The notes below the pieces were generated by a model. That model searched no databases, was not told the origin of the DNA, and worked only from the letters and a program-made list of their open reading frames with translations. The position numbers were made by a program, and so were the translations under genes. A DNA stretch of 41,732 bases from Lachnospiraceae bacterium (GTDB lineage: Bacteria > Bacillota > Clostridia > Lachnospirales > Lachnospiraceae). The stretch lies in assembly GCA_017936885.1 (NCBI GenBank), contig JAGBEO010000009.1, positions 1-41,732 on the forward strand. The letters are read 5' to 3'. Positions 1-41,732 of this stretch are shown in pieces; within the stretch, counting starts at the first letter, position 1, and every line of letters starts with the position of its first letter.

Positions 1-1
1 A

Positions 2-73
2 AATAGGCACGTGCCCCTTCGTGATGCAATCCAGACAGCTTCAAGGAAAGTGTTTGCAAAAGCATTATTGTAA
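2..73 (+). CDS. Possible 3' end of an upstream gene (partial)
   Basis: Frame 2 is open from the window edge to a TAA at 71-73 and encodes a 23-residue tail (NRHVPLRDAIQTASRKVFAK, then ALL). Its amphipathic, Arg/Lys/Ala-rich composition resembles a protein C-terminus. The alternatives are a stop at once in frame 1 and a Cys/Gln-rich, less protein-like frame 3. The family cannot be recognised from so short a piece. It could also be a chance open stretch, since the rest of the gene lies outside the window. Confidence 0.3.
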   Translation, partial: NRHVPLRDAIQTASRKVFAKALL

Positions 74-157
74 AAAATAAAACAAAAAAGGCATCCTGGA
101 AAAACTGATGAGTAAGTTGCCAATAAAGTGTTGACACAAACACCTTTTAAAAGCAAT

Positions 158-187
158 TTGATATCTGCCTGTCCGATATGGTATACT
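158..187 (+). promoter_or_regulatory. Candidate sigma-A promoter for the first CgeB-like gene
   Basis: TTGATA (158-163) and TATACT (182-187) are separated by 18 nt, a good vegetative promoter match, and lie about 100 nt upstream of the ATG at 286. A TCCGATAT at 172-179 resembles a sigma-28 -10 box, but no TAAA lies at the right distance upstream. The rest of 74-285 shows no gene, only the hairpin at 214-240 and the RBS. Confidence 0.45.
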
Positions 188-213
188 AATATAGAAAATA
201 TACACACCCGCTT

Positions 214-240
214 ACAAGAATCCCCGTTCTTGATTCTTGT
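214..240 (+). repeat. Inverted repeat in the 5' leader of the CgeB-like gene
   Basis: A 9-bp perfect inverted repeat, ACAAGAATC (214-222) and GATTCTTGT (232-240), with a 9-nt loop, lies between the predicted promoter and the start codon. A shorter competing pairing, AAGAA with TTCTT, uses part of the loop. No T-run follows, so it is not a typical terminator. It may be a leader RNA hairpin or an operator; its function is unknown. Confidence 0.4.
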
Positions 241-285
241 GAACATTACTTCTGCTTAAGATTTAGAAAAACCGGAGACACACAT

Positions 286-1488
286 ATGAAACTTCTATAT
301 TTAGAATGGGCAAGCTTCGGCAACAAAGATATGAAAGATGCCTTCCTAAAGGAAGGGTTCACTCTCGTCTGTTTCCCCTTCTCCAACAAAGAATCCAGAC
401 AGGACAAATTTGTTGAGGAAAAACTTACCGAAGCCTTACATAAAGAAACGCCAGACTTTATATTCTCTTTTAATTATTTTCCACTGGTTTCCAATGTCTG
501 CAAAAAAGAGAATATCCGCTATATTTCATGGGTTTATGACAGCCCCTATGTAATGCTCTACTCTTATACCGTCATCAATCCCTGCAATACCATATATATT
601 TTTGATAAAGAACTATGTATGGAATTCCAACATGCCGGAATCCATACAATCCACTATCTTCCAATGGCAGCAAACGCAGAGCGGCTGGATACCCTTATCC
701 CCATTGAGCATCAAGATCATAACAATAAAACTCCCTTGGCAGACACAGCTTATTGTACCTCGGATCATTCGCCTTTCTTATACGATATCTCCTTCGTAGG
801 CTCCTTATACACGGAGAGACATAATTTCTTCGAGCGCATGACCACCTTAAGCGACTACACAAAGGGCTATCTGGATGCTTTAATGTCAGCTCAGATGAAT
901 ATACAGGGCTGCAACTTTATACAGGATTCATTGTCTCCCATAATGGACGACTTATATCAGGCGCTTCCCATGGACCCTAATTCGGACGGTGTAGAAACCA
1001 GAGAATACCTCTACTCCCAATATGTAATCAACCGAAAAATCACCGGGCTGGAACGCACCCATATCCTTCAGGAAATTTCTGCCCGTCATGCCATGGACTT
1101 GTTCACCCACGACAGAACGTTTACCCTGCCGAACCTGATTAATCACGGTCCTGTCGATAATTTTAGCGAAATGCCTTTGGTATTTAAACAGAGCCGTATT
1201 AATTTAAACATTTCTCTGCGCAGCATAAAAAGCGGAATTCCGCAGAGAGCCTTCGATATCATGGGAATCGGTGGATTTTTATTGAGCAACTATCAGGCGG
1301 ATTTTCTGGATGATTTCATACCGGGGGAAGATTTCGATTATTATGAAAGTACAGATGATTTGCTTGCTAAAATTGACTATTATCTTGCCCATGATGACGA
1401 AAGAGCTGCTATTTCGAAAAATGGTCATGAAAAAATTGTGAAAGCACATACTTATCGGCACAGAGTACGAGAAATGCTTGCTACATAG
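286..1488 (+). CDS. CgeB-family glycosyltransferase (DUF3880 plus GT1-like C-terminus)
   Basis: This 400-aa cytosolic protein resembles CgeB-like glycosyltransferases. The N-terminal half has the DUF3880-type stretch (IFSFNYFPLVSNVCK, then YISWVYDSPY, residues about 65-90). The C-terminal third has the GT1-like nucleotide-sugar region (INLNISLRSIKSGIPQRAFDIMG, then GGFLLSNYQADF). A GGAG lies 7-8 nt before the ATG. A clear paralogue is encoded at 11108-12286; both share YLP(M/L)A, D(I/V)SFVGSLYTE and GCNFI. The likely role, inferred from position beside fliC and the other transferases, is adding sugars to flagellin. CgeB itself is a spore-crust glycosylation protein, so a surface or spore polysaccharide role is the alternative. 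The donor and acceptor are not evident from sequence. Confidence 0.8.
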   Translation: MKLLYLEWASFGNKDMKDAFLKEGFTLVCFPFSNKESRQDKFVEEKLTEALHKETPDFIFSFNYFPLVSNVCKKENIRYISWVYDSPYVMLYSYTVINPCNTIYIFDKELCMEFQHAGIHTIHYLPMAANAERLDTLIPIEHQDHNNKTPLADTAYCTSDHSPFLYDISFVGSLYTERHNFFERMTTLSDYTKGYLDALMSAQMNIQGCNFIQDSLSPIMDDLYQALPMDPNSDGVETREYLYSQYVINRKITGLERTHILQEISARHAMDLFTHDRTFTLPNLINHGPVDNFSEMPLVFKQSRINLNISLRSIKSGIPQRAFDIMGIGGFLLSNYQADFLDDFIPGEDFDYYESTDDLLAKIDYYLAHDDERAAISKNGHEKIVKAHTYRHRVREMLAT

Positions 1489-1551
1489 TTTAAGAGTTCA
1501 ACTTTAACAATAATATTGCAGCAGCTTGCTTGTTTACGCAATTCCTGCATT

Positions 1552-1577
1552 TATAATACAGTTGTTTCAGCCGATAT
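1552..1577 (+). promoter_or_regulatory. Candidate sigma-28 promoter for the GT2-TPR trio
   Basis: GCCGATAT at 1570-1577 is a perfect match to the sigma-28/SigD -10 element. TATA at 1552-1555 is a 3-of-4 match to the TAAA -35 at a 14-nt spacing. The GT2 start codon is 77 nt downstream. The -35 is weaker and the spacing one shorter than in the three other sigma-28 promoters of this window. Confidence 0.5.
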
Positions 1578-1653
1578 ATTTTATATGGTATTAAGTGCTC
1601 TATATACAGCCTATTAAAAAACTAGAAATATATTAATATTGACAGGAGGTTCC

Positions 1654-2736
1654 ATGATCCCAATTTCCGTATGTATTATCACTAAAAATGAAGAAAAAAA
1701 TATAGAGAAATGCCTTGCTCCGCTAATACCCTACAATTTTGAAATTATTATTGTAGACACCGGTTCTACAGATCGCACCAAAGAAATCGCTCTGAAATAT
1801 ACGGATAAAGTGTATGATTTCGAATGGATAGACGATTTCAGCGCTGCCAGAAATTTTTCCCTGAAAAAGGCATCTCACAATTATGTTCTAGTATTAGACA
1901 GCGATGAATTTTTAACAGATATAAATATTGATGGCGTCTGCAAAGCCATTGAAGAACATCCCGGTGGAGTCGGATTGCTTTATCGACAAAATTACTATGA
2001 CTCCAACGGAATGCCGACTTGTTATCCCGACCGTGTAGAGCGATTATTTCACAAACGCCGCTATCATTATATATATACTATTCACGAACAAGTTGCCGAC
2101 ATACACACAAACAGTACCTGCTATGACCGCTATGAAATTCCTCTTACCGTAGATCATGTCGGATATTGCGGTGGTAAAGATAGTATGCAAAAAAAAGCCG
2201 AACGAAATAACGCTCTGCTTTTTAAAGAAATTGAAAAACATCCTGATGATCCATATTTCTATTTTCAGGTAGGACAGTCCTATAATGCTATCGAAGACTA
2301 TGAAAATTCATATATTTACTACAAAAAAGCTTTCGAATTTCCTCTTAATCTTGAAGTGCAATGGGTACAGGTTATGGCAACTGTTTTCATAAATTCCATG
2401 ACTCACACCAATCGTTCCGAGGAAGCACTTGCCTTTTTTGAACCTATTTATGATTATTTTGCAGATAATGCTAATTTTTTTTGCAGTATGGGGATAATTT
2501 ACTTGAATCTGACACCTCCACAACCACTAAAAGCAATGATGGAATTTTTAAAAGCAACACAATGTCCCGTCTCCAGAGAGAAAGGATCTAATACTTATAT
2601 TCCATACTATAATATGGGCATTGTAAACGAAATGCTGAACAATCTTCCTTCTGCCATTTCTTTTTACCAGAAATCCGCTGCTTACGGCTACCCTTTAGCA
2701 CTAGAACGACTGCAGGATTTAGGTGTAAAAATATAG
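1654..2736 (+). CDS. GT2-family glycosyltransferase with TPR-like C-terminus (copy 1 of 3)
   Basis: This 360-aa enzyme has an N-terminal GT-A fold of glycosyltransferase family 2: ISVCIITKNEEKNIEKCL at residues 4-21, VDTGSTDRT at 34-42, DFSAARN at 61-67, and the metal/UDP-sugar DxD motif DSDEF at 82-86. The rest is helical with TPR-like repeats (for example DPYFYFQVGQSYNAIEDYE). This layout recalls SunS-type peptide glycosyltransferases. The frame is open from a TTG at 1639, but AGGAGGT at 1644-1650 lies inside that extension, so the ATG at 1654 is the true start. It is first in a run of three paralogues that converge on flagellin, so flagellin glycosylation is the likely but inferred job. 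Confidence 0.85.
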   Translation: MIPISVCIITKNEEKNIEKCLAPLIPYNFEIIIVDTGSTDRTKEIALKYTDKVYDFEWIDDFSAARNFSLKKASHNYVLVLDSDEFLTDINIDGVCKAIEEHPGGVGLLYRQNYYDSNGMPTCYPDRVERLFHKRRYHYIYTIHEQVADIHTNSTCYDRYEIPLTVDHVGYCGGKDSMQKKAERNNALLFKEIEKHPDDPYFYFQVGQSYNAIEDYENSYIYYKKAFEFPLNLEVQWVQVMATVFINSMTHTNRSEEALAFFEPIYDYFADNANFFCSMGIIYLNLTPPQPLKAMMEFLKATQCPVSREKGSNTYIPYYNMGIVNEMLNNLPSAISFYQKSAAYGYPLALERLQDLGVKI

Positions 2737-2766
2737 GCTGATTTTTCTATAAGAAAGGAACTTTTC

Positions 2767-3825
2767 ATGTATCCAATATCTGTTTGTATTATAGCTAAAA
2801 ACGAAGAAAAACGTATTGAAAAATGTCTTGCTTCTATTAAGCCTTATGATTTTGAAATCGTGGTAGTTGATACAGGTTCTTCGGACCAGACTAAAACAAT
2901 CGCTGCAAAATATGCCGATAAACTACTTGACTTTACCTGGTGTGATGATTTTAGTGCCGCCAGAAATTTTTCTCTCTATTCTGCTTCTAATAATTGGATT
3001 TTTATGTTAGATTGCGATGAAACGATTAAGGAAATCGATGTGGATGAGTTAAACTATTTCCGAAAGCATTTATCCGATAGTGTTGGTTCTGTCACCAGAG
3101 AAAATCTTGTAACAGATGATGGTAAGTTAACCCTGAATAATACTGACTACACAGAACGTTTTTTTAATAAAAAGCTATACCGTTATACCGGTATTATTCA
3201 TGAGCAGCTTACACCGATCCGCGGAAAAGAGTTTCCAAATTATTTACTCAAGACAACTCTTTTACATACAGGTTATGATATGACCAATTCTGAAAGAATT
3301 TCTAAATATAACCGCAATCTTACTCTTTTAAAAAAACAGTTAGAACAGGATCGTGAAAATCCTTACCTTTACTATCAATTAGGAAAAACTTGTGAGATAA
3401 TTCAGGATTTTGAACAATCTTGCTACTATTACAATATAGGATTATCCTTTGATTTAGATACAGAATTAGCCTATGTACAAGCCATGGTTGTTTCCTATGG
3501 TAATGCACTCCTTCAAACAAATAATGCAGAAACAGCTTTAGGGTTTGAAGGCATTTATCAAGAATTTTCTTCCCTGGCAGATTTTGTTTATCTTATGGGA
3601 AACATTTATAAACAAAACGGTCTTTATGAACAAGCATTAGAACAGTATCAGAAAGCTATCGGGATGCCTTTTTGTAAACAAAATGGGGCAAATAGCTTTC
3701 TTCCCCTCTACCAAATTGGCAAAGTATGTGAAACTCTAAACGACATTCCATCTGCAGTTGCTTGTTATCAAAATTGTGGTAATTTTGCTCCTGCGAGAGA
3801 ACGTTTGGAAATGCTTCATACATAG
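2767..3825 (+). CDS. GT2-family glycosyltransferase with TPR-like C-terminus (copy 2 of 3)
   Basis: A 352-aa paralogue of its neighbours with the same order of parts: GT2 core (ISVCIIAKNEEKRIEKCL, VDTGSSDQT, DFSAARN), DxD motif DCDET at residues 82-86, then helical TPR-like repeats (NPYLYYQLGKTCEIIQDFEQ; LADFVYLMGNIYKQNGLYEQ). AGAAAGGAA lies just ahead of the ATG. It follows copy 1 by 30 bp and copy 3 by 12 bp, so the three form one operon. The second residue of the DxD motif differs in each copy (Ser, Cys, Thr), and the TPR parts have diverged more than the catalytic parts. This fits the three enzymes acting on different acceptors or successive sugars. No membrane segment is seen. Confidence 0.85.
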   Translation: MYPISVCIIAKNEEKRIEKCLASIKPYDFEIVVVDTGSSDQTKTIAAKYADKLLDFTWCDDFSAARNFSLYSASNNWIFMLDCDETIKEIDVDELNYFRKHLSDSVGSVTRENLVTDDGKLTLNNTDYTERFFNKKLYRYTGIIHEQLTPIRGKEFPNYLLKTTLLHTGYDMTNSERISKYNRNLTLLKKQLEQDRENPYLYYQLGKTCEIIQDFEQSCYYYNIGLSFDLDTELAYVQAMVVSYGNALLQTNNAETALGFEGIYQEFSSLADFVYLMGNIYKQNGLYEQALEQYQKAIGMPFCKQNGANSFLPLYQIGKVCETLNDIPSAVACYQNCGNFAPARERLEMLHT

Positions 3826-3837
3826 AAGGAGAAAAAT

Positions 3838-4884
3838 ATGATTCCTATTTCAGTATGTATTATCACCAAAAATGAATCTGAAAACCTTGAGAAATGTCTG
3901 ACTGCAATACAGCATTATCCTTTTGAAATCATAGTTGTAGACACGGGATCTACGGATCATTCCATAGAAATTGCTCGCAAATATACTAATAAAGTTTATA
4001 ACTTTACATGGATTAATGACTTTAGTGCAGCTCGCAATTACGCAATAAGCAAAGCTTCACACAATATGATTCTTTCTATTGATACAGATGAATTTATTAA
4101 GGAAATTGACGTAGAACAATTAGAAAACTTAATAGAAAGCAATCCCAAATCTGTCGGTTCTGTTAAAATGCTGAACTATTTTGAAGCAAATGGTGAAACG
4201 CAGTTTCAGACCAGTATGTTAGACCGGTTATTTAATCGAAAATATTACCATTATGAGAACCCGATCCATGAAGCTTTAATTCCGACGGGCAGTTTCCCTT
4301 ATCTTACTTATCCAGTTCCTATTATAATAGACCATATAGGATATCTTGGTTCTAAAGAAAAATTGGAACAAAAGGCAAAACGTGATTTGGATATTTTATT
4401 TAAAGAGTTGGAAAGGGATTCAAATAATCCCTATCATTATTTTCAAATTGCACAATGCTACATGTTAATGCGCGACGAGGATAGCGCGCTCAAATACTTC
4501 AGAATTGCAATGCAACATAATCCCTCTCCCGAAGAAACCTATACACGTATCTTAGTTAATAACTATGGTAATATTCTGGTAGAGCACCAAGAAGTAAACG
4601 AAGCCTTGTCCCTTCTTTTCTATTATGATTATTATAGCGACAATGCCGACTATCTTTGCATGATGGGTCTTGTCTATTTACATATAGGACAACCGTTAAA
4701 AGCATTGCCGGAATTTATCAAAGCACTAACAGCATCTCAACATGACTCCATCGATCCTCGTCTTCCTTCCTACTATATTGGTTTTATCTACGAACTATTC
4801 GGTCAAACTGACATAGCCAAAACTCATTATCAAAACTGTGGCAACCTCACACCCGCGATAAAAGCACTGGAACGAATATCTTAA
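3838..4884 (+). CDS. GT2-family glycosyltransferase with TPR-like C-terminus (copy 3 of 3)
   Basis: A 348-aa third paralogue. GT2 core: ISVCIITKNESENLEKCL at residues 4-21, VDTGSTDHS, DFSAARN, and DTDEF at 82-86 as the DxD motif. C-terminal TPR-like helices include NPYHYFQIAQCYMLMRDEDS and ADYLCMMGLVYLHIGQPLKA. The RBS AGAAGGAG starts at the stop codon of copy 2, so translation may be coupled. The stop codon is only 79 bp from the end of fliC, which is transcribed towards it. The product is probably a cytosolic glycosyltransferase for flagellin before export; the sugar and exact acceptor are unknown. Confidence 0.85.
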   Translation: MIPISVCIITKNESENLEKCLTAIQHYPFEIIVVDTGSTDHSIEIARKYTNKVYNFTWINDFSAARNYAISKASHNMILSIDTDEFIKEIDVEQLENLIESNPKSVGSVKMLNYFEANGETQFQTSMLDRLFNRKYYHYENPIHEALIPTGSFPYLTYPVPIIIDHIGYLGSKEKLEQKAKRDLDILFKELERDSNNPYHYFQIAQCYMLMRDEDSALKYFRIAMQHNPSPEETYTRILVNNYGNILVEHQEVNEALSLLFYYDYYSDNADYLCMMGLVYLHIGQPLKALPEFIKALTASQHDSIDPRLPSYYIGFIYELFGQTDIAKTHYQNCGNLTPAIKALERIS

Positions 4885-4892
4885 TGAGATCC

Positions 4893-4924
4893 TAAAAAGA
4901 GACCACCCAATTCGGGTGGTCTCT
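4893..4924 (-). terminator. Rho-independent terminator of fliC
   Basis: A perfect 11-bp stem (AGAGACCACCC at 4898-4908, GGGTGGTCTCT at 4914-4924) with a 5-nt loop. On the minus strand it is followed by TTTTT, as expected for a terminator of flagellin, whose stop is 40 bp upstream. On the plus strand no T-run follows, so it would stop the converging glycosyltransferase transcript only weakly. Confidence 0.85.
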
Positions 4925-4963
4925 CTGGTAGTCATCATGCAACTAACTTTAACTTCTAAGCAA

Positions 4964-6019
4964 TTAACCAAGTAAGGACAGTGCCAACTGATTGGACTGA
5001 TTTGCCTGAGATAACATAGAAGTACCGGCCTGCTGTAAGATATTGTTGTTGGAGTATGTAACCATCTCTGTAGCAATATCTGTATCACGAATAGCAGATT
5101 CAGCAGATGTTGTGTTCTCAACAATGTTATCCAAGTTATTGATTGTGTGCTCTAATCTGTTCTGGATTGCACCAAGGTCAGATCTCTGCTGAGAAACAAT
5201 AGTCAACGCGCCCTTAACAAATGCATTTAAGGAGTTGAAATCCTGAGTTGTAGCAACAGTTGTATCACTTCCTACTTTTAATCCTGTCATCTTTGTGATT
5301 ACATCATCTGCAATAGCTGTTGTTAACTTCTTCTTATTATACTTACCATCTTTAGCTGTATCAAACGTTGCGTAAGTTGTTGTCTCTGTAGTCTTATCAA
5401 CCGAACCAACCATACTGCCAACACCATTGTTCTTATATGTGGTAGATGTATAAGTCTTAGTAGATTCTGTAAGGTTGTTATAAGTAACAGCTGTATACAG
5501 TTTTGTTTCAATACCTGCTGCAAGACCACGCATACTCATGTTGGCGATAGAGATATCAATGTGCTGACCAGCCTCTGCACCAACCTGAAGTCCTTTGATG
5601 AAAGAACCATCTAACAGATTCATTTCATTGAAAGTAGTTGTACTCTGAACACGGTCAACCTCGCTCATTAACTGGGCAATTTCAGACTGAATAGCAGAAC
5701 GATCTGTAGTTGTAAGAGTTCCGTTCTCACCCTTAACAGCTAACTCGTTCATACGCTGTAACATATCCTGAACTTCGTTCAACGCGCCTTCTGCTGTCTG
5801 TACGCAGGAGATACCATCTTCTGCATTAGCAGATGCCTGAGTAAGACCTCTGATCTGACGTCTCATCTTCTCACTGATGGAAAGGCCAGCTGCATCATCT
5901 GCTGCACGGTTTACTTTGTAACCGGAAGATAACTTCTCTGTAGACTTAGCCTGAGCACTTGTTGTAACGTTCAGCATTCTGTTAGAGTTCATTGCTGTAA
6001 TGTTGTGTTTTACTACCAT
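4964..6019 (-). CDS. fliC: Flagellin
   Basis: A 351-aa flagellin, the filament subunit exported by the flagellar type III system. The conserved D0/D1 N-terminus spans residues 1-165 (NSNRMLNVTT, STEKLSSGYKVNRAADDAAG, SISEKMRRQIRGLTQAS) and the C-terminal D1/D0 spans about 260-351 (LGAIQNRLEHTINNLDNIVENT, ending SLLG). The middle (about 169-224) is a short variable domain with about 16 Thr and 4 Ser in 56 residues, a likely O-glycosylation surface. LQRMNELAVK (87-96) keeps the core of the TLR5-contacting helix. Transcription is from a sigma-28 promoter at 6152-6178 through a leader of about 125 nt with CsrA-type sites. AAGGAGG sits 8 nt before the ATG. It is monocistronic and ends in a strong terminator. 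Confidence 0.97.
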   Translation of the reverse strand: MVVKHNITAMNSNRMLNVTTSAQAKSTEKLSSGYKVNRAADDAAGLSISEKMRRQIRGLTQASANAEDGISCVQTAEGALNEVQDMLQRMNELAVKGENGTLTTTDRSAIQSEIAQLMSEVDRVQSTTTFNEMNLLDGSFIKGLQVGAEAGQHIDISIANMSMRGLAAGIETKLYTAVTYNNLTESTKTYTSTTYKNNGVGSMVGSVDKTTETTTYATFDTAKDGKYNKKKLTTAIADDVITKMTGLKVGSDTTVATTQDFNSLNAFVKGALTIVSQQRSDLGAIQNRLEHTINNLDNIVENTTSAESAIRDTDIATEMVTYSNNNILQQAGTSMLSQANQSNQLALSLLG

Positions 6020-6026
6020 AATATAT

Positions 6027-6058
6027 TCCTCCTTGAATTTAACACGGCTTCCATGCCG
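6027..6058 (-). promoter_or_regulatory. Candidate CsrA-binding leader of fliC (hairpin plus Shine-Dalgarno)
   Basis: In the fliC mRNA a small hairpin (CGGC 6058-6055, GCCG 6048-6045, extendable by one G-U pair) displays AUGGAA in its loop. About 10 nt later the Shine-Dalgarno sequence (6034-6028) contains two overlapping GGA motifs. CsrA binds GGA in hairpin loops and over RBSs, and Bacillus subtilis hag mRNA has this same two-site layout. A second hairpin at 6098-6121 also has a GGGA in its loop. csrA and fliW are in the same window. Confidence 0.55.
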
Positions 6059-6151
6059 CTTTCTTTTTCTTGTAATGGTTCCGCTGATTCGTACGCTACC
6101 AACGTTCCCATTACTGTTGGTTAAGTAAGTGTTTTACTTTACTTATTATAT

Positions 6152-6178
6152 ATATCGGGTATTTCCCGATTTACTTTA
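6152..6178 (-). promoter_or_regulatory. Sigma-28 promoter of fliC
   Basis: On the minus strand TAAA (6178-6175), a 15-nt spacer and CCCGATAT (6159-6152) match the sigma-28/SigD consensus (TAAA-N15-GCCGATAT) in 11 of 12 positions. An inverted repeat, ATCGGG/CCCGAT (6154-6170), spans part of the spacer and the -10 box. The predicted leader is about 125 nt. Confidence 0.85.
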
Positions 6179-6232
6179 GGGCCTTTTTTAATTTTTTTAA
6201 TAAAATTAACCATTATTTCAAGCCCATATGTA

Positions 6233-6709
6233 CTACTGCTTGCTGTCATAGAACTGCGGCGAAACATGATTTAAGTTATTCATGCTATTATAATAATTTC
6301 TTGCCACCTTCTGTATAGATACATTCTTGCCAATCTCCTGCTTCTGCTTTTTGAACTGGGTTTCCATTAACACTTTATTTCGCATGTTGCCTGCATTAAT
6401 GGTTGCAATCTTGGCAGTAATCTGCTGGATACATTCCTGCATACGCTTAATCTCGGTGCGGTACTTCTCTTTGTTACCGATGATCTCTTCTCTGGTACGA
6501 TCATAGACAGTCTCAAATCCTTCATCCAACCGTTCCAGCTCAGCAACCAGTCTTCCCTGTACATCCAGCATCTGATCCAAACGATCCATATTAAGTTCTT
6601 CGTTTTTCAACAGCTTTTCCTGCTGTTCATTATGATTGATCAATTGATCTAAAATTTGATTTTTCTTTTCCAAGCTTTGCAATAATATCTGTACACTGTT
6701 CTGATTCAT
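6233..6709 (-). CDS. FliT/FlgN-like flagellar chaperone
   Basis: A 158-aa, almost wholly helical protein rich in Gln, Glu, Lys and Asn, with coiled-coil heptads over most of its length (LEKKNQILDQLINHNEQQEK; QKVARNYYNSMNNL near the end). It is the last gene of flaG-fliD-fliS, the usual place of fliT, and has a size and character close to FlgN/FliT-type export chaperones. The FliT partner is the FliD cap in enterobacteria. The frame is open to an ATG at 6715, but that leaves only 1 nt after the SD; GAGG lies 6 nt before the ATG at 6709, which is preferred. The name is given by context and fold type, not by a decisive motif. Confidence 0.65.
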   Translation of the reverse strand: MNQNSVQILLQSLEKKNQILDQLINHNEQQEKLLKNEELNMDRLDQMLDVQGRLVAELERLDEGFETVYDRTREEIIGNKEKYRTEIKRMQECIQQITAKIATINAGNMRNKVLMETQFKKQKQEIGKNVSIQKVARNYYNSMNNLNHVSPQFYDSKQ

Positions 6710-6720
6710 GAGCATCCTCT

Positions 6721-7098
6721 CTATGCCTTATTGCATTTTTTCATAACTTCTTTCCATGTATCGCGCAGAGATCTCAAGTGCGTATTTACTTCTTCCAGGA
6801 TTTCTTTATCTTTCTTGATATTAGCCACATACAGACGCTGCAACAAATATACATAAATCCTGTCAAAGTCCTCCGATACAGGATACTTTCGGTCCAAAGT
6901 ATTACGGAATTCTTCTATAATACGCTGCGTCTTCTTAATGTTATTATAGGCTTTCTCGATATCTTTATTGTCAATCGCCATGATAGCTATGTTGCAGAAC
7001 TTAATCGCGCCTTCATATAACATCAATGTAACCTCTGCCGGCGATGCAGTCAGTATCTTATTCTTCTGGTACTGCTCATAGGGATTCTGTGTTGGCAT
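6721..7098 (-). CDS. fliS: Flagellin export chaperone FliS
   Basis: A 125-aa, four-helix protein of normal FliS length. Typical features are NPYEQYQKNKILTASPAEVTLMLYEGAIKF at the N-terminus, an IDNKDIEKAYNNI helix, and the Trp-containing C-terminal helix (LRDTWKEVMKK). FliS binds the disordered D0 end of flagellin in the cytoplasm, stops early polymerisation and delivers it to the export gate; in Bacillus it also interacts with FliW-controlled flagellin homeostasis. AAGGAGGAG precedes the ATG. It lies 48 bp after fliD and 11 bp before the fliT-like gene, in the flaG operon. Confidence 0.95.
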   Translation of the reverse strand: MPTQNPYEQYQKNKILTASPAEVTLMLYEGAIKFCNIAIMAIDNKDIEKAYNNIKKTQRIIEEFRNTLDRKYPVSEDFDRIYVYLLQRLYVANIKKDKEILEEVNTHLRSLRDTWKEVMKKCNKA

Positions 7099-7146
7099 AG
7101 ATATTCTCCTCCTTGATCATACTTACCATCTTATCTCATTTGCGGA

Positions 7147-9447
7147 TCAACCGCCGAACATACTAGCTATACTATTATTCTTCGATTCCAGTTTTGCAAG
7201 TGCCGTTTCCATAGCAGAGAACTTACTGTACCACTTATCCATGAGCGCGTTCAGTTTCTCTTCCTGCTTTTCAATCTTCTCAGTATACTCTTTATATTCA
7301 TCCTTCATCTGCTTATCATTGTATACTGTAAACGCACTACTCATATCTGTGGCAGACATCTTATCTGCCAGTGTATCATGCAAATTATTCGCCAGGCTGG
7401 TAAAGAAACTCATCACAGTATCAGGATCAGAAGCAATCATGCTCTTCAGGACATCATCAGCCTGCTTTACGCTGGAATTAGCATCATCCTTGTCACCATC
7501 GATATGATACGCATTCCTTTCGTTATCTGCCGCATTGAAATATCCCAGAGTATTAATACCAAAATTAGATAAATACATCTGCTTGCCGTTCACTGTTGCT
7601 CCCTGCAGAAGCACCGTCTTCATAGCATCTGCCACAGAATTGAGCGTAGAATCCTTACGAAGCAGAGAGTCTTTAATTTTCTTCTCCCACTCTTCAATCT
7701 CAGTATCAGACATGGCATCTTTTTCTTCAGAAAGGAGCGGATCATATCCTTTAGAAGACTCAGCATTGTACAAAGAATCCATCTCATTGATCAGCTTATT
7801 GTACTCCGTAAAGAAGTTCTTAATCATATCATAAATACCATCAGTATCCTCTGTGGTAGTCATGGTTACTTCTCCGGAAGTCTCTTCTAAAGCACTGAAT
7901 GTCAACCCATTTATAGTAAAGGTATTGTTCATGGATGTATACTGCACACCGTTTAAAATAATTTCCGCATCTCGACCGTCGATTTTCGTTGCGGCAGCTT
8001 TGTATTTATTATTCGGATTCTCAGGGTCTTTAGCTATTTCCACTGCTTCAACTGCAACAGCTACCTTGTCATCAAATTCCTTTTTCACGGCATCTGCCAG
8101 TTTCTGTGTTCCTTTAACGGTTCCGTCTGCAGCATCCACCTCGTAATAGGTCTTATTATCGGCAATCTTTGCTTCATTGGCAGCAATCATATCTTCATTC
8201 TGTTTGATGCCGTCTAAGAACTCATAACGCAGTTTGCCTTCATCAAATGCTTTCTGCTTCTCGCTCACCTTGCCGGATGCCTCTGCAATTTTCTGTTCTA
8301 TCAGCGCAATATCCGCGTCTGTAAGCGGGCTTCCGTCCTCCTTCGCCTCTGCAAGCGCTTTCTGATAACGCTCTAATTCCTCCTTAGCATCTGCCAGTTC
8401 GCCGCCCAAAGATCCGGCATCATACTTCGTAACCGTCTCCATCTCATAGACCGGATCACCATTCTCATCCGTCATCAGATTACCGTCACTGTCTTTCTTC
8501 TGGATCGGATTACCGTTTTCATCTAATTTCTGCTGTTCCACCTCGTAGCCATATAAGCTTCTCTTTAGGCTTTCTGCCGTCTCTGCAGGATCATAACCTG
8601 TCAGCTTCTCCAGATTTTCTCTGTTCGTCTCGTTATTCTTCCTGATCTGCTCATTCTCTGCTTCCAGTGCGTCATTTGCCGCCTTATAAGCTGCTGCACG
8701 CTTTGCGACCTCATCGTCCTTAACCTTCTGATAAGCGTCTGCATTCGCCGGATCGTTATAGCTTGCCCATTTCTCATACTCTTTGCTTGCCAGATCATTT
8801 GCAGACAAAAGCCCCAGCGTTTCTAATGCTTTCATGCCGCCTTCATTGTTACCCGTCAAGGTAAAATTATTGATTGCACCTGTATTCTTAGAACTTATAA
8901 AAATCCTCTGGTTATTCTGGTCAAAGCTTGCCTGTAATCCTGTTTCCTGTATCTTACTTATAAAATCATTGATTCTCATATCTTCGGAAACATCAATATT
9001 AATGTTGGCCCCATTAGCACCGGTTACCGCTATACTACCCTTGCCTGAAAATCCAAGTTGCTTTAAAGTAGCCTCTCCCGTAAAGCAGACTCCATCTGCT
9101 GTCTCTAAACTACCACCCGTCAAGTAAGCTGCCTTCGCCAGTTTGTTTACCTTAACCGTGTTGACACCATTGGCAGCATTGTCACCTGACAATATCTGAA
9201 TTGCGTTGGTATTAGACACCTTAGTGTTCTTCTTCATGTAAGAACTCTGAAAACGCAGATCATCCAATACATTGGTATAGAAACTGTATATCTTTGTATT
9301 TAAGGCTTTCCATGCGTCCTGCTTCCAGCTAAGCTTCGTCTGTGCTTTCACCAGTTTATTCTTCTTATAACTCTGTGCGGAAGCTAACTCATTGATAATA
9401 CTCTCTGTATCCAGACCGGAATACATACCCGTAATTCTAATAGCCAT
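7147..9447 (-). CDS. fliD: Flagellar filament cap protein FliD (large form)
   Basis: A 766-aa HAP2 cap protein that folds flagellin onto the filament tip. FliD_N is at residues 8-105 (ITGMYSGLDTESIINELA, with the usual GLD(T/V) signature), FliD_C at about 490-755, and the end is a coiled-coil helix closing on SIASMFGG. Usual length is about 450-500; the excess is a highly charged, largely helical insert at about 215-485 that contains repeats of the type DxNGxP (residues 309-333). Such an insert would form the outer, variable face of the cap. RBS AGGAGG is 8 nt before the ATG. It is second in the sigma-28 flaG-fliD-fliS-fliT operon, 23 bp after flaG. Confidence 0.95.
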   Translation of the reverse strand: MAIRITGMYSGLDTESIINELASAQSYKKNKLVKAQTKLSWKQDAWKALNTKIYSFYTNVLDDLRFQSSYMKKNTKVSNTNAIQILSGDNAANGVNTVKVNKLAKAAYLTGGSLETADGVCFTGEATLKQLGFSGKGSIAVTGANGANINIDVSEDMRINDFISKIQETGLQASFDQNNQRIFISSKNTGAINNFTLTGNNEGGMKALETLGLLSANDLASKEYEKWASYNDPANADAYQKVKDDEVAKRAAAYKAANDALEAENEQIRKNNETNRENLEKLTGYDPAETAESLKRSLYGYEVEQQKLDENGNPIQKKDSDGNLMTDENGDPVYEMETVTKYDAGSLGGELADAKEELERYQKALAEAKEDGSPLTDADIALIEQKIAEASGKVSEKQKAFDEGKLRYEFLDGIKQNEDMIAANEAKIADNKTYYEVDAADGTVKGTQKLADAVKKEFDDKVAVAVEAVEIAKDPENPNNKYKAAATKIDGRDAEIILNGVQYTSMNNTFTINGLTFSALEETSGEVTMTTTEDTDGIYDMIKNFFTEYNKLINEMDSLYNAESSKGYDPLLSEEKDAMSDTEIEEWEKKIKDSLLRKDSTLNSVADAMKTVLLQGATVNGKQMYLSNFGINTLGYFNAADNERNAYHIDGDKDDANSSVKQADDVLKSMIASDPDTVMSFFTSLANNLHDTLADKMSATDMSSAFTVYNDKQMKDEYKEYTEKIEKQEEKLNALMDKWYSKFSAMETALAKLESKNNSIASMFGG

Positions 9448-9470
9448 CTGTTATTACCTCCTAAAACCGC

Positions 9471-9932
9471 CTATCGCTTCTCGTCCACAAGGATGCCGGC
9501 TACTTCCCATACCTTTGCGATCATATCTAATGTCTTCTCCGGCGGGAACTCTTTAATAACTTCTTTCGTATCCTTGTCAACAATCTTAATCATCACTCTG
9601 TTTGTGTCTTCGTGAACACCAAATACAGCCTCTTCGTTGCTGTTATTGATCTTCTTATTCATTTCAGCAATTGCCTTTTTCAACTGGTCTGTCACAACCT
9701 TTTGCTGTGACTGCTGGGCATTCTGAGATGTCTGCTGCTGACTGCCGCGTTCACCGCTCTCACTGTGCTTTTCATCCTCAGCCTGTATCTGTGTTACTGC
9801 TGCAGTAGTCTCATCAACGTTGATTGTCTGTCCGTCCTCAGGAACTTCCGTGTTCACTGGTGCTGCTGCCTGTGGTTTTACTACTCCCTGTGCCTGATAT
9901 GTCATGGCACTGCTTAATGGTTCAATTGCCAT
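9471..9932 (-). CDS. flaG: FlaG family protein
   Basis: A 153-aa protein. The first half is low complexity (Gln/Ala/Thr/Ser). The conserved FlaG domain fills the last 70 residues: AIAEMNKKINNSNEEAVFGV, then MIKIVDKDTKEVIKEFPPEK and LDMIAKVWEVAGILVDEKR. FlaG proteins affect filament length and are found next to fliD. The frame extends to a TTG at 9938, but GGAGGTGAT lies so close to it that the ATG at 9932, 9 nt after GGAGG, is preferred. It is the first gene of its operon, about 110 nt downstream of a sigma-28 promoter. Confidence 0.92.
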   Translation of the reverse strand: MAIEPLSSAMTYQAQGVVKPQAAAPVNTEVPEDGQTINVDETTAAVTQIQAEDEKHSESGERGSQQQTSQNAQQSQQKVVTDQLKKAIAEMNKKINNSNEEAVFGVHEDTNRVMIKIVDKDTKEVIKEFPPEKTLDMIAKVWEVAGILVDEKR

Positions 9933-10046
9933 CGCCAATCACCTCCGTGTGATATTTAGTATTTATGTTAGTAGAATCGTCTTATGATAACGCCCTTTTG
10001 TTGTACAAATTTTGCGCAGCAAATCAGACGTAATCTCTTATTATGT

Positions 10047-10073
10047 ATATCGGTGAAAAATGATAATAATTTA
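10047..10073 (-). promoter_or_regulatory. Sigma-28 promoter of the flaG-fliD-fliS operon
   Basis: On the minus strand TAAA (10073-10070), a 15-nt spacer and ACCGATAT (10054-10047) match the sigma-28 consensus in 11 of 12 positions. The flaG ATG is about 108 nt downstream of the likely start. It lies between flaG and the end of the upstream GT2 gene. Confidence 0.8.
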
Positions 10074-10129
10074 GTATCCTGCCGAAATTTATTGGAAATC
10101 TGCACGCATCCTTCTTATCACAATGTTCT

Positions 10130-10963
10130 TTATCCTGCCAGTATCTGCTGCATCATTTGTACCACCTGATTAAATGCCCCTGCCTGCTTTGCCATCATAA
10201 GTATCTGTTCTACCACCTGATTAAATATGCCATATTCCAGCAGTGCTTTTTTATGCCTTGCTACCATTACACATCTTGCATGAAAATAGCCTCCGACTTT
10301 AGAGGACACTCCGCCTTCATGAATATCAGCAATCAGAAGCGGTTCTGCCACAAATCCTAATTCAAAGTTTTGAGCAATACGTAAAAATAACTCCCAATCC
10401 TCAAGACAAGTTAAATTCTCATCAAAAAACTGTCCCTGCACCTGACATTTCTCCAAGCAAGCTTTCCTGATCACGGCGGTAGGACCCCCAATCACATTGC
10501 TTACCAGTAGTCTGTCGTATATCCACCCCTGCAAATTATCCGCTCCGACAGATACATTCGGCACACTGACTTTAGTTCCATCTGCTTTAATGCCTTCATA
10601 AGAACAATATACCAGACCTACTTCCGGCTTTTCTGCAAATACTCTCATTTGCTTTTCTAATTTATCCTCTTTCCAGATATCATCACTATCCTGAAAAGCA
10701 AAATACTCAAACTTTGAATTTTTGATTCCTTCGTTTCTGGCAACAGACACACCTTTATTCTGTTGTTGTCTATAGTAATGCACTCTTGTATCTGCTGCCG
10801 CAATTTCTGCCACAATATCCCTTGTATTGTCTGTGGAACCATCATCTACTATCAATAATTCCCAAAAGCGATATGTCTGCCGCCGGATACTTTCTATAGA
10901 TCTTTGAATGAGATGCCCCCGATTATAAGTCGGCAATATTATGCTTACATATTTTTCTTCCAT
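10130..10963 (-). CDS. GT2-family glycosyltransferase
   Basis: A 277-aa classic GT-A family 2 enzyme of the WcaA type: VSIILPTYNRGHLIQRSIES at residues 6-25, LLIVDDGSTDNT at 36-47, GVSVARNEGI at 71-80, DxD motif DSDDIW at 92-97, and the acceptor-side ED motif CLEDWELFLR near 180. The frame is open back to 10987, but GGAGG at 10970-10974 points to the ATG at 10963. It has no TPR part and is not a close paralogue of the trio near position 2000. It is divergent from the second CgeB-like gene, and both sit between the two flagellar operons, so a role in flagellin or surface glycosylation is inferred. Substrates are unknown. Confidence 0.85.
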   Translation of the reverse strand: MEEKYVSIILPTYNRGHLIQRSIESIRRQTYRFWELLIVDDGSTDNTRDIVAEIAAADTRVHYYRQQQNKGVSVARNEGIKNSKFEYFAFQDSDDIWKEDKLEKQMRVFAEKPEVGLVYCSYEGIKADGTKVSVPNVSVGADNLQGWIYDRLLVSNVIGGPTAVIRKACLEKCQVQGQFFDENLTCLEDWELFLRIAQNFELGFVAEPLLIADIHEGGVSSKVGGYFHARCVMVARHKKALLEYGIFNQVVEQILMMAKQAGAFNQVVQMMQQILAG

Positions 10964-11056
10964 ATTTGTCCTCCGGCTTTGCATCAATACTCTTTATTGA
11001 CCTTCGGTTTCCCACTTTACTTCATATTTACTTTCCATTATACTAAATTTATGTAT

Positions 11057-11084
11057 ATTATACCACTTTGTGTATAATAGTTAA
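11057..11084 (-). promoter_or_regulatory. Candidate divergent promoters between the GT2 and CgeB-like genes
   Basis: On the minus strand TTAACT (11084-11079), a 16-nt spacer and TATAAT (11062-11057) make a plausible sigma-A promoter for the GT2 gene. On the plus strand another TATAAT (11073-11078), with a poor -35, lies inside that spacer and could serve the CgeB-like gene. The two would overlap face to face, so their use may be mutually exclusive. Confidence 0.4.
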
Positions 11085-11107
11085 GCCAATAAAGGAATGA
11101 AATCTCA

Positions 11108-12286
11108 ATGGAAATCCTATTTTACCGCTACAACAGCATCTGTGAACCGGACATTATACAGGTCTTTACCGATTTCGGAATTACGGTTCACACAGAAGAA
11201 ATGGAAATGACAGATAAGTCCGTCACACCGAAGCAATGTGCTGCCAAGATTACCGAATGGCTTATGGAGCACTCTTTCGCTTTCGTGTTCAGCATTAATT
11301 TTTTCCCTGCCATTTCCTATACCTGTAACCGCTTCAAAGTGCCCTATGTATGCTGGAGCGTGGACTCTCCCGTACCGGAGTTATTCTCTAATGCACTGAA
11401 AAACGAATGGAATCGGATTTTCTTATTTGATCAGGCACAGTACCAGTTTTTCCGTCCCATTAATCCGGAGTGCATCTTCTACTTGCCTCTTGCCACGAAC
11501 GTAAAGCGTTGGGAAAACGTAATTTTAAATATGACCGATGAAGATTTCACAAAATACGGCGCAGATGTAAGCTTTGTAGGATCGCTCTATACAGAGAAAT
11601 GCAAATATGACAATACGGTCATCTCCCGATACACACGGGGCTTTGTGGACGGACTGATTGAGGCGCAGCTCAAGGTATACGGCTGCAATTTTATCTCAGA
11701 CACACTGACCGACCGGGTAATCCGCGAGATAGCGGATGCCGATCCCAACTTCTATAAAGGCTCGGATACATACATGGATACCGACCGCTATCTGGTGGCA
11801 CACCAATACATCGGCATGAAGTTAGCTGCCGTGGAGCGGGAACGGACATTAAACCGTCTGGCAGAACGCTTTCCCGTAACACTCTATACAAGAAGCGATA
11901 CGTCTCCGCTTCCTAACGTTCACTGCAAAGGCAGTGCTAAGACACTGACGGAAATGCCTAAGATTTTTCATGCCAGCAAAATCAATTTAAACATCACTAT
12001 GCGTCCGATTGAGACAGGGCTTTCCCTGCGTATTTGGGATATCTTAGGCTGCGGCGGTTTCCTGCTGACGAACTATCAGGCGGAAATTCCCGAATATTTT
12101 GAAATCGGCAAAGACTTGGAAACTTATGACTCTATGGAAGAGCTGGAGCAGAAAGTGCAGTATTATCTGGCACACGAAGAAGAACGAATTGAGATCGCTA
12201 TAAATGGATATGAGAAAGTTGCACAGCACCACACCTACGAGCATAGACTTGCCGAGATAATACGAATCCTCAGCTCTACGTTATAA
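11108..12286 (+). CDS. CgeB-family glycosyltransferase (second copy)
   Basis: A 392-aa paralogue of the 286-1488 product, with the same two-part layout: DUF3880-type N-terminus (FVFSINFFPAISYTC, then VCWSVDSPVPE, residues about 57-85) and GT1-like C-terminus (INLNITMRPIETGLSLRIWD, then GGFLLTNYQAEIPEYFEIG). Shared blocks include FYLPLATN, DVSFVGSLYTEK and YGCNFISDTLT. AAGGAA precedes the ATG by about 10 nt. It is the only plus-strand gene between 5 and 41 kb, standing between the flaG and flgM operons. The likely function is transfer of a sugar to flagellin or another surface molecule, inferred from position. No membrane segment or signal peptide is visible. Confidence 0.8.
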   Translation: MEILFYRYNSICEPDIIQVFTDFGITVHTEEMEMTDKSVTPKQCAAKITEWLMEHSFAFVFSINFFPAISYTCNRFKVPYVCWSVDSPVPELFSNALKNEWNRIFLFDQAQYQFFRPINPECIFYLPLATNVKRWENVILNMTDEDFTKYGADVSFVGSLYTEKCKYDNTVISRYTRGFVDGLIEAQLKVYGCNFISDTLTDRVIREIADADPNFYKGSDTYMDTDRYLVAHQYIGMKLAAVERERTLNRLAERFPVTLYTRSDTSPLPNVHCKGSAKTLTEMPKIFHASKINLNITMRPIETGLSLRIWDILGCGGFLLTNYQAEIPEYFEIGKDLETYDSMEELEQKVQYYLAHEEERIEIAINGYEKVAQHHTYEHRLAEIIRILSSTL

Positions 12287-12300
12287 ACAGGAATAAATGG

Positions 12301-12350
12301 AAAATGTCAGATTATATCTCGCATTGACAGCCCGAAAATATAATCTGACA
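12301..12350 (-). terminator. Probable terminator of the flgM-csrA operon
   Basis: A perfect 13-bp inverted repeat, TGTCAGATTATAT (12305-12317) and ATATAATCTGACA (12338-12350), with a 20-nt loop. On the minus strand it is followed by TTTTCCATTTATT, so it can act as a terminator for csrA, although the stem is AT-rich and the loop large. On the plus strand no T-run follows the stem. An operator is the alternative. Confidence 0.5.
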
Positions 12351-12413
12351 CTATGATAAATACATGAAACATTATGAATTCATTATTACCGGCAGACAAT
12401 CCCTGCCTTGCTT

Positions 12414-12632
12414 TTATCCCAACAGATTCTTAAGTGCTTCCATGCCATCCATATTAACAGCCTCTTTGTTGGAATCCTGAATCTGTACATATACCTCTTT
12501 ACGGTATATAGGCACTTCCTTCGGTGCGCTGATGCCAAGCTTCACCTGTTCCCCTTTGATTTCCAGTATTGTAATCTCGATATTGTTATTGATCACAAGG
12601 GCTTCATTCTTTTTTCTGGATAAAGCTAACAT
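12414..12632 (-). CDS. csrA: Translational repressor CsrA
   Basis: A 72-aa CsrA/RsmA RNA-binding protein. It begins MLALSRKKNEALVINNNIEI and has KGEQVKLGISAPKEVPIYRKEV. Leu4 and Arg44, the residues needed for RNA contact in Escherichia coli CsrA, are both present. It forms a swapped dimer that binds GGA in RNA loops and blocks ribosome access. Its start codon directly abuts the fliW stop (TAAATG), so translation is probably coupled; the RBS AGGTG lies inside the fliW end. Expected target: the fliC leader at 6027-6058. FliW, from the adjacent gene, is the expected antagonist. Confidence 0.97.
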   Translation of the reverse strand: MLALSRKKNEALVINNNIEITILEIKGEQVKLGISAPKEVPIYRKEVYVQIQDSNKEAVNMDGMEALKNLLG

Positions 12633-13094
12633 TTACTCACCTGCTTTCTTTTTATTGGCATTCAGGATATCATAAATCGGGAATTTCACCTGATACTGGT
12701 CTCCCTCTACGATAACCTGGGCTGCTTTCTTCTCTGCCGCATTGATTACGATAGGGCCTCTCAGATTAACGGTCATCTTCGTCAAATCCTTCGGCACGGT
12801 TACCGTAACAAGCACCAGCAGTTCATCATCGTTAATCTCTCCCAGATGTCCTAACAGTTCATCATCCACCTCCGGATTATACTCAGGACATACCAGCAGC
12901 GGATCCATGACCGGCATGGCAAACCCCGGCTCCTGAATAGACTGTAACCAGTGAATCGTCTCTGTTCCTTTGTCCTTATCATGAATCAGGGCAAATTCCG
13001 TAAGATCCGGGAATCCTACGATTCCTCTCGGAAAGTTTATGATTTTATCATCGTCAATGGTGATCTGACCAAATGCTTTTGTTTTAATTTCCAT
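12633..13094 (-). CDS. fliW: Flagellar assembly factor FliW
   Basis: A 153-aa FliW. Diagnostic stretches: MEIKTKAFGQITIDDDKIINFPRGIVGFPDL at the N-terminus, the WLQSIQEPGFAMPVMDP segment, and VTVPKDLTKMTVNLRGPIVINAAEKKAAQVI. FliW binds either flagellin or CsrA; when flagellin is exported, freed FliW sequesters CsrA and allows more flagellin to be made. The frame is open to 13154, but GGAGGAATAGC immediately upstream of 13094 fixes the start there. It is sixth in the flgM operon, directly followed by csrA. Confidence 0.96.
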   Translation of the reverse strand: MEIKTKAFGQITIDDDKIINFPRGIVGFPDLTEFALIHDKDKGTETIHWLQSIQEPGFAMPVMDPLLVCPEYNPEVDDELLGHLGEINDDELLVLVTVTVPKDLTKMTVNLRGPIVINAAEKKAAQVIVEGDQYQVKFPIYDILNANKKKAGE

Positions 13095-13172
13095 GCTATT
13101 CCTCCATTCAAATCTGAGCGCTCTTATAACCGCTCCTTCCGCATTATGCGGCATCCCCCATTATTATCATTC

Positions 13173-14747
13173 TTAGATATAGTTCATCAGATTAGTCTGC
13201 ATAACCTTACTGGTAGCCATCAACGCAGCCTGATAAGTCAATTCGGCACTGGATAATTCTACAGCCACTTCCGTAATATCAATATCTTCGTTATTGGTCT
13301 GTAACTCTTTAAAAGTAGCTTTCTGATTCATCAGACGGGTCGTGATCAACTCTAACCGGCTTCCTCTGGTAGCATTATTGGTAATTGCTACGTTGGTGTC
13401 ATCTATGTAGTTCTGGTACTTTGTGATCTGATTCTCAAACTTAGTCTGGATACTGTCACGAATATAGGTATCCGCTTTTTCAACAGCTTCCAACTGCTTT
13501 TGCAAATCTTTATACTCATCAGATCCTTCTTCTGCCGCTTCTAATTTTTTCTCAAGATCACTTTTCTTCGTTTCAATCGCTTTCAATTCTTTCTGGCAAT
13601 GCTGGAAGTCGTCCAGATCTCTTTTCACATTATGGGTAAACACTTCATCCGCAACCGTATTGACCTGAATCTGCTGGTTAAATCCTACATCGTAGAAAAT
13701 ATCCTGATCTTCTTTTACCGTATTATAAGCGATCTTGGAGCCGTCATCTTTCGTCTCGGTGCAGCGGAAATAATGTACCGGGTTAATATCGCCTTCAATC
13801 CAACTGGATTTCTCATAGGTGATCTGAAAACTATCCCCTTCCTCATAATTATGTGCATAGAATTGTGCGCTGAATACCAGTTCACCGCTGGAAGGAATAT
13901 AGGCAATACCTGTCTCCGTACCATTGGCAATCGCTTTATAAGCTTCCTCAGCATCCGCATACTCTGTAACAATTGACTGGGTAGCACCGTTATTATCTAA
14001 CACCGGATTGCCATCGGCATCTCTCTTAATCGTCAGATCATTCCCATCCTTATCAGTAATCTTCAATGGCAGATCACCATTGGCATCCGCACCGTCTAAA
14101 GAATTGTAGGATAAACGGAAACGATACAGCGTAGTGTTAGCGACATACTGCTCATAGGAATCACCCGATCCGGCTCCGGCCGGCATACCATCTGTCAGCA
14201 CATCGAAATTCGTATAATTAATGGTACTGATATCCGCATAATCTATGTCTTCCTGAATCTCATAAGACACCGGATGTCTTCCCATCTCCGCAATATCCTC
14301 TGCGGAAAATGTAATCGCGGTATCAGTCCTGAATCCGGAGAAAACAAAACGCCCTGCATAGTCTACATTACCGCTGGCATAAAACTCCTTCGTCAGAGAT
14401 TCCATCTGTGTCAGAATGATCTGCAAATCATCAGAAGTCAGATATTTATTGGCAGCAGTTCCCGACTGCTCATATAAATTATTCAATACGTCACCGATCG
14501 TATCCAGCGCATCCTGTGTTACAGTCAGCCACTGCTCCGCATCCGGTGAATTTTTATCATAATATTGTGACACAGTTGTCACATTACTTCTGAGACGAAG
14601 TGCCCTGATCGCTATAACCGGATCATCGGAAGGTCTTACGATCTTGCTCTGATTGGTCATCTGGTTACTAAGCTGATCCTCTAATAATTTATTCTGATTA
14701 ATATTATACAGAGAATTATTGCGCATGATTTTATTCGTCATTCTCAT
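13173..14747 (-). CDS. flgL: Hook-filament junction protein FlgL (HAP3, large form)
   Basis: A 524-aa HAP3. The N-terminus (MTNKIMRNNSLYNINQNKLL, then QMTNQSKIVRPSDDPV) and the flagellin-like C-terminus (RLELITTRLMNQKATFKELQTNNEDIDI, then LTYQAALMATSKVMQTNLMNYI) are typical. Usual FlgL length is about 300; the extra 200 residues are a central insert with DxDGN repeats (DKDGND, DADGNP, DNNG) and a strong Glu/Lys coiled coil before the C-terminal domain (KKSDLEKKLEAAEEGSDEYK). GAGAGGT precedes the ATG. It lies 22 bp after the second flgK. It joins the filament to the hook with FlgK. Confidence 0.93.
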   Translation of the reverse strand: MRMTNKIMRNNSLYNINQNKLLEDQLSNQMTNQSKIVRPSDDPVIAIRALRLRSNVTTVSQYYDKNSPDAEQWLTVTQDALDTIGDVLNNLYEQSGTAANKYLTSDDLQIILTQMESLTKEFYASGNVDYAGRFVFSGFRTDTAITFSAEDIAEMGRHPVSYEIQEDIDYADISTINYTNFDVLTDGMPAGAGSGDSYEQYVANTTLYRFRLSYNSLDGADANGDLPLKITDKDGNDLTIKRDADGNPVLDNNGATQSIVTEYADAEEAYKAIANGTETGIAYIPSSGELVFSAQFYAHNYEEGDSFQITYEKSSWIEGDINPVHYFRCTETKDDGSKIAYNTVKEDQDIFYDVGFNQQIQVNTVADEVFTHNVKRDLDDFQHCQKELKAIETKKSDLEKKLEAAEEGSDEYKDLQKQLEAVEKADTYIRDSIQTKFENQITKYQNYIDDTNVAITNNATRGSRLELITTRLMNQKATFKELQTNNEDIDITEVAVELSSAELTYQAALMATSKVMQTNLMNYI

Positions 14748-14769
14748 GGTTTGTTACCTCTCTTCCGTT

Positions 14770-16626
14770 TTAAACTCCTGTTTGCAGGATCAGTCTGTCG
14801 TAAACTTCCGTTAATACCGAAATCATCTTAGATGCTAACGTATAAGAATTCTGATATTTAACCAGACTTACCGCTTCCTCATCCTCATCCACACCGGAAA
14901 TAGATGTTCTCTGGTTGTCTATACTTGTCTCCAAGCTGTAATAAGTAGCATAAAAAGTATTGGCATTGCTTGCATTCAGTGCCGCATCGGAAAGTACACA
15001 CTCTAAGAATCCGCCTGCATCTCTTCCGCGGAAGCTGAACTGGTTTACATCACTCATCATCGAGATCACTTTCTTAACCTGTTCGCACTGTTCTACACCG
15101 TCAATCTCTTCTCCGTTCTCGTCTACCTTATCCGAGATACTGCCTCTTGTTCCGAGCAGGGATGCATCCTTAATCAATTCATTCATAATCGCCAGATTGC
15201 CGGACGTCATATAATAATAGCCTTTACCGTCCTTTCTGGAATCATTCAGCTCATCCTCAGTGTACTGCCCGTTATCAGTCACATAATCAGCAGTAAAAAG
15301 AATGCCGGCATCCTCATCTGCTGCCGTAATACCATCTGTAAAGATATCATTTACTTTATGGGCAAAGTCACGAATCCACTCATTCATCTGTGCCATATAG
15401 TAGGGAATGCCCTGATAATTAACCTCATCGCCGACCGTAGCCGTCTGGTAATTCTTAGCCGGTGTAATTGCCATATCGCTGGCTGCATTATCAATAATAA
15501 ACGTATATACACCATCGCCCTGATAAGACCAGTCCGTATAGTAAAATAACTGATCTCCTATGTTGATGATACCGCCGGTGTCTGAGAGATTACACTTATT
15601 CATATCACTCAGATAAGAGGCGGTGGTCTGAATAGTCACCCTGCTGGTAGCTCCCCCGTAAAGTATATCGGTGGCCGTACCCTGAAAATACTCACCGTTA
15701 TTACCATCGCGCATCTGGATCAGACCTTTCAGTTCTCCTCCCATAGATGCATTGTATAATCCGAAATCCAAACCATTATCCCAACGAATATCATACAAAC
15801 CGTCTATATCGGTCAGATTTACCTTCTCTTCCTTCGAACGCGCCTCACATATCAGTTGGTTGTAATCATCCTGATCTACCAGTGTCTGTCCGCCGGCAAT
15901 TCTGATAATGCACCTCTTGGCATTCGTCTCGTTGCCGAGCTGGTCATAGATCGGCAGCTCTTTTACATCCACATCTACAATGGCAGATAATTCATCGATC
16001 AGGTTATCTCTCTTATCACGCAGCTCATTGGCGATGGTTCCTGTAATCTCAATGGTATTAATCTGTTTATTAACCGTTGCCAGATCCTGCGCAATAGAAT
16101 TGATGTGGTCTACACGCATTTTAATCTCATCATTCACATCCGCCTGCATATTCTGCAGATCACCGTACATATTATTGAAATAATCCGTCAGACTCTTTGC
16201 CGCAGAGATAAACTGTGCTTTCGTGGAAGTACTGCTGGCGTTCTTGGTGATCTCCTGTAACGTAACACCCAACTGGTCAAAAACCGATTTGAATCCGGTC
16301 GTTCCGTCATCATTCAGATAATCTTCCAGCATTCTGCAATAATATGCCTTCGTATCATATTCTCCGAGTTTGGTCTCATTGTCGCGGAATTTATTGTCAT
16401 AGAAACTGTCACGGATACGCTCGATTGCAATCGTATTGACACCGGCACCGGCACAACCGTAGGTAGCAAACACGCGCAACGGATCCATCGCTTCCTGCTT
16501 GACCTGCTGACGGCTGTATCCTAATGTGTTGACATTACTGATATTATTCGCTGTTGTATTCAGTGCAGCATTGGCAGCCCTGAGCCCTGATGCTGCAATA
16601 TGTAATCCAAAAAAAGTAGATGCCAT
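14770..16626 (-). CDS. flgK: Hook-associated protein FlgK (HAP1), 618-aa copy
   Basis: A 618-aa HAP1. It starts with the rod/hook/HAP signature (GLHIAASGLRAANAALNTTANNISNVNTLGYSRQQV) and ends with the matching C-terminal helix (EAVSLVKYQNSYTLASKMISVLTEVYDRLI). The central D2/D3 part is variable and Asp-rich. RBS AGAGGTGAG is close to the ATG. It lies 44 bp after another FlgK paralogue (16671-18317), an arrangement in which two junction proteins could form a mixed or two-layer hook-filament joint. The symbol is used for family membership; which of the two is the functional equivalent of FlgK is not decided by sequence. Confidence 0.92.
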   Translation of the reverse strand: MASTFFGLHIAASGLRAANAALNTTANNISNVNTLGYSRQQVKQEAMDPLRVFATYGCAGAGVNTIAIERIRDSFYDNKFRDNETKLGEYDTKAYYCRMLEDYLNDDGTTGFKSVFDQLGVTLQEITKNASSTSTKAQFISAAKSLTDYFNNMYGDLQNMQADVNDEIKMRVDHINSIAQDLATVNKQINTIEITGTIANELRDKRDNLIDELSAIVDVDVKELPIYDQLGNETNAKRCIIRIAGGQTLVDQDDYNQLICEARSKEEKVNLTDIDGLYDIRWDNGLDFGLYNASMGGELKGLIQMRDGNNGEYFQGTATDILYGGATSRVTIQTTASYLSDMNKCNLSDTGGIINIGDQLFYYTDWSYQGDGVYTFIIDNAASDMAITPAKNYQTATVGDEVNYQGIPYYMAQMNEWIRDFAHKVNDIFTDGITAADEDAGILFTADYVTDNGQYTEDELNDSRKDGKGYYYMTSGNLAIMNELIKDASLLGTRGSISDKVDENGEEIDGVEQCEQVKKVISMMSDVNQFSFRGRDAGGFLECVLSDAALNASNANTFYATYYSLETSIDNQRTSISGVDEDEEAVSLVKYQNSYTLASKMISVLTEVYDRLILQTGV

Positions 16627-16670
16627 GTTCTCACCTCTGATTTTTAACTCTGGTTACTCTCTGTCTTACT

Positions 16671-18317
16671 CTATCCTCGTCCCAACTGAGTCAATATATG
16701 TTCCAGCATTTCACTGACTACATTGATATATCTGCTGGAAGCGTTATATGCATTCTGGAACATAATCATATTCTGCAATTCTTCGTCAGAAGACACTCCC
16801 ACAATCTGCTCTCTCGCATTTAAAATTGCATCGGTTGCCACAGTCTGGCTGTCCTGAATCGCTCTGAACACAGATCCTGCATTTGCCACCTGAGATACCA
16901 GGTTCTTATAGTAATCCCTGAAAGATACGGGCGTCTCTACGTTAGGATTCAGCGTATAGATTTTCTCTTCGAAAGCCGCCTTAAGCTCCTCCATCGTCTT
17001 CTGGTCTTCCGAGTGATCTCCCAACCGGAACGTTAACAGCGACGGATTCTGACGAAGTTCCATGTTAATCACAAGATTGCTGACTGTCCAACCCTCTTCA
17101 TCCACCGATTTTTCAAAAAGCTGATAGGGGTCTCCGTTTTCATCTCTCAGATAATCCGAACCCGGATTTCTCTGTTCTTCTCTTTCAGCCGCATTTGCCA
17201 GAATTCCGTTAATTTTGGTTACTACCGCATTGATGAGCTGATCGAACTCAGCTTCTATATTCATAACGATGGACTCAGCCACATTGCTGTTGTACCATCC
17301 TTCTTCATATTCGCCATCTTTATTGATATCTTTGATCTCACTGAAAGTGGCTCTATGGTCACCTCTCGCTAACAGGGTGCCCTTCAAAGAACCGATATCC
17401 GTATTTAAATCGGAAGATATCTTTTGGGTAAGATTAAATACTTTCGCTGACGCAATACCTTCTTCTGTTGCCACCGGCTGTCCATCCTCATCATAGTCGA
17501 AGTCAGCAAGCATAACCCAATACGGTGTATAGAACCCTGTCTTGGGATCTGTATAGAGCGCCACTTCATTAACCAGTCCACCCTTAACAAGATCAACACC
17601 CTCGAATTGCACGCTCACATATCCTACCATATCTTCCTTATAGGAAATATTACCCAGCTTAGCCAGTTCATCCAGCAGATAATTTCTGCGGTCCCGAAGG
17701 TCGTTGGCATGTTCCACATCTCCCGCTTCGATACCAACAATTTTTTCATTTAATGCCTCGATTTCCTGTGCATAACTGTTAATCTTATCGACATCTGTCT
17801 GTACCGTTCTGTTCAGGTTATCCTGATATTCGCACAGGCTGGTGTATACCGCTCCGGCTCTTGTCAGGAACTCATAGGAACGTGTTACAAACAGGTTCTG
17901 ATTCACGGAACTTGTAGGGTCCTTGCTCAATTCCTCAACCGCTGTCCATAAATTGGATAACGATACCGAAAATTCGTGCCCCTCATTCGATTCACCCAAT
18001 ATATATTCTATTTCCTCCAACGCACTCGTGGAAACATCATAAAAAGCATTCCGCCCCGATTCGCGCCGATAGTTCAAATCCAAAAAATAATCTCTTACTT
18101 GTCTTGTCTGGGAATAATTGACACCAAGACCCAACTGCTGCCAACTGGTGGACTGACTCTTGGAAATCGTCACATAAGTTCTGGTTCCCTGCGCCACCTG
18201 CTGCCTTGTATATCCTTCGGTGTCTAAGTTTGACATGTTGTGCGCTGTTGTATTCAGCGCATTATTTGATGTTTGTAATCCTGATACGCCTACATAAAGG
18301 CTGCCGAATAATGACAT
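16671..18317 (-). CDS. flgK: Hook-associated protein FlgK (HAP1), 548-aa copy
   Basis: A 548-aa HAP1 with the N-terminal signature SLYVGVSGLQTSNNALNTTAHNMSNLDTEGYTRQQVAQ and C-terminal helix DEELQNMIMFQNAYNASSRYINVVSEMLEHIL. FlgN, its normal chaperone, is encoded 21 bp upstream. It shares both termini with the 618-aa copy, but the middle parts look unrelated by eye, so this is an old duplication. RBS AGGACGG lies before the ATG. As part of the sigma-28 flgM operon it would be made late, with hook completion. Confidence 0.93.
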   Translation of the reverse strand: MSLFGSLYVGVSGLQTSNNALNTTAHNMSNLDTEGYTRQQVAQGTRTYVTISKSQSTSWQQLGLGVNYSQTRQVRDYFLDLNYRRESGRNAFYDVSTSALEEIEYILGESNEGHEFSVSLSNLWTAVEELSKDPTSSVNQNLFVTRSYEFLTRAGAVYTSLCEYQDNLNRTVQTDVDKINSYAQEIEALNEKIVGIEAGDVEHANDLRDRRNYLLDELAKLGNISYKEDMVGYVSVQFEGVDLVKGGLVNEVALYTDPKTGFYTPYWVMLADFDYDEDGQPVATEEGIASAKVFNLTQKISSDLNTDIGSLKGTLLARGDHRATFSEIKDINKDGEYEEGWYNSNVAESIVMNIEAEFDQLINAVVTKINGILANAAEREEQRNPGSDYLRDENGDPYQLFEKSVDEEGWTVSNLVINMELRQNPSLLTFRLGDHSEDQKTMEELKAAFEEKIYTLNPNVETPVSFRDYYKNLVSQVANAGSVFRAIQDSQTVATDAILNAREQIVGVSSDEELQNMIMFQNAYNASSRYINVVSEMLEHILTQLGRG

Positions 18318-18338
18318 ATATCTACCGTCCTCAACAAT

Positions 18339-18857
18339 CTATTGTTTGGCGTCAAAGGCCTTGTTGCTCATACCGATTACATCACCGGTATTATAAGCGC
18401 CCCTGTTATAATTAGCCGTCTCCGGCGCTTTCTTCAGGGATTGAAGAACATTCATATTAAACTGAACCATCTCCAGCGCACTCTGAATCAACTCCCGATT
18501 CTGCTCGTTGACCCTCTTCACGCTGCGTACGCTCAACTGCAGCTTATCAAATACAGCCGCAAGCTTGGCCTGCTCTTCCGGTCTTGCCGCCAACATTTTA
18601 ATCAAATCTACAATTTTCAGTTTGGTAACATCCTTGTTAAGCACATTAGCAATATCATTAACAGCTTCGTTTCTCTGACGATCCAGATGATTGATTCTGC
18701 TAACTATGATCTGCTCCTCATCCGTGATTTTCGCTAATTCATCTAAGTCCTCGGACACAATGACTGTTGTTTTCTTCATGGACAATGTTAAAAGATTCTC
18801 GTACTCCAGATTTTCCTTTTCTAAAACCTCGATCAAGGTCTCCATTAAACTTGCCAC
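18339..18857 (-). CDS. flgN: Flagellar export chaperone FlgN
   Basis: A 172-aa helical protein of the FlgN family: METLIEVLEKENLEYENLLTLS at the start, a long coiled coil (TDEEQIIVSRINHLDRQRNEAV), and the C-terminal helix with QNRELIQSALEMVQFNMNVLQSL, the usual substrate-binding part. It binds FlgK and FlgL in the cytoplasm and takes them to the export apparatus. The start is GTG at 18857, chosen because GGAGG is 7 nt upstream; the ATG four codons later has no RBS. It is second in the operon, 19 bp after flgM. Confidence 0.92.
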   Translation of the reverse strand: MASLMETLIEVLEKENLEYENLLTLSMKKTTVIVSEDLDELAKITDEEQIIVSRINHLDRQRNEAVNDIANVLNKDVTKLKIVDLIKMLAARPEEQAKLAAVFDKLQLSVRSVKRVNEQNRELIQSALEMVQFNMNVLQSLKKAPETANYNRGAYNTGDVIGMSNKAFDAKQ

Positions 18858-18876
18858 GCTATAACCTCCATTGTGT

Positions 18877-19158
18877 CTACAGACTTTCGATTTCTTCGTA
18901 TTTCTTCATTAATTTCTCTGCAAAGCTCTCTCCGCTTACCTGATAAGTACCATTCGCAATACTTGCTTTGAGAGGAGCTGTCAGTTCTGCCCTGATATCA
19001 TCAGCCGCTGCTACAGCGTTCTTCGCAGTCTGGATATCTTTACCGAAACTGGAAATCTGAATCTGGTCAGATGCCGCTTTCTTAGATGTCTGCTGCGCCT
19101 TGACAGTCTTCTTCGTACTATATAACTGCTGAACCTGTGTATAAGCTTCAATACGCAT
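18877..19158 (-). CDS. flgM: Anti-sigma-28 factor FlgM
   Basis: A 93-aa FlgM. The first half is polar and probably disordered (MRIEAYTQVQQLYSTKKTVK). The second half carries the sigma-binding helices (DDIRAELTAPLKASIANGTYQVSGESFAEKLMKKYEEIE), with IANGTYQVSGE being the family signature. FlgM holds sigma-28 inactive until it is removed, by export in many bacteria. AGGAGGAG precedes the ATG. It heads the flgM-flgN-flgK-flgK2-flgL-fliW-csrA operon and is read from a sigma-28 promoter, forming the usual negative loop. Confidence 0.95.
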   Translation of the reverse strand: MRIEAYTQVQQLYSTKKTVKAQQTSKKAASDQIQISSFGKDIQTAKNAVAAADDIRAELTAPLKASIANGTYQVSGESFAEKLMKKYEEIESL

Positions 19159-19215
19159 ATGGGACTCCTCCTTTCTGTCGTGCTAATCCTATATTTATGA
19201 ACCGTTTTAGCGGTT

Positions 19216-19238
19216 GTTCACTCTCTTCATTTGTGAAC
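19216..19238 (-). repeat. Inverted repeat in the flgM leader
   Basis: GTTCAC (19216-19221) and GTGAAC (19233-19238) are a 6-bp inverted repeat with an 11-nt loop. It lies between the sigma-28 promoter and the flgM start, next to a second small hairpin (AACCG/CGGTT just downstream in the mRNA). It may be an mRNA leader structure; no function can be assigned. Confidence 0.3.
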
Positions 19239-19249
19239 TGTTATTATTT

Positions 19250-19276
19250 GTATCGGATAAATTTGCAAAGACTTTA
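19250..19276 (-). promoter_or_regulatory. Sigma-28 promoter of the flgM operon
   Basis: On the minus strand TAAA (19276-19273), a 15-nt spacer and TCCGATAC (19257-19250) match the sigma-28 consensus in 10 of 12 positions. The TAAA box contains the stop codon of the receptor remnant, so the promoter sits exactly at the edge of the broken gene. Confidence 0.75.
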
Positions 19277-20418
19277 GGGCAGGCGGCACTTTTTTTCTGA
19301 CAGGTCAGGTAAGCCCACCTTTGCTGCACCGGAAAGCTGACCTCCCATCTGCCCCAGCACCTCCACTGCCTGTGCCTGATTTTCAGAAGATATTTTCAAA
19401 GAATCAGATACCTTCTCATTTTCACCTGATTGGGTGCTCAACCAGTCCTCCGTATCGCTAAGCTCAGATATGGTATTGCACATATGTGTAATAAACAGCT
19501 GCATATTGTTACTCATTATGGCAATTTCATCATTCCCTTTCACTTCCAGACTCTGGGAAAAATCGCCCTCTGCAATGCAGTCAATTACTTTCGTTGTCTT
19601 TTTAACCGGTCTTACTACGCTATTCATAATGCGGAGAGATATGAAAATCAAAGCAACCGCTGCCGCCATAGTGATCGCCGCCATGATCAGTTCCATTTTA
19701 TGCAATTCTGCGAGCATCTTCTGTTCTGTCACATAGGTAACCAGATACCAGTCTGTATGCTCTATCGGATTTAAACAGACATAATAAACGCACTGATTAA
19801 TCCGTTTCTGCCTTCCGAGAGGGCTTTGCCGATATTGCCATATAAAGTATCTTCTTGTGCTTCTCCCAAGATTACCGCTATCATTTCACTGTTCAGATGT
19901 GCAAGGATTGTCTGGCTTGCACCGGTCACCAGAAAAGCCTCCACTTCTTTTTGTGCTGCAATTTCTGCAATCAGTCCGGACACATAATCCAGATATACGT
20001 CGGTTGCCAGCACACGAACGGCATCGGGATAGTCTACATGTACTGATGCGCTGACACAGACTTGGCCGGTCATAGAATCATAATAGGGCTCTCCGAAAGC
20101 AAACGTATCATTGTCCTTACCGTCCACGTACCATTCTCTTTCTACCAATACCCAATCGTCCCCCAGAACCCAGCCTAAACCATCCAGATAAACACAACTG
20201 TCATCCCCCATATAGAGACCTACCGGATATGCTTCGTTCTTACCCACTGACTTTTCCATATATTTTAGAATTGCTGCATCATCAACAAAACTTCCTTCTT
20301 CAATCGTATCCTGATAAATCTGCAGTTCTCCGAATATTTGTGTCACCCATGCATTTATTTCTCCCCCATATGCCTGTGACTTTGCTTCCAATTTATCCTG
20401 TGATACTTTCAAAACCAC
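19274..20418 (-). pseudogene. Broken methyl-accepting chemotaxis protein
   Basis: Two open stretches on the minus strand are pieces of one chemoreceptor. The first (20418-19771) encodes a dCache-type extracellular sensor from its membrane-proximal start (VSQDKLEAKSQAYGGEINAW) through the ligand domain (EREWYVDGKDNDTFAFGEPY). About 19790 the frame shifts by one base. The second stretch, without a start, continues CVYYVCLNPIEHTDWYLVTY, then a transmembrane segment (MAAITMAAAVALIFISLRIM) and a HAMP domain (VVRPVKKTTKVIDCIAEGDFS). The N-terminal membrane helix is missing (an in-frame TAG precedes) and the whole methyl-accepting signalling domain is absent. The three lesions argue against function. 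A sequencing error could explain only the frameshift. Confidence 0.85.
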
Positions 20419-20508
20419 ATTTCTGGATAAAGCAAAAATGAAATGATGATAAGCCTGTAAAGTACCATCCTATTTCTGTAAATACGTTGTTTTATATACA
20501 GGTTCCTT

Positions 20509-21351
20509 TTACATTGTTTTAACCGCCACAACTGTAATATTATCTTTTTCTCCACGCCGTTTCACGCATTCAATTCCTTCCATCATCGCTCTGCGAATGG
20601 TAGTCCGATCAACCAACTCTTGAGCGGACATGATTTCTTCAAGTTCCTTTTCATTCAGTTTATGTGTAAATCCATCAGTACATAAAAGATAAATCGCAGA
20701 TTCTTCTATTTGTCCTTTTTGGTAGACCGGCAGTATATTTTCCTGCCCGCCTAAACATTGTAAAATAACATTTCGCCTAGGATCTGTTATGGCTTCTTCT
20801 GGTCTCAGCCTTCCTTCACGCACTTCTCTTGCCACCAGACTCTGATCGTCAGTCAACTGCTTAATTTCATTTTTTATGCAATATGCTCTGCTGTCTCCTA
20901 CTTGTGCTATCAGATATTGATTTCCCAAAAACAATACCATAGTCAATGTTGTTCCCAACTTTACTCCATTATTACATCCATATTCATATAGTATTCTATT
21001 TTGTTCACAGATTGTTTCATGTAACTTCTGAGATACTACATCTACTATAGTATCCTCAGACGATTCCATTACCATATTTATCAGAAAGAAATCAAACCAA
21101 TTATTTAAAAGCTGAATAGTGCTTCTACTTGCATATTCTCCATCCGCCAATCCTCCAACACCATCGCATACTGCTGCCATTACAATCGTTTGATCATTTC
21201 TACAGATTATTCTTGCACAACAGGCATCCTGATTTGAATTTCTGCTTATCCCAATGTCTGACAAGCATTCCAGTATATACTTGATTGGCTTACTATCAGG
21301 CATATGCTTATCCGTTTTTTTGTTGCCAAGCAGCACTGTATTTTCTTCCAT
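20509..21351 (-). CDS. PP2C-family Ser/Thr phosphatase
   Basis: A 280-aa PPM/PP2C phosphatase with all metal-site motifs: SDIGISRNSNQD (31-42), VCDGVGG (61-67), GTT (133-135), VGDSRAY (151-157), DDQSLV (168-173), LLCTDG (222-227) and KDNITVV (269-275). No membrane segment is seen, so it is cytosolic, although the first 20 residues are an extra polar tail (MEENTVLLGNKKTDKHMPDS) that also contains a TVLL motif. It is the last gene of the kinase-Tad-FHA locus, 43 bp after the vWA-FHA gene, and is expected to reverse the phosphorylation made by the kinase at 38528-41431. RBS AGGAA lies before the ATG. Confidence 0.93.
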   Translation of the reverse strand: MEENTVLLGNKKTDKHMPDSKPIKYILECLSDIGISRNSNQDACCARIICRNDQTIVMAAVCDGVGGLADGEYASRSTIQLLNNWFDFFLINMVMESSEDTIVDVVSQKLHETICEQNRILYEYGCNNGVKLGTTLTMVLFLGNQYLIAQVGDSRAYCIKNEIKQLTDDQSLVAREVREGRLRPEEAITDPRRNVILQCLGGQENILPVYQKGQIEESAIYLLCTDGFTHKLNEKELEEIMSAQELVDRTTIRRAMMEGIECVKRRGEKDNITVVAVKTM

Positions 21352-21394
21352 ACACCATTCCTGTTATCTACATCATTTTATAACGCTATGTGTT

Positions 21395-22987
21395 CTAAAT
21401 CGGTATAAATTCAACGCACAATTCAACTTCTCCAATTCGGACTTTATTTCCTGATAATAATTCTGTTTCTGTATGAATCATAACATCGTTTAGATATGTA
21501 TGATTCACAGACTGTAAATCTTTGATAAAAAACCGATTATTTCTCACACTAAATTCGCAATGTTGTCCGGAAATTGTTTTACTATAATCTATTGCAATGT
21601 TTACTTTGTCCACATTACGTCCGACAATTACTTTCGTATCTAGCGGATATTTAAAAATCTTATCAGGACTTTTCTGATCTCTTAGAACCAAAAGATACCT
21701 TCCATCTAACAAAACGGTGCCCTCTTGATCCCTCTCCTCGCCAGATACAGGTCGCTGATCATATAATGGCACCTGGTCTGATAAGGGTACCTGAAGCGGA
21801 ACCAACGGCGTGGTTTTGGATATTGTTTTAGTCCTCTTCTGCCCCTCTTTCTCCGCTTTTTTATCTTTTTTCTTCAGAATTATACATAAGCTAATACCCG
21901 CTGCTACAATAACTAATACAGCTACTATTTTAAACATATTACTATGTACATTCTGAACAGTTTCTGGCTCTTCTATTATAGGTTCCTCTTCTATGGGTTC
22001 CTCTTCTTGCAGTATTTCCTCCTCTATTACTTCTGTTGCTGTTTCTTCAGATTTATCTTCAACAACAGGTTCTGGTTCTTCTGTTATTTGAATAGAAAAC
22101 GGCATTGTCACCTGTGCCGTAACATCATATTCTCCATCATCAGTATGTATTGTAAAAAGAGAATTTCTAGTACTTCCGTCTCGCAGTGGCTCTGGGACTT
22201 CTGCTTCGATACAAATCAGATTATTGTCACTCATCAACTGACTTGTCAGCTCCGTGATATCATTCATATCGTCCAGCAAAAACTCCTGTCCATGTGTTAT
22301 TCTCGACAACGCAAACATATTCTCCAGTTCTGTTTGATTTTCTTTATAAATATGTCCCAATGTATACACAGGATGCAAATTCTCTTTTAGTTTATCTAGT
22401 AATTCTTCTTTCGTAATTCCTATCGGCTTATTGTCAACACCATCAGAAATAACAAGGAAACGGGTATATGTACTATCTTCTTTAATTTCATCTAAAAGAT
22501 TAAAGAGAATATCTGTAAGATATGTATCCTGATTATTAAATTCTATGGAGTCAATTGCTGATAATAATGCATCTTTATCCGTAGATTTTCGCTGAAGAAA
22601 TTGAATATCTTCTCCAAAAGTTGCTATACTGATCTCTTCTTTCTCATCTTTGAATTCTATATATTGTCTTAAAAATTCTATTGCCTTGCTTTTATTATCT
22701 TCCGAAATTGACAACGAATTATCCATCAATATAATAGTATGAATTGTCTCACCCATATCACTGATTGTTCCATATGTAACAGAATCACAGGGAGTCGTTG
22801 CTATTTGATAATCTATCTGTTCTGGTTTTTCGTTTCCTTTTATGTAAGCAATAACCTTATCTTCATTAGTTGTAACCTGTTGTAATTGATAAATTTCTTC
22901 TGCTTTCACCTGCATAGTGCAAAACGCTAGCATCAACATAGCTGTTACGATCAAATATGCACTCCTGACCTTTTTTAATTTCCGCAT
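21395..22987 (-). CDS. Membrane vWA-domain protein with cytosolic FHA domain
   Basis: A 530-aa protein. Signal peptide about 1-29 (ending MQVKA); extracytoplasmic von Willebrand A domain about 82-255 with MIDAS-type DNSLS (89-93) and LVISDGVDN (178-186); a Glu-rich spacer (about 303-345); one transmembrane helix (351-371); a basic cytosolic linker; a TVLL motif (T424); and a C-terminal FHA domain (about 445-525) that keeps GR (456-457), SxxH (473-476) and Asn (495). The frame is open to 23086, but AAAGGAG before the ATG at 22987 and the signal peptide fix the start. It could link adhesion or matrix binding outside with phosphothreonine recognition inside. Confidence 0.88.
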   Translation of the reverse strand: MRKLKKVRSAYLIVTAMLMLAFCTMQVKAEEIYQLQQVTTNEDKVIAYIKGNEKPEQIDYQIATTPCDSVTYGTISDMGETIHTIILMDNSLSISEDNKSKAIEFLRQYIEFKDEKEEISIATFGEDIQFLQRKSTDKDALLSAIDSIEFNNQDTYLTDILFNLLDEIKEDSTYTRFLVISDGVDNKPIGITKEELLDKLKENLHPVYTLGHIYKENQTELENMFALSRITHGQEFLLDDMNDITELTSQLMSDNNLICIEAEVPEPLRDGSTRNSLFTIHTDDGEYDVTAQVTMPFSIQITEEPEPVVEDKSEETATEVIEEEILQEEEPIEEEPIIEEPETVQNVHSNMFKIVAVLVIVAAGISLCIILKKKDKKAEKEGQKRTKTISKTTPLVPLQVPLSDQVPLYDQRPVSGEERDQEGTVLLDGRYLLVLRDQKSPDKIFKYPLDTKVIVGRNVDKVNIAIDYSKTISGQHCEFSVRNNRFFIKDLQSVNHTYLNDVMIHTETELLSGNKVRIGEVELCVEFIPI

Positions 22988-23090
22988 ACAAATCTCCTTT
23001 CTCAAACTGAAAATTTTACATGTAAATTCTGCATATATCACGCTAAACATAACTACACAGACACAAATTATGCATAATATGAACAACTTC

Positions 23091-24554
23091 TCAAAACATT
23101 TTAAACTGAAACTCCTCGTCTGCGAACCGAATTACAGCACCATCATATATTTTTTCCATCATACCCTTAGATATCCTTTTGCCGTCCAGAAATGAACCAT
23201 TGGTTGAACCATGGTCAATCAAATAATAAGATCCTCCCTGTTTTCTAATGGTGGCATGCATTCTACTGACTGCTTTATTTCCTTGTATTTGATATTTAAC
23301 ATTTTCGCCACTGCCAAAAGTATTATTTCCTTCTGAAAGCACAAATATGTTATTATCCTGCATGTGAATCAACTGAGCCTCCCCGGATTGTTCCAATTGT
23401 ACTGTATAACTATCTTCTTTAAATTCTACATCTTCCATCAAAACAGTTGCCTCATAGCTTTCATACATTTCACCATCTCTATTCCTCTCCTGCGTAATCG
23501 GTTGTGAATACTCAGCTTGCCCTATTTGAAAAGGTGTAAAAACACCATTTTCCTTCTTTTTATCTTTGCTGCTAAAAGGAATATTAATGGGAAAGCCTTT
23601 TTTAGAAGGCTGCTGTGACAAACCTGACTCGTCATATCCATTCACCTCATGAGCAGTATCTTCCTTAGGTTTTGTATGATTTGGTATATCTAAGGCAACG
23701 GATGAAGGTTTCATGCAATAATCTGTTTTGCCCGGAATATTCATCACCGGAATCTTTGCCGGAGCTATCGCCTTATCCTTCTTTCCCTTTACCGTAATCA
23801 GAGGCTTATTTTTTTCGTTTTTATGTTCTTTATCCTTCTTTAATGCCACATGAAATATAGATTTCTTTTCAGATCCTGAAACTTGTTTTTCTTCTTCCGG
23901 TTTTATTTCCTTTTCTCTGCTCTTAAATACATAATCAGGCTCTTTCGAAACAGGAGTCTGAACCGGTGGAACATATATATCACTCGCACCACCCTGTTTA
24001 TCCGTACTCTCACATTTTTTTAGTAATTCTCTTAAATCAGATAATTTGCGAATACCTCCCCGGTTAAAAGCATTAAGAATATCATATAAATATGGATCTT
24101 TCTCTGTATAATCAGGCTGAATATTCTCAATAGTCCTTTTTAGGAACAAAAGAACATCCATTGGTTCTGTTTCCTCCAGTGGAATGTAAACCATATGACA
24201 TTCATCCTGGCTGTCAAGATACACATAATTTTCATTCAGATACAGTTTCCCCGGATCAAGCATATAACTTTCAGCTTCTTCAAATGCATTGAGAATACTA
24301 TTGAGAATTGTAAGAGCATTCTTTTTGAAGATACCACTTACCAGTCTTTTCTTCATCAATTTCAAATTTGTAATCTGAAATTGCATATTGTAAGAATTGT
24401 TAACTCTCATTAATTGAACCGGAATAATATGTACCATCTCGTTGTGTGAAAGCATATTTAATGCAAAATAATCCATCTCTGTATCAGCATGCAAATCCAG
24501 TATAAGCTGCTCTATTTCTCCTATTGTTTCATGTCTGAAATCCCATTGTTTCAT
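23091..24554 (-). CDS. DUF6382-FHA domain protein
   Basis: A 487-aa cytosolic protein. Residues 1-180 match the DUF6382 type of domain found on Firmicutes FHA proteins (for example LNMLSHNEMVHIIPVQLMRV and VYIPLEETEPMDVLLFLKRT). A long, basic, probably disordered linker follows (180-360), then a TVLM motif (T370) and a C-terminal FHA domain (405-485). The FHA domain has SRMH (430-433) and STNGSFLDG (450-458), but the phosphothreonine-binding GR is GS (414-415). It is 22 bp after the WG-repeat gene. It probably acts as an adaptor between the kinase and the Tad machinery; this is inferred from domain type and position. Confidence 0.85.
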   Translation of the reverse strand: MKQWDFRHETIGEIEQLILDLHADTEMDYFALNMLSHNEMVHIIPVQLMRVNNSYNMQFQITNLKLMKKRLVSGIFKKNALTILNSILNAFEEAESYMLDPGKLYLNENYVYLDSQDECHMVYIPLEETEPMDVLLFLKRTIENIQPDYTEKDPYLYDILNAFNRGGIRKLSDLRELLKKCESTDKQGGASDIYVPPVQTPVSKEPDYVFKSREKEIKPEEEKQVSGSEKKSIFHVALKKDKEHKNEKNKPLITVKGKKDKAIAPAKIPVMNIPGKTDYCMKPSSVALDIPNHTKPKEDTAHEVNGYDESGLSQQPSKKGFPINIPFSSKDKKKENGVFTPFQIGQAEYSQPITQERNRDGEMYESYEATVLMEDVEFKEDSYTVQLEQSGEAQLIHMQDNNIFVLSEGNNTFGSGENVKYQIQGNKAVSRMHATIRKQGGSYYLIDHGSTNGSFLDGKRISKGMMEKIYDGAVIRFADEEFQFKMF

Positions 24555-24576
24555 TGCCGTTTCCCTCTTTTCCTGA

Positions 24577-25872
24577 CTATTCTTTGATCGCCAGTTGTAT
24601 CAATGTCCATGTATTGCCATGCGCTACCGGTGCCGCACCATTATCCGTAAAATTACCCGCCTCTGCAAAATTGTACTCTACTACCAGACGGTTCTCCTGA
24701 TCAATATACCCCCATAATCCATCCTGACATACAGGTGCATAATCATTTGCAAAGGATTTAGCATTCTCATAGGAACAATCAATCACTATGTTGCCTTCCA
24801 AATCCATATATCCCCATTTATCCTCCACGCATACTGCACAAGGCTGTTTGCTCTCAAAGGCTTTCATGTTCTGAAAAGATTGCTCCCCAATTCTCTCTCC
24901 CCTTGTATTAATTAGGAAATATTCACCATTTTGTGCAACACCAATAACTTTATTCAAACTGCAGATTCCAGCACTATTGATTACAACATCATCATAGATA
25001 TACTCTGTGACCAGTTCTCCCTTTCTGTCTATAATTGCCCATTTTTCTCCCTGTCTGACAGCGCCGACACCTTCATAGATTGCTGTTGCTTCATCATAGA
25101 TAAACTCTGTTTTTCCCTGCATATTACTGTCTAAATAACCGAATTTACCATTTATTTTAGCAAGAATTCTCTTCTCAGAAATCACATCCAAATATTCATA
25201 GTTGCTCTCCGGTTCTTTGGTTTTATAACCATCTATAGATATATAAAACCATTCTTTTCCATCTTTTACGGAAATTGCATCTTTATTATTACCATCATAA
25301 ATCAGTTCATCATATACGGCCTCCATAATCATTTGTCCTTCTTCATTTAATAACCCCTTTTTCCCACCTGACTCATATACTGCATAGTTGCCACGAAAAT
25401 TCCCAATATATTCTGAACTTATATAACGTTCCTCATAGACCCCTTTCAACGAATCATAATATGCTTTTACCACTTCATTGCCTGGATATTGCTGATACAA
25501 CTCAGCTACACATTCAATCAAAGTTCCCTGCGAGGAATAATTTTTATGAAAAGACACCATTCTATCCACATCATCTTCTATCGGTCCATAAGTATTCAGA
25601 ATAGCCTTCAATTGTTTCTGATACTCTTTATAATTTCCCATTGCTAAATAGTCATCTGCAATGTATTCCGCCAATTCTAATGTATTCCCCTTAACTTCTT
25701 TCGCACTCTCATATTGTTCTATAGCATCCAGATACAGACCTTTTGCCTCCAAACGCTGCGCTTCCGATATAATTTCTTTATATTTGGATTCATTGCCGAA
25801 CCATGAAGAAAGTGTAATGTACCACGCCAACACTAAAAGAGCCGCCATAATTAATGATAAGTTCTTTTTCAT
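24577..25872 (-). CDS. WG-repeat protein with N-terminal membrane anchor
   Basis: A 431-aa protein with a single N-terminal hydrophobic helix (SLIMAALLVLAWYITLSSW, a signal anchor), a helical TPR-like stretch (about 27-130, for example AKGLYLDAIEQYESAKEV), and then about six WG repeats: KKGLLNEEGQ, KFGYLDSNMQ, KWAIIDRKGE, EYFLINTRGE, KWGYMDLEGN and LWGYIDQENR, each followed by a Y(D/E)-type strand. WG repeats form beta-propeller-like surfaces for binding partners. GGAGG lies 5 nt before the ATG at 25872, which is chosen over the ATG four codons upstream. It lies between the prepilin peptidase and FHA genes and is probably an extracytoplasmic accessory protein of the pilus; function unproven. 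Confidence 0.8.
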   Translation of the reverse strand: MKKNLSLIMAALLVLAWYITLSSWFGNESKYKEIISEAQRLEAKGLYLDAIEQYESAKEVKGNTLELAEYIADDYLAMGNYKEYQKQLKAILNTYGPIEDDVDRMVSFHKNYSSQGTLIECVAELYQQYPGNEVVKAYYDSLKGVYEERYISSEYIGNFRGNYAVYESGGKKGLLNEEGQMIMEAVYDELIYDGNNKDAISVKDGKEWFYISIDGYKTKEPESNYEYLDVISEKRILAKINGKFGYLDSNMQGKTEFIYDEATAIYEGVGAVRQGEKWAIIDRKGELVTEYIYDDVVINSAGICSLNKVIGVAQNGEYFLINTRGERIGEQSFQNMKAFESKQPCAVCVEDKWGYMDLEGNIVIDCSYENAKSFANDYAPVCQDGLWGYIDQENRLVVEYNFAEAGNFTDNGAAPVAHGNTWTLIQLAIKE

Positions 25873-25905
25873 CTTTTCCTCCATCCCTAAGCATTTATTC
25901 AGCTT

Positions 25906-26565
25906 TTAAAAGCCCATTACAATCACGATCAATGCTGCCACAGCAATAAAAGGTGCAAACGCAATCTCATCTCTCATTTTGATCTTTTTAGCTGCCATAT
26001 GGCATACTCCGTATAAGGCTGCCAATGCAGAAGCAGCAAACATTACCGTATACGTCATGCTGGTGCCTAAGTAAAAACCTAATATCATAAACAGCTTCAC
26101 ATCTCCCATACCTACAGCATGACGCGAAACTACATAAGCAATAAACATAATTCCTCCGCAGACTATGCCCCCGCTTATTGTAAAAATCAGATTATCTGCA
26201 AAAGATGACGGATAATAAACAGTTTCCAAAATAAAAATTACTATTCTGATCACGTATAAATAAATCAACCATCTGTTTGGAATCTGCTTTGTTCTTGCAT
26301 CTTCTCTTGCGATCGGGAAAAGAAAAGCAAGCAACAGGCAATATCGTACCGTTTTCAAAGGTCCATATCCATAAAAGGAAAAAAGCCATGTGACCGGCAA
26401 AGCAACTGCCCAAAATAAAGCTATTAATAAGACTCTTTTTCGATCGATCCAGAGTAAAAATGCAGTCCTGCTTAAGTCCTGTTCTTGTCCTAAATCATAA
26501 TTGCAATTAAAATAAATAATATAGGCTATTATTCCTATCACAACTGCCACTATATACTTCATCAT
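25906..26565 (-). CDS. tadV: Prepilin peptidase (TadV/CpaA type, A24 family)
   Basis: A 219-aa integral membrane aspartyl protease with about six hydrophobic segments. The two catalytic aspartates are visible: D89 in AREDARTKQIPN (86-97) and D155 in GMGDVKL (152-158). It lacks the N-terminal cysteine-rich methylase part of PilD, as normal for Tad peptidases. It would cleave the Flp pilin and the TadE/F-like pseudopilins of the locus after their basic leaders. It starts 4 bp after the pseudopilin gene at 26570, so translation is probably coupled. An unusually long loop between the first segments (FNCNYDLGQEQDLSRTAFLL) is seen. Confidence 0.9.
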   Translation of the reverse strand: MMKYIVAVVIGIIAYIIYFNCNYDLGQEQDLSRTAFLLWIDRKRVLLIALFWAVALPVTWLFSFYGYGPLKTVRYCLLLAFLFPIAREDARTKQIPNRWLIYLYVIRIVIFILETVYYPSSFADNLIFTISGGIVCGGIMFIAYVVSRHAVGMGDVKLFMILGFYLGTSMTYTVMFAASALAALYGVCHMAAKKIKMRDEIAFAPFIAVAALIVIVMGF

Positions 26566-26569
26566 ATTT

Positions 26570-27319
26570 TTACCACAATGCTGTTTTTGCTGTTAACTTA
26601 TAGGTTCTTGGTTCCAATTCTATAAAACCTAAATTAAAATGGATCTGATACACTACCGTCACTTCTAAATCCGGCATTCCTCCGGTACTCGTTTGACACC
26701 AGTTGCTCTTACTGAAATCAAGACTACTGAAACCGCCTTCAATTCCTAAATCTTCCAGATACGTATCTGCATCTTTCGTTGTCATACCCTCAAGCTGTTT
26801 CTTCACATTACTTTCTACAAGTTCCTGTATGATATAATTTGAGGTTATGTTAGCCCCTGAACTTTTTATTAAGCTCAAAATATCGGACGCAAGTTCATCT
26901 GTATCTGAGAAATAGTCATATGCCAGATTTCCCGCATGACTTGCTGCTCCCACAACATCACCGCCGTTAGATAGCGTACTTCCCAAATCCTTGACTGCAT
27001 TTACCAAATCAGTCGTCTGACCCTTAAACTGATCCGCCGCAGATGCAGTTGCTACCCTCTTCTCCACAATACCGGTCTTAGTTAATATATAGCTGCATTG
27101 AGACACTTCCTTCGCTACCTCATTAATAGAATACTGTAATATGACCTGCGCTCTTGCTATCTGTACCAGATCCATGAGCGCCATATAGAAAAGAATAAAT
27201 GCCACCAGAAAAATAGACGCCTCAAGTGTAATACTTCCTGAAGTCTTTTCTGTTTTATTAATATCCCTGGATCCCATAATAGGGTATCGTAAAATCTTCT
27301 TCTCCAACCGCTTGTACAT
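26570..27319 (-). CDS. TadE/TadF-like pseudopilin
   Basis: About 249 aa. A basic leader ends in TSG, followed by SITLEASIFLVAFILFYMAL. Gly before SITLE with Glu at +5 is a textbook class-III/IVb prepilin cleavage site, and one transmembrane helix follows. The rest is extracytoplasmic, with a Ser/Gly/Asp-rich middle and a beta-rich end (MPDLEVTVVYQIHFNLGFIEL). The frame is open to an ATG at 27334, overlapping the DUF5702 gene; the ATG at 27319 has AGGA just upstream and is preferred, but an ATG at 27277 is also possible. It is probably a minor pilin of the Tad apparatus. Confidence 0.8.
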   Translation of the reverse strand: MYKRLEKKILRYPIMGSRDINKTEKTSGSITLEASIFLVAFILFYMALMDLVQIARAQVILQYSINEVAKEVSQCSYILTKTGIVEKRVATASAADQFKGQTTDLVNAVKDLGSTLSNGGDVVGAASHAGNLAYDYFSDTDELASDILSLIKSSGANITSNYIIQELVESNVKKQLEGMTTKDADTYLEDLGIEGGFSSLDFSKSNWCQTSTGGMPDLEVTVVYQIHFNLGFIELEPRTYKLTAKTALW

Positions 27320-29885
27320 CGTATCCTGCTCCATTCAATTTCTGCATAAAGAAGGTATCTATTCCTACAGATGCCTCTATCTCTATCATGGTATATTTAT
27401 CCTTCAAAGTATTATCAGTCTTTGCTTTGCTTTCTGTCAGATTCAGTTCTATAACATCCGCTGTCCTTGCAAGTAGTTTCGTCTGCTTTGACGGAACATA
27501 CATATTAACACAGACTAAAATCCAAAGATAATCCTCATAGGTGAACCCTGCTTCGTTTTTTGGAGTATTACCACCCGCACTTCCAGTTGGAATCAGCCAC
27601 GTATCCCATACTCCTTTTGTTTTAATGAGTGCAACCCTCTTACCTTTCATAAGGTCAAACATATTTGTTGTTGTTTCAATCATTGCAGCCATCGATTGTA
27701 GTGCACACTTAATTGCTGTTTTCGCCAACGGTCCTACTGGAAACAATGCCGCAATCGTATTCGCATCACTACGCATTTTCTGATTGGTAAATGCAAAGCT
27801 CATATTAAATATCAAATTGACTGTGAAGATAACTGCTTTGGTAGCTTGTACATTATTTCGTATATCAGGACTTCCCCAAAGAATGTATTCGATTTCAGCC
27901 CGATAAATTTGATTCGTATTCAAATGCGAACGATTAATGGAAAGCGGATCCGAAATTTCTGTTCCATCCTCCTCCCAATTGCTCGTATTATGCGAGAACA
28001 TTCCCATCACATATTCAGTCAGAATCAAGGGTTCCACAGCATCCTCAGTACCTTTGATGATCTTACTTTTCAACGAGCTTATCTCCGAAATACTCTCATT
28101 GTCAGCATTTAAATTGTCACTTCCCTTATCCGAGGCAGTTTTACGGCTCTTTTTATCCTTAATGCCGCCTGCCACAGAAATATCGCTGGATGCGCTTTCT
28201 CCGTTGATACCAAGCCAGTTCGTCGGCAGATCTCTCTGACCTAATGCTTCTACATTCGACTTATCCAAATCTTCACACAGGAGTAAATTTTTCAATTCGT
28301 TAATTGTCGAATTCATATTACTCTCCCAGGCATCTGCTTGTTTATTTGCTTCAGCCTTATTACTTCCATCTGTATTACAATAGAATTCTTTCAACTGAAC
28401 AACAAAAGCATCCTGTGAAATATCTTTGTTTACAACAGACAGATTCATCAAATCCGGTGTATTGTACTGCTCCATAAACTGTTTCGCTTTCTGAGTCAGT
28501 CGGCTGCTCTCTTTTACAAATTCGCTACTTGCCAAACTGATGACATCAGAAACAGTCTTCACATCCCAGTCAATTCGTTTTCCTCCGATGGTCACTTGAT
28601 CCAACTTTTCACATACTTCACTGTAAAATACTCTATTATTTTCAATTTTTTCTTCGAATTCTCCGATCACTCCCTCAGCCTCAAAAAAACCACTAACATT
28701 TTTTATGCTTTCTTCATATGCTTTCTTAGAATCTCCTTCCGGCAATTTGGCGACCGCATCTTTCCAATTTTCATATTTTCCTCGCAGGCTCTCAAATTCT
28801 TCTTTCAATTCCTGTACTTTCTCCTGTACTTTTGTACAGTTTTCTTTTCCCTCCTGCGCCAGTTCTCTTTGCTCATGCATTGTTTTATAGGTACTTTCTA
28901 CAAGCTTTTTGAGTTCATTATCCAGTTTCTTCCTGCCTTCCGCCAAATTTTCCAATGCACTTTCATATTTTCCAATGAGTTCTTTTCTTTCCTTATATTC
29001 ATCGCTGTCTTTATCTAAATCTTTCAATATATCTGATGTGTTTTTGGATGCCATAGCTTTCTCTATCATCCTCATCTTAATCAGACAAGAGCATGTATCT
29101 GCATTGAGATTATTAATATTACAGGAGAGATCTGCCATTTTCTTCATCAGCGCAAGCGTATCGCCAGATTCTTTCTCGGGACAGGTATCCAGAATTTTTT
29201 TAGCCGTTGCCAACAATGCTATTTTGTTATAATTACTTTCTGTGTCACTAAGCATTCTATTATAACCATTTTCATCTTTTACCAGCCTATATATTTCCTC
29301 CTGCCTGTCAGTGAGTTCTTTAATATCGTCAAACAGTTGCTGGACATCATTTAAAGACGACTCAAATTTCAATTCTCCGTCTGCCGCTTTTTTCTCCTTC
29401 TCCAAATTCTCCAAACTTCCCAGTTTATCAGTAATAAGTCGATTCGTTAGGGTAACCGGAGCACGGTACTTCATATATTCCAGTATTTCATGTTTGATCA
29501 CTTCGGTCTGATAAATTTCCGTATCCACTACATCAGATGCCAGAAATCCATCGCTTGTCAATTCCAAATATACCAATGCCTTACTAAAATCCTCCGGTTC
29601 TACCCCACTGGCATTCAAAGATACCTCGAAAAATTTCCGCAGTACATCCTGCATTTCCTCTGACGTATCAGCCATAGCAAGAAGACCATACACCTGATTC
29701 AGTTCTTCATAATAATTGGATAAGGCTCCATTCATTGACAAATCTCCAGCACCTGAAATTAAATTTTTAGCGCCCAGAATACGGCTGCCATCAATAATAA
29801 CTCCGCCGAAAATAAAAGTCGGTATTAATATCAGTGTTAAAAAGACCGAAATGGCACCATCATGCCTTCTGCAAAAATTAAGCAT
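27258..29885 (-). CDS. DUF5702 (TadG-like) large pilus-locus protein
   Basis: An 875-aa protein. The N-terminus is HDGAISVFLTLILIPTFIFGG, a pilin-like helix (11-32) after a short charged leader and a Gly. Unlike true prepilins it has no Glu at +5. The next part (IIDGSRILGAKNLISGAGDL) is the TadG/DUF5702 signature. Residues about 150-450 form long Glu/Lys coiled coils (EKYESALENLAEGRKKLDNE and similar). The C-terminal third is mixed, with hydrophobic helices (AVIFTVNLIFNMSFAF). It overlaps the start of the next pseudopilin gene. It is likely a membrane-anchored, rod-like extracytoplasmic part of the Tad system. The nearest SD (AAGGAA) is about 13 nt from the ATG, weaker than its neighbours. 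Confidence 0.82.
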   Translation of the reverse strand: MLNFCRRHDGAISVFLTLILIPTFIFGGVIIDGSRILGAKNLISGAGDLSMNGALSNYYEELNQVYGLLAMADTSEEMQDVLRKFFEVSLNASGVEPEDFSKALVYLELTSDGFLASDVVDTEIYQTEVIKHEILEYMKYRAPVTLTNRLITDKLGSLENLEKEKKAADGELKFESSLNDVQQLFDDIKELTDRQEEIYRLVKDENGYNRMLSDTESNYNKIALLATAKKILDTCPEKESGDTLALMKKMADLSCNINNLNADTCSCLIKMRMIEKAMASKNTSDILKDLDKDSDEYKERKELIGKYESALENLAEGRKKLDNELKKLVESTYKTMHEQRELAQEGKENCTKVQEKVQELKEEFESLRGKYENWKDAVAKLPEGDSKKAYEESIKNVSGFFEAEGVIGEFEEKIENNRVFYSEVCEKLDQVTIGGKRIDWDVKTVSDVISLASSEFVKESSRLTQKAKQFMEQYNTPDLMNLSVVNKDISQDAFVVQLKEFYCNTDGSNKAEANKQADAWESNMNSTINELKNLLLCEDLDKSNVEALGQRDLPTNWLGINGESASSDISVAGGIKDKKSRKTASDKGSDNLNADNESISEISSLKSKIIKGTEDAVEPLILTEYVMGMFSHNTSNWEEDGTEISDPLSINRSHLNTNQIYRAEIEYILWGSPDIRNNVQATKAVIFTVNLIFNMSFAFTNQKMRSDANTIAALFPVGPLAKTAIKCALQSMAAMIETTTNMFDLMKGKRVALIKTKGVWDTWLIPTGSAGGNTPKNEAGFTYEDYLWILVCVNMYVPSKQTKLLARTADVIELNLTESKAKTDNTLKDKYTMIEIEASVGIDTFFMQKLNGAGYDVQAVGEEDFTIPYYGIQGY

Positions 29886-29923
29886 ATCTATTCACAATTC
29901 CTTTTTCATAATATTTCTTCATT

Positions 29924-29965
29924 ACAACAATAAGGCTGAAAGTTCCCTTTCAACCCTATTGTTGT
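29924..29965 (-). repeat. Long RNA hairpin with GGAA tetraloop between tadE-like and DUF5702 genes
   Basis: In the minus-strand RNA, bases 29965-29947 pair with 29942-29924 over 19 consecutive positions (two G-U wobbles), closed by a GGAA loop of the GNRA class. No U-run follows, so it is not a classical terminator. It lies in the only sizeable gap (96 bp) within the pilus gene run, 38 nt before the DUF5702 start, and may set mRNA processing or stability between pilin and downstream genes. Confidence 0.7.
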
Positions 29966-29981
29966 CCAAAACTTATCTTCG

Positions 29982-30641
29982 TCAAAAGATATATTTATTG
30001 ATTCCATCCATAATCTTATCCAGCTCATCGTTTATTCCTAATTTTTCGCTGATAATAACACAGGCATCTCCTGCAAGATCTATACTGCGCACAAACCCTG
30101 CAGGGTTCATAGCCGTGGAGATCGCTGCCTGTTTATACTGAAGCTGATCTGGGAATCCAAAAAAGCGCATGGCCTCCGGTGTAGCAAACTGAAATGTCAC
30201 TTCAGTTTCTACTTTCGTAGAGAATAATCCTCTCACAATATGAACGTTATTATCGACATAGCTTCCGCCTGCAAGCAACAGGGTATTGACAGACAATTTG
30301 TCAAGAAAAGCTTGTAATTTACTCTCAGTAACCCAACTTCCGCTACCGGCAATTTCACGGTACAGTGTCAAAATATCTTTATGTGCTGCTTGATAATATT
30401 TATCCACTTCTTCCGGCGCAGTCTCAAAATCTATTGCTTTGCCGTCATATACTCCTAATGTTTCATATCCGGGTGTTGCTACCACCATCGCTCCCTGATG
30501 CGCTACTCTCTGAACCTGATATAACATCGCCATTTCCTGCAATTTGAATAGACCCAAATAAATCAGTACTAAGACCGTAAAGAGTACAATAGGAAAAACA
30601 ATAACTGCTTCTACCATGACTGCTGCTTTTTCTTTTTTCAT
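29982..30641 (-). CDS. TadE-like pseudopilin
   Basis: About 219 aa. A short Lys-rich leader (MKKEKA) is followed by AVMVEAVIVFPIVLFTVLVLIYLGLF; Ala before AVMVE with Glu at +5 is an acceptable prepilin-peptidase site, and the helix is the TadE transmembrane segment. The extracytoplasmic remainder carries VQRVAHQGAMVVA, usual just after the helix. The frame is open to an ATG at 30653 that overlaps the Flp stop (TAATG); the ATG at 30641 has GAGG 6 nt upstream and is preferred. It is translated directly after the Flp pilin and is expected to be processed by the locus peptidase. Confidence 0.82.
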   Translation of the reverse strand: MKKEKAAVMVEAVIVFPIVLFTVLVLIYLGLFKLQEMAMLYQVQRVAHQGAMVVATPGYETLGVYDGKAIDFETAPEEVDKYYQAAHKDILTLYREIAGSGSWVTESKLQAFLDKLSVNTLLLAGGSYVDNNVHIVRGLFSTKVETEVTFQFATPEAMRFFGFPDQLQYKQAAISTAMNPAGFVRSIDLAGDACVIISEKLGINDELDKIMDGINKYIF

Positions 30642-30652
30642 TGAAAACCTCA

Positions 30653-30862
30653 TTAACCTATAAAATTCATTAAATTATCAAATACTCGATTAACAGCTTC
30701 CGTTAACTTATCTTGAAATATTACTGCAATAGCCATAATAATAACAATGATAACAATAATTGCCACAAAATTTGTATCTCCTCTTTCTTCTTTGAAACTG
30801 TCCACAAAATTTCTCATTGCCAATGACATTCTCATCTTAGTAACTGTTAAAAAATTTCTCAT
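30653..30862 (-). CDS. flp: Flp-type pilin (Flp1/DUF6133-like)
   Basis: A 69-aa small protein with a long basic leader (1-28) ending in EERG, then DTNFVAIIVIIVIIMAIAVIF (transmembrane, about 31-49) and a short polar tail (QDKLTEAVNRVFDNLMNFIG). The ERGD-N motif and size fit the Firmicutes Flp1/DUF6133 pilins. There is no Glu-Tyr at +5/+6 as in proteobacterial Flp. SD AGAGGAAAAAAC lies before the ATG. It is the only candidate major pilin here, sits between tadC and the TadE-like gene, and has its stop overlapping the longer start of that gene. Confidence 0.82.
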   Translation of the reverse strand: MRNFLTVTKMRMSLAMRNFVDSFKEERGDTNFVAIIVIIVIIMAIAVIFQDKLTEAVNRVFDNLMNFIG

Positions 30863-30898
30863 AGTTTTTTCCTCTTTTCTTGTTATTATAATATATCC

Positions 30899-31765
30899 TT
30901 ATAACCCCGCCATCATCGGAGCCATAATCATAAATAAAATACCGATAAAAATAATGGCCGTGGGCACCAGCAATTTAGAGTTTGCCTGCTCCCCCTTTTT
31001 CCTGACAATATTTTTCTTCTCCAACCACATTTCATCTGCCATATCTTTTAAAAAAAACGTCAGTTCTGAACCACCCTTCTCCAATCCCTGTATGACCATA
31101 GATGCAAACTTGCGAACTTCCTTGATCCCGCATCTTTCTGCAAATTCGCGATATGCGACAACTTCCGGCACACCATTGTCAAGCTGTGTGGATGTAAGCC
31201 GCATCTCTTCAAACAATACCGTATCCCCTTGCTGAGCAATCAAATCCCATGCGTCCCGTAGAAGCATACCAGAATTGACTAAAAGAGTCATTTTAGATAA
31301 CACCTGCGGAAATTCTGTTAGAATTTTTTCCCTTCTGGCAGTCAGTTTGTCTTTAAAGCTTTCATTTAAATACCATACAAACAATCCGGCAAGCACTATG
31401 CCAAACGCCATAGCCACAGGCTTATTAGCAAGAAGTGCCAAAAGGAGAATAATGGGAATCACTGTAATGACATAAGTAATCTGTCCTCCCACAAGCACAT
31501 AATAGTAATACTCCGCATATTTTCTGCCATAGACTTCTGACATAAGCTTTACTTTCTTTCTGGAATGATCCGACTTAATGTTGAAATGAACCATCTCCAT
31601 AATCTGGAAACCTATATAAAACAATTCGCACATATAATAGTCTTTTGGATCTATAGAGGAAGTTATCTCCTGAAATTTTTCCTCATAGCGCATTGCCAAT
31701 CCAATCCATACAAGCACAACAATCGTTGTCGGTATCAACATCACTAGCTGAAATATACTCTGCAT
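30899..31765 (-). CDS. tadC: Tad pilus inner-membrane platform protein TadC
   Basis: A 288-aa protein with an N-terminal membrane helix (about 5-25), a cytosolic stretch, two central hydrophobic segments (about 90-137), a type II secretion F domain (about 140-260, with KMTLLVNSGMLLRDAWDLIA and VIQGLEKGGSEL), and a final membrane helix (LLVPTAIIFIGILFMIMAPM). TadB and TadC together form the membrane base on which the TadA ATPase works. It begins 11 bp after tadB, with AGAGGA before the ATG, and is followed by the pilin gene after 36 bp. Confidence 0.9.
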   Translation of the reverse strand: MQSIFQLVMLIPTTIVVLVWIGLAMRYEEKFQEITSSIDPKDYYMCELFYIGFQIMEMVHFNIKSDHSRKKVKLMSEVYGRKYAEYYYYVLVGGQITYVITVIPIILLLALLANKPVAMAFGIVLAGLFVWYLNESFKDKLTARREKILTEFPQVLSKMTLLVNSGMLLRDAWDLIAQQGDTVLFEEMRLTSTQLDNGVPEVVAYREFAERCGIKEVRKFASMVIQGLEKGGSELTFFLKDMADEMWLEKKNIVRKKGEQANSKLLVPTAIIFIGILFMIMAPMMAGL

Positions 31766-31776
31766 ATTTATATCCT

Positions 31777-32574
31777 CTATATCGTAATTGTAGTAAATTT
31801 CTTACCCAACTTATATGCCAGAAAAAATAAACCTAATGCGACAATCTTAATAATAACATTGACTATAGAATTACTGACTGCCGTCATATCACTTCCCAAT
31901 CCTCCCATGCATAGCAACACAATCAACGGCATGATCATCATAATATTTAATTCATTTTTATTACCGGACAACATAGTATCTATCTCCATCTCTATTTCCA
32001 TCTTGTCTATAATAATATCTCGAGTGGAACCAATAATGGAATTAATATTAGCGCCCTGCCGTAACGCCACACGAAACACATCGGCAAAACTCACAATATC
32101 ATCCAGACCGCTTCTTTTCGCAAAATTCGCCAGCAGCTCTTCAATGTTAAGATTGTTCTGCATGCCCTTGATGATGAGGAAAAGCTCTTGATATATGTCT
32201 GATTGTTCTCCATAAATCTGTTCCATATCTGTCAAGGCATCCGTAAAAGCATCCAGCGTATTCTTACCAACCGCATAGGAGGAGGTCAGTGCCTCCATCA
32301 GATCCCGAAACTGTAATAGAAGATTCTTCTTCCTCTTTTCCAGCCGATAGCTTCTATAGGGTTCCTGCGCATAGATTCCTGCAAGTACCGCAACGATGAT
32401 GGTCACTGCTATCCCCCGGAAGAACACGTACGATATTACGCCGCCTATTAATGCTCCTACAGCAAAAGCCGTAAATTTATGCGCCAGTGTCATATCATAG
32501 ACATGATAGTCACTCCCATTGCCAAGCAAAGAAGGAATTTTTTCATACATTTCCTTTTCTTTTTTATGAAACAA
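31777..32574 (-). CDS. tadB: Tad pilus inner-membrane platform protein TadB
   Basis: A 265-aa protein with paired membrane helices (about 35-67), a type II secretion F domain (about 85-205: FRDLMEALTSSYAVGKNTLDAF; VFRVALRQGANINSIIGSTR), and two C-terminal helices (MMIMPLIVLLCMGGLGS; VIIKIVALGLFFLAYKLG). It has the length and layout of TadB without the N-terminal soluble extension. The start is probably TTG at 32574, with AGAGAGGCAGGG upstream; an ATG at 32550 is possible but has its SD almost touching. Between tadA (17 bp) and tadC (11 bp), in the order usual for Tad operons. Confidence 0.9.
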   Translation of the reverse strand: MFHKKEKEMYEKIPSLLGNGSDYHVYDMTLAHKFTAFAVGALIGGVISYVFFRGIAVTIIVAVLAGIYAQEPYRSYRLEKRKKNLLLQFRDLMEALTSSYAVGKNTLDAFTDALTDMEQIYGEQSDIYQELFLIIKGMQNNLNIEELLANFAKRSGLDDIVSFADVFRVALRQGANINSIIGSTRDIIIDKMEIEMEIDTMLSGNKNELNIMMIMPLIVLLCMGGLGSDMTAVSNSIVNVIIKIVALGLFFLAYKLGKKFTTITI

Positions 32575-32591
32575 CGTCTTACCCTGCCTCT

Positions 32592-33836
32592 CTAAATTTT
32601 CCCCTTATATCCCATTAACCGTAACTTGAAGTCATTCTTCATTTCGTTGTCCGTTCGCTTTAAGGATCCGCTAACTTTTTCTATGGTTGAATTTTCATCC
32701 TCCTCAAATACATAGAGCGGATTTAACAAGATTTCTCCATTTTCATATTTGACAACCTCTGTAATCTCCATAGTTTTTCTAGAATGATCACGCAGTCTGG
32801 ACAGATGAATGATAATATCCACCGCCGATGCAATCTGCTGTCTGACTGCAGTTAACGGCAAGCCCTCAGCCCCTGTCAGCACCATTGTCTCCAATCTGCT
32901 GAGCATATCCCTGGTAGAATTGGCATGTCCTGTGGATAAAGAACCATCATGTCCGGTATTCATAGCTTGAAGCATATCCAGTGCCTCAGCTCCACGCACT
33001 TCTCCGACTACGATTCTATCCGGTCTCATACGAAGTGCAGACTTGATCAGATCACGGATTGTGACAGCCCCTACACCGGCTGTATTGGCATTTCTTGTTT
33101 CCAGGCTGACCAAGTTCTCAATGTTGACAATCTGCAATTCTGCAGAATCCTCAATCGTAATGACACGTTCATCAACAGGTATAAAATTAGATAATGCATT
33201 CAAAAAAGTGGTCTTTCCGGAACCTGTACCGCCGCAAATAAAGATGTTGAACTTTGCCTCTACAAAAAGCTTTAAAATATCTGCTATCTGCGGTGTGATA
33301 GACCCATAGGTAATCAATTTTTCCATTGTCATAGGTTCCTTTGAAAACTTACGGATTGTTACAATCGGTCCTTTGAGTGAAATTGGTGGCAATACTACAT
33401 TGACACGAGAACCATCCGGCAGTCTTGTATCCACAATCGGATTTGCCTGATTCACTTCTCTGCCCGCCAATGCCACAATCCGCTGTATAATATCCTGCAA
33501 TTTCTCTTCACTCTCGAATTTATCCTGCAAATGCAGAAGTTGACCAGACTTCTCTATAAAAATTTCGTCCGCTCCATTGATCATTACCTCCGTAACTGTG
33601 TCATCGTTTATGATAGCATCCAACAATCCAAATCCCCTGATAGAACTGTATATCCGATCTGTCAAGTCAGCCTTCTCACCAATAGAGATATATTGCCCCT
33701 GAAAAAAGGAATCAATTGCTTTCCGAATATCTTCCTCCAGACCTTCATCCGTGACTTTTGTCAGATTAATATCTTCTAAAATCTTCTTTCGAATCGTATC
33801 AATCGCTTGTATCTGTTCTTCTCTCGTCATGACCAT
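32592..33836 (-). CDS. tadA: Tad pilus assembly ATPase TadA/CpaF
   Basis: A 414-aa secretion ATPase of the GspE/VirB11 class. The N-terminal domain ends about residue 115 (VTEVMINGADEIFIEK at 81-96). Motifs: Walker A GGTGSGKTT (202-210), Asp box TIEDSAELQ (227-235), Walker B RIVVGEVRG (274-282), His box TGHDGSLSTGHANS (294-307). As expected for TadA it has no Cys4 zinc site. All catalytic residues are present, so it should be active; it powers pilin assembly at TadB/TadC. The start is uncertain between two nearby ATGs (33836 and 33830), since no clear SD is seen. It follows tadZ by 11 bp. Confidence 0.95.
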   Translation of the reverse strand: MVMTREEQIQAIDTIRKKILEDINLTKVTDEGLEEDIRKAIDSFFQGQYISIGEKADLTDRIYSSIRGFGLLDAIINDDTVTEVMINGADEIFIEKSGQLLHLQDKFESEEKLQDIIQRIVALAGREVNQANPIVDTRLPDGSRVNVVLPPISLKGPIVTIRKFSKEPMTMEKLITYGSITPQIADILKLFVEAKFNIFICGGTGSGKTTFLNALSNFIPVDERVITIEDSAELQIVNIENLVSLETRNANTAGVGAVTIRDLIKSALRMRPDRIVVGEVRGAEALDMLQAMNTGHDGSLSTGHANSTRDMLSRLETMVLTGAEGLPLTAVRQQIASAVDIIIHLSRLRDHSRKTMEITEVVKYENGEILLNPLYVFEEDENSTIEKVSGSLKRTDNEMKNDFKLRLMGYKGKI

Positions 33837-33847
33837 TCAACCACTTA

Positions 33848-34921
33848 CTATCTTATATTTTGAAGGCTTTCCAACCCGGCAAGTCTATCAATCACACCTG
33901 CATAGGTTCCATTTTCTAACTGAGGCAGACTTCCTCTAACACGTACCTGCATAATCTGGTCCGGCAAAAAACTGTCTTTACGGGCTTTATTTATGAAAAC
34001 AATCATCTTGGAACAAATATCTGTCTTCTTGAGCTCTTCAATCACATGCAGGGTATCCAAATAACGTTTCCATTTCACTTCTGCCACTTCACTGGTATCA
34101 ATTACCGCAATCAGCCTGTTTACCAATGACAGTACTGCTATGTCCTTTTCCTGTAAACTGTTGCCGATATCAATCAGAACCTTGTCGTACTTCTGGCTGT
34201 TTTGTATAGCAAGCAAAAGCTCCCCAATATCCTGCACGCTCAGTTCATTCAGTTCTAATGCATTTTCACAGTCACCGAAGTAAAATATCTCATTCTTATC
34301 CTGACAAACCGTACTTTCCAGTTTTAAATCCAATGCTTTGCGCCTACTCTTTAGGGCAAAAATAATTTCCTCCAACCCTTTGTTATCTTCTCTTTGAAAT
34401 ATCAATCCTGTTCCACTGATATTTTCTAAATTCAAATACAACACTGTTTCTGTCTTGGCAAATCTTTTTGCTGCCGCTATTGCGACCGTGCTTGTTCCTA
34501 CACCTCCGCACGGTGCAACAAAGGCATATAATTCTGTTTTGCTGTCTACCAGCATTGCATTCGTATACCGAATGTTGTTTTTATGAGAATATATTTCCAA
34601 CAGATCTCTATAAATCTCGTCAGCACGACGATACTTTGCAATCTCGTATCCTGCTTCCAATGCTTCATCCGATACTTGTTCAACAAGATAAGCGATCAAA
34701 CAATCTCCCAGATGATCCAAAGAATCAACATCCATTTTATTCTTTATCTCTTCGCCCAAAAGCAGAATATCTGTTTTATCTGCCTGAAAAGTATGGAGCA
34801 GATAATCCGGTTCCGTATACATGTCCCATGAAAATTTGTCATAATAATGAATATTAAAATAACGAATCAGCCTTTCGGCATATATATTTTCTTCTGTACA
34901 GATTGCAATCCTTATCTTCAT
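33848..34921 (-). CDS. tadZ: TadZ/CpaE-like localisation ATPase
   Basis: A 357-aa protein with an N-terminal atypical receiver-like domain (about 1-115, DILLLGEEI at 51-59) and a MinD/ParA-type domain. The P-loop at 136-149 reads APCGGVGTSTVAIA: the fold signature is kept, but both lysines of KGGVGKT are absent. DKVLIDIGNSLQE is the Walker B region. TadZ/CpaE proteins place the Tad machine at a pole and often have atypical Walker A motifs. GAGGAA lies 5 nt before the ATG. It opens the core run tadZABC, 55 bp after the LysM gene. Confidence 0.88.
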   Translation of the reverse strand: MKIRIAICTEENIYAERLIRYFNIHYYDKFSWDMYTEPDYLLHTFQADKTDILLLGEEIKNKMDVDSLDHLGDCLIAYLVEQVSDEALEAGYEIAKYRRADEIYRDLLEIYSHKNNIRYTNAMLVDSKTELYAFVAPCGGVGTSTVAIAAAKRFAKTETVLYLNLENISGTGLIFQREDNKGLEEIIFALKSRRKALDLKLESTVCQDKNEIFYFGDCENALELNELSVQDIGELLLAIQNSQKYDKVLIDIGNSLQEKDIAVLSLVNRLIAVIDTSEVAEVKWKRYLDTLHVIEELKKTDICSKMIVFINKARKDSFLPDQIMQVRVRGSLPQLENGTYAGVIDRLAGLESLQNIR

Positions 34922-34976
34922 CCTGATTCCTCACATTTATATCTGTCTTTTTACATTCGTGCATTTCAATCGCAAA

Positions 34977-37900
34977 TTAAGGAATTACAATGACCTGCCC
35001 TACATAAAGCACTGCCGGATCAGATATACTGTCCTCATTAGCATCATAAATTTTTCTCCACTGCCAACCTTTTCCATAAAGCTTCTTAGAAATCTTCCAC
35101 AGCGTATCACCTGGCGTAACAACATAGGTTGTCACAGATGTACCAGACTCATCTGCGGATACTGCAATCGCGCTTGTCTGTATCGGGTAAATCTTGATTT
35201 CCTGTCCTACACGAATTACATTGACATCTCTGATGACATCCATGTTATCCTCATAAATTTTTCTCCAAAGCGAACCGTCTCCATAATATTTTGTGGAAAT
35301 TCCCCAAAGCGTATCGCCCGCTTTCACAATATATGTGATTACATCAGCAGAAACATTTGATCCTCCTGCTGCTACACCATTTCCTGAAGATGTTACAGCA
35401 TCAGTATTAATGCTATTACCCTCACTACCTGTTCCAGCATTATTCGTGCTATCATCATACACCAAATTTCCACTTGCGGAATCATTACCATCATTGTTAC
35501 TGCTGCCTTCACTACTATTACCAGTATTACCGCTGTTTCCATTATTGCTTCCGCTATTACCACTGCCACTGCTTCCATCTGTTAAATAGAAGTTCTGCGC
35601 TGCTCTCCTCAGTGTGTCTTCCGATGTTCTAAACTCCACACCGAGAGTATGTCTTCCGGTTGTATTAGATTTTGAAAGTGTCTGACTGCTGATTGTCAGT
35701 CTGGTACTGCCGGATTCTGCCTCATACTCATCAGCGCTTAATTCTTCACCATCCAAAAATACCTTTTTAAATTCTCCCAAAATACCTTCTGAGACAAAGG
35801 TATGACTTGCTGTAGAGCCAAGGGATATATTTTTCGGAATGCGCTGTGTAACCGTATATCCTTCATCCGTGGCATTGTCCACATTGGCATCCGTATTTTC
35901 TACAACGTCCAATACAAAATTCTTGGTGACAGAATGCCCCGGCATCATGCTGCATACCATTTTTACGTAGAAATAAAATTTCCCTGTTTCTTTCGGAACG
36001 CCATAGATTTCTCCGTTTGACATAATTTCTATTCCATCCGGAAGCGTACCGCTGTCAAAGGCATAGGTAATCTTATTTTCACTGTATTTGTTACTGTTCT
36101 GAATCATGGTTCCATAAGGTACATATTGTACAGCCTGTGGTATACTGTCAGTGAGAATCTGCGGCATACCAGTGACACCAGTTAATTCCAGTACCATAAT
36201 ATCCTGTCCGTCAGCTTTAATAGTCAATGTACCTGATACTTCCGTGCCGGCTGCCACACCATCCTTAGCTTTCAGACGGACCTTAGCTAAATTAGGCAAT
36301 TCACCATAATACTTCGTTTTCTCTGTACCAGCATAAGCTGCTAGATCATGATTTCCGCTTAATGTCCAGTATTCGTCTATTATCACGGTATCGGATTCTA
36401 ATTCTGCCGACAATTTAGGGATTACATTCGTTCCCATATTCACCAAAAAGATGTCGTGTCCGACTTCATTGCTATCGTATAATATCACTTCCCGTTTGGA
36501 ATGAATAACACCGTTATCGTCCACATATGTTTCTGAGTCTTTATCTGCAAGACTGTTTGTATATAATTTGTAAGTAAGTCCTTCGATTGCTGCTACGTTA
36601 TCGGTCTTTATTACGGTCAGCCAACAGTTCTTCTGGTTCTCGCCGTTTTCAGAAGCAGTTGTATACTGCACAGGCCCATGTGAGAAATCTTGTCTGCTTT
36701 CCCCGCTTGTCTGCACTGCATTTGCATCCGGACTGCTGCCAGCATACAGTCTCACGCCTTCTGATGTAGTAAAAATTGGTGCCAAATTGGTTAAATCCAC
36801 ATCGTTATCAACTAATATTGTAGGATAGCTTCCATCTCCATAGGAATCATCCTTTGACTCTATCGTATAACATTTAATATTGTTGCCACTTGCGTCAAGC
36901 AAACCTGTAAATGTAACATCTGCACCGCTATTTTTTGCTACGATCCCCTCTTTCGTCTTAATACAGTAGTGATAAACCTCTTGTCCTTCCGTGCCATCAT
37001 CTCCCAAAAAGATAGAGAAATATACGCCCTGACTGTAGTCAGCAGCATAGCCTGCCGTAGCATAATCATCTCCAAACAATGCTTCCTTAACCTCTGATGC
37101 TTCAGCACTTTCTGCTTCTGCAATGGATGAATACAATGTCTTATCCGCATAAGCTGCCGTTACCGCTCCATTGTTTAAACTGCCGTTCTGATAATAACTC
37201 ATAGTCATGCAGTATGTTCCGTCTGCGGCATAACCAGCATATAACTCATAAGTTTCTATTCTACATCCATTTTCAGTTTGGCTCCAGGATGCATTGTAGA
37301 CATATTCCCGTCTTGAATCTACTCTTTTAAACATAGAACCTGTACTAACGTAATTCGTGCTTGATGTCCCCTGCGGATATAAATACAGGTAAAATGGAAG
37401 ACATCCTGTTACCTTACCATTTGTGTCATAAGAAACAATCGTAATCCATTGAGATTCATATTTCTCAACTTTATACCCCGCCTCCTGCTGGTTCATGTCA
37501 GCAGAAAAAATTTGATCTGTAATTTCCGTTCCTGTCTGTGCCTCATCAGCAGAAGTATATTTTCCTTCATATACCTTCATATCAGCAACACTGCCGCCAT
37601 AAAGAGAATCGTTAATACTAATTCCTAAATATAACTGCTGACCATCAACCATATCGTCAGAAGACATTCCTATCCTCAGTTCCCGATCATCTAGGTCATA
37701 ATCATAATATCCATATCCAGATACTGTGACAGGAGTACGACTGCCTGCATCATCCTGCGTGTATACAGTCGGTATGAGCCACTCCTTAGAAGCTGTAATC
37801 TTTGCTCTAACAATATACCGCTCAGCATCGACATTAAGCTGATCACCTCCCGGAATCATCTGCCAATTCCCATAATTAGAATAATAAGTGTTGCAACTGA

Positions 37901-38492
37901 TATTGGCAGTTCCAGAATAATCGTTTACAAAGAAATCTTCTTTTCCATCTAAATATGCATATGAAATAGTATCAACACCGCCTAAATTTTCTCCTGCAAA
38001 GATAACCGAAAATGGCACCATCGTGAGTTCTACCGGCATATATGCGGATAAGTCAGGTGTAATTGTCTTTTCTTCCAAAGGCAATAAGGAATAGACGGAT
38101 ACTTTACCTTTCTGTGTTACTGAAGTCTCTTCCCCGTCAGTCTCTTGCTCCTCATTATCTTTCTCAACCGAAGACTCCTCTTCTTCTCCTTCGGTTGGAA
38201 TTTCCTCTTCTACTTCTCCCTCTTCTGGTTCTTCTTCCTTAGTTGAATTATCCTCTTCTGTTAGTTCCCCCTCGGTTGAAATTTCCTCTTCCGACTCTTT
38301 TTCCCCATCCGAAACTTCCTCTTCAGCTTCTTCTTTGTTTATCTCTTGCGTCTCCGGCGTTTCCAATTCTGATGTTTCCACTGTTGTAGTAGTTCCTTCT
38401 GCTAAAGCCGCATTAACCGCAAATGTCGGCACACTAGATAACATCAGTACCATTGCAAGTGCAATTGCCATCTTTTGCTTCATACTTTTCAT
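34977..38492 (-). CDS. Large secreted LysM protein
   Basis: A 1171-aa protein. Signal peptide about 1-29; an extremely acidic, Glu/Thr/Ser-rich stretch (about 37-131); a large region of beta-rich repeats without a firm match; an Ig-like segment (PDGIEIMSNGEIYGVPKETG); an X2-like module (VFLDGEELSADEYEAESGST); a Ser/Gly/Asn linker (about 985-1050); and two LysM domains (about 1053-1103 and 1122-1171; YIVKAGDTLWGISTKYYGDG and YVVTPGDTLWKISKKLYGKG). LysM binds peptidoglycan, so the C-terminus would sit in the wall with the acidic end outward. It lies between kinase and tadZ, so it may be the envelope anchor or channel of the pilus, a role otherwise unfilled in a monoderm. AGGAG lies 10 nt before the ATG. 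Confidence 0.85.
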   Translation of the reverse strand: MKSMKQKMAIALAMVLMLSSVPTFAVNAALAEGTTTTVETSELETPETQEINKEEAEEEVSDGEKESEEEISTEGELTEEDNSTKEEEPEEGEVEEEIPTEGEEEESSVEKDNEEQETDGEETSVTQKGKVSVYSLLPLEEKTITPDLSAYMPVELTMVPFSVIFAGENLGGVDTISYAYLDGKEDFFVNDYSGTANISCNTYYSNYGNWQMIPGGDQLNVDAERYIVRAKITASKEWLIPTVYTQDDAGSRTPVTVSGYGYYDYDLDDRELRIGMSSDDMVDGQQLYLGISINDSLYGGSVADMKVYEGKYTSADEAQTGTEITDQIFSADMNQQEAGYKVEKYESQWITIVSYDTNGKVTGCLPFYLYLYPQGTSSTNYVSTGSMFKRVDSRREYVYNASWSQTENGCRIETYELYAGYAADGTYCMTMSYYQNGSLNNGAVTAAYADKTLYSSIAEAESAEASEVKEALFGDDYATAGYAADYSQGVYFSIFLGDDGTEGQEVYHYCIKTKEGIVAKNSGADVTFTGLLDASGNNIKCYTIESKDDSYGDGSYPTILVDNDVDLTNLAPIFTTSEGVRLYAGSSPDANAVQTSGESRQDFSHGPVQYTTASENGENQKNCWLTVIKTDNVAAIEGLTYKLYTNSLADKDSETYVDDNGVIHSKREVILYDSNEVGHDIFLVNMGTNVIPKLSAELESDTVIIDEYWTLSGNHDLAAYAGTEKTKYYGELPNLAKVRLKAKDGVAAGTEVSGTLTIKADGQDIMVLELTGVTGMPQILTDSIPQAVQYVPYGTMIQNSNKYSENKITYAFDSGTLPDGIEIMSNGEIYGVPKETGKFYFYVKMVCSMMPGHSVTKNFVLDVVENTDANVDNATDEGYTVTQRIPKNISLGSTASHTFVSEGILGEFKKVFLDGEELSADEYEAESGSTRLTISSQTLSKSNTTGRHTLGVEFRTSEDTLRRAAQNFYLTDGSSGSGNSGSNNGNSGNTGNSSEGSSNNDGNDSASGNLVYDDSTNNAGTGSEGNSINTDAVTSSGNGVAAGGSNVSADVITYIVKAGDTLWGISTKYYGDGSLWRKIYEDNMDVIRDVNVIRVGQEIKIYPIQTSAIAVSADESGTSVTTYVVTPGDTLWKISKKLYGKGWQWRKIYDANEDSISDPAVLYVGQVIVIP

Positions 38493-38527
38493 AACTTACT
38501 TTCTCCTCTCCACTATTCTTTCTCTTA

Positions 38528-41431
38528 TTATTTCTCCGACAAATATGTCTCTCCCATGTCAATTAACTCCTGCATGGAATACAGCGGGCATTGCCGAAGT
38601 TCTCCCGAATTATAATCGAATACCAGATATTCGTCCGTAATATCACACAGTCCCGGCAGATATGCCAGTGTCTCCATATCCTGATTCAACAAAAGACCAT
38701 ATCTCTCCCCTGCTGCACTGACGTATTCTGTAATTAGATAATCCTGTACCTGCGTTACATAAGTGAGATAGGAATCCTTTTCTAATATAGTGATAAACTT
38801 CCCTGTCTTCCTGTCATACACCTCTGCTGCAGAATGAAGTGATGATACAATCCTGTATTGATCTGTGTAAAATTCCTCATACAAATCTTTGTCAGGTTCC
38901 TCCATCTGTTGTTCAGATATTACGAAACCGGTCCCGGCATCATAGCGTCTTACAGTACCATCGTACCAAGTCACTTCTAGCCATGAACCCTCTGCCGTTC
39001 TGATAAATTGCTGATCATAAATATATTCAGCATCCGGCAAATCAGTCTGGGCAACAAGCTGACCTGTCATATCATAAACAGCAAATTGTTTATAATTGAA
39101 TAGCATAGCATTCTGACCATCTATACTAATCCGAGCTTCATCATGTTCATATCCTGTATCATAGGCTAATAATCTTGTACCTTCATGCTCCTCCATCTTT
39201 AAGAGTCTCACGCCAGGTTCATCACGGTTAGCCAACACAGCATAACTTCCGGATAATGCAACAAAATCACAATTTTCTTTACAACTTTCCGTTGACATCA
39301 GATTAGCAGCTCTATCATAGAAAGACACACATTTATCTTCCGTTGCAACTAACACATAATCTTCACTGACCGAAAAGTTTGTAATATTAGTATTCTTTGT
39401 ATATGCCAGTTCTTTTTCTTCTTTGGTTTCCGGATTAAAAGCAACTAACAAATTATTACTTGCAAGATAAATGCCCTGTTCATCTGCGTGCACCAGATAT
39501 GCATCCTGTGATTCATATCCCCCAAGATACTCAGCTTTATCCACATCAATCAATCCAAAAACCGACTGACCGATTTTGTTAGCTGCAAAGGCAAAATAAT
39601 GGTCATAAAACCCACCTTCAAAGTGATCAAAGTCCGAAGAATCATAAACAATCATGGTTTCTGTTGGATGCTCTACATCAAAAATGGTTAAGCCTCCATT
39701 ATCAAAGCTAACTGCCAACAAACTTCCATCATAGTTCAGCTCAAAAATACTATCTTTTGCATCCGCAAATATATCATTGACCGGAACCTTCATACGAAGT
39801 CCACTAAAAACGCATTTTGACATCTCCATGCCATCTGAAACCCGATATATTACTGCATAATCTTCAGCTCTGTTGACTACCGCTAATCTATTTGCGTCTT
39901 TGGATAGAGAAAATGTTGTCCCCACATCGCCTATCCAGTTATATTCCTTTTTTTCCAAATTATATGAACTTACTCCCTGATCTCCCGCATAAATAATATT
40001 ATTTTCATCAATAAACACCACATCTGCTAAAGCCGAATGCTGTATTGGTAAAACAACTATTTCTTGATTCATGTCCATATCATATATTGTCACTTCATAT
40101 GCATAGACCACAGCCAAACGAGTTCCTTCCGGGGATAATACAAGTTCAAAAGGAGCTGCCGAAAGATTTAGTGTATCCAGCGCTTTATAGTTATCAGACA
40201 AATCATAGATTCCTAGTGCATCTGTCAAAGCCTTTTGTGCCTGTGCTGCTACTGGAGCGTTTAATATACTCTTTTCTTTTGGAATTGCCTGTAATGCAAG
40301 TGCAATAGCCTCCGATACATCCCCCTGCTCCAGCGCATTGGCGGAATATTCTGATAACACTAATGCATTTTGCCTTTGTTTTAACTGATTTAATCCAACA
40401 AAAGCACTCGTCCCACCTGCCAGAAAAAGAAATGATGACATTGCTACCGAGAATATTACTCTCCTTTTATGACGGACTATGCGTGGATCATTTTTGCAAA
40501 GCTGATGAAACGCATGTAACATCTCTTCCGCCGATTGATATCTCATATCAGGCTGAGGCGCAATTGCTTTCTGTATAATATCTATAACCGACTGATTGCA
40601 AATATCTGTTTCAAGTAGCTCTACTTCACGGGCATCCTGAGCAGGTCGTTTTCCACTGATCATATGGTACAATGTAGCGCCCAGACTATAGATATCCGAC
40701 CGGACATCTAACATGATTGCCTTTTTTTCCTCTGTGCCGCTACTATCGGAGTTTCCCGAAAAGCTCAACTTCTCAGTCTGCAGTTGTTCTGTCTGCCCCA
40801 ACACTAATGTCTTATCTGGATCTTCTTCTGTTTGATTTGTCTTAAGATTGATTATTTTTTTGACAGCAGATGCTTTACTGCTTTTAATATAATCAGCCCC
40901 ATAATGTTCCGGTGACGCATACCCCCTGCTAAATCCAACCTTGATTGCTCCATCTTCTCCCAAAGCAAGAGCAATATTATAATCAATTAAACAAATGTTT
41001 CCGTCTGGACGCAGCATAATGTTGGCAGGCTTTATATCTCCATGAAGAATTCCATAAGGCGGCTGACTATGAAGATAACAAAGCGCCTCTAACAATTGAC
41101 ATGCCCATTTTATAATCTCAGCCTGTGATGCTTTCTGATTTTTCGCCAGAATTTTATCAAAGCTTTCTCCTTCTATATAATCCATAACGGTATATACAAT
41201 CCCGTCTTCCTCTACAAAATCATATACTTGCGGGATATAGGTATGACTTAGGTTTTTCAACATATCTACTTCCCGACGTAAAGATTCCATTCTAGTACTC
41301 AACTTACGTTTATCCGCTTTCAACACCACATCTTTATCAAGACGTATATGCCGCCCCAAATAAACAATGCCACCACCGCCGGCGCCTATTTGTTTTTGTA
41401 TCTCATATAAGCCTGCTATCACCTGAGACAT
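38528..41431 (-). CDS. Transmembrane Ser/Thr protein kinase with beta-propeller sensor domain
   Basis: A 967-aa Hanks-type kinase. Gly loop IGAGGGGIVY (15-24), Lys38 in VVLK, Glu54, catalytic HGDIKPAN (130-137), and DYN (150-152) replacing DFG; SPEHYG (173-178) is the APE region. About 60 residues (180-240) separate this from DVRSDIYSLG, where about ten are usual; this insert holds TEEDPDKTLVLGQTEQLQTE. One transmembrane helix (324-346) follows, then a helical stretch and a WD40/quinoprotein-like propeller (about 410-960, for example LVLSPEGTRLAVVYAYEVTIYD) expected outside. No PASTA repeats. GAGGAA precedes the ATG. It probably phosphorylates the FHA and Tad proteins encoded downstream; substrates are not shown by sequence. 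Confidence 0.9.
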   Translation of the reverse strand: MSQVIAGLYEIQKQIGAGGGGIVYLGRHIRLDKDVVLKADKRKLSTRMESLRREVDMLKNLSHTYIPQVYDFVEEDGIVYTVMDYIEGESFDKILAKNQKASQAEIIKWACQLLEALCYLHSQPPYGILHGDIKPANIMLRPDGNICLIDYNIALALGEDGAIKVGFSRGYASPEHYGADYIKSSKASAVKKIINLKTNQTEEDPDKTLVLGQTEQLQTEKLSFSGNSDSSGTEEKKAIMLDVRSDIYSLGATLYHMISGKRPAQDAREVELLETDICNQSVIDIIQKAIAPQPDMRYQSAEEMLHAFHQLCKNDPRIVRHKRRVIFSVAMSSFLFLAGGTSAFVGLNQLKQRQNALVLSEYSANALEQGDVSEAIALALQAIPKEKSILNAPVAAQAQKALTDALGIYDLSDNYKALDTLNLSAAPFELVLSPEGTRLAVVYAYEVTIYDMDMNQEIVVLPIQHSALADVVFIDENNIIYAGDQGVSSYNLEKKEYNWIGDVGTTFSLSKDANRLAVVNRAEDYAVIYRVSDGMEMSKCVFSGLRMKVPVNDIFADAKDSIFELNYDGSLLAVSFDNGGLTIFDVEHPTETMIVYDSSDFDHFEGGFYDHYFAFAANKIGQSVFGLIDVDKAEYLGGYESQDAYLVHADEQGIYLASNNLLVAFNPETKEEKELAYTKNTNITNFSVSEDYVLVATEDKCVSFYDRAANLMSTESCKENCDFVALSGSYAVLANRDEPGVRLLKMEEHEGTRLLAYDTGYEHDEARISIDGQNAMLFNYKQFAVYDMTGQLVAQTDLPDAEYIYDQQFIRTAEGSWLEVTWYDGTVRRYDAGTGFVISEQQMEEPDKDLYEEFYTDQYRIVSSLHSAAEVYDRKTGKFITILEKDSYLTYVTQVQDYLITEYVSAAGERYGLLLNQDMETLAYLPGLCDITDEYLVFDYNSGELRQCPLYSMQELIDMGETYLSEK

Positions 41432-41442
41432 TTCACATTCCT

Positions 41443-41613
41443 CTATTTCATCCCTGTGCTCCCTGTTTCTCCATATTCCTTTTCCAGTTCACGGTTTATC
41501 TTTCTTCCTACTGACCTGAAAATCAATCCGCACGCCGCCCCCGCCATTACTGCTATTGTCATCAATAAAATTCCTCCATAAAACAGAATTTCGCTTCTTG
41601 ACACGTCAAACAT
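41443..41613 (-). CDS. Small single-pass membrane protein
   Basis: A 56-aa protein. MFDVSRSEI is followed by one hydrophobic helix (LFYGGILLMTIAVMAGAACGLIF would span 10-32), then a basic and charged tail (RSVGRKINRELEKEYGETGS). It ends 11 bp before the kinase start and is read in the same direction, so it is likely the first gene of the locus in this window. The RBS is weak (AAAGGGAAAAT); an internal ATG at 41562 with GGAGG 10 nt upstream would delete half the helix and is less likely. The family is not recognised. It may assist the kinase or the pilus base. Confidence 0.7.
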   Translation of the reverse strand: MFDVSRSEILFYGGILLMTIAVMAGAACGLIFRSVGRKINRELEKEYGETGSTGMK

Positions 41614-41663
41614 ATTTTCCCTTTCATAGCTTAATAAATGAATAATTTTATCTGTAAATACTC

Positions 41664-41669
41664 ATTATA
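41664..41669 (-). promoter_or_regulatory. Possible -10 box upstream of the kinase-Tad locus
   Basis: A perfect TATAAT on the minus strand, about 50 nt before the 56-aa gene, in an AT-rich gap. No convincing -35 lies 16-18 nt upstream (CAGAAA is the nearest). It is listed because nothing better is visible in 41614-41732. Confidence 0.25.
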
Positions 41670-41700
41670 TAATTGATACTCTACTATTTCTGCTCATTAA

Positions 41701-41729
41701 TTTTCGCAGAGTGTTTTACTCTGCGAAAA
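41701..41729. repeat. Perfect 12-bp inverted repeat at the window edge
   Basis: TTTTCGCAGAGT (41701-41712) and ACTCTGCGAAAA (41718-41729) with loop GTTTT. The stem is strong, but T's lead and A's follow on both strands, the reverse of a rho-independent terminator. The sequence after it is cut by the window end. It may be a transcript-end or operator structure of the gene to the right. Confidence 0.55.
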
Positions 41730-41732
41730 AAA

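Follow-up and report, generated by a model that had tools for sequence, protein, structure and literature searches.

Kinase, PP2C phosphatase and FHA genes in a Tad pilus operon of a Lachnospiraceae bacterium: a candidate phosphothreonine switch

The stretch of DNA analysed here (the window) is positions 1 to 41,732 of contig JAGBEO010000009.1, from the Lachnospiraceae bacterium assembly GCA_017936885.1. Sixteen minus-strand genes at 20509-41613 combine a Tad core with a transmembrane (TM) Ser/Thr kinase, a PP2C phosphatase and two FHA proteins (Table 1), with intergenic gaps of -77 to +96 bp; open reading frames and Pfam and NCBIfam matches agree with a preliminary description of the run as sixteen genes in one direction joining these parts. 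Judged from sequence, this one locus holds a Tad pilus gene set (TadA, TadB/C, TadZ, Flp, pseudopilins and peptidase), in which TadB and the two small TadE-like pseudopilins are identified by position, profile and topology only. The best NCBIfam model for TadA is TIGR03819, with a score under the model cut-off. Rfam and tRNA scans were empty, and promoter and terminator scans gave counts close to those of shuffles.

Table 1. Genes and motifs of the Tad locus, with the basis of each assignment.
Feature	Position	Strand	Basis
56-aa single-TM microprotein, unnamed, first gene	41443..41613	-	ORF; tblastn relatives 5' of same kinase type
TM Ser/Thr kinase, 967 aa	38528..41431	-	Pfam PF00069, 2.1e-38
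Kinase insert, ~65 aa, holding DKTLVLG, between PEH and DVRSDIYSLG segments	40709..40903	-	
LysM protein, 1171 aa, signal-like N-terminus, two C-terminal LysM domains	34977..38492	-	Pfam LysM, 5.4e-23
TadZ	33848..34921	-	Pfam PF21194, 6e-16
TadA ATPase, lineage A	32592..33836	-	Pfam PF00437 (T2SSE), 2.6e-62; tree
TadB	31777..32574	-	Position, profile relatives in 80 loci, three hydrophobic stretches; without Pfam match
TadC	30899..31765	-	Pfam PF00482 (T2SSF), 4.8e-10
Flp pilin	30653..30862	-	Pfam PF16982 (Flp1_like)
TadE-like pseudopilin 1	29982..30653	-	N-terminal hydrophobic stretch, profile relatives at Tad loci; without Pfam match
DUF5702 protein, TadG-like position	27258..29885	-	Pfam PF18960
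TadE-like pseudopilin 2	26570..27334	-	N-terminal hydrophobic stretch, profile relatives at Tad loci; without Pfam match
A24 prepilin peptidase	25906..26565	-	Pfam PF01478
WG-repeat protein, N-terminal hydrophobic stretch	24577..25884	-	Pfam PF14903; hydropathy
DUF6382-FHA adaptor (FHA at 23124-23321)	23091..24554	-	Pfam PF19909, PF00498
Thr motif EATVLM, N-terminal side of the FHA domain of DUF6382-FHA	23436..23453	-	
vWA-FHA protein: signal-like N-terminus, vWA, TM 386-404, C-terminal FHA (21431-21631)	21395..23086	-	PF13519, PF00498; hydropathy
Thr motif EGTVLL, N-terminal side of the FHA domain of vWA-FHA	21707..21724	-	
PP2C phosphatase	20509..21351	-	PF13672, 2.8e-12; NF033484, 1.1e-51, under cut-off
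Thr motif ENTVLL, PP2C N-terminus	21328..21345	-	

The secretin family PF00263 had no match in the window genome, which is 93.6% complete, and was matched in 6 of the 14 control genomes, bearing out the earlier claim of a secretin-less Tad system. The secretin RcpA belongs to diderm systems and is not expected in a monoderm. The same genome encodes three kinases and three PP2Cs, and its only two FHA domains are both at the Tad locus.

Of 250 family genomes, 245 have TadA-type ATPases, and in a tree the Tad loci from the family split into two TadA lineages, A (29 loci, the window among them) and B (52 loci); B is the commoner in the family, and A occurs in at least 29 of the 250 genomes among the matches listed. 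A kinase is present at 22/29 lineage-A loci vs. 0/52 lineage-B loci, the latter a non-random set, most of them high in the TadA ranking and most with shorter flanks than lineage A, and PP2C shows the same distribution (22/29 vs. 0/52; Fisher p 4.2e-14 for each, loci not independent). No kinase was found at six lineage-B loci with extended flanks, and a first round on 20-kb stretches (window in full) had given kinase or PP2C at 19/29 lineage-A and 0/52 lineage-B loci. With G010, G046, G014, G105 and G148 set aside for a contig end or a broken locus, 22 of the 24 uncut lineage-A loci carry both genes, G061 the kinase only and G005 neither; the kinases of G046 and G014 lie on separate contigs (L253 and L280), and the PP2C of G105 lies at a contig end. 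Kinase and PP2C belong to one Tad lineage. The co-occurrence of kinase and PP2C with Tad loci expected in the preliminary description holds for lineage A and fails for lineage B, and a kinase linked to all Tad loci was rejected. Absence of the kinase from most related Tad loci, which that description had named as evidence against itself, is what the family as a whole displays, because kinase and PP2C are missing from 52/52 lineage-B loci and B is the commoner.

The DUF6382 protein is distributed differently, at 75/81 Tad loci (25/29 lineage A, 50/52 lineage B) and accompanied by an FHA domain at 61/81. The anticipated conservation of FHA adaptors was supported for DUF6382 but not for vWA-FHA, which at Tad loci was seen only in the window and one Butyrivibrio MAG using a profile built from one sequence; this profile picked up L133, L279 and L281 and may miss relatives. 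The WG-repeat protein is found at 24/29 lineage-A and 0/52 lineage-B loci, while vWA-FHA (1/29 lineage-A loci) and the LysM protein (relatives at 6/29) were rejected as core parts. No FHA domain was found at 12 of the 50 lineage-B loci carrying DUF6382, which therefore has some FHA-free use. Lineage B has the adaptor and its threonine motif (see below) without a linked kinase, so a linked kinase is not generally required; another kinase could serve the adaptor there. Kinase-PP2C-FHA cassettes were also found remote from Tad genes. Among named loci, L146 (opposite strand) and L153, of lineage-B-like layout, carry a kinase within 10 kb, a kinase lies 5' of TadZ in 2/10 Paenibacillaceae Tad loci and in L144, L127 has kinase and PP2C, and L139 has PP2C. 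Two cultured strains also have the locus, Catenibacillus scindens DSM 106146 as L131 and Blautia sp. An81 as L132.

The window kinase comprises a kinase domain (residues ~1-300), a TM stretch at 325-343 that is barely above the hydropathy limit (1.66 vs. 1.6), and a probable extracellular propeller resting on Pfam matches under curated cut-offs. Across 21 aligned Tad-locus kinases the catalytic K, E, D, N and D and the PE Glu are invariant. These kinases are nonetheless polyphyletic: in a tree of 88 kinases that includes 27 lineage-A rows, the starred branches require 10 or more changes of label. The slot was kept and its occupant swapped. The propeller had been proposed earlier as the sensor that triggers the system, but it is not general, because unrelated kinases occupy the slot: all five other Tad-locus kinases scanned are without it, one having TPR, one LRR and three the kinase domain alone. 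Large Ig-like, LysM or choline-binding proteins adjoin many of these kinases. The 56-aa TM protein has tblastn relatives at E <= 1e-5 in a G014 piece, G111, G128, G173 and G209 and weaker ones in G108 and G246; by eye, a similar ORF also lies 5' of the G023 kinase, and none was seen 5' of the G061 kinase.

A threonine motif of the type T-x-[VIL]-L/M recurs in three places: ahead of the FHA domain, within the insert that window-type kinases carry, and as tandem copies along a small membrane protein encoded 3' of other kinases. With patterns chosen after seeing the data and several tried, it precedes the FHA domain in 16/22 lineage-A sequences (shuffle mean 0.7, max 5; Ser version 1/22), 28/37 lineage-B sequences (mean 2.3, max 8; Ser 2/37) and 17/29 of a second set including Paenibacillaceae, in which L132 and L145 repeat loci of the first A/B set (mean 1.8, max 6; Ser 3/29). 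Arg (7/37, max 6) and Ala (4/22, max 4) controls in the A/B set reached or exceeded shuffles, and the motif's own Thr adjoins 6/7 (Arg) and 4/5 (Ala) of those control sites. Kinase inserts carry the motif in 9/13 cases (mean 2.3, max 7; Ser 0/13; Lys 4/13, mean 1.5, max 5), a tally in which a single locus enters both as G061 and as L131 and in which Asp at +3 was allowed only after G128 and G088 had been inspected. The small membrane protein that follows class-ii kinases, together with that of G025, has 48 sites in 15 tails (1.9 expected, max 7; Ser 0), at loci hand-picked among those with a short ORF 3' of the kinase and after removal of the L262 ORF, probably in the wrong frame; the G123 and G093 tails (the latter placed in the "other" group) have no site, and L253 is counted as non-Tad, here and in the kinase tree, though probably part of the G046 Tad locus. 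The 56-aa protein of the window is without the motif, which falls within the first 40 residues of 2/27 PP2Cs of these loci (window and G088).

Outside linkers the pattern alone proves nothing, because TadA, the DUF5702 protein, TadZ and PP2C also score high: TadA counts exceed shuffles in both lineages (in the window through a Walker-type GKTTFL and an ETMVL site), as do TadZ in lineage B, where the DUF5702 protein is near the limit (36 vs. shuffle max 37), and PP2C in lineage A, with 29 Ser matches as well. The idea that the motif marks every protein of the operon was rejected, whole-length kinases giving 22 (mean 14.9, max 28). The Thr motifs look like candidate phosphothreonine docking sites, and by eye the +3 docking letter (Leu/Met or Asp) seems matched between kinase and adaptor at each locus. 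The threonine-phosphorylation model proposed earlier gains from an enrichment of FHA-compatible motifs at the places where it needs them; phosphorylation itself we infer.

Among 90 FHA domains the pocket residues are largely kept (G in 89, K/R in 80, S in 74, H in 89, N in 87); the window vWA-FHA retains the canonical phosphothreonine-pocket residues, and DUF6382-FHA has Ser at the position that is Arg/Lys in 80/90. DgcB, OdhI and GarA each recognise a Thr in their own tail; the residue at -2 is Glu, and those at +2 and +3 are hydrophobic (extract of PMC6733907). The present motif likewise lies in a flexible stretch beside the FHA domain with hydrophobic +2/+3, but in the linker after DUF6382 rather than N-terminally, and here phosphorylation is predicted. 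A Thr-not-Ser motif beside FHA, as in self-recognising FHA proteins, is seen in about three quarters of the A/B set and 17/29 of the second.

On balance we lean towards a switch in which the kinase writes, PP2C resets, FHA domains read the Thr motifs and the Tad base is switched. The receptor-type Ser/Thr kinase would phosphorylate threonines in T-x-[VIL]-[L/M] motifs of its partners, which in the window may be its own insert, the DUF6382-FHA and vWA-FHA linkers and the PP2C tail, and PP2C would reset this phosphorylation. An FHA domain may bind the phospho-motif of its own chain, so that the adaptor closes in the manner of GarA, OdhI and DgcB, or one on a different protein, so that adaptors collect at the membrane. 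DUF6382-FHA, apparently a standing part of Bacillota Tad loci, would relay the state to the Tad base, probably TadA or TadZ, and pilus extension or retraction could be switched without new transcription. The gene set, the lineage link, the intact kinase residues and the motif enrichment are read from sequence, from which we infer FHA binding, the Tad part touched and the sign of the effect.

The stand-alone cassettes, and the large Ig-like, LysM and choline-binding neighbours of many kinases, would also suit a mobile general envelope-stress switch that is co-expressed through the Tad operon and targets wall proteins, not the pilus motor. We consider this unlikely, given that 52/52 lineage-B loci have no kinase and that the FHA adaptor with its Thr motif is found at the Tad operon even without one.

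Less likely still is that FHA makes a phospho-independent fold contact, like that of the EssC FHA domain with the EssB pseudokinase (stated in an extract of PMC11217815), the partner being a weakly kinase-like DUF6382. Here hhalign of DUF6382 against kinases gave 48.0% (21 Tad-locus kinases, P 1.8e-4), 25.8% (52) and 49.8% (112) vs. 0.8% or less for ten control families, which is suggestive of a degenerate kinase, and the window DUF6382-FHA is without the usual Arg/Lys. However, 31 mostly PrkC-type kinases alone gave 0.4%, DUF6382 as an EssB/YukC relative was rejected (no signal with one YukC protein), most of the 90 domains keep the phosphothreonine pocket, and the motif favours Thr over Ser. 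PF19909 matched 100/100 DUF6382 members, other Pfam families giving only single weak matches, and nothing better than E 0.3 was found among PDB sequences.

PppA is the phosphatase of the PpkA-Fha T6SS pathway, the parallel originally drawn for this locus. That parallel is apt in that kinase, FHA and PP2C share a machine operon, but a set from T7SS variants is nearer (PMC11217815, in extract). Variants c-j have the same kinds of protein (TsxD kinase, TsxF PPM, single-TM TsxH, Ig-like TsxI and DUF6382-FHA TsxJ), several lineage-A loci likewise run PP2C, kinase, small TM protein, large Ig-like protein, and control by threonine phosphorylation was raised by the authors of that paper (PMC11217815), whose extract names no role for TsxH. 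By contrast, the genes here form part of a Tad operon, most of the genomes concerned have no WXG100 match, and Thr-motif arrays were found here in TsxH-like proteins (TsxH and TsxI likeness being by form and place only). The window contains the regulatory half of a T7SSe-type system (TM kinase, PPM phosphatase, DUF6382-FHA); the secretion half (WXG100 plus EssC-type ATPase) was not found in its genome, where WXG100 gave no match and FtsK a single strong one, plus three at 1.8e-4 or weaker. Among lineage-A genomes, WXG100 has no match in 18/24, and 17/24 are also free of any second FtsK match below 1e-15. That the kinase, PP2C and FHA proteins are type VII regulators merely adjoining Tad, the pilus not being their target, is the least likely reading: the extract of PMC11217815 counts the kinase, the PPM phosphatase and DUF6382-FHA among the parts of T7SS and places T7SSg/h beside Tad genes, the G024 Tad kinase is sister to that of L264, whose contig carries WXG100 genes, and the Tad contig of G182 carries, ~40 kb from TadA, a second FtsK-type match (4.7e-17), but these WXG100 and FtsK counts and the DUF6382 at 75/81 Tad operons argue against it.

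Other systems share parts of the proposed switch. In the T6SS PpkA-Fha pathway (PMC3953482, in extract) a membrane kinase, an FHA reader and a Thr phosphosite recur, but the machine is another and the phosphothreonine is on TssL, whereas the sites predicted here are in the linkers of the adaptors, in kinase inserts and on small TM proteins. In Myxococcus, the Tad-like Kil machine also bears FHA domains, and its authors propose a signalling cascade; Kil has a secretin, and the word "kinase" is absent from the main text of that paper (PMC8460266). CpaF class III is an FHA-CpaF/TadA ATPase fusion (extract of PMC12019362), comparable to the FHA domains fused to TadA in L192 and L197. In Sulfolobus, ArnA (FHA) and ArnB (vWA), together with phosphorylation, govern a type IV filament (extract of PMC6509490), but act on archaellum expression, whereas vWA-FHA here is one protein with a TM between its domains, encoded in the pilus operon.

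The cassette is thus already published for T7SS variants (PMC11217815), as are FHA domains on Tad machines (PMC8460266, PMC12019362), all seen in extract. In the open-licence literature we found no account of kinase control of a Gram-positive Tad pilus or of Thr arrays in TsxH, and no explanation of how monoderm Tad pili are controlled. Tentatively, the switch may be one case of a transferable phosphothreonine module plugging into different envelope machines, in which swappable receptor kinases would write, PP2C erase, T-x-[VIL]-L arrays dock and DUF6382-FHA read. Tandem arrays on small single-pass membrane proteins or kinase inserts would then be multivalent docking platforms, and DUF6382-FHA, perhaps with a degenerate kinase fold, would control the motor, whether Tad or type VII. 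The motifs name threonines to mutate and peptides to test, and would place pilus and type VII secretion under a common switch; their setting also suggests a role, in genomes where no T7SS was found, for proteins that the literature describes as T7SS components.

TadA was present in 245 of 250 genomes of the same family (E <= 1e-40). The 81 Tad neighbourhoods compared, including that of the window (some stretches extended afterwards), were assigned to two lineages from locus layout and a TadA tree of 112 rows. Lineage B comprises 52 loci that group together (support 81). Lineage A, to which the window belongs, comprises 29: 27 cluster with 11 named loci (support 92), and two, G111 and G105, branch separately beside a Clostridiales MAG. 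The preliminary description would take conserved co-occurrence of kinase, PP2C, DUF6382-FHA and vWA-FHA at Tad loci as support for its reading; this held for kinase and PP2C in lineage A (22/29 each) and not in lineage B (0/52 each), for DUF6382 in both (25/29 and 50/52), and failed for vWA (1/29 and 0/52). FHA domains occur at 23/29 lineage-A and 38/52 lineage-B loci, while a WG protein (24/29) and a LysM-type protein (6/29) are found in lineage A vs 0/52 in lineage B. Most lineage-A loci share the order tadZ-A-B-C-flp-tadE-DUF5702-tadE-A24-WG-DUF6382/FHA. Among the 24 that are neither broken nor cut at contig ends, 22 have both kinase and PP2C, the exceptions being G061 (kinase only) and G005 (neither); at G093 both were found once the flanks were extended further. 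FHA domains on Tad machines have been described (PMC8460266, PMC12019362), and a cassette fixed in one Tad lineage, for the most part in genomes that gave no WXG100 match, is new as far as literature searches show.

Several loci are unusual in layout. Inside the Tad locus of L007, L086 and L286 (G093), DUF5702-like fragments and ~250-aa ORFs are arrayed in a long tandem series that resembles a multiplied gene pair. A MAG labelled Cellulomonadaceae (L134) has a lineage-A TadA, by either transfer or binning error; the pilin half of this locus stands in inverted orientation. An Oligoflexia MAG (L203) may offer a parallel beyond Bacillota: genes for two FHA proteins and a PP2C lie directly upstream of Flp and TadA.

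In the window, the gene content of the minus-strand run confirmed that 16 genes in one direction unite a Tad core with a kinase, a PP2C and two FHA proteins; intergenic gaps range from -77 to +96 bp. The window lies on contig C15 and ends 119 bases past the operon's first gene, where the view upstream stops. Its genome (3.57 Mb) has three Ser/Thr kinases and three PP2Cs, two of the latter next to the remaining kinases. The two FHA domains found in the genome are both encoded within the run; neither a secretin nor WXG100 was matched across this 93.6% complete genome. In its second Tad locus neither DUF5702 nor DUF6382 was found after Flp, so that locus may be broken or split. Behind the PP2C gene, two short ORFs appear to be fragments of a disrupted chemoreceptor gene, and flagellar genes follow, with FlgK-like and FlgN-like genes present twice each.

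Features of the window and the second Tad locus of its genome (G000)
Feature	Position	Strand	Content
Tad operon	41613 to 20509	minus	56-aa single-TM protein; 967-aa kinase; 1171-aa LysM protein; TadZ; TadA; TadB; TadC; Flp; TadE-like 1; DUF5702 protein; TadE-like 2; A24 peptidase; WG protein; DUF6382-FHA; vWA-FHA; PP2C
Short ORFs	19274-20418		one weakly Cache-like, one HAMP
Flagellar block	4964-19158		flagellin, FliS, FliD, flagellin-N protein, FlgK, FlgN, FlgM
FlgK-like gene	14770-16626
FlgK-like gene	16671-18317
Second Tad locus (L025)	G000:C19:36000-55999		lineage B

FHA domains bind phosphothreonine. Across 90 FHA domains (a few loci twice), the pocket residues were G in 89, K/R in 80, S in 74 (G in 14), H in 89 and N in 87; the window's vWA-FHA has the canonical residues, and its DUF6382-FHA has Ser in place of Arg/Lys. 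Within the final 70 residues of the linker that leads into the FHA domain of DUF6382-FHA, the pattern T[VTILMF][LVIMF][LIMVF] was present in 16/22 lineage-A proteins, against a mean of 0.7 (maximum 5) in 300 composition shuffles, and in 28/37 lineage-B proteins (mean 2.3, maximum 8), the Ser version in 1 and 2. T.[VIL][LM] gave 12/22 (shuffles 0.6) and 23/37 (2.3), with Ser in 1 and 3. Because the patterns were picked after inspecting the data, the Ser controls and a further set drawn from named loci, Paenibacillaceae among them, with 17/29 vs 1.8 expected (Ser 3), weigh more than the first counts. Across 60 sites, Leu occupies +3, a position that the pattern itself restricts, in 38, and Gly or Glu occupies -2 in 39. 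FHA systems are described as reading +3, with Glu at -2 and hydrophobic residues at +2/+3 for DgcB, GarA and OdhI (PMC6733907).

Similar motifs recur beyond the linkers. The window has DKTLVLG in the kinase insert, EATVLM and EGTVLL before the FHA domains and ENTVLL at the PP2C N-terminus; none was found in its 56-aa protein. Inserts of window-type kinases contain T.[VIL][LMD] in 9/13 cases vs 2.3 expected (maximum 7; Ser 0). Class-ii kinases, a type other than the window's, and the kinase of G025 are directly followed by a small single-TM protein; 15 cytoplasmic tails of these proteins hold T.[VIL]L 48 times, vs a mean of 1.9 (maximum 7) in 500 shuffles, with Ser at 0 and five other letters at 0-2. 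Seven tails from Tad loci hold 17 of the 48 (0.8 expected, maximum 3). Copies include ETTVLS and ETTVLN in G006, five GTVVLPK-like in G025 and six in L255. In some loci, judged by eye, Asp seems to take position +3 in both kinase and adaptor; G128 has ATQID in both kinase insert and FHA linker. A Thr motif adjoining an FHA domain, with repeats on a membrane protein by the kinase, is what a phosphothreonine docking system should look like in sequence. As far as literature searches show, three findings here are new: the linker motif that precedes FHA, the arrays of Thr sites in the small single-TM protein, and the 56-aa protein preceding window-type kinases.

As to where such a signal would act, hydropathy and flanking charges place the vWA domain of vWA-FHA outside and its FHA domain inside, so this protein could transmit a signal across the membrane. 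FHA is fused to TadA in L192 and L197, as to the ATPase of CpaF class III (PMC12019362), which suggests that FHA acts at the ATPase. Profile comparison of DUF6382 with 21 Tad-locus kinases gave 48.0% (P 1.8e-4), with larger sets 25.8% (52 kinases) and 49.8% (112), and with three half samples 48-54% in unchanged register; 31 mostly PrkC-type kinases alone gave 0.4%, and ten other families 0.8% or less. These values hint at a degenerate kinase fold in DUF6382.

Kinases at lineage-A Tad loci are, judged by their phylogeny, swapped, which is new as far as literature searches show. In a tree of 88 domains, 27 from lineage-A loci (quick method; row L253 probably mislabelled non-Tad), placing the lineage-A kinases requires 14 changes of label, and starred branches make at least 10 of these unavoidable. 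Window-type kinases (propeller, long insert) form a starred clade of 11 rows, every one at a Tad locus; at other lineage-A loci the kinases belong to class ii, to a zinc-ribbon type or to another, fourth type. The C-terminal part of the window kinase gave weak propeller matches; among five others scanned, TPR was found in G025, LRR in G024 and no domain in G006, G237 and G223. The catalytic Lys, Glu, Asp, Asn, Asp and PE Glu are kept in 21/21 aligned kinases. The fetched stretch of L247, which does not include TadA, has a cassette of TadZ-like, DUF6382-FHA, PP2C, kinase, small TM and Ig-like proteins.

Near kin of class-ii kinases lie in cassettes away from Tad genes, and the Tad kinase of G024 is sister (98) to that of L264, whose contig has WXG100 genes. 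In PMC11217815, kinases, PPM phosphatases, DUF6382-FHA and the small TM protein TsxH are described as components of type VII secretion variants; some of these systems adjoin Tad genes, a link that the authors leave open. The kinase, PP2C and FHA genes could regulate type VII secretion and lie beside the Tad genes without acting on the pilus, which we consider improbable; 18/24 lineage-A genomes have no WXG100 match, and 17/24 additionally lack any further FtsK match stronger than 1e-15. An FtsK match on G182's contig and the lineage-B loci that lack FHA strengthen this alternative and weaken a phosphothreonine switch on the Tad pilus, which we nevertheless rate as modestly probable. The mechanism in the preliminary description is supported in part. 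In the reading favoured here, the kinase would phosphorylate the motif threonines, FHA adaptors would bind them and PP2C would reset them, and the state may be passed to the Tad base.
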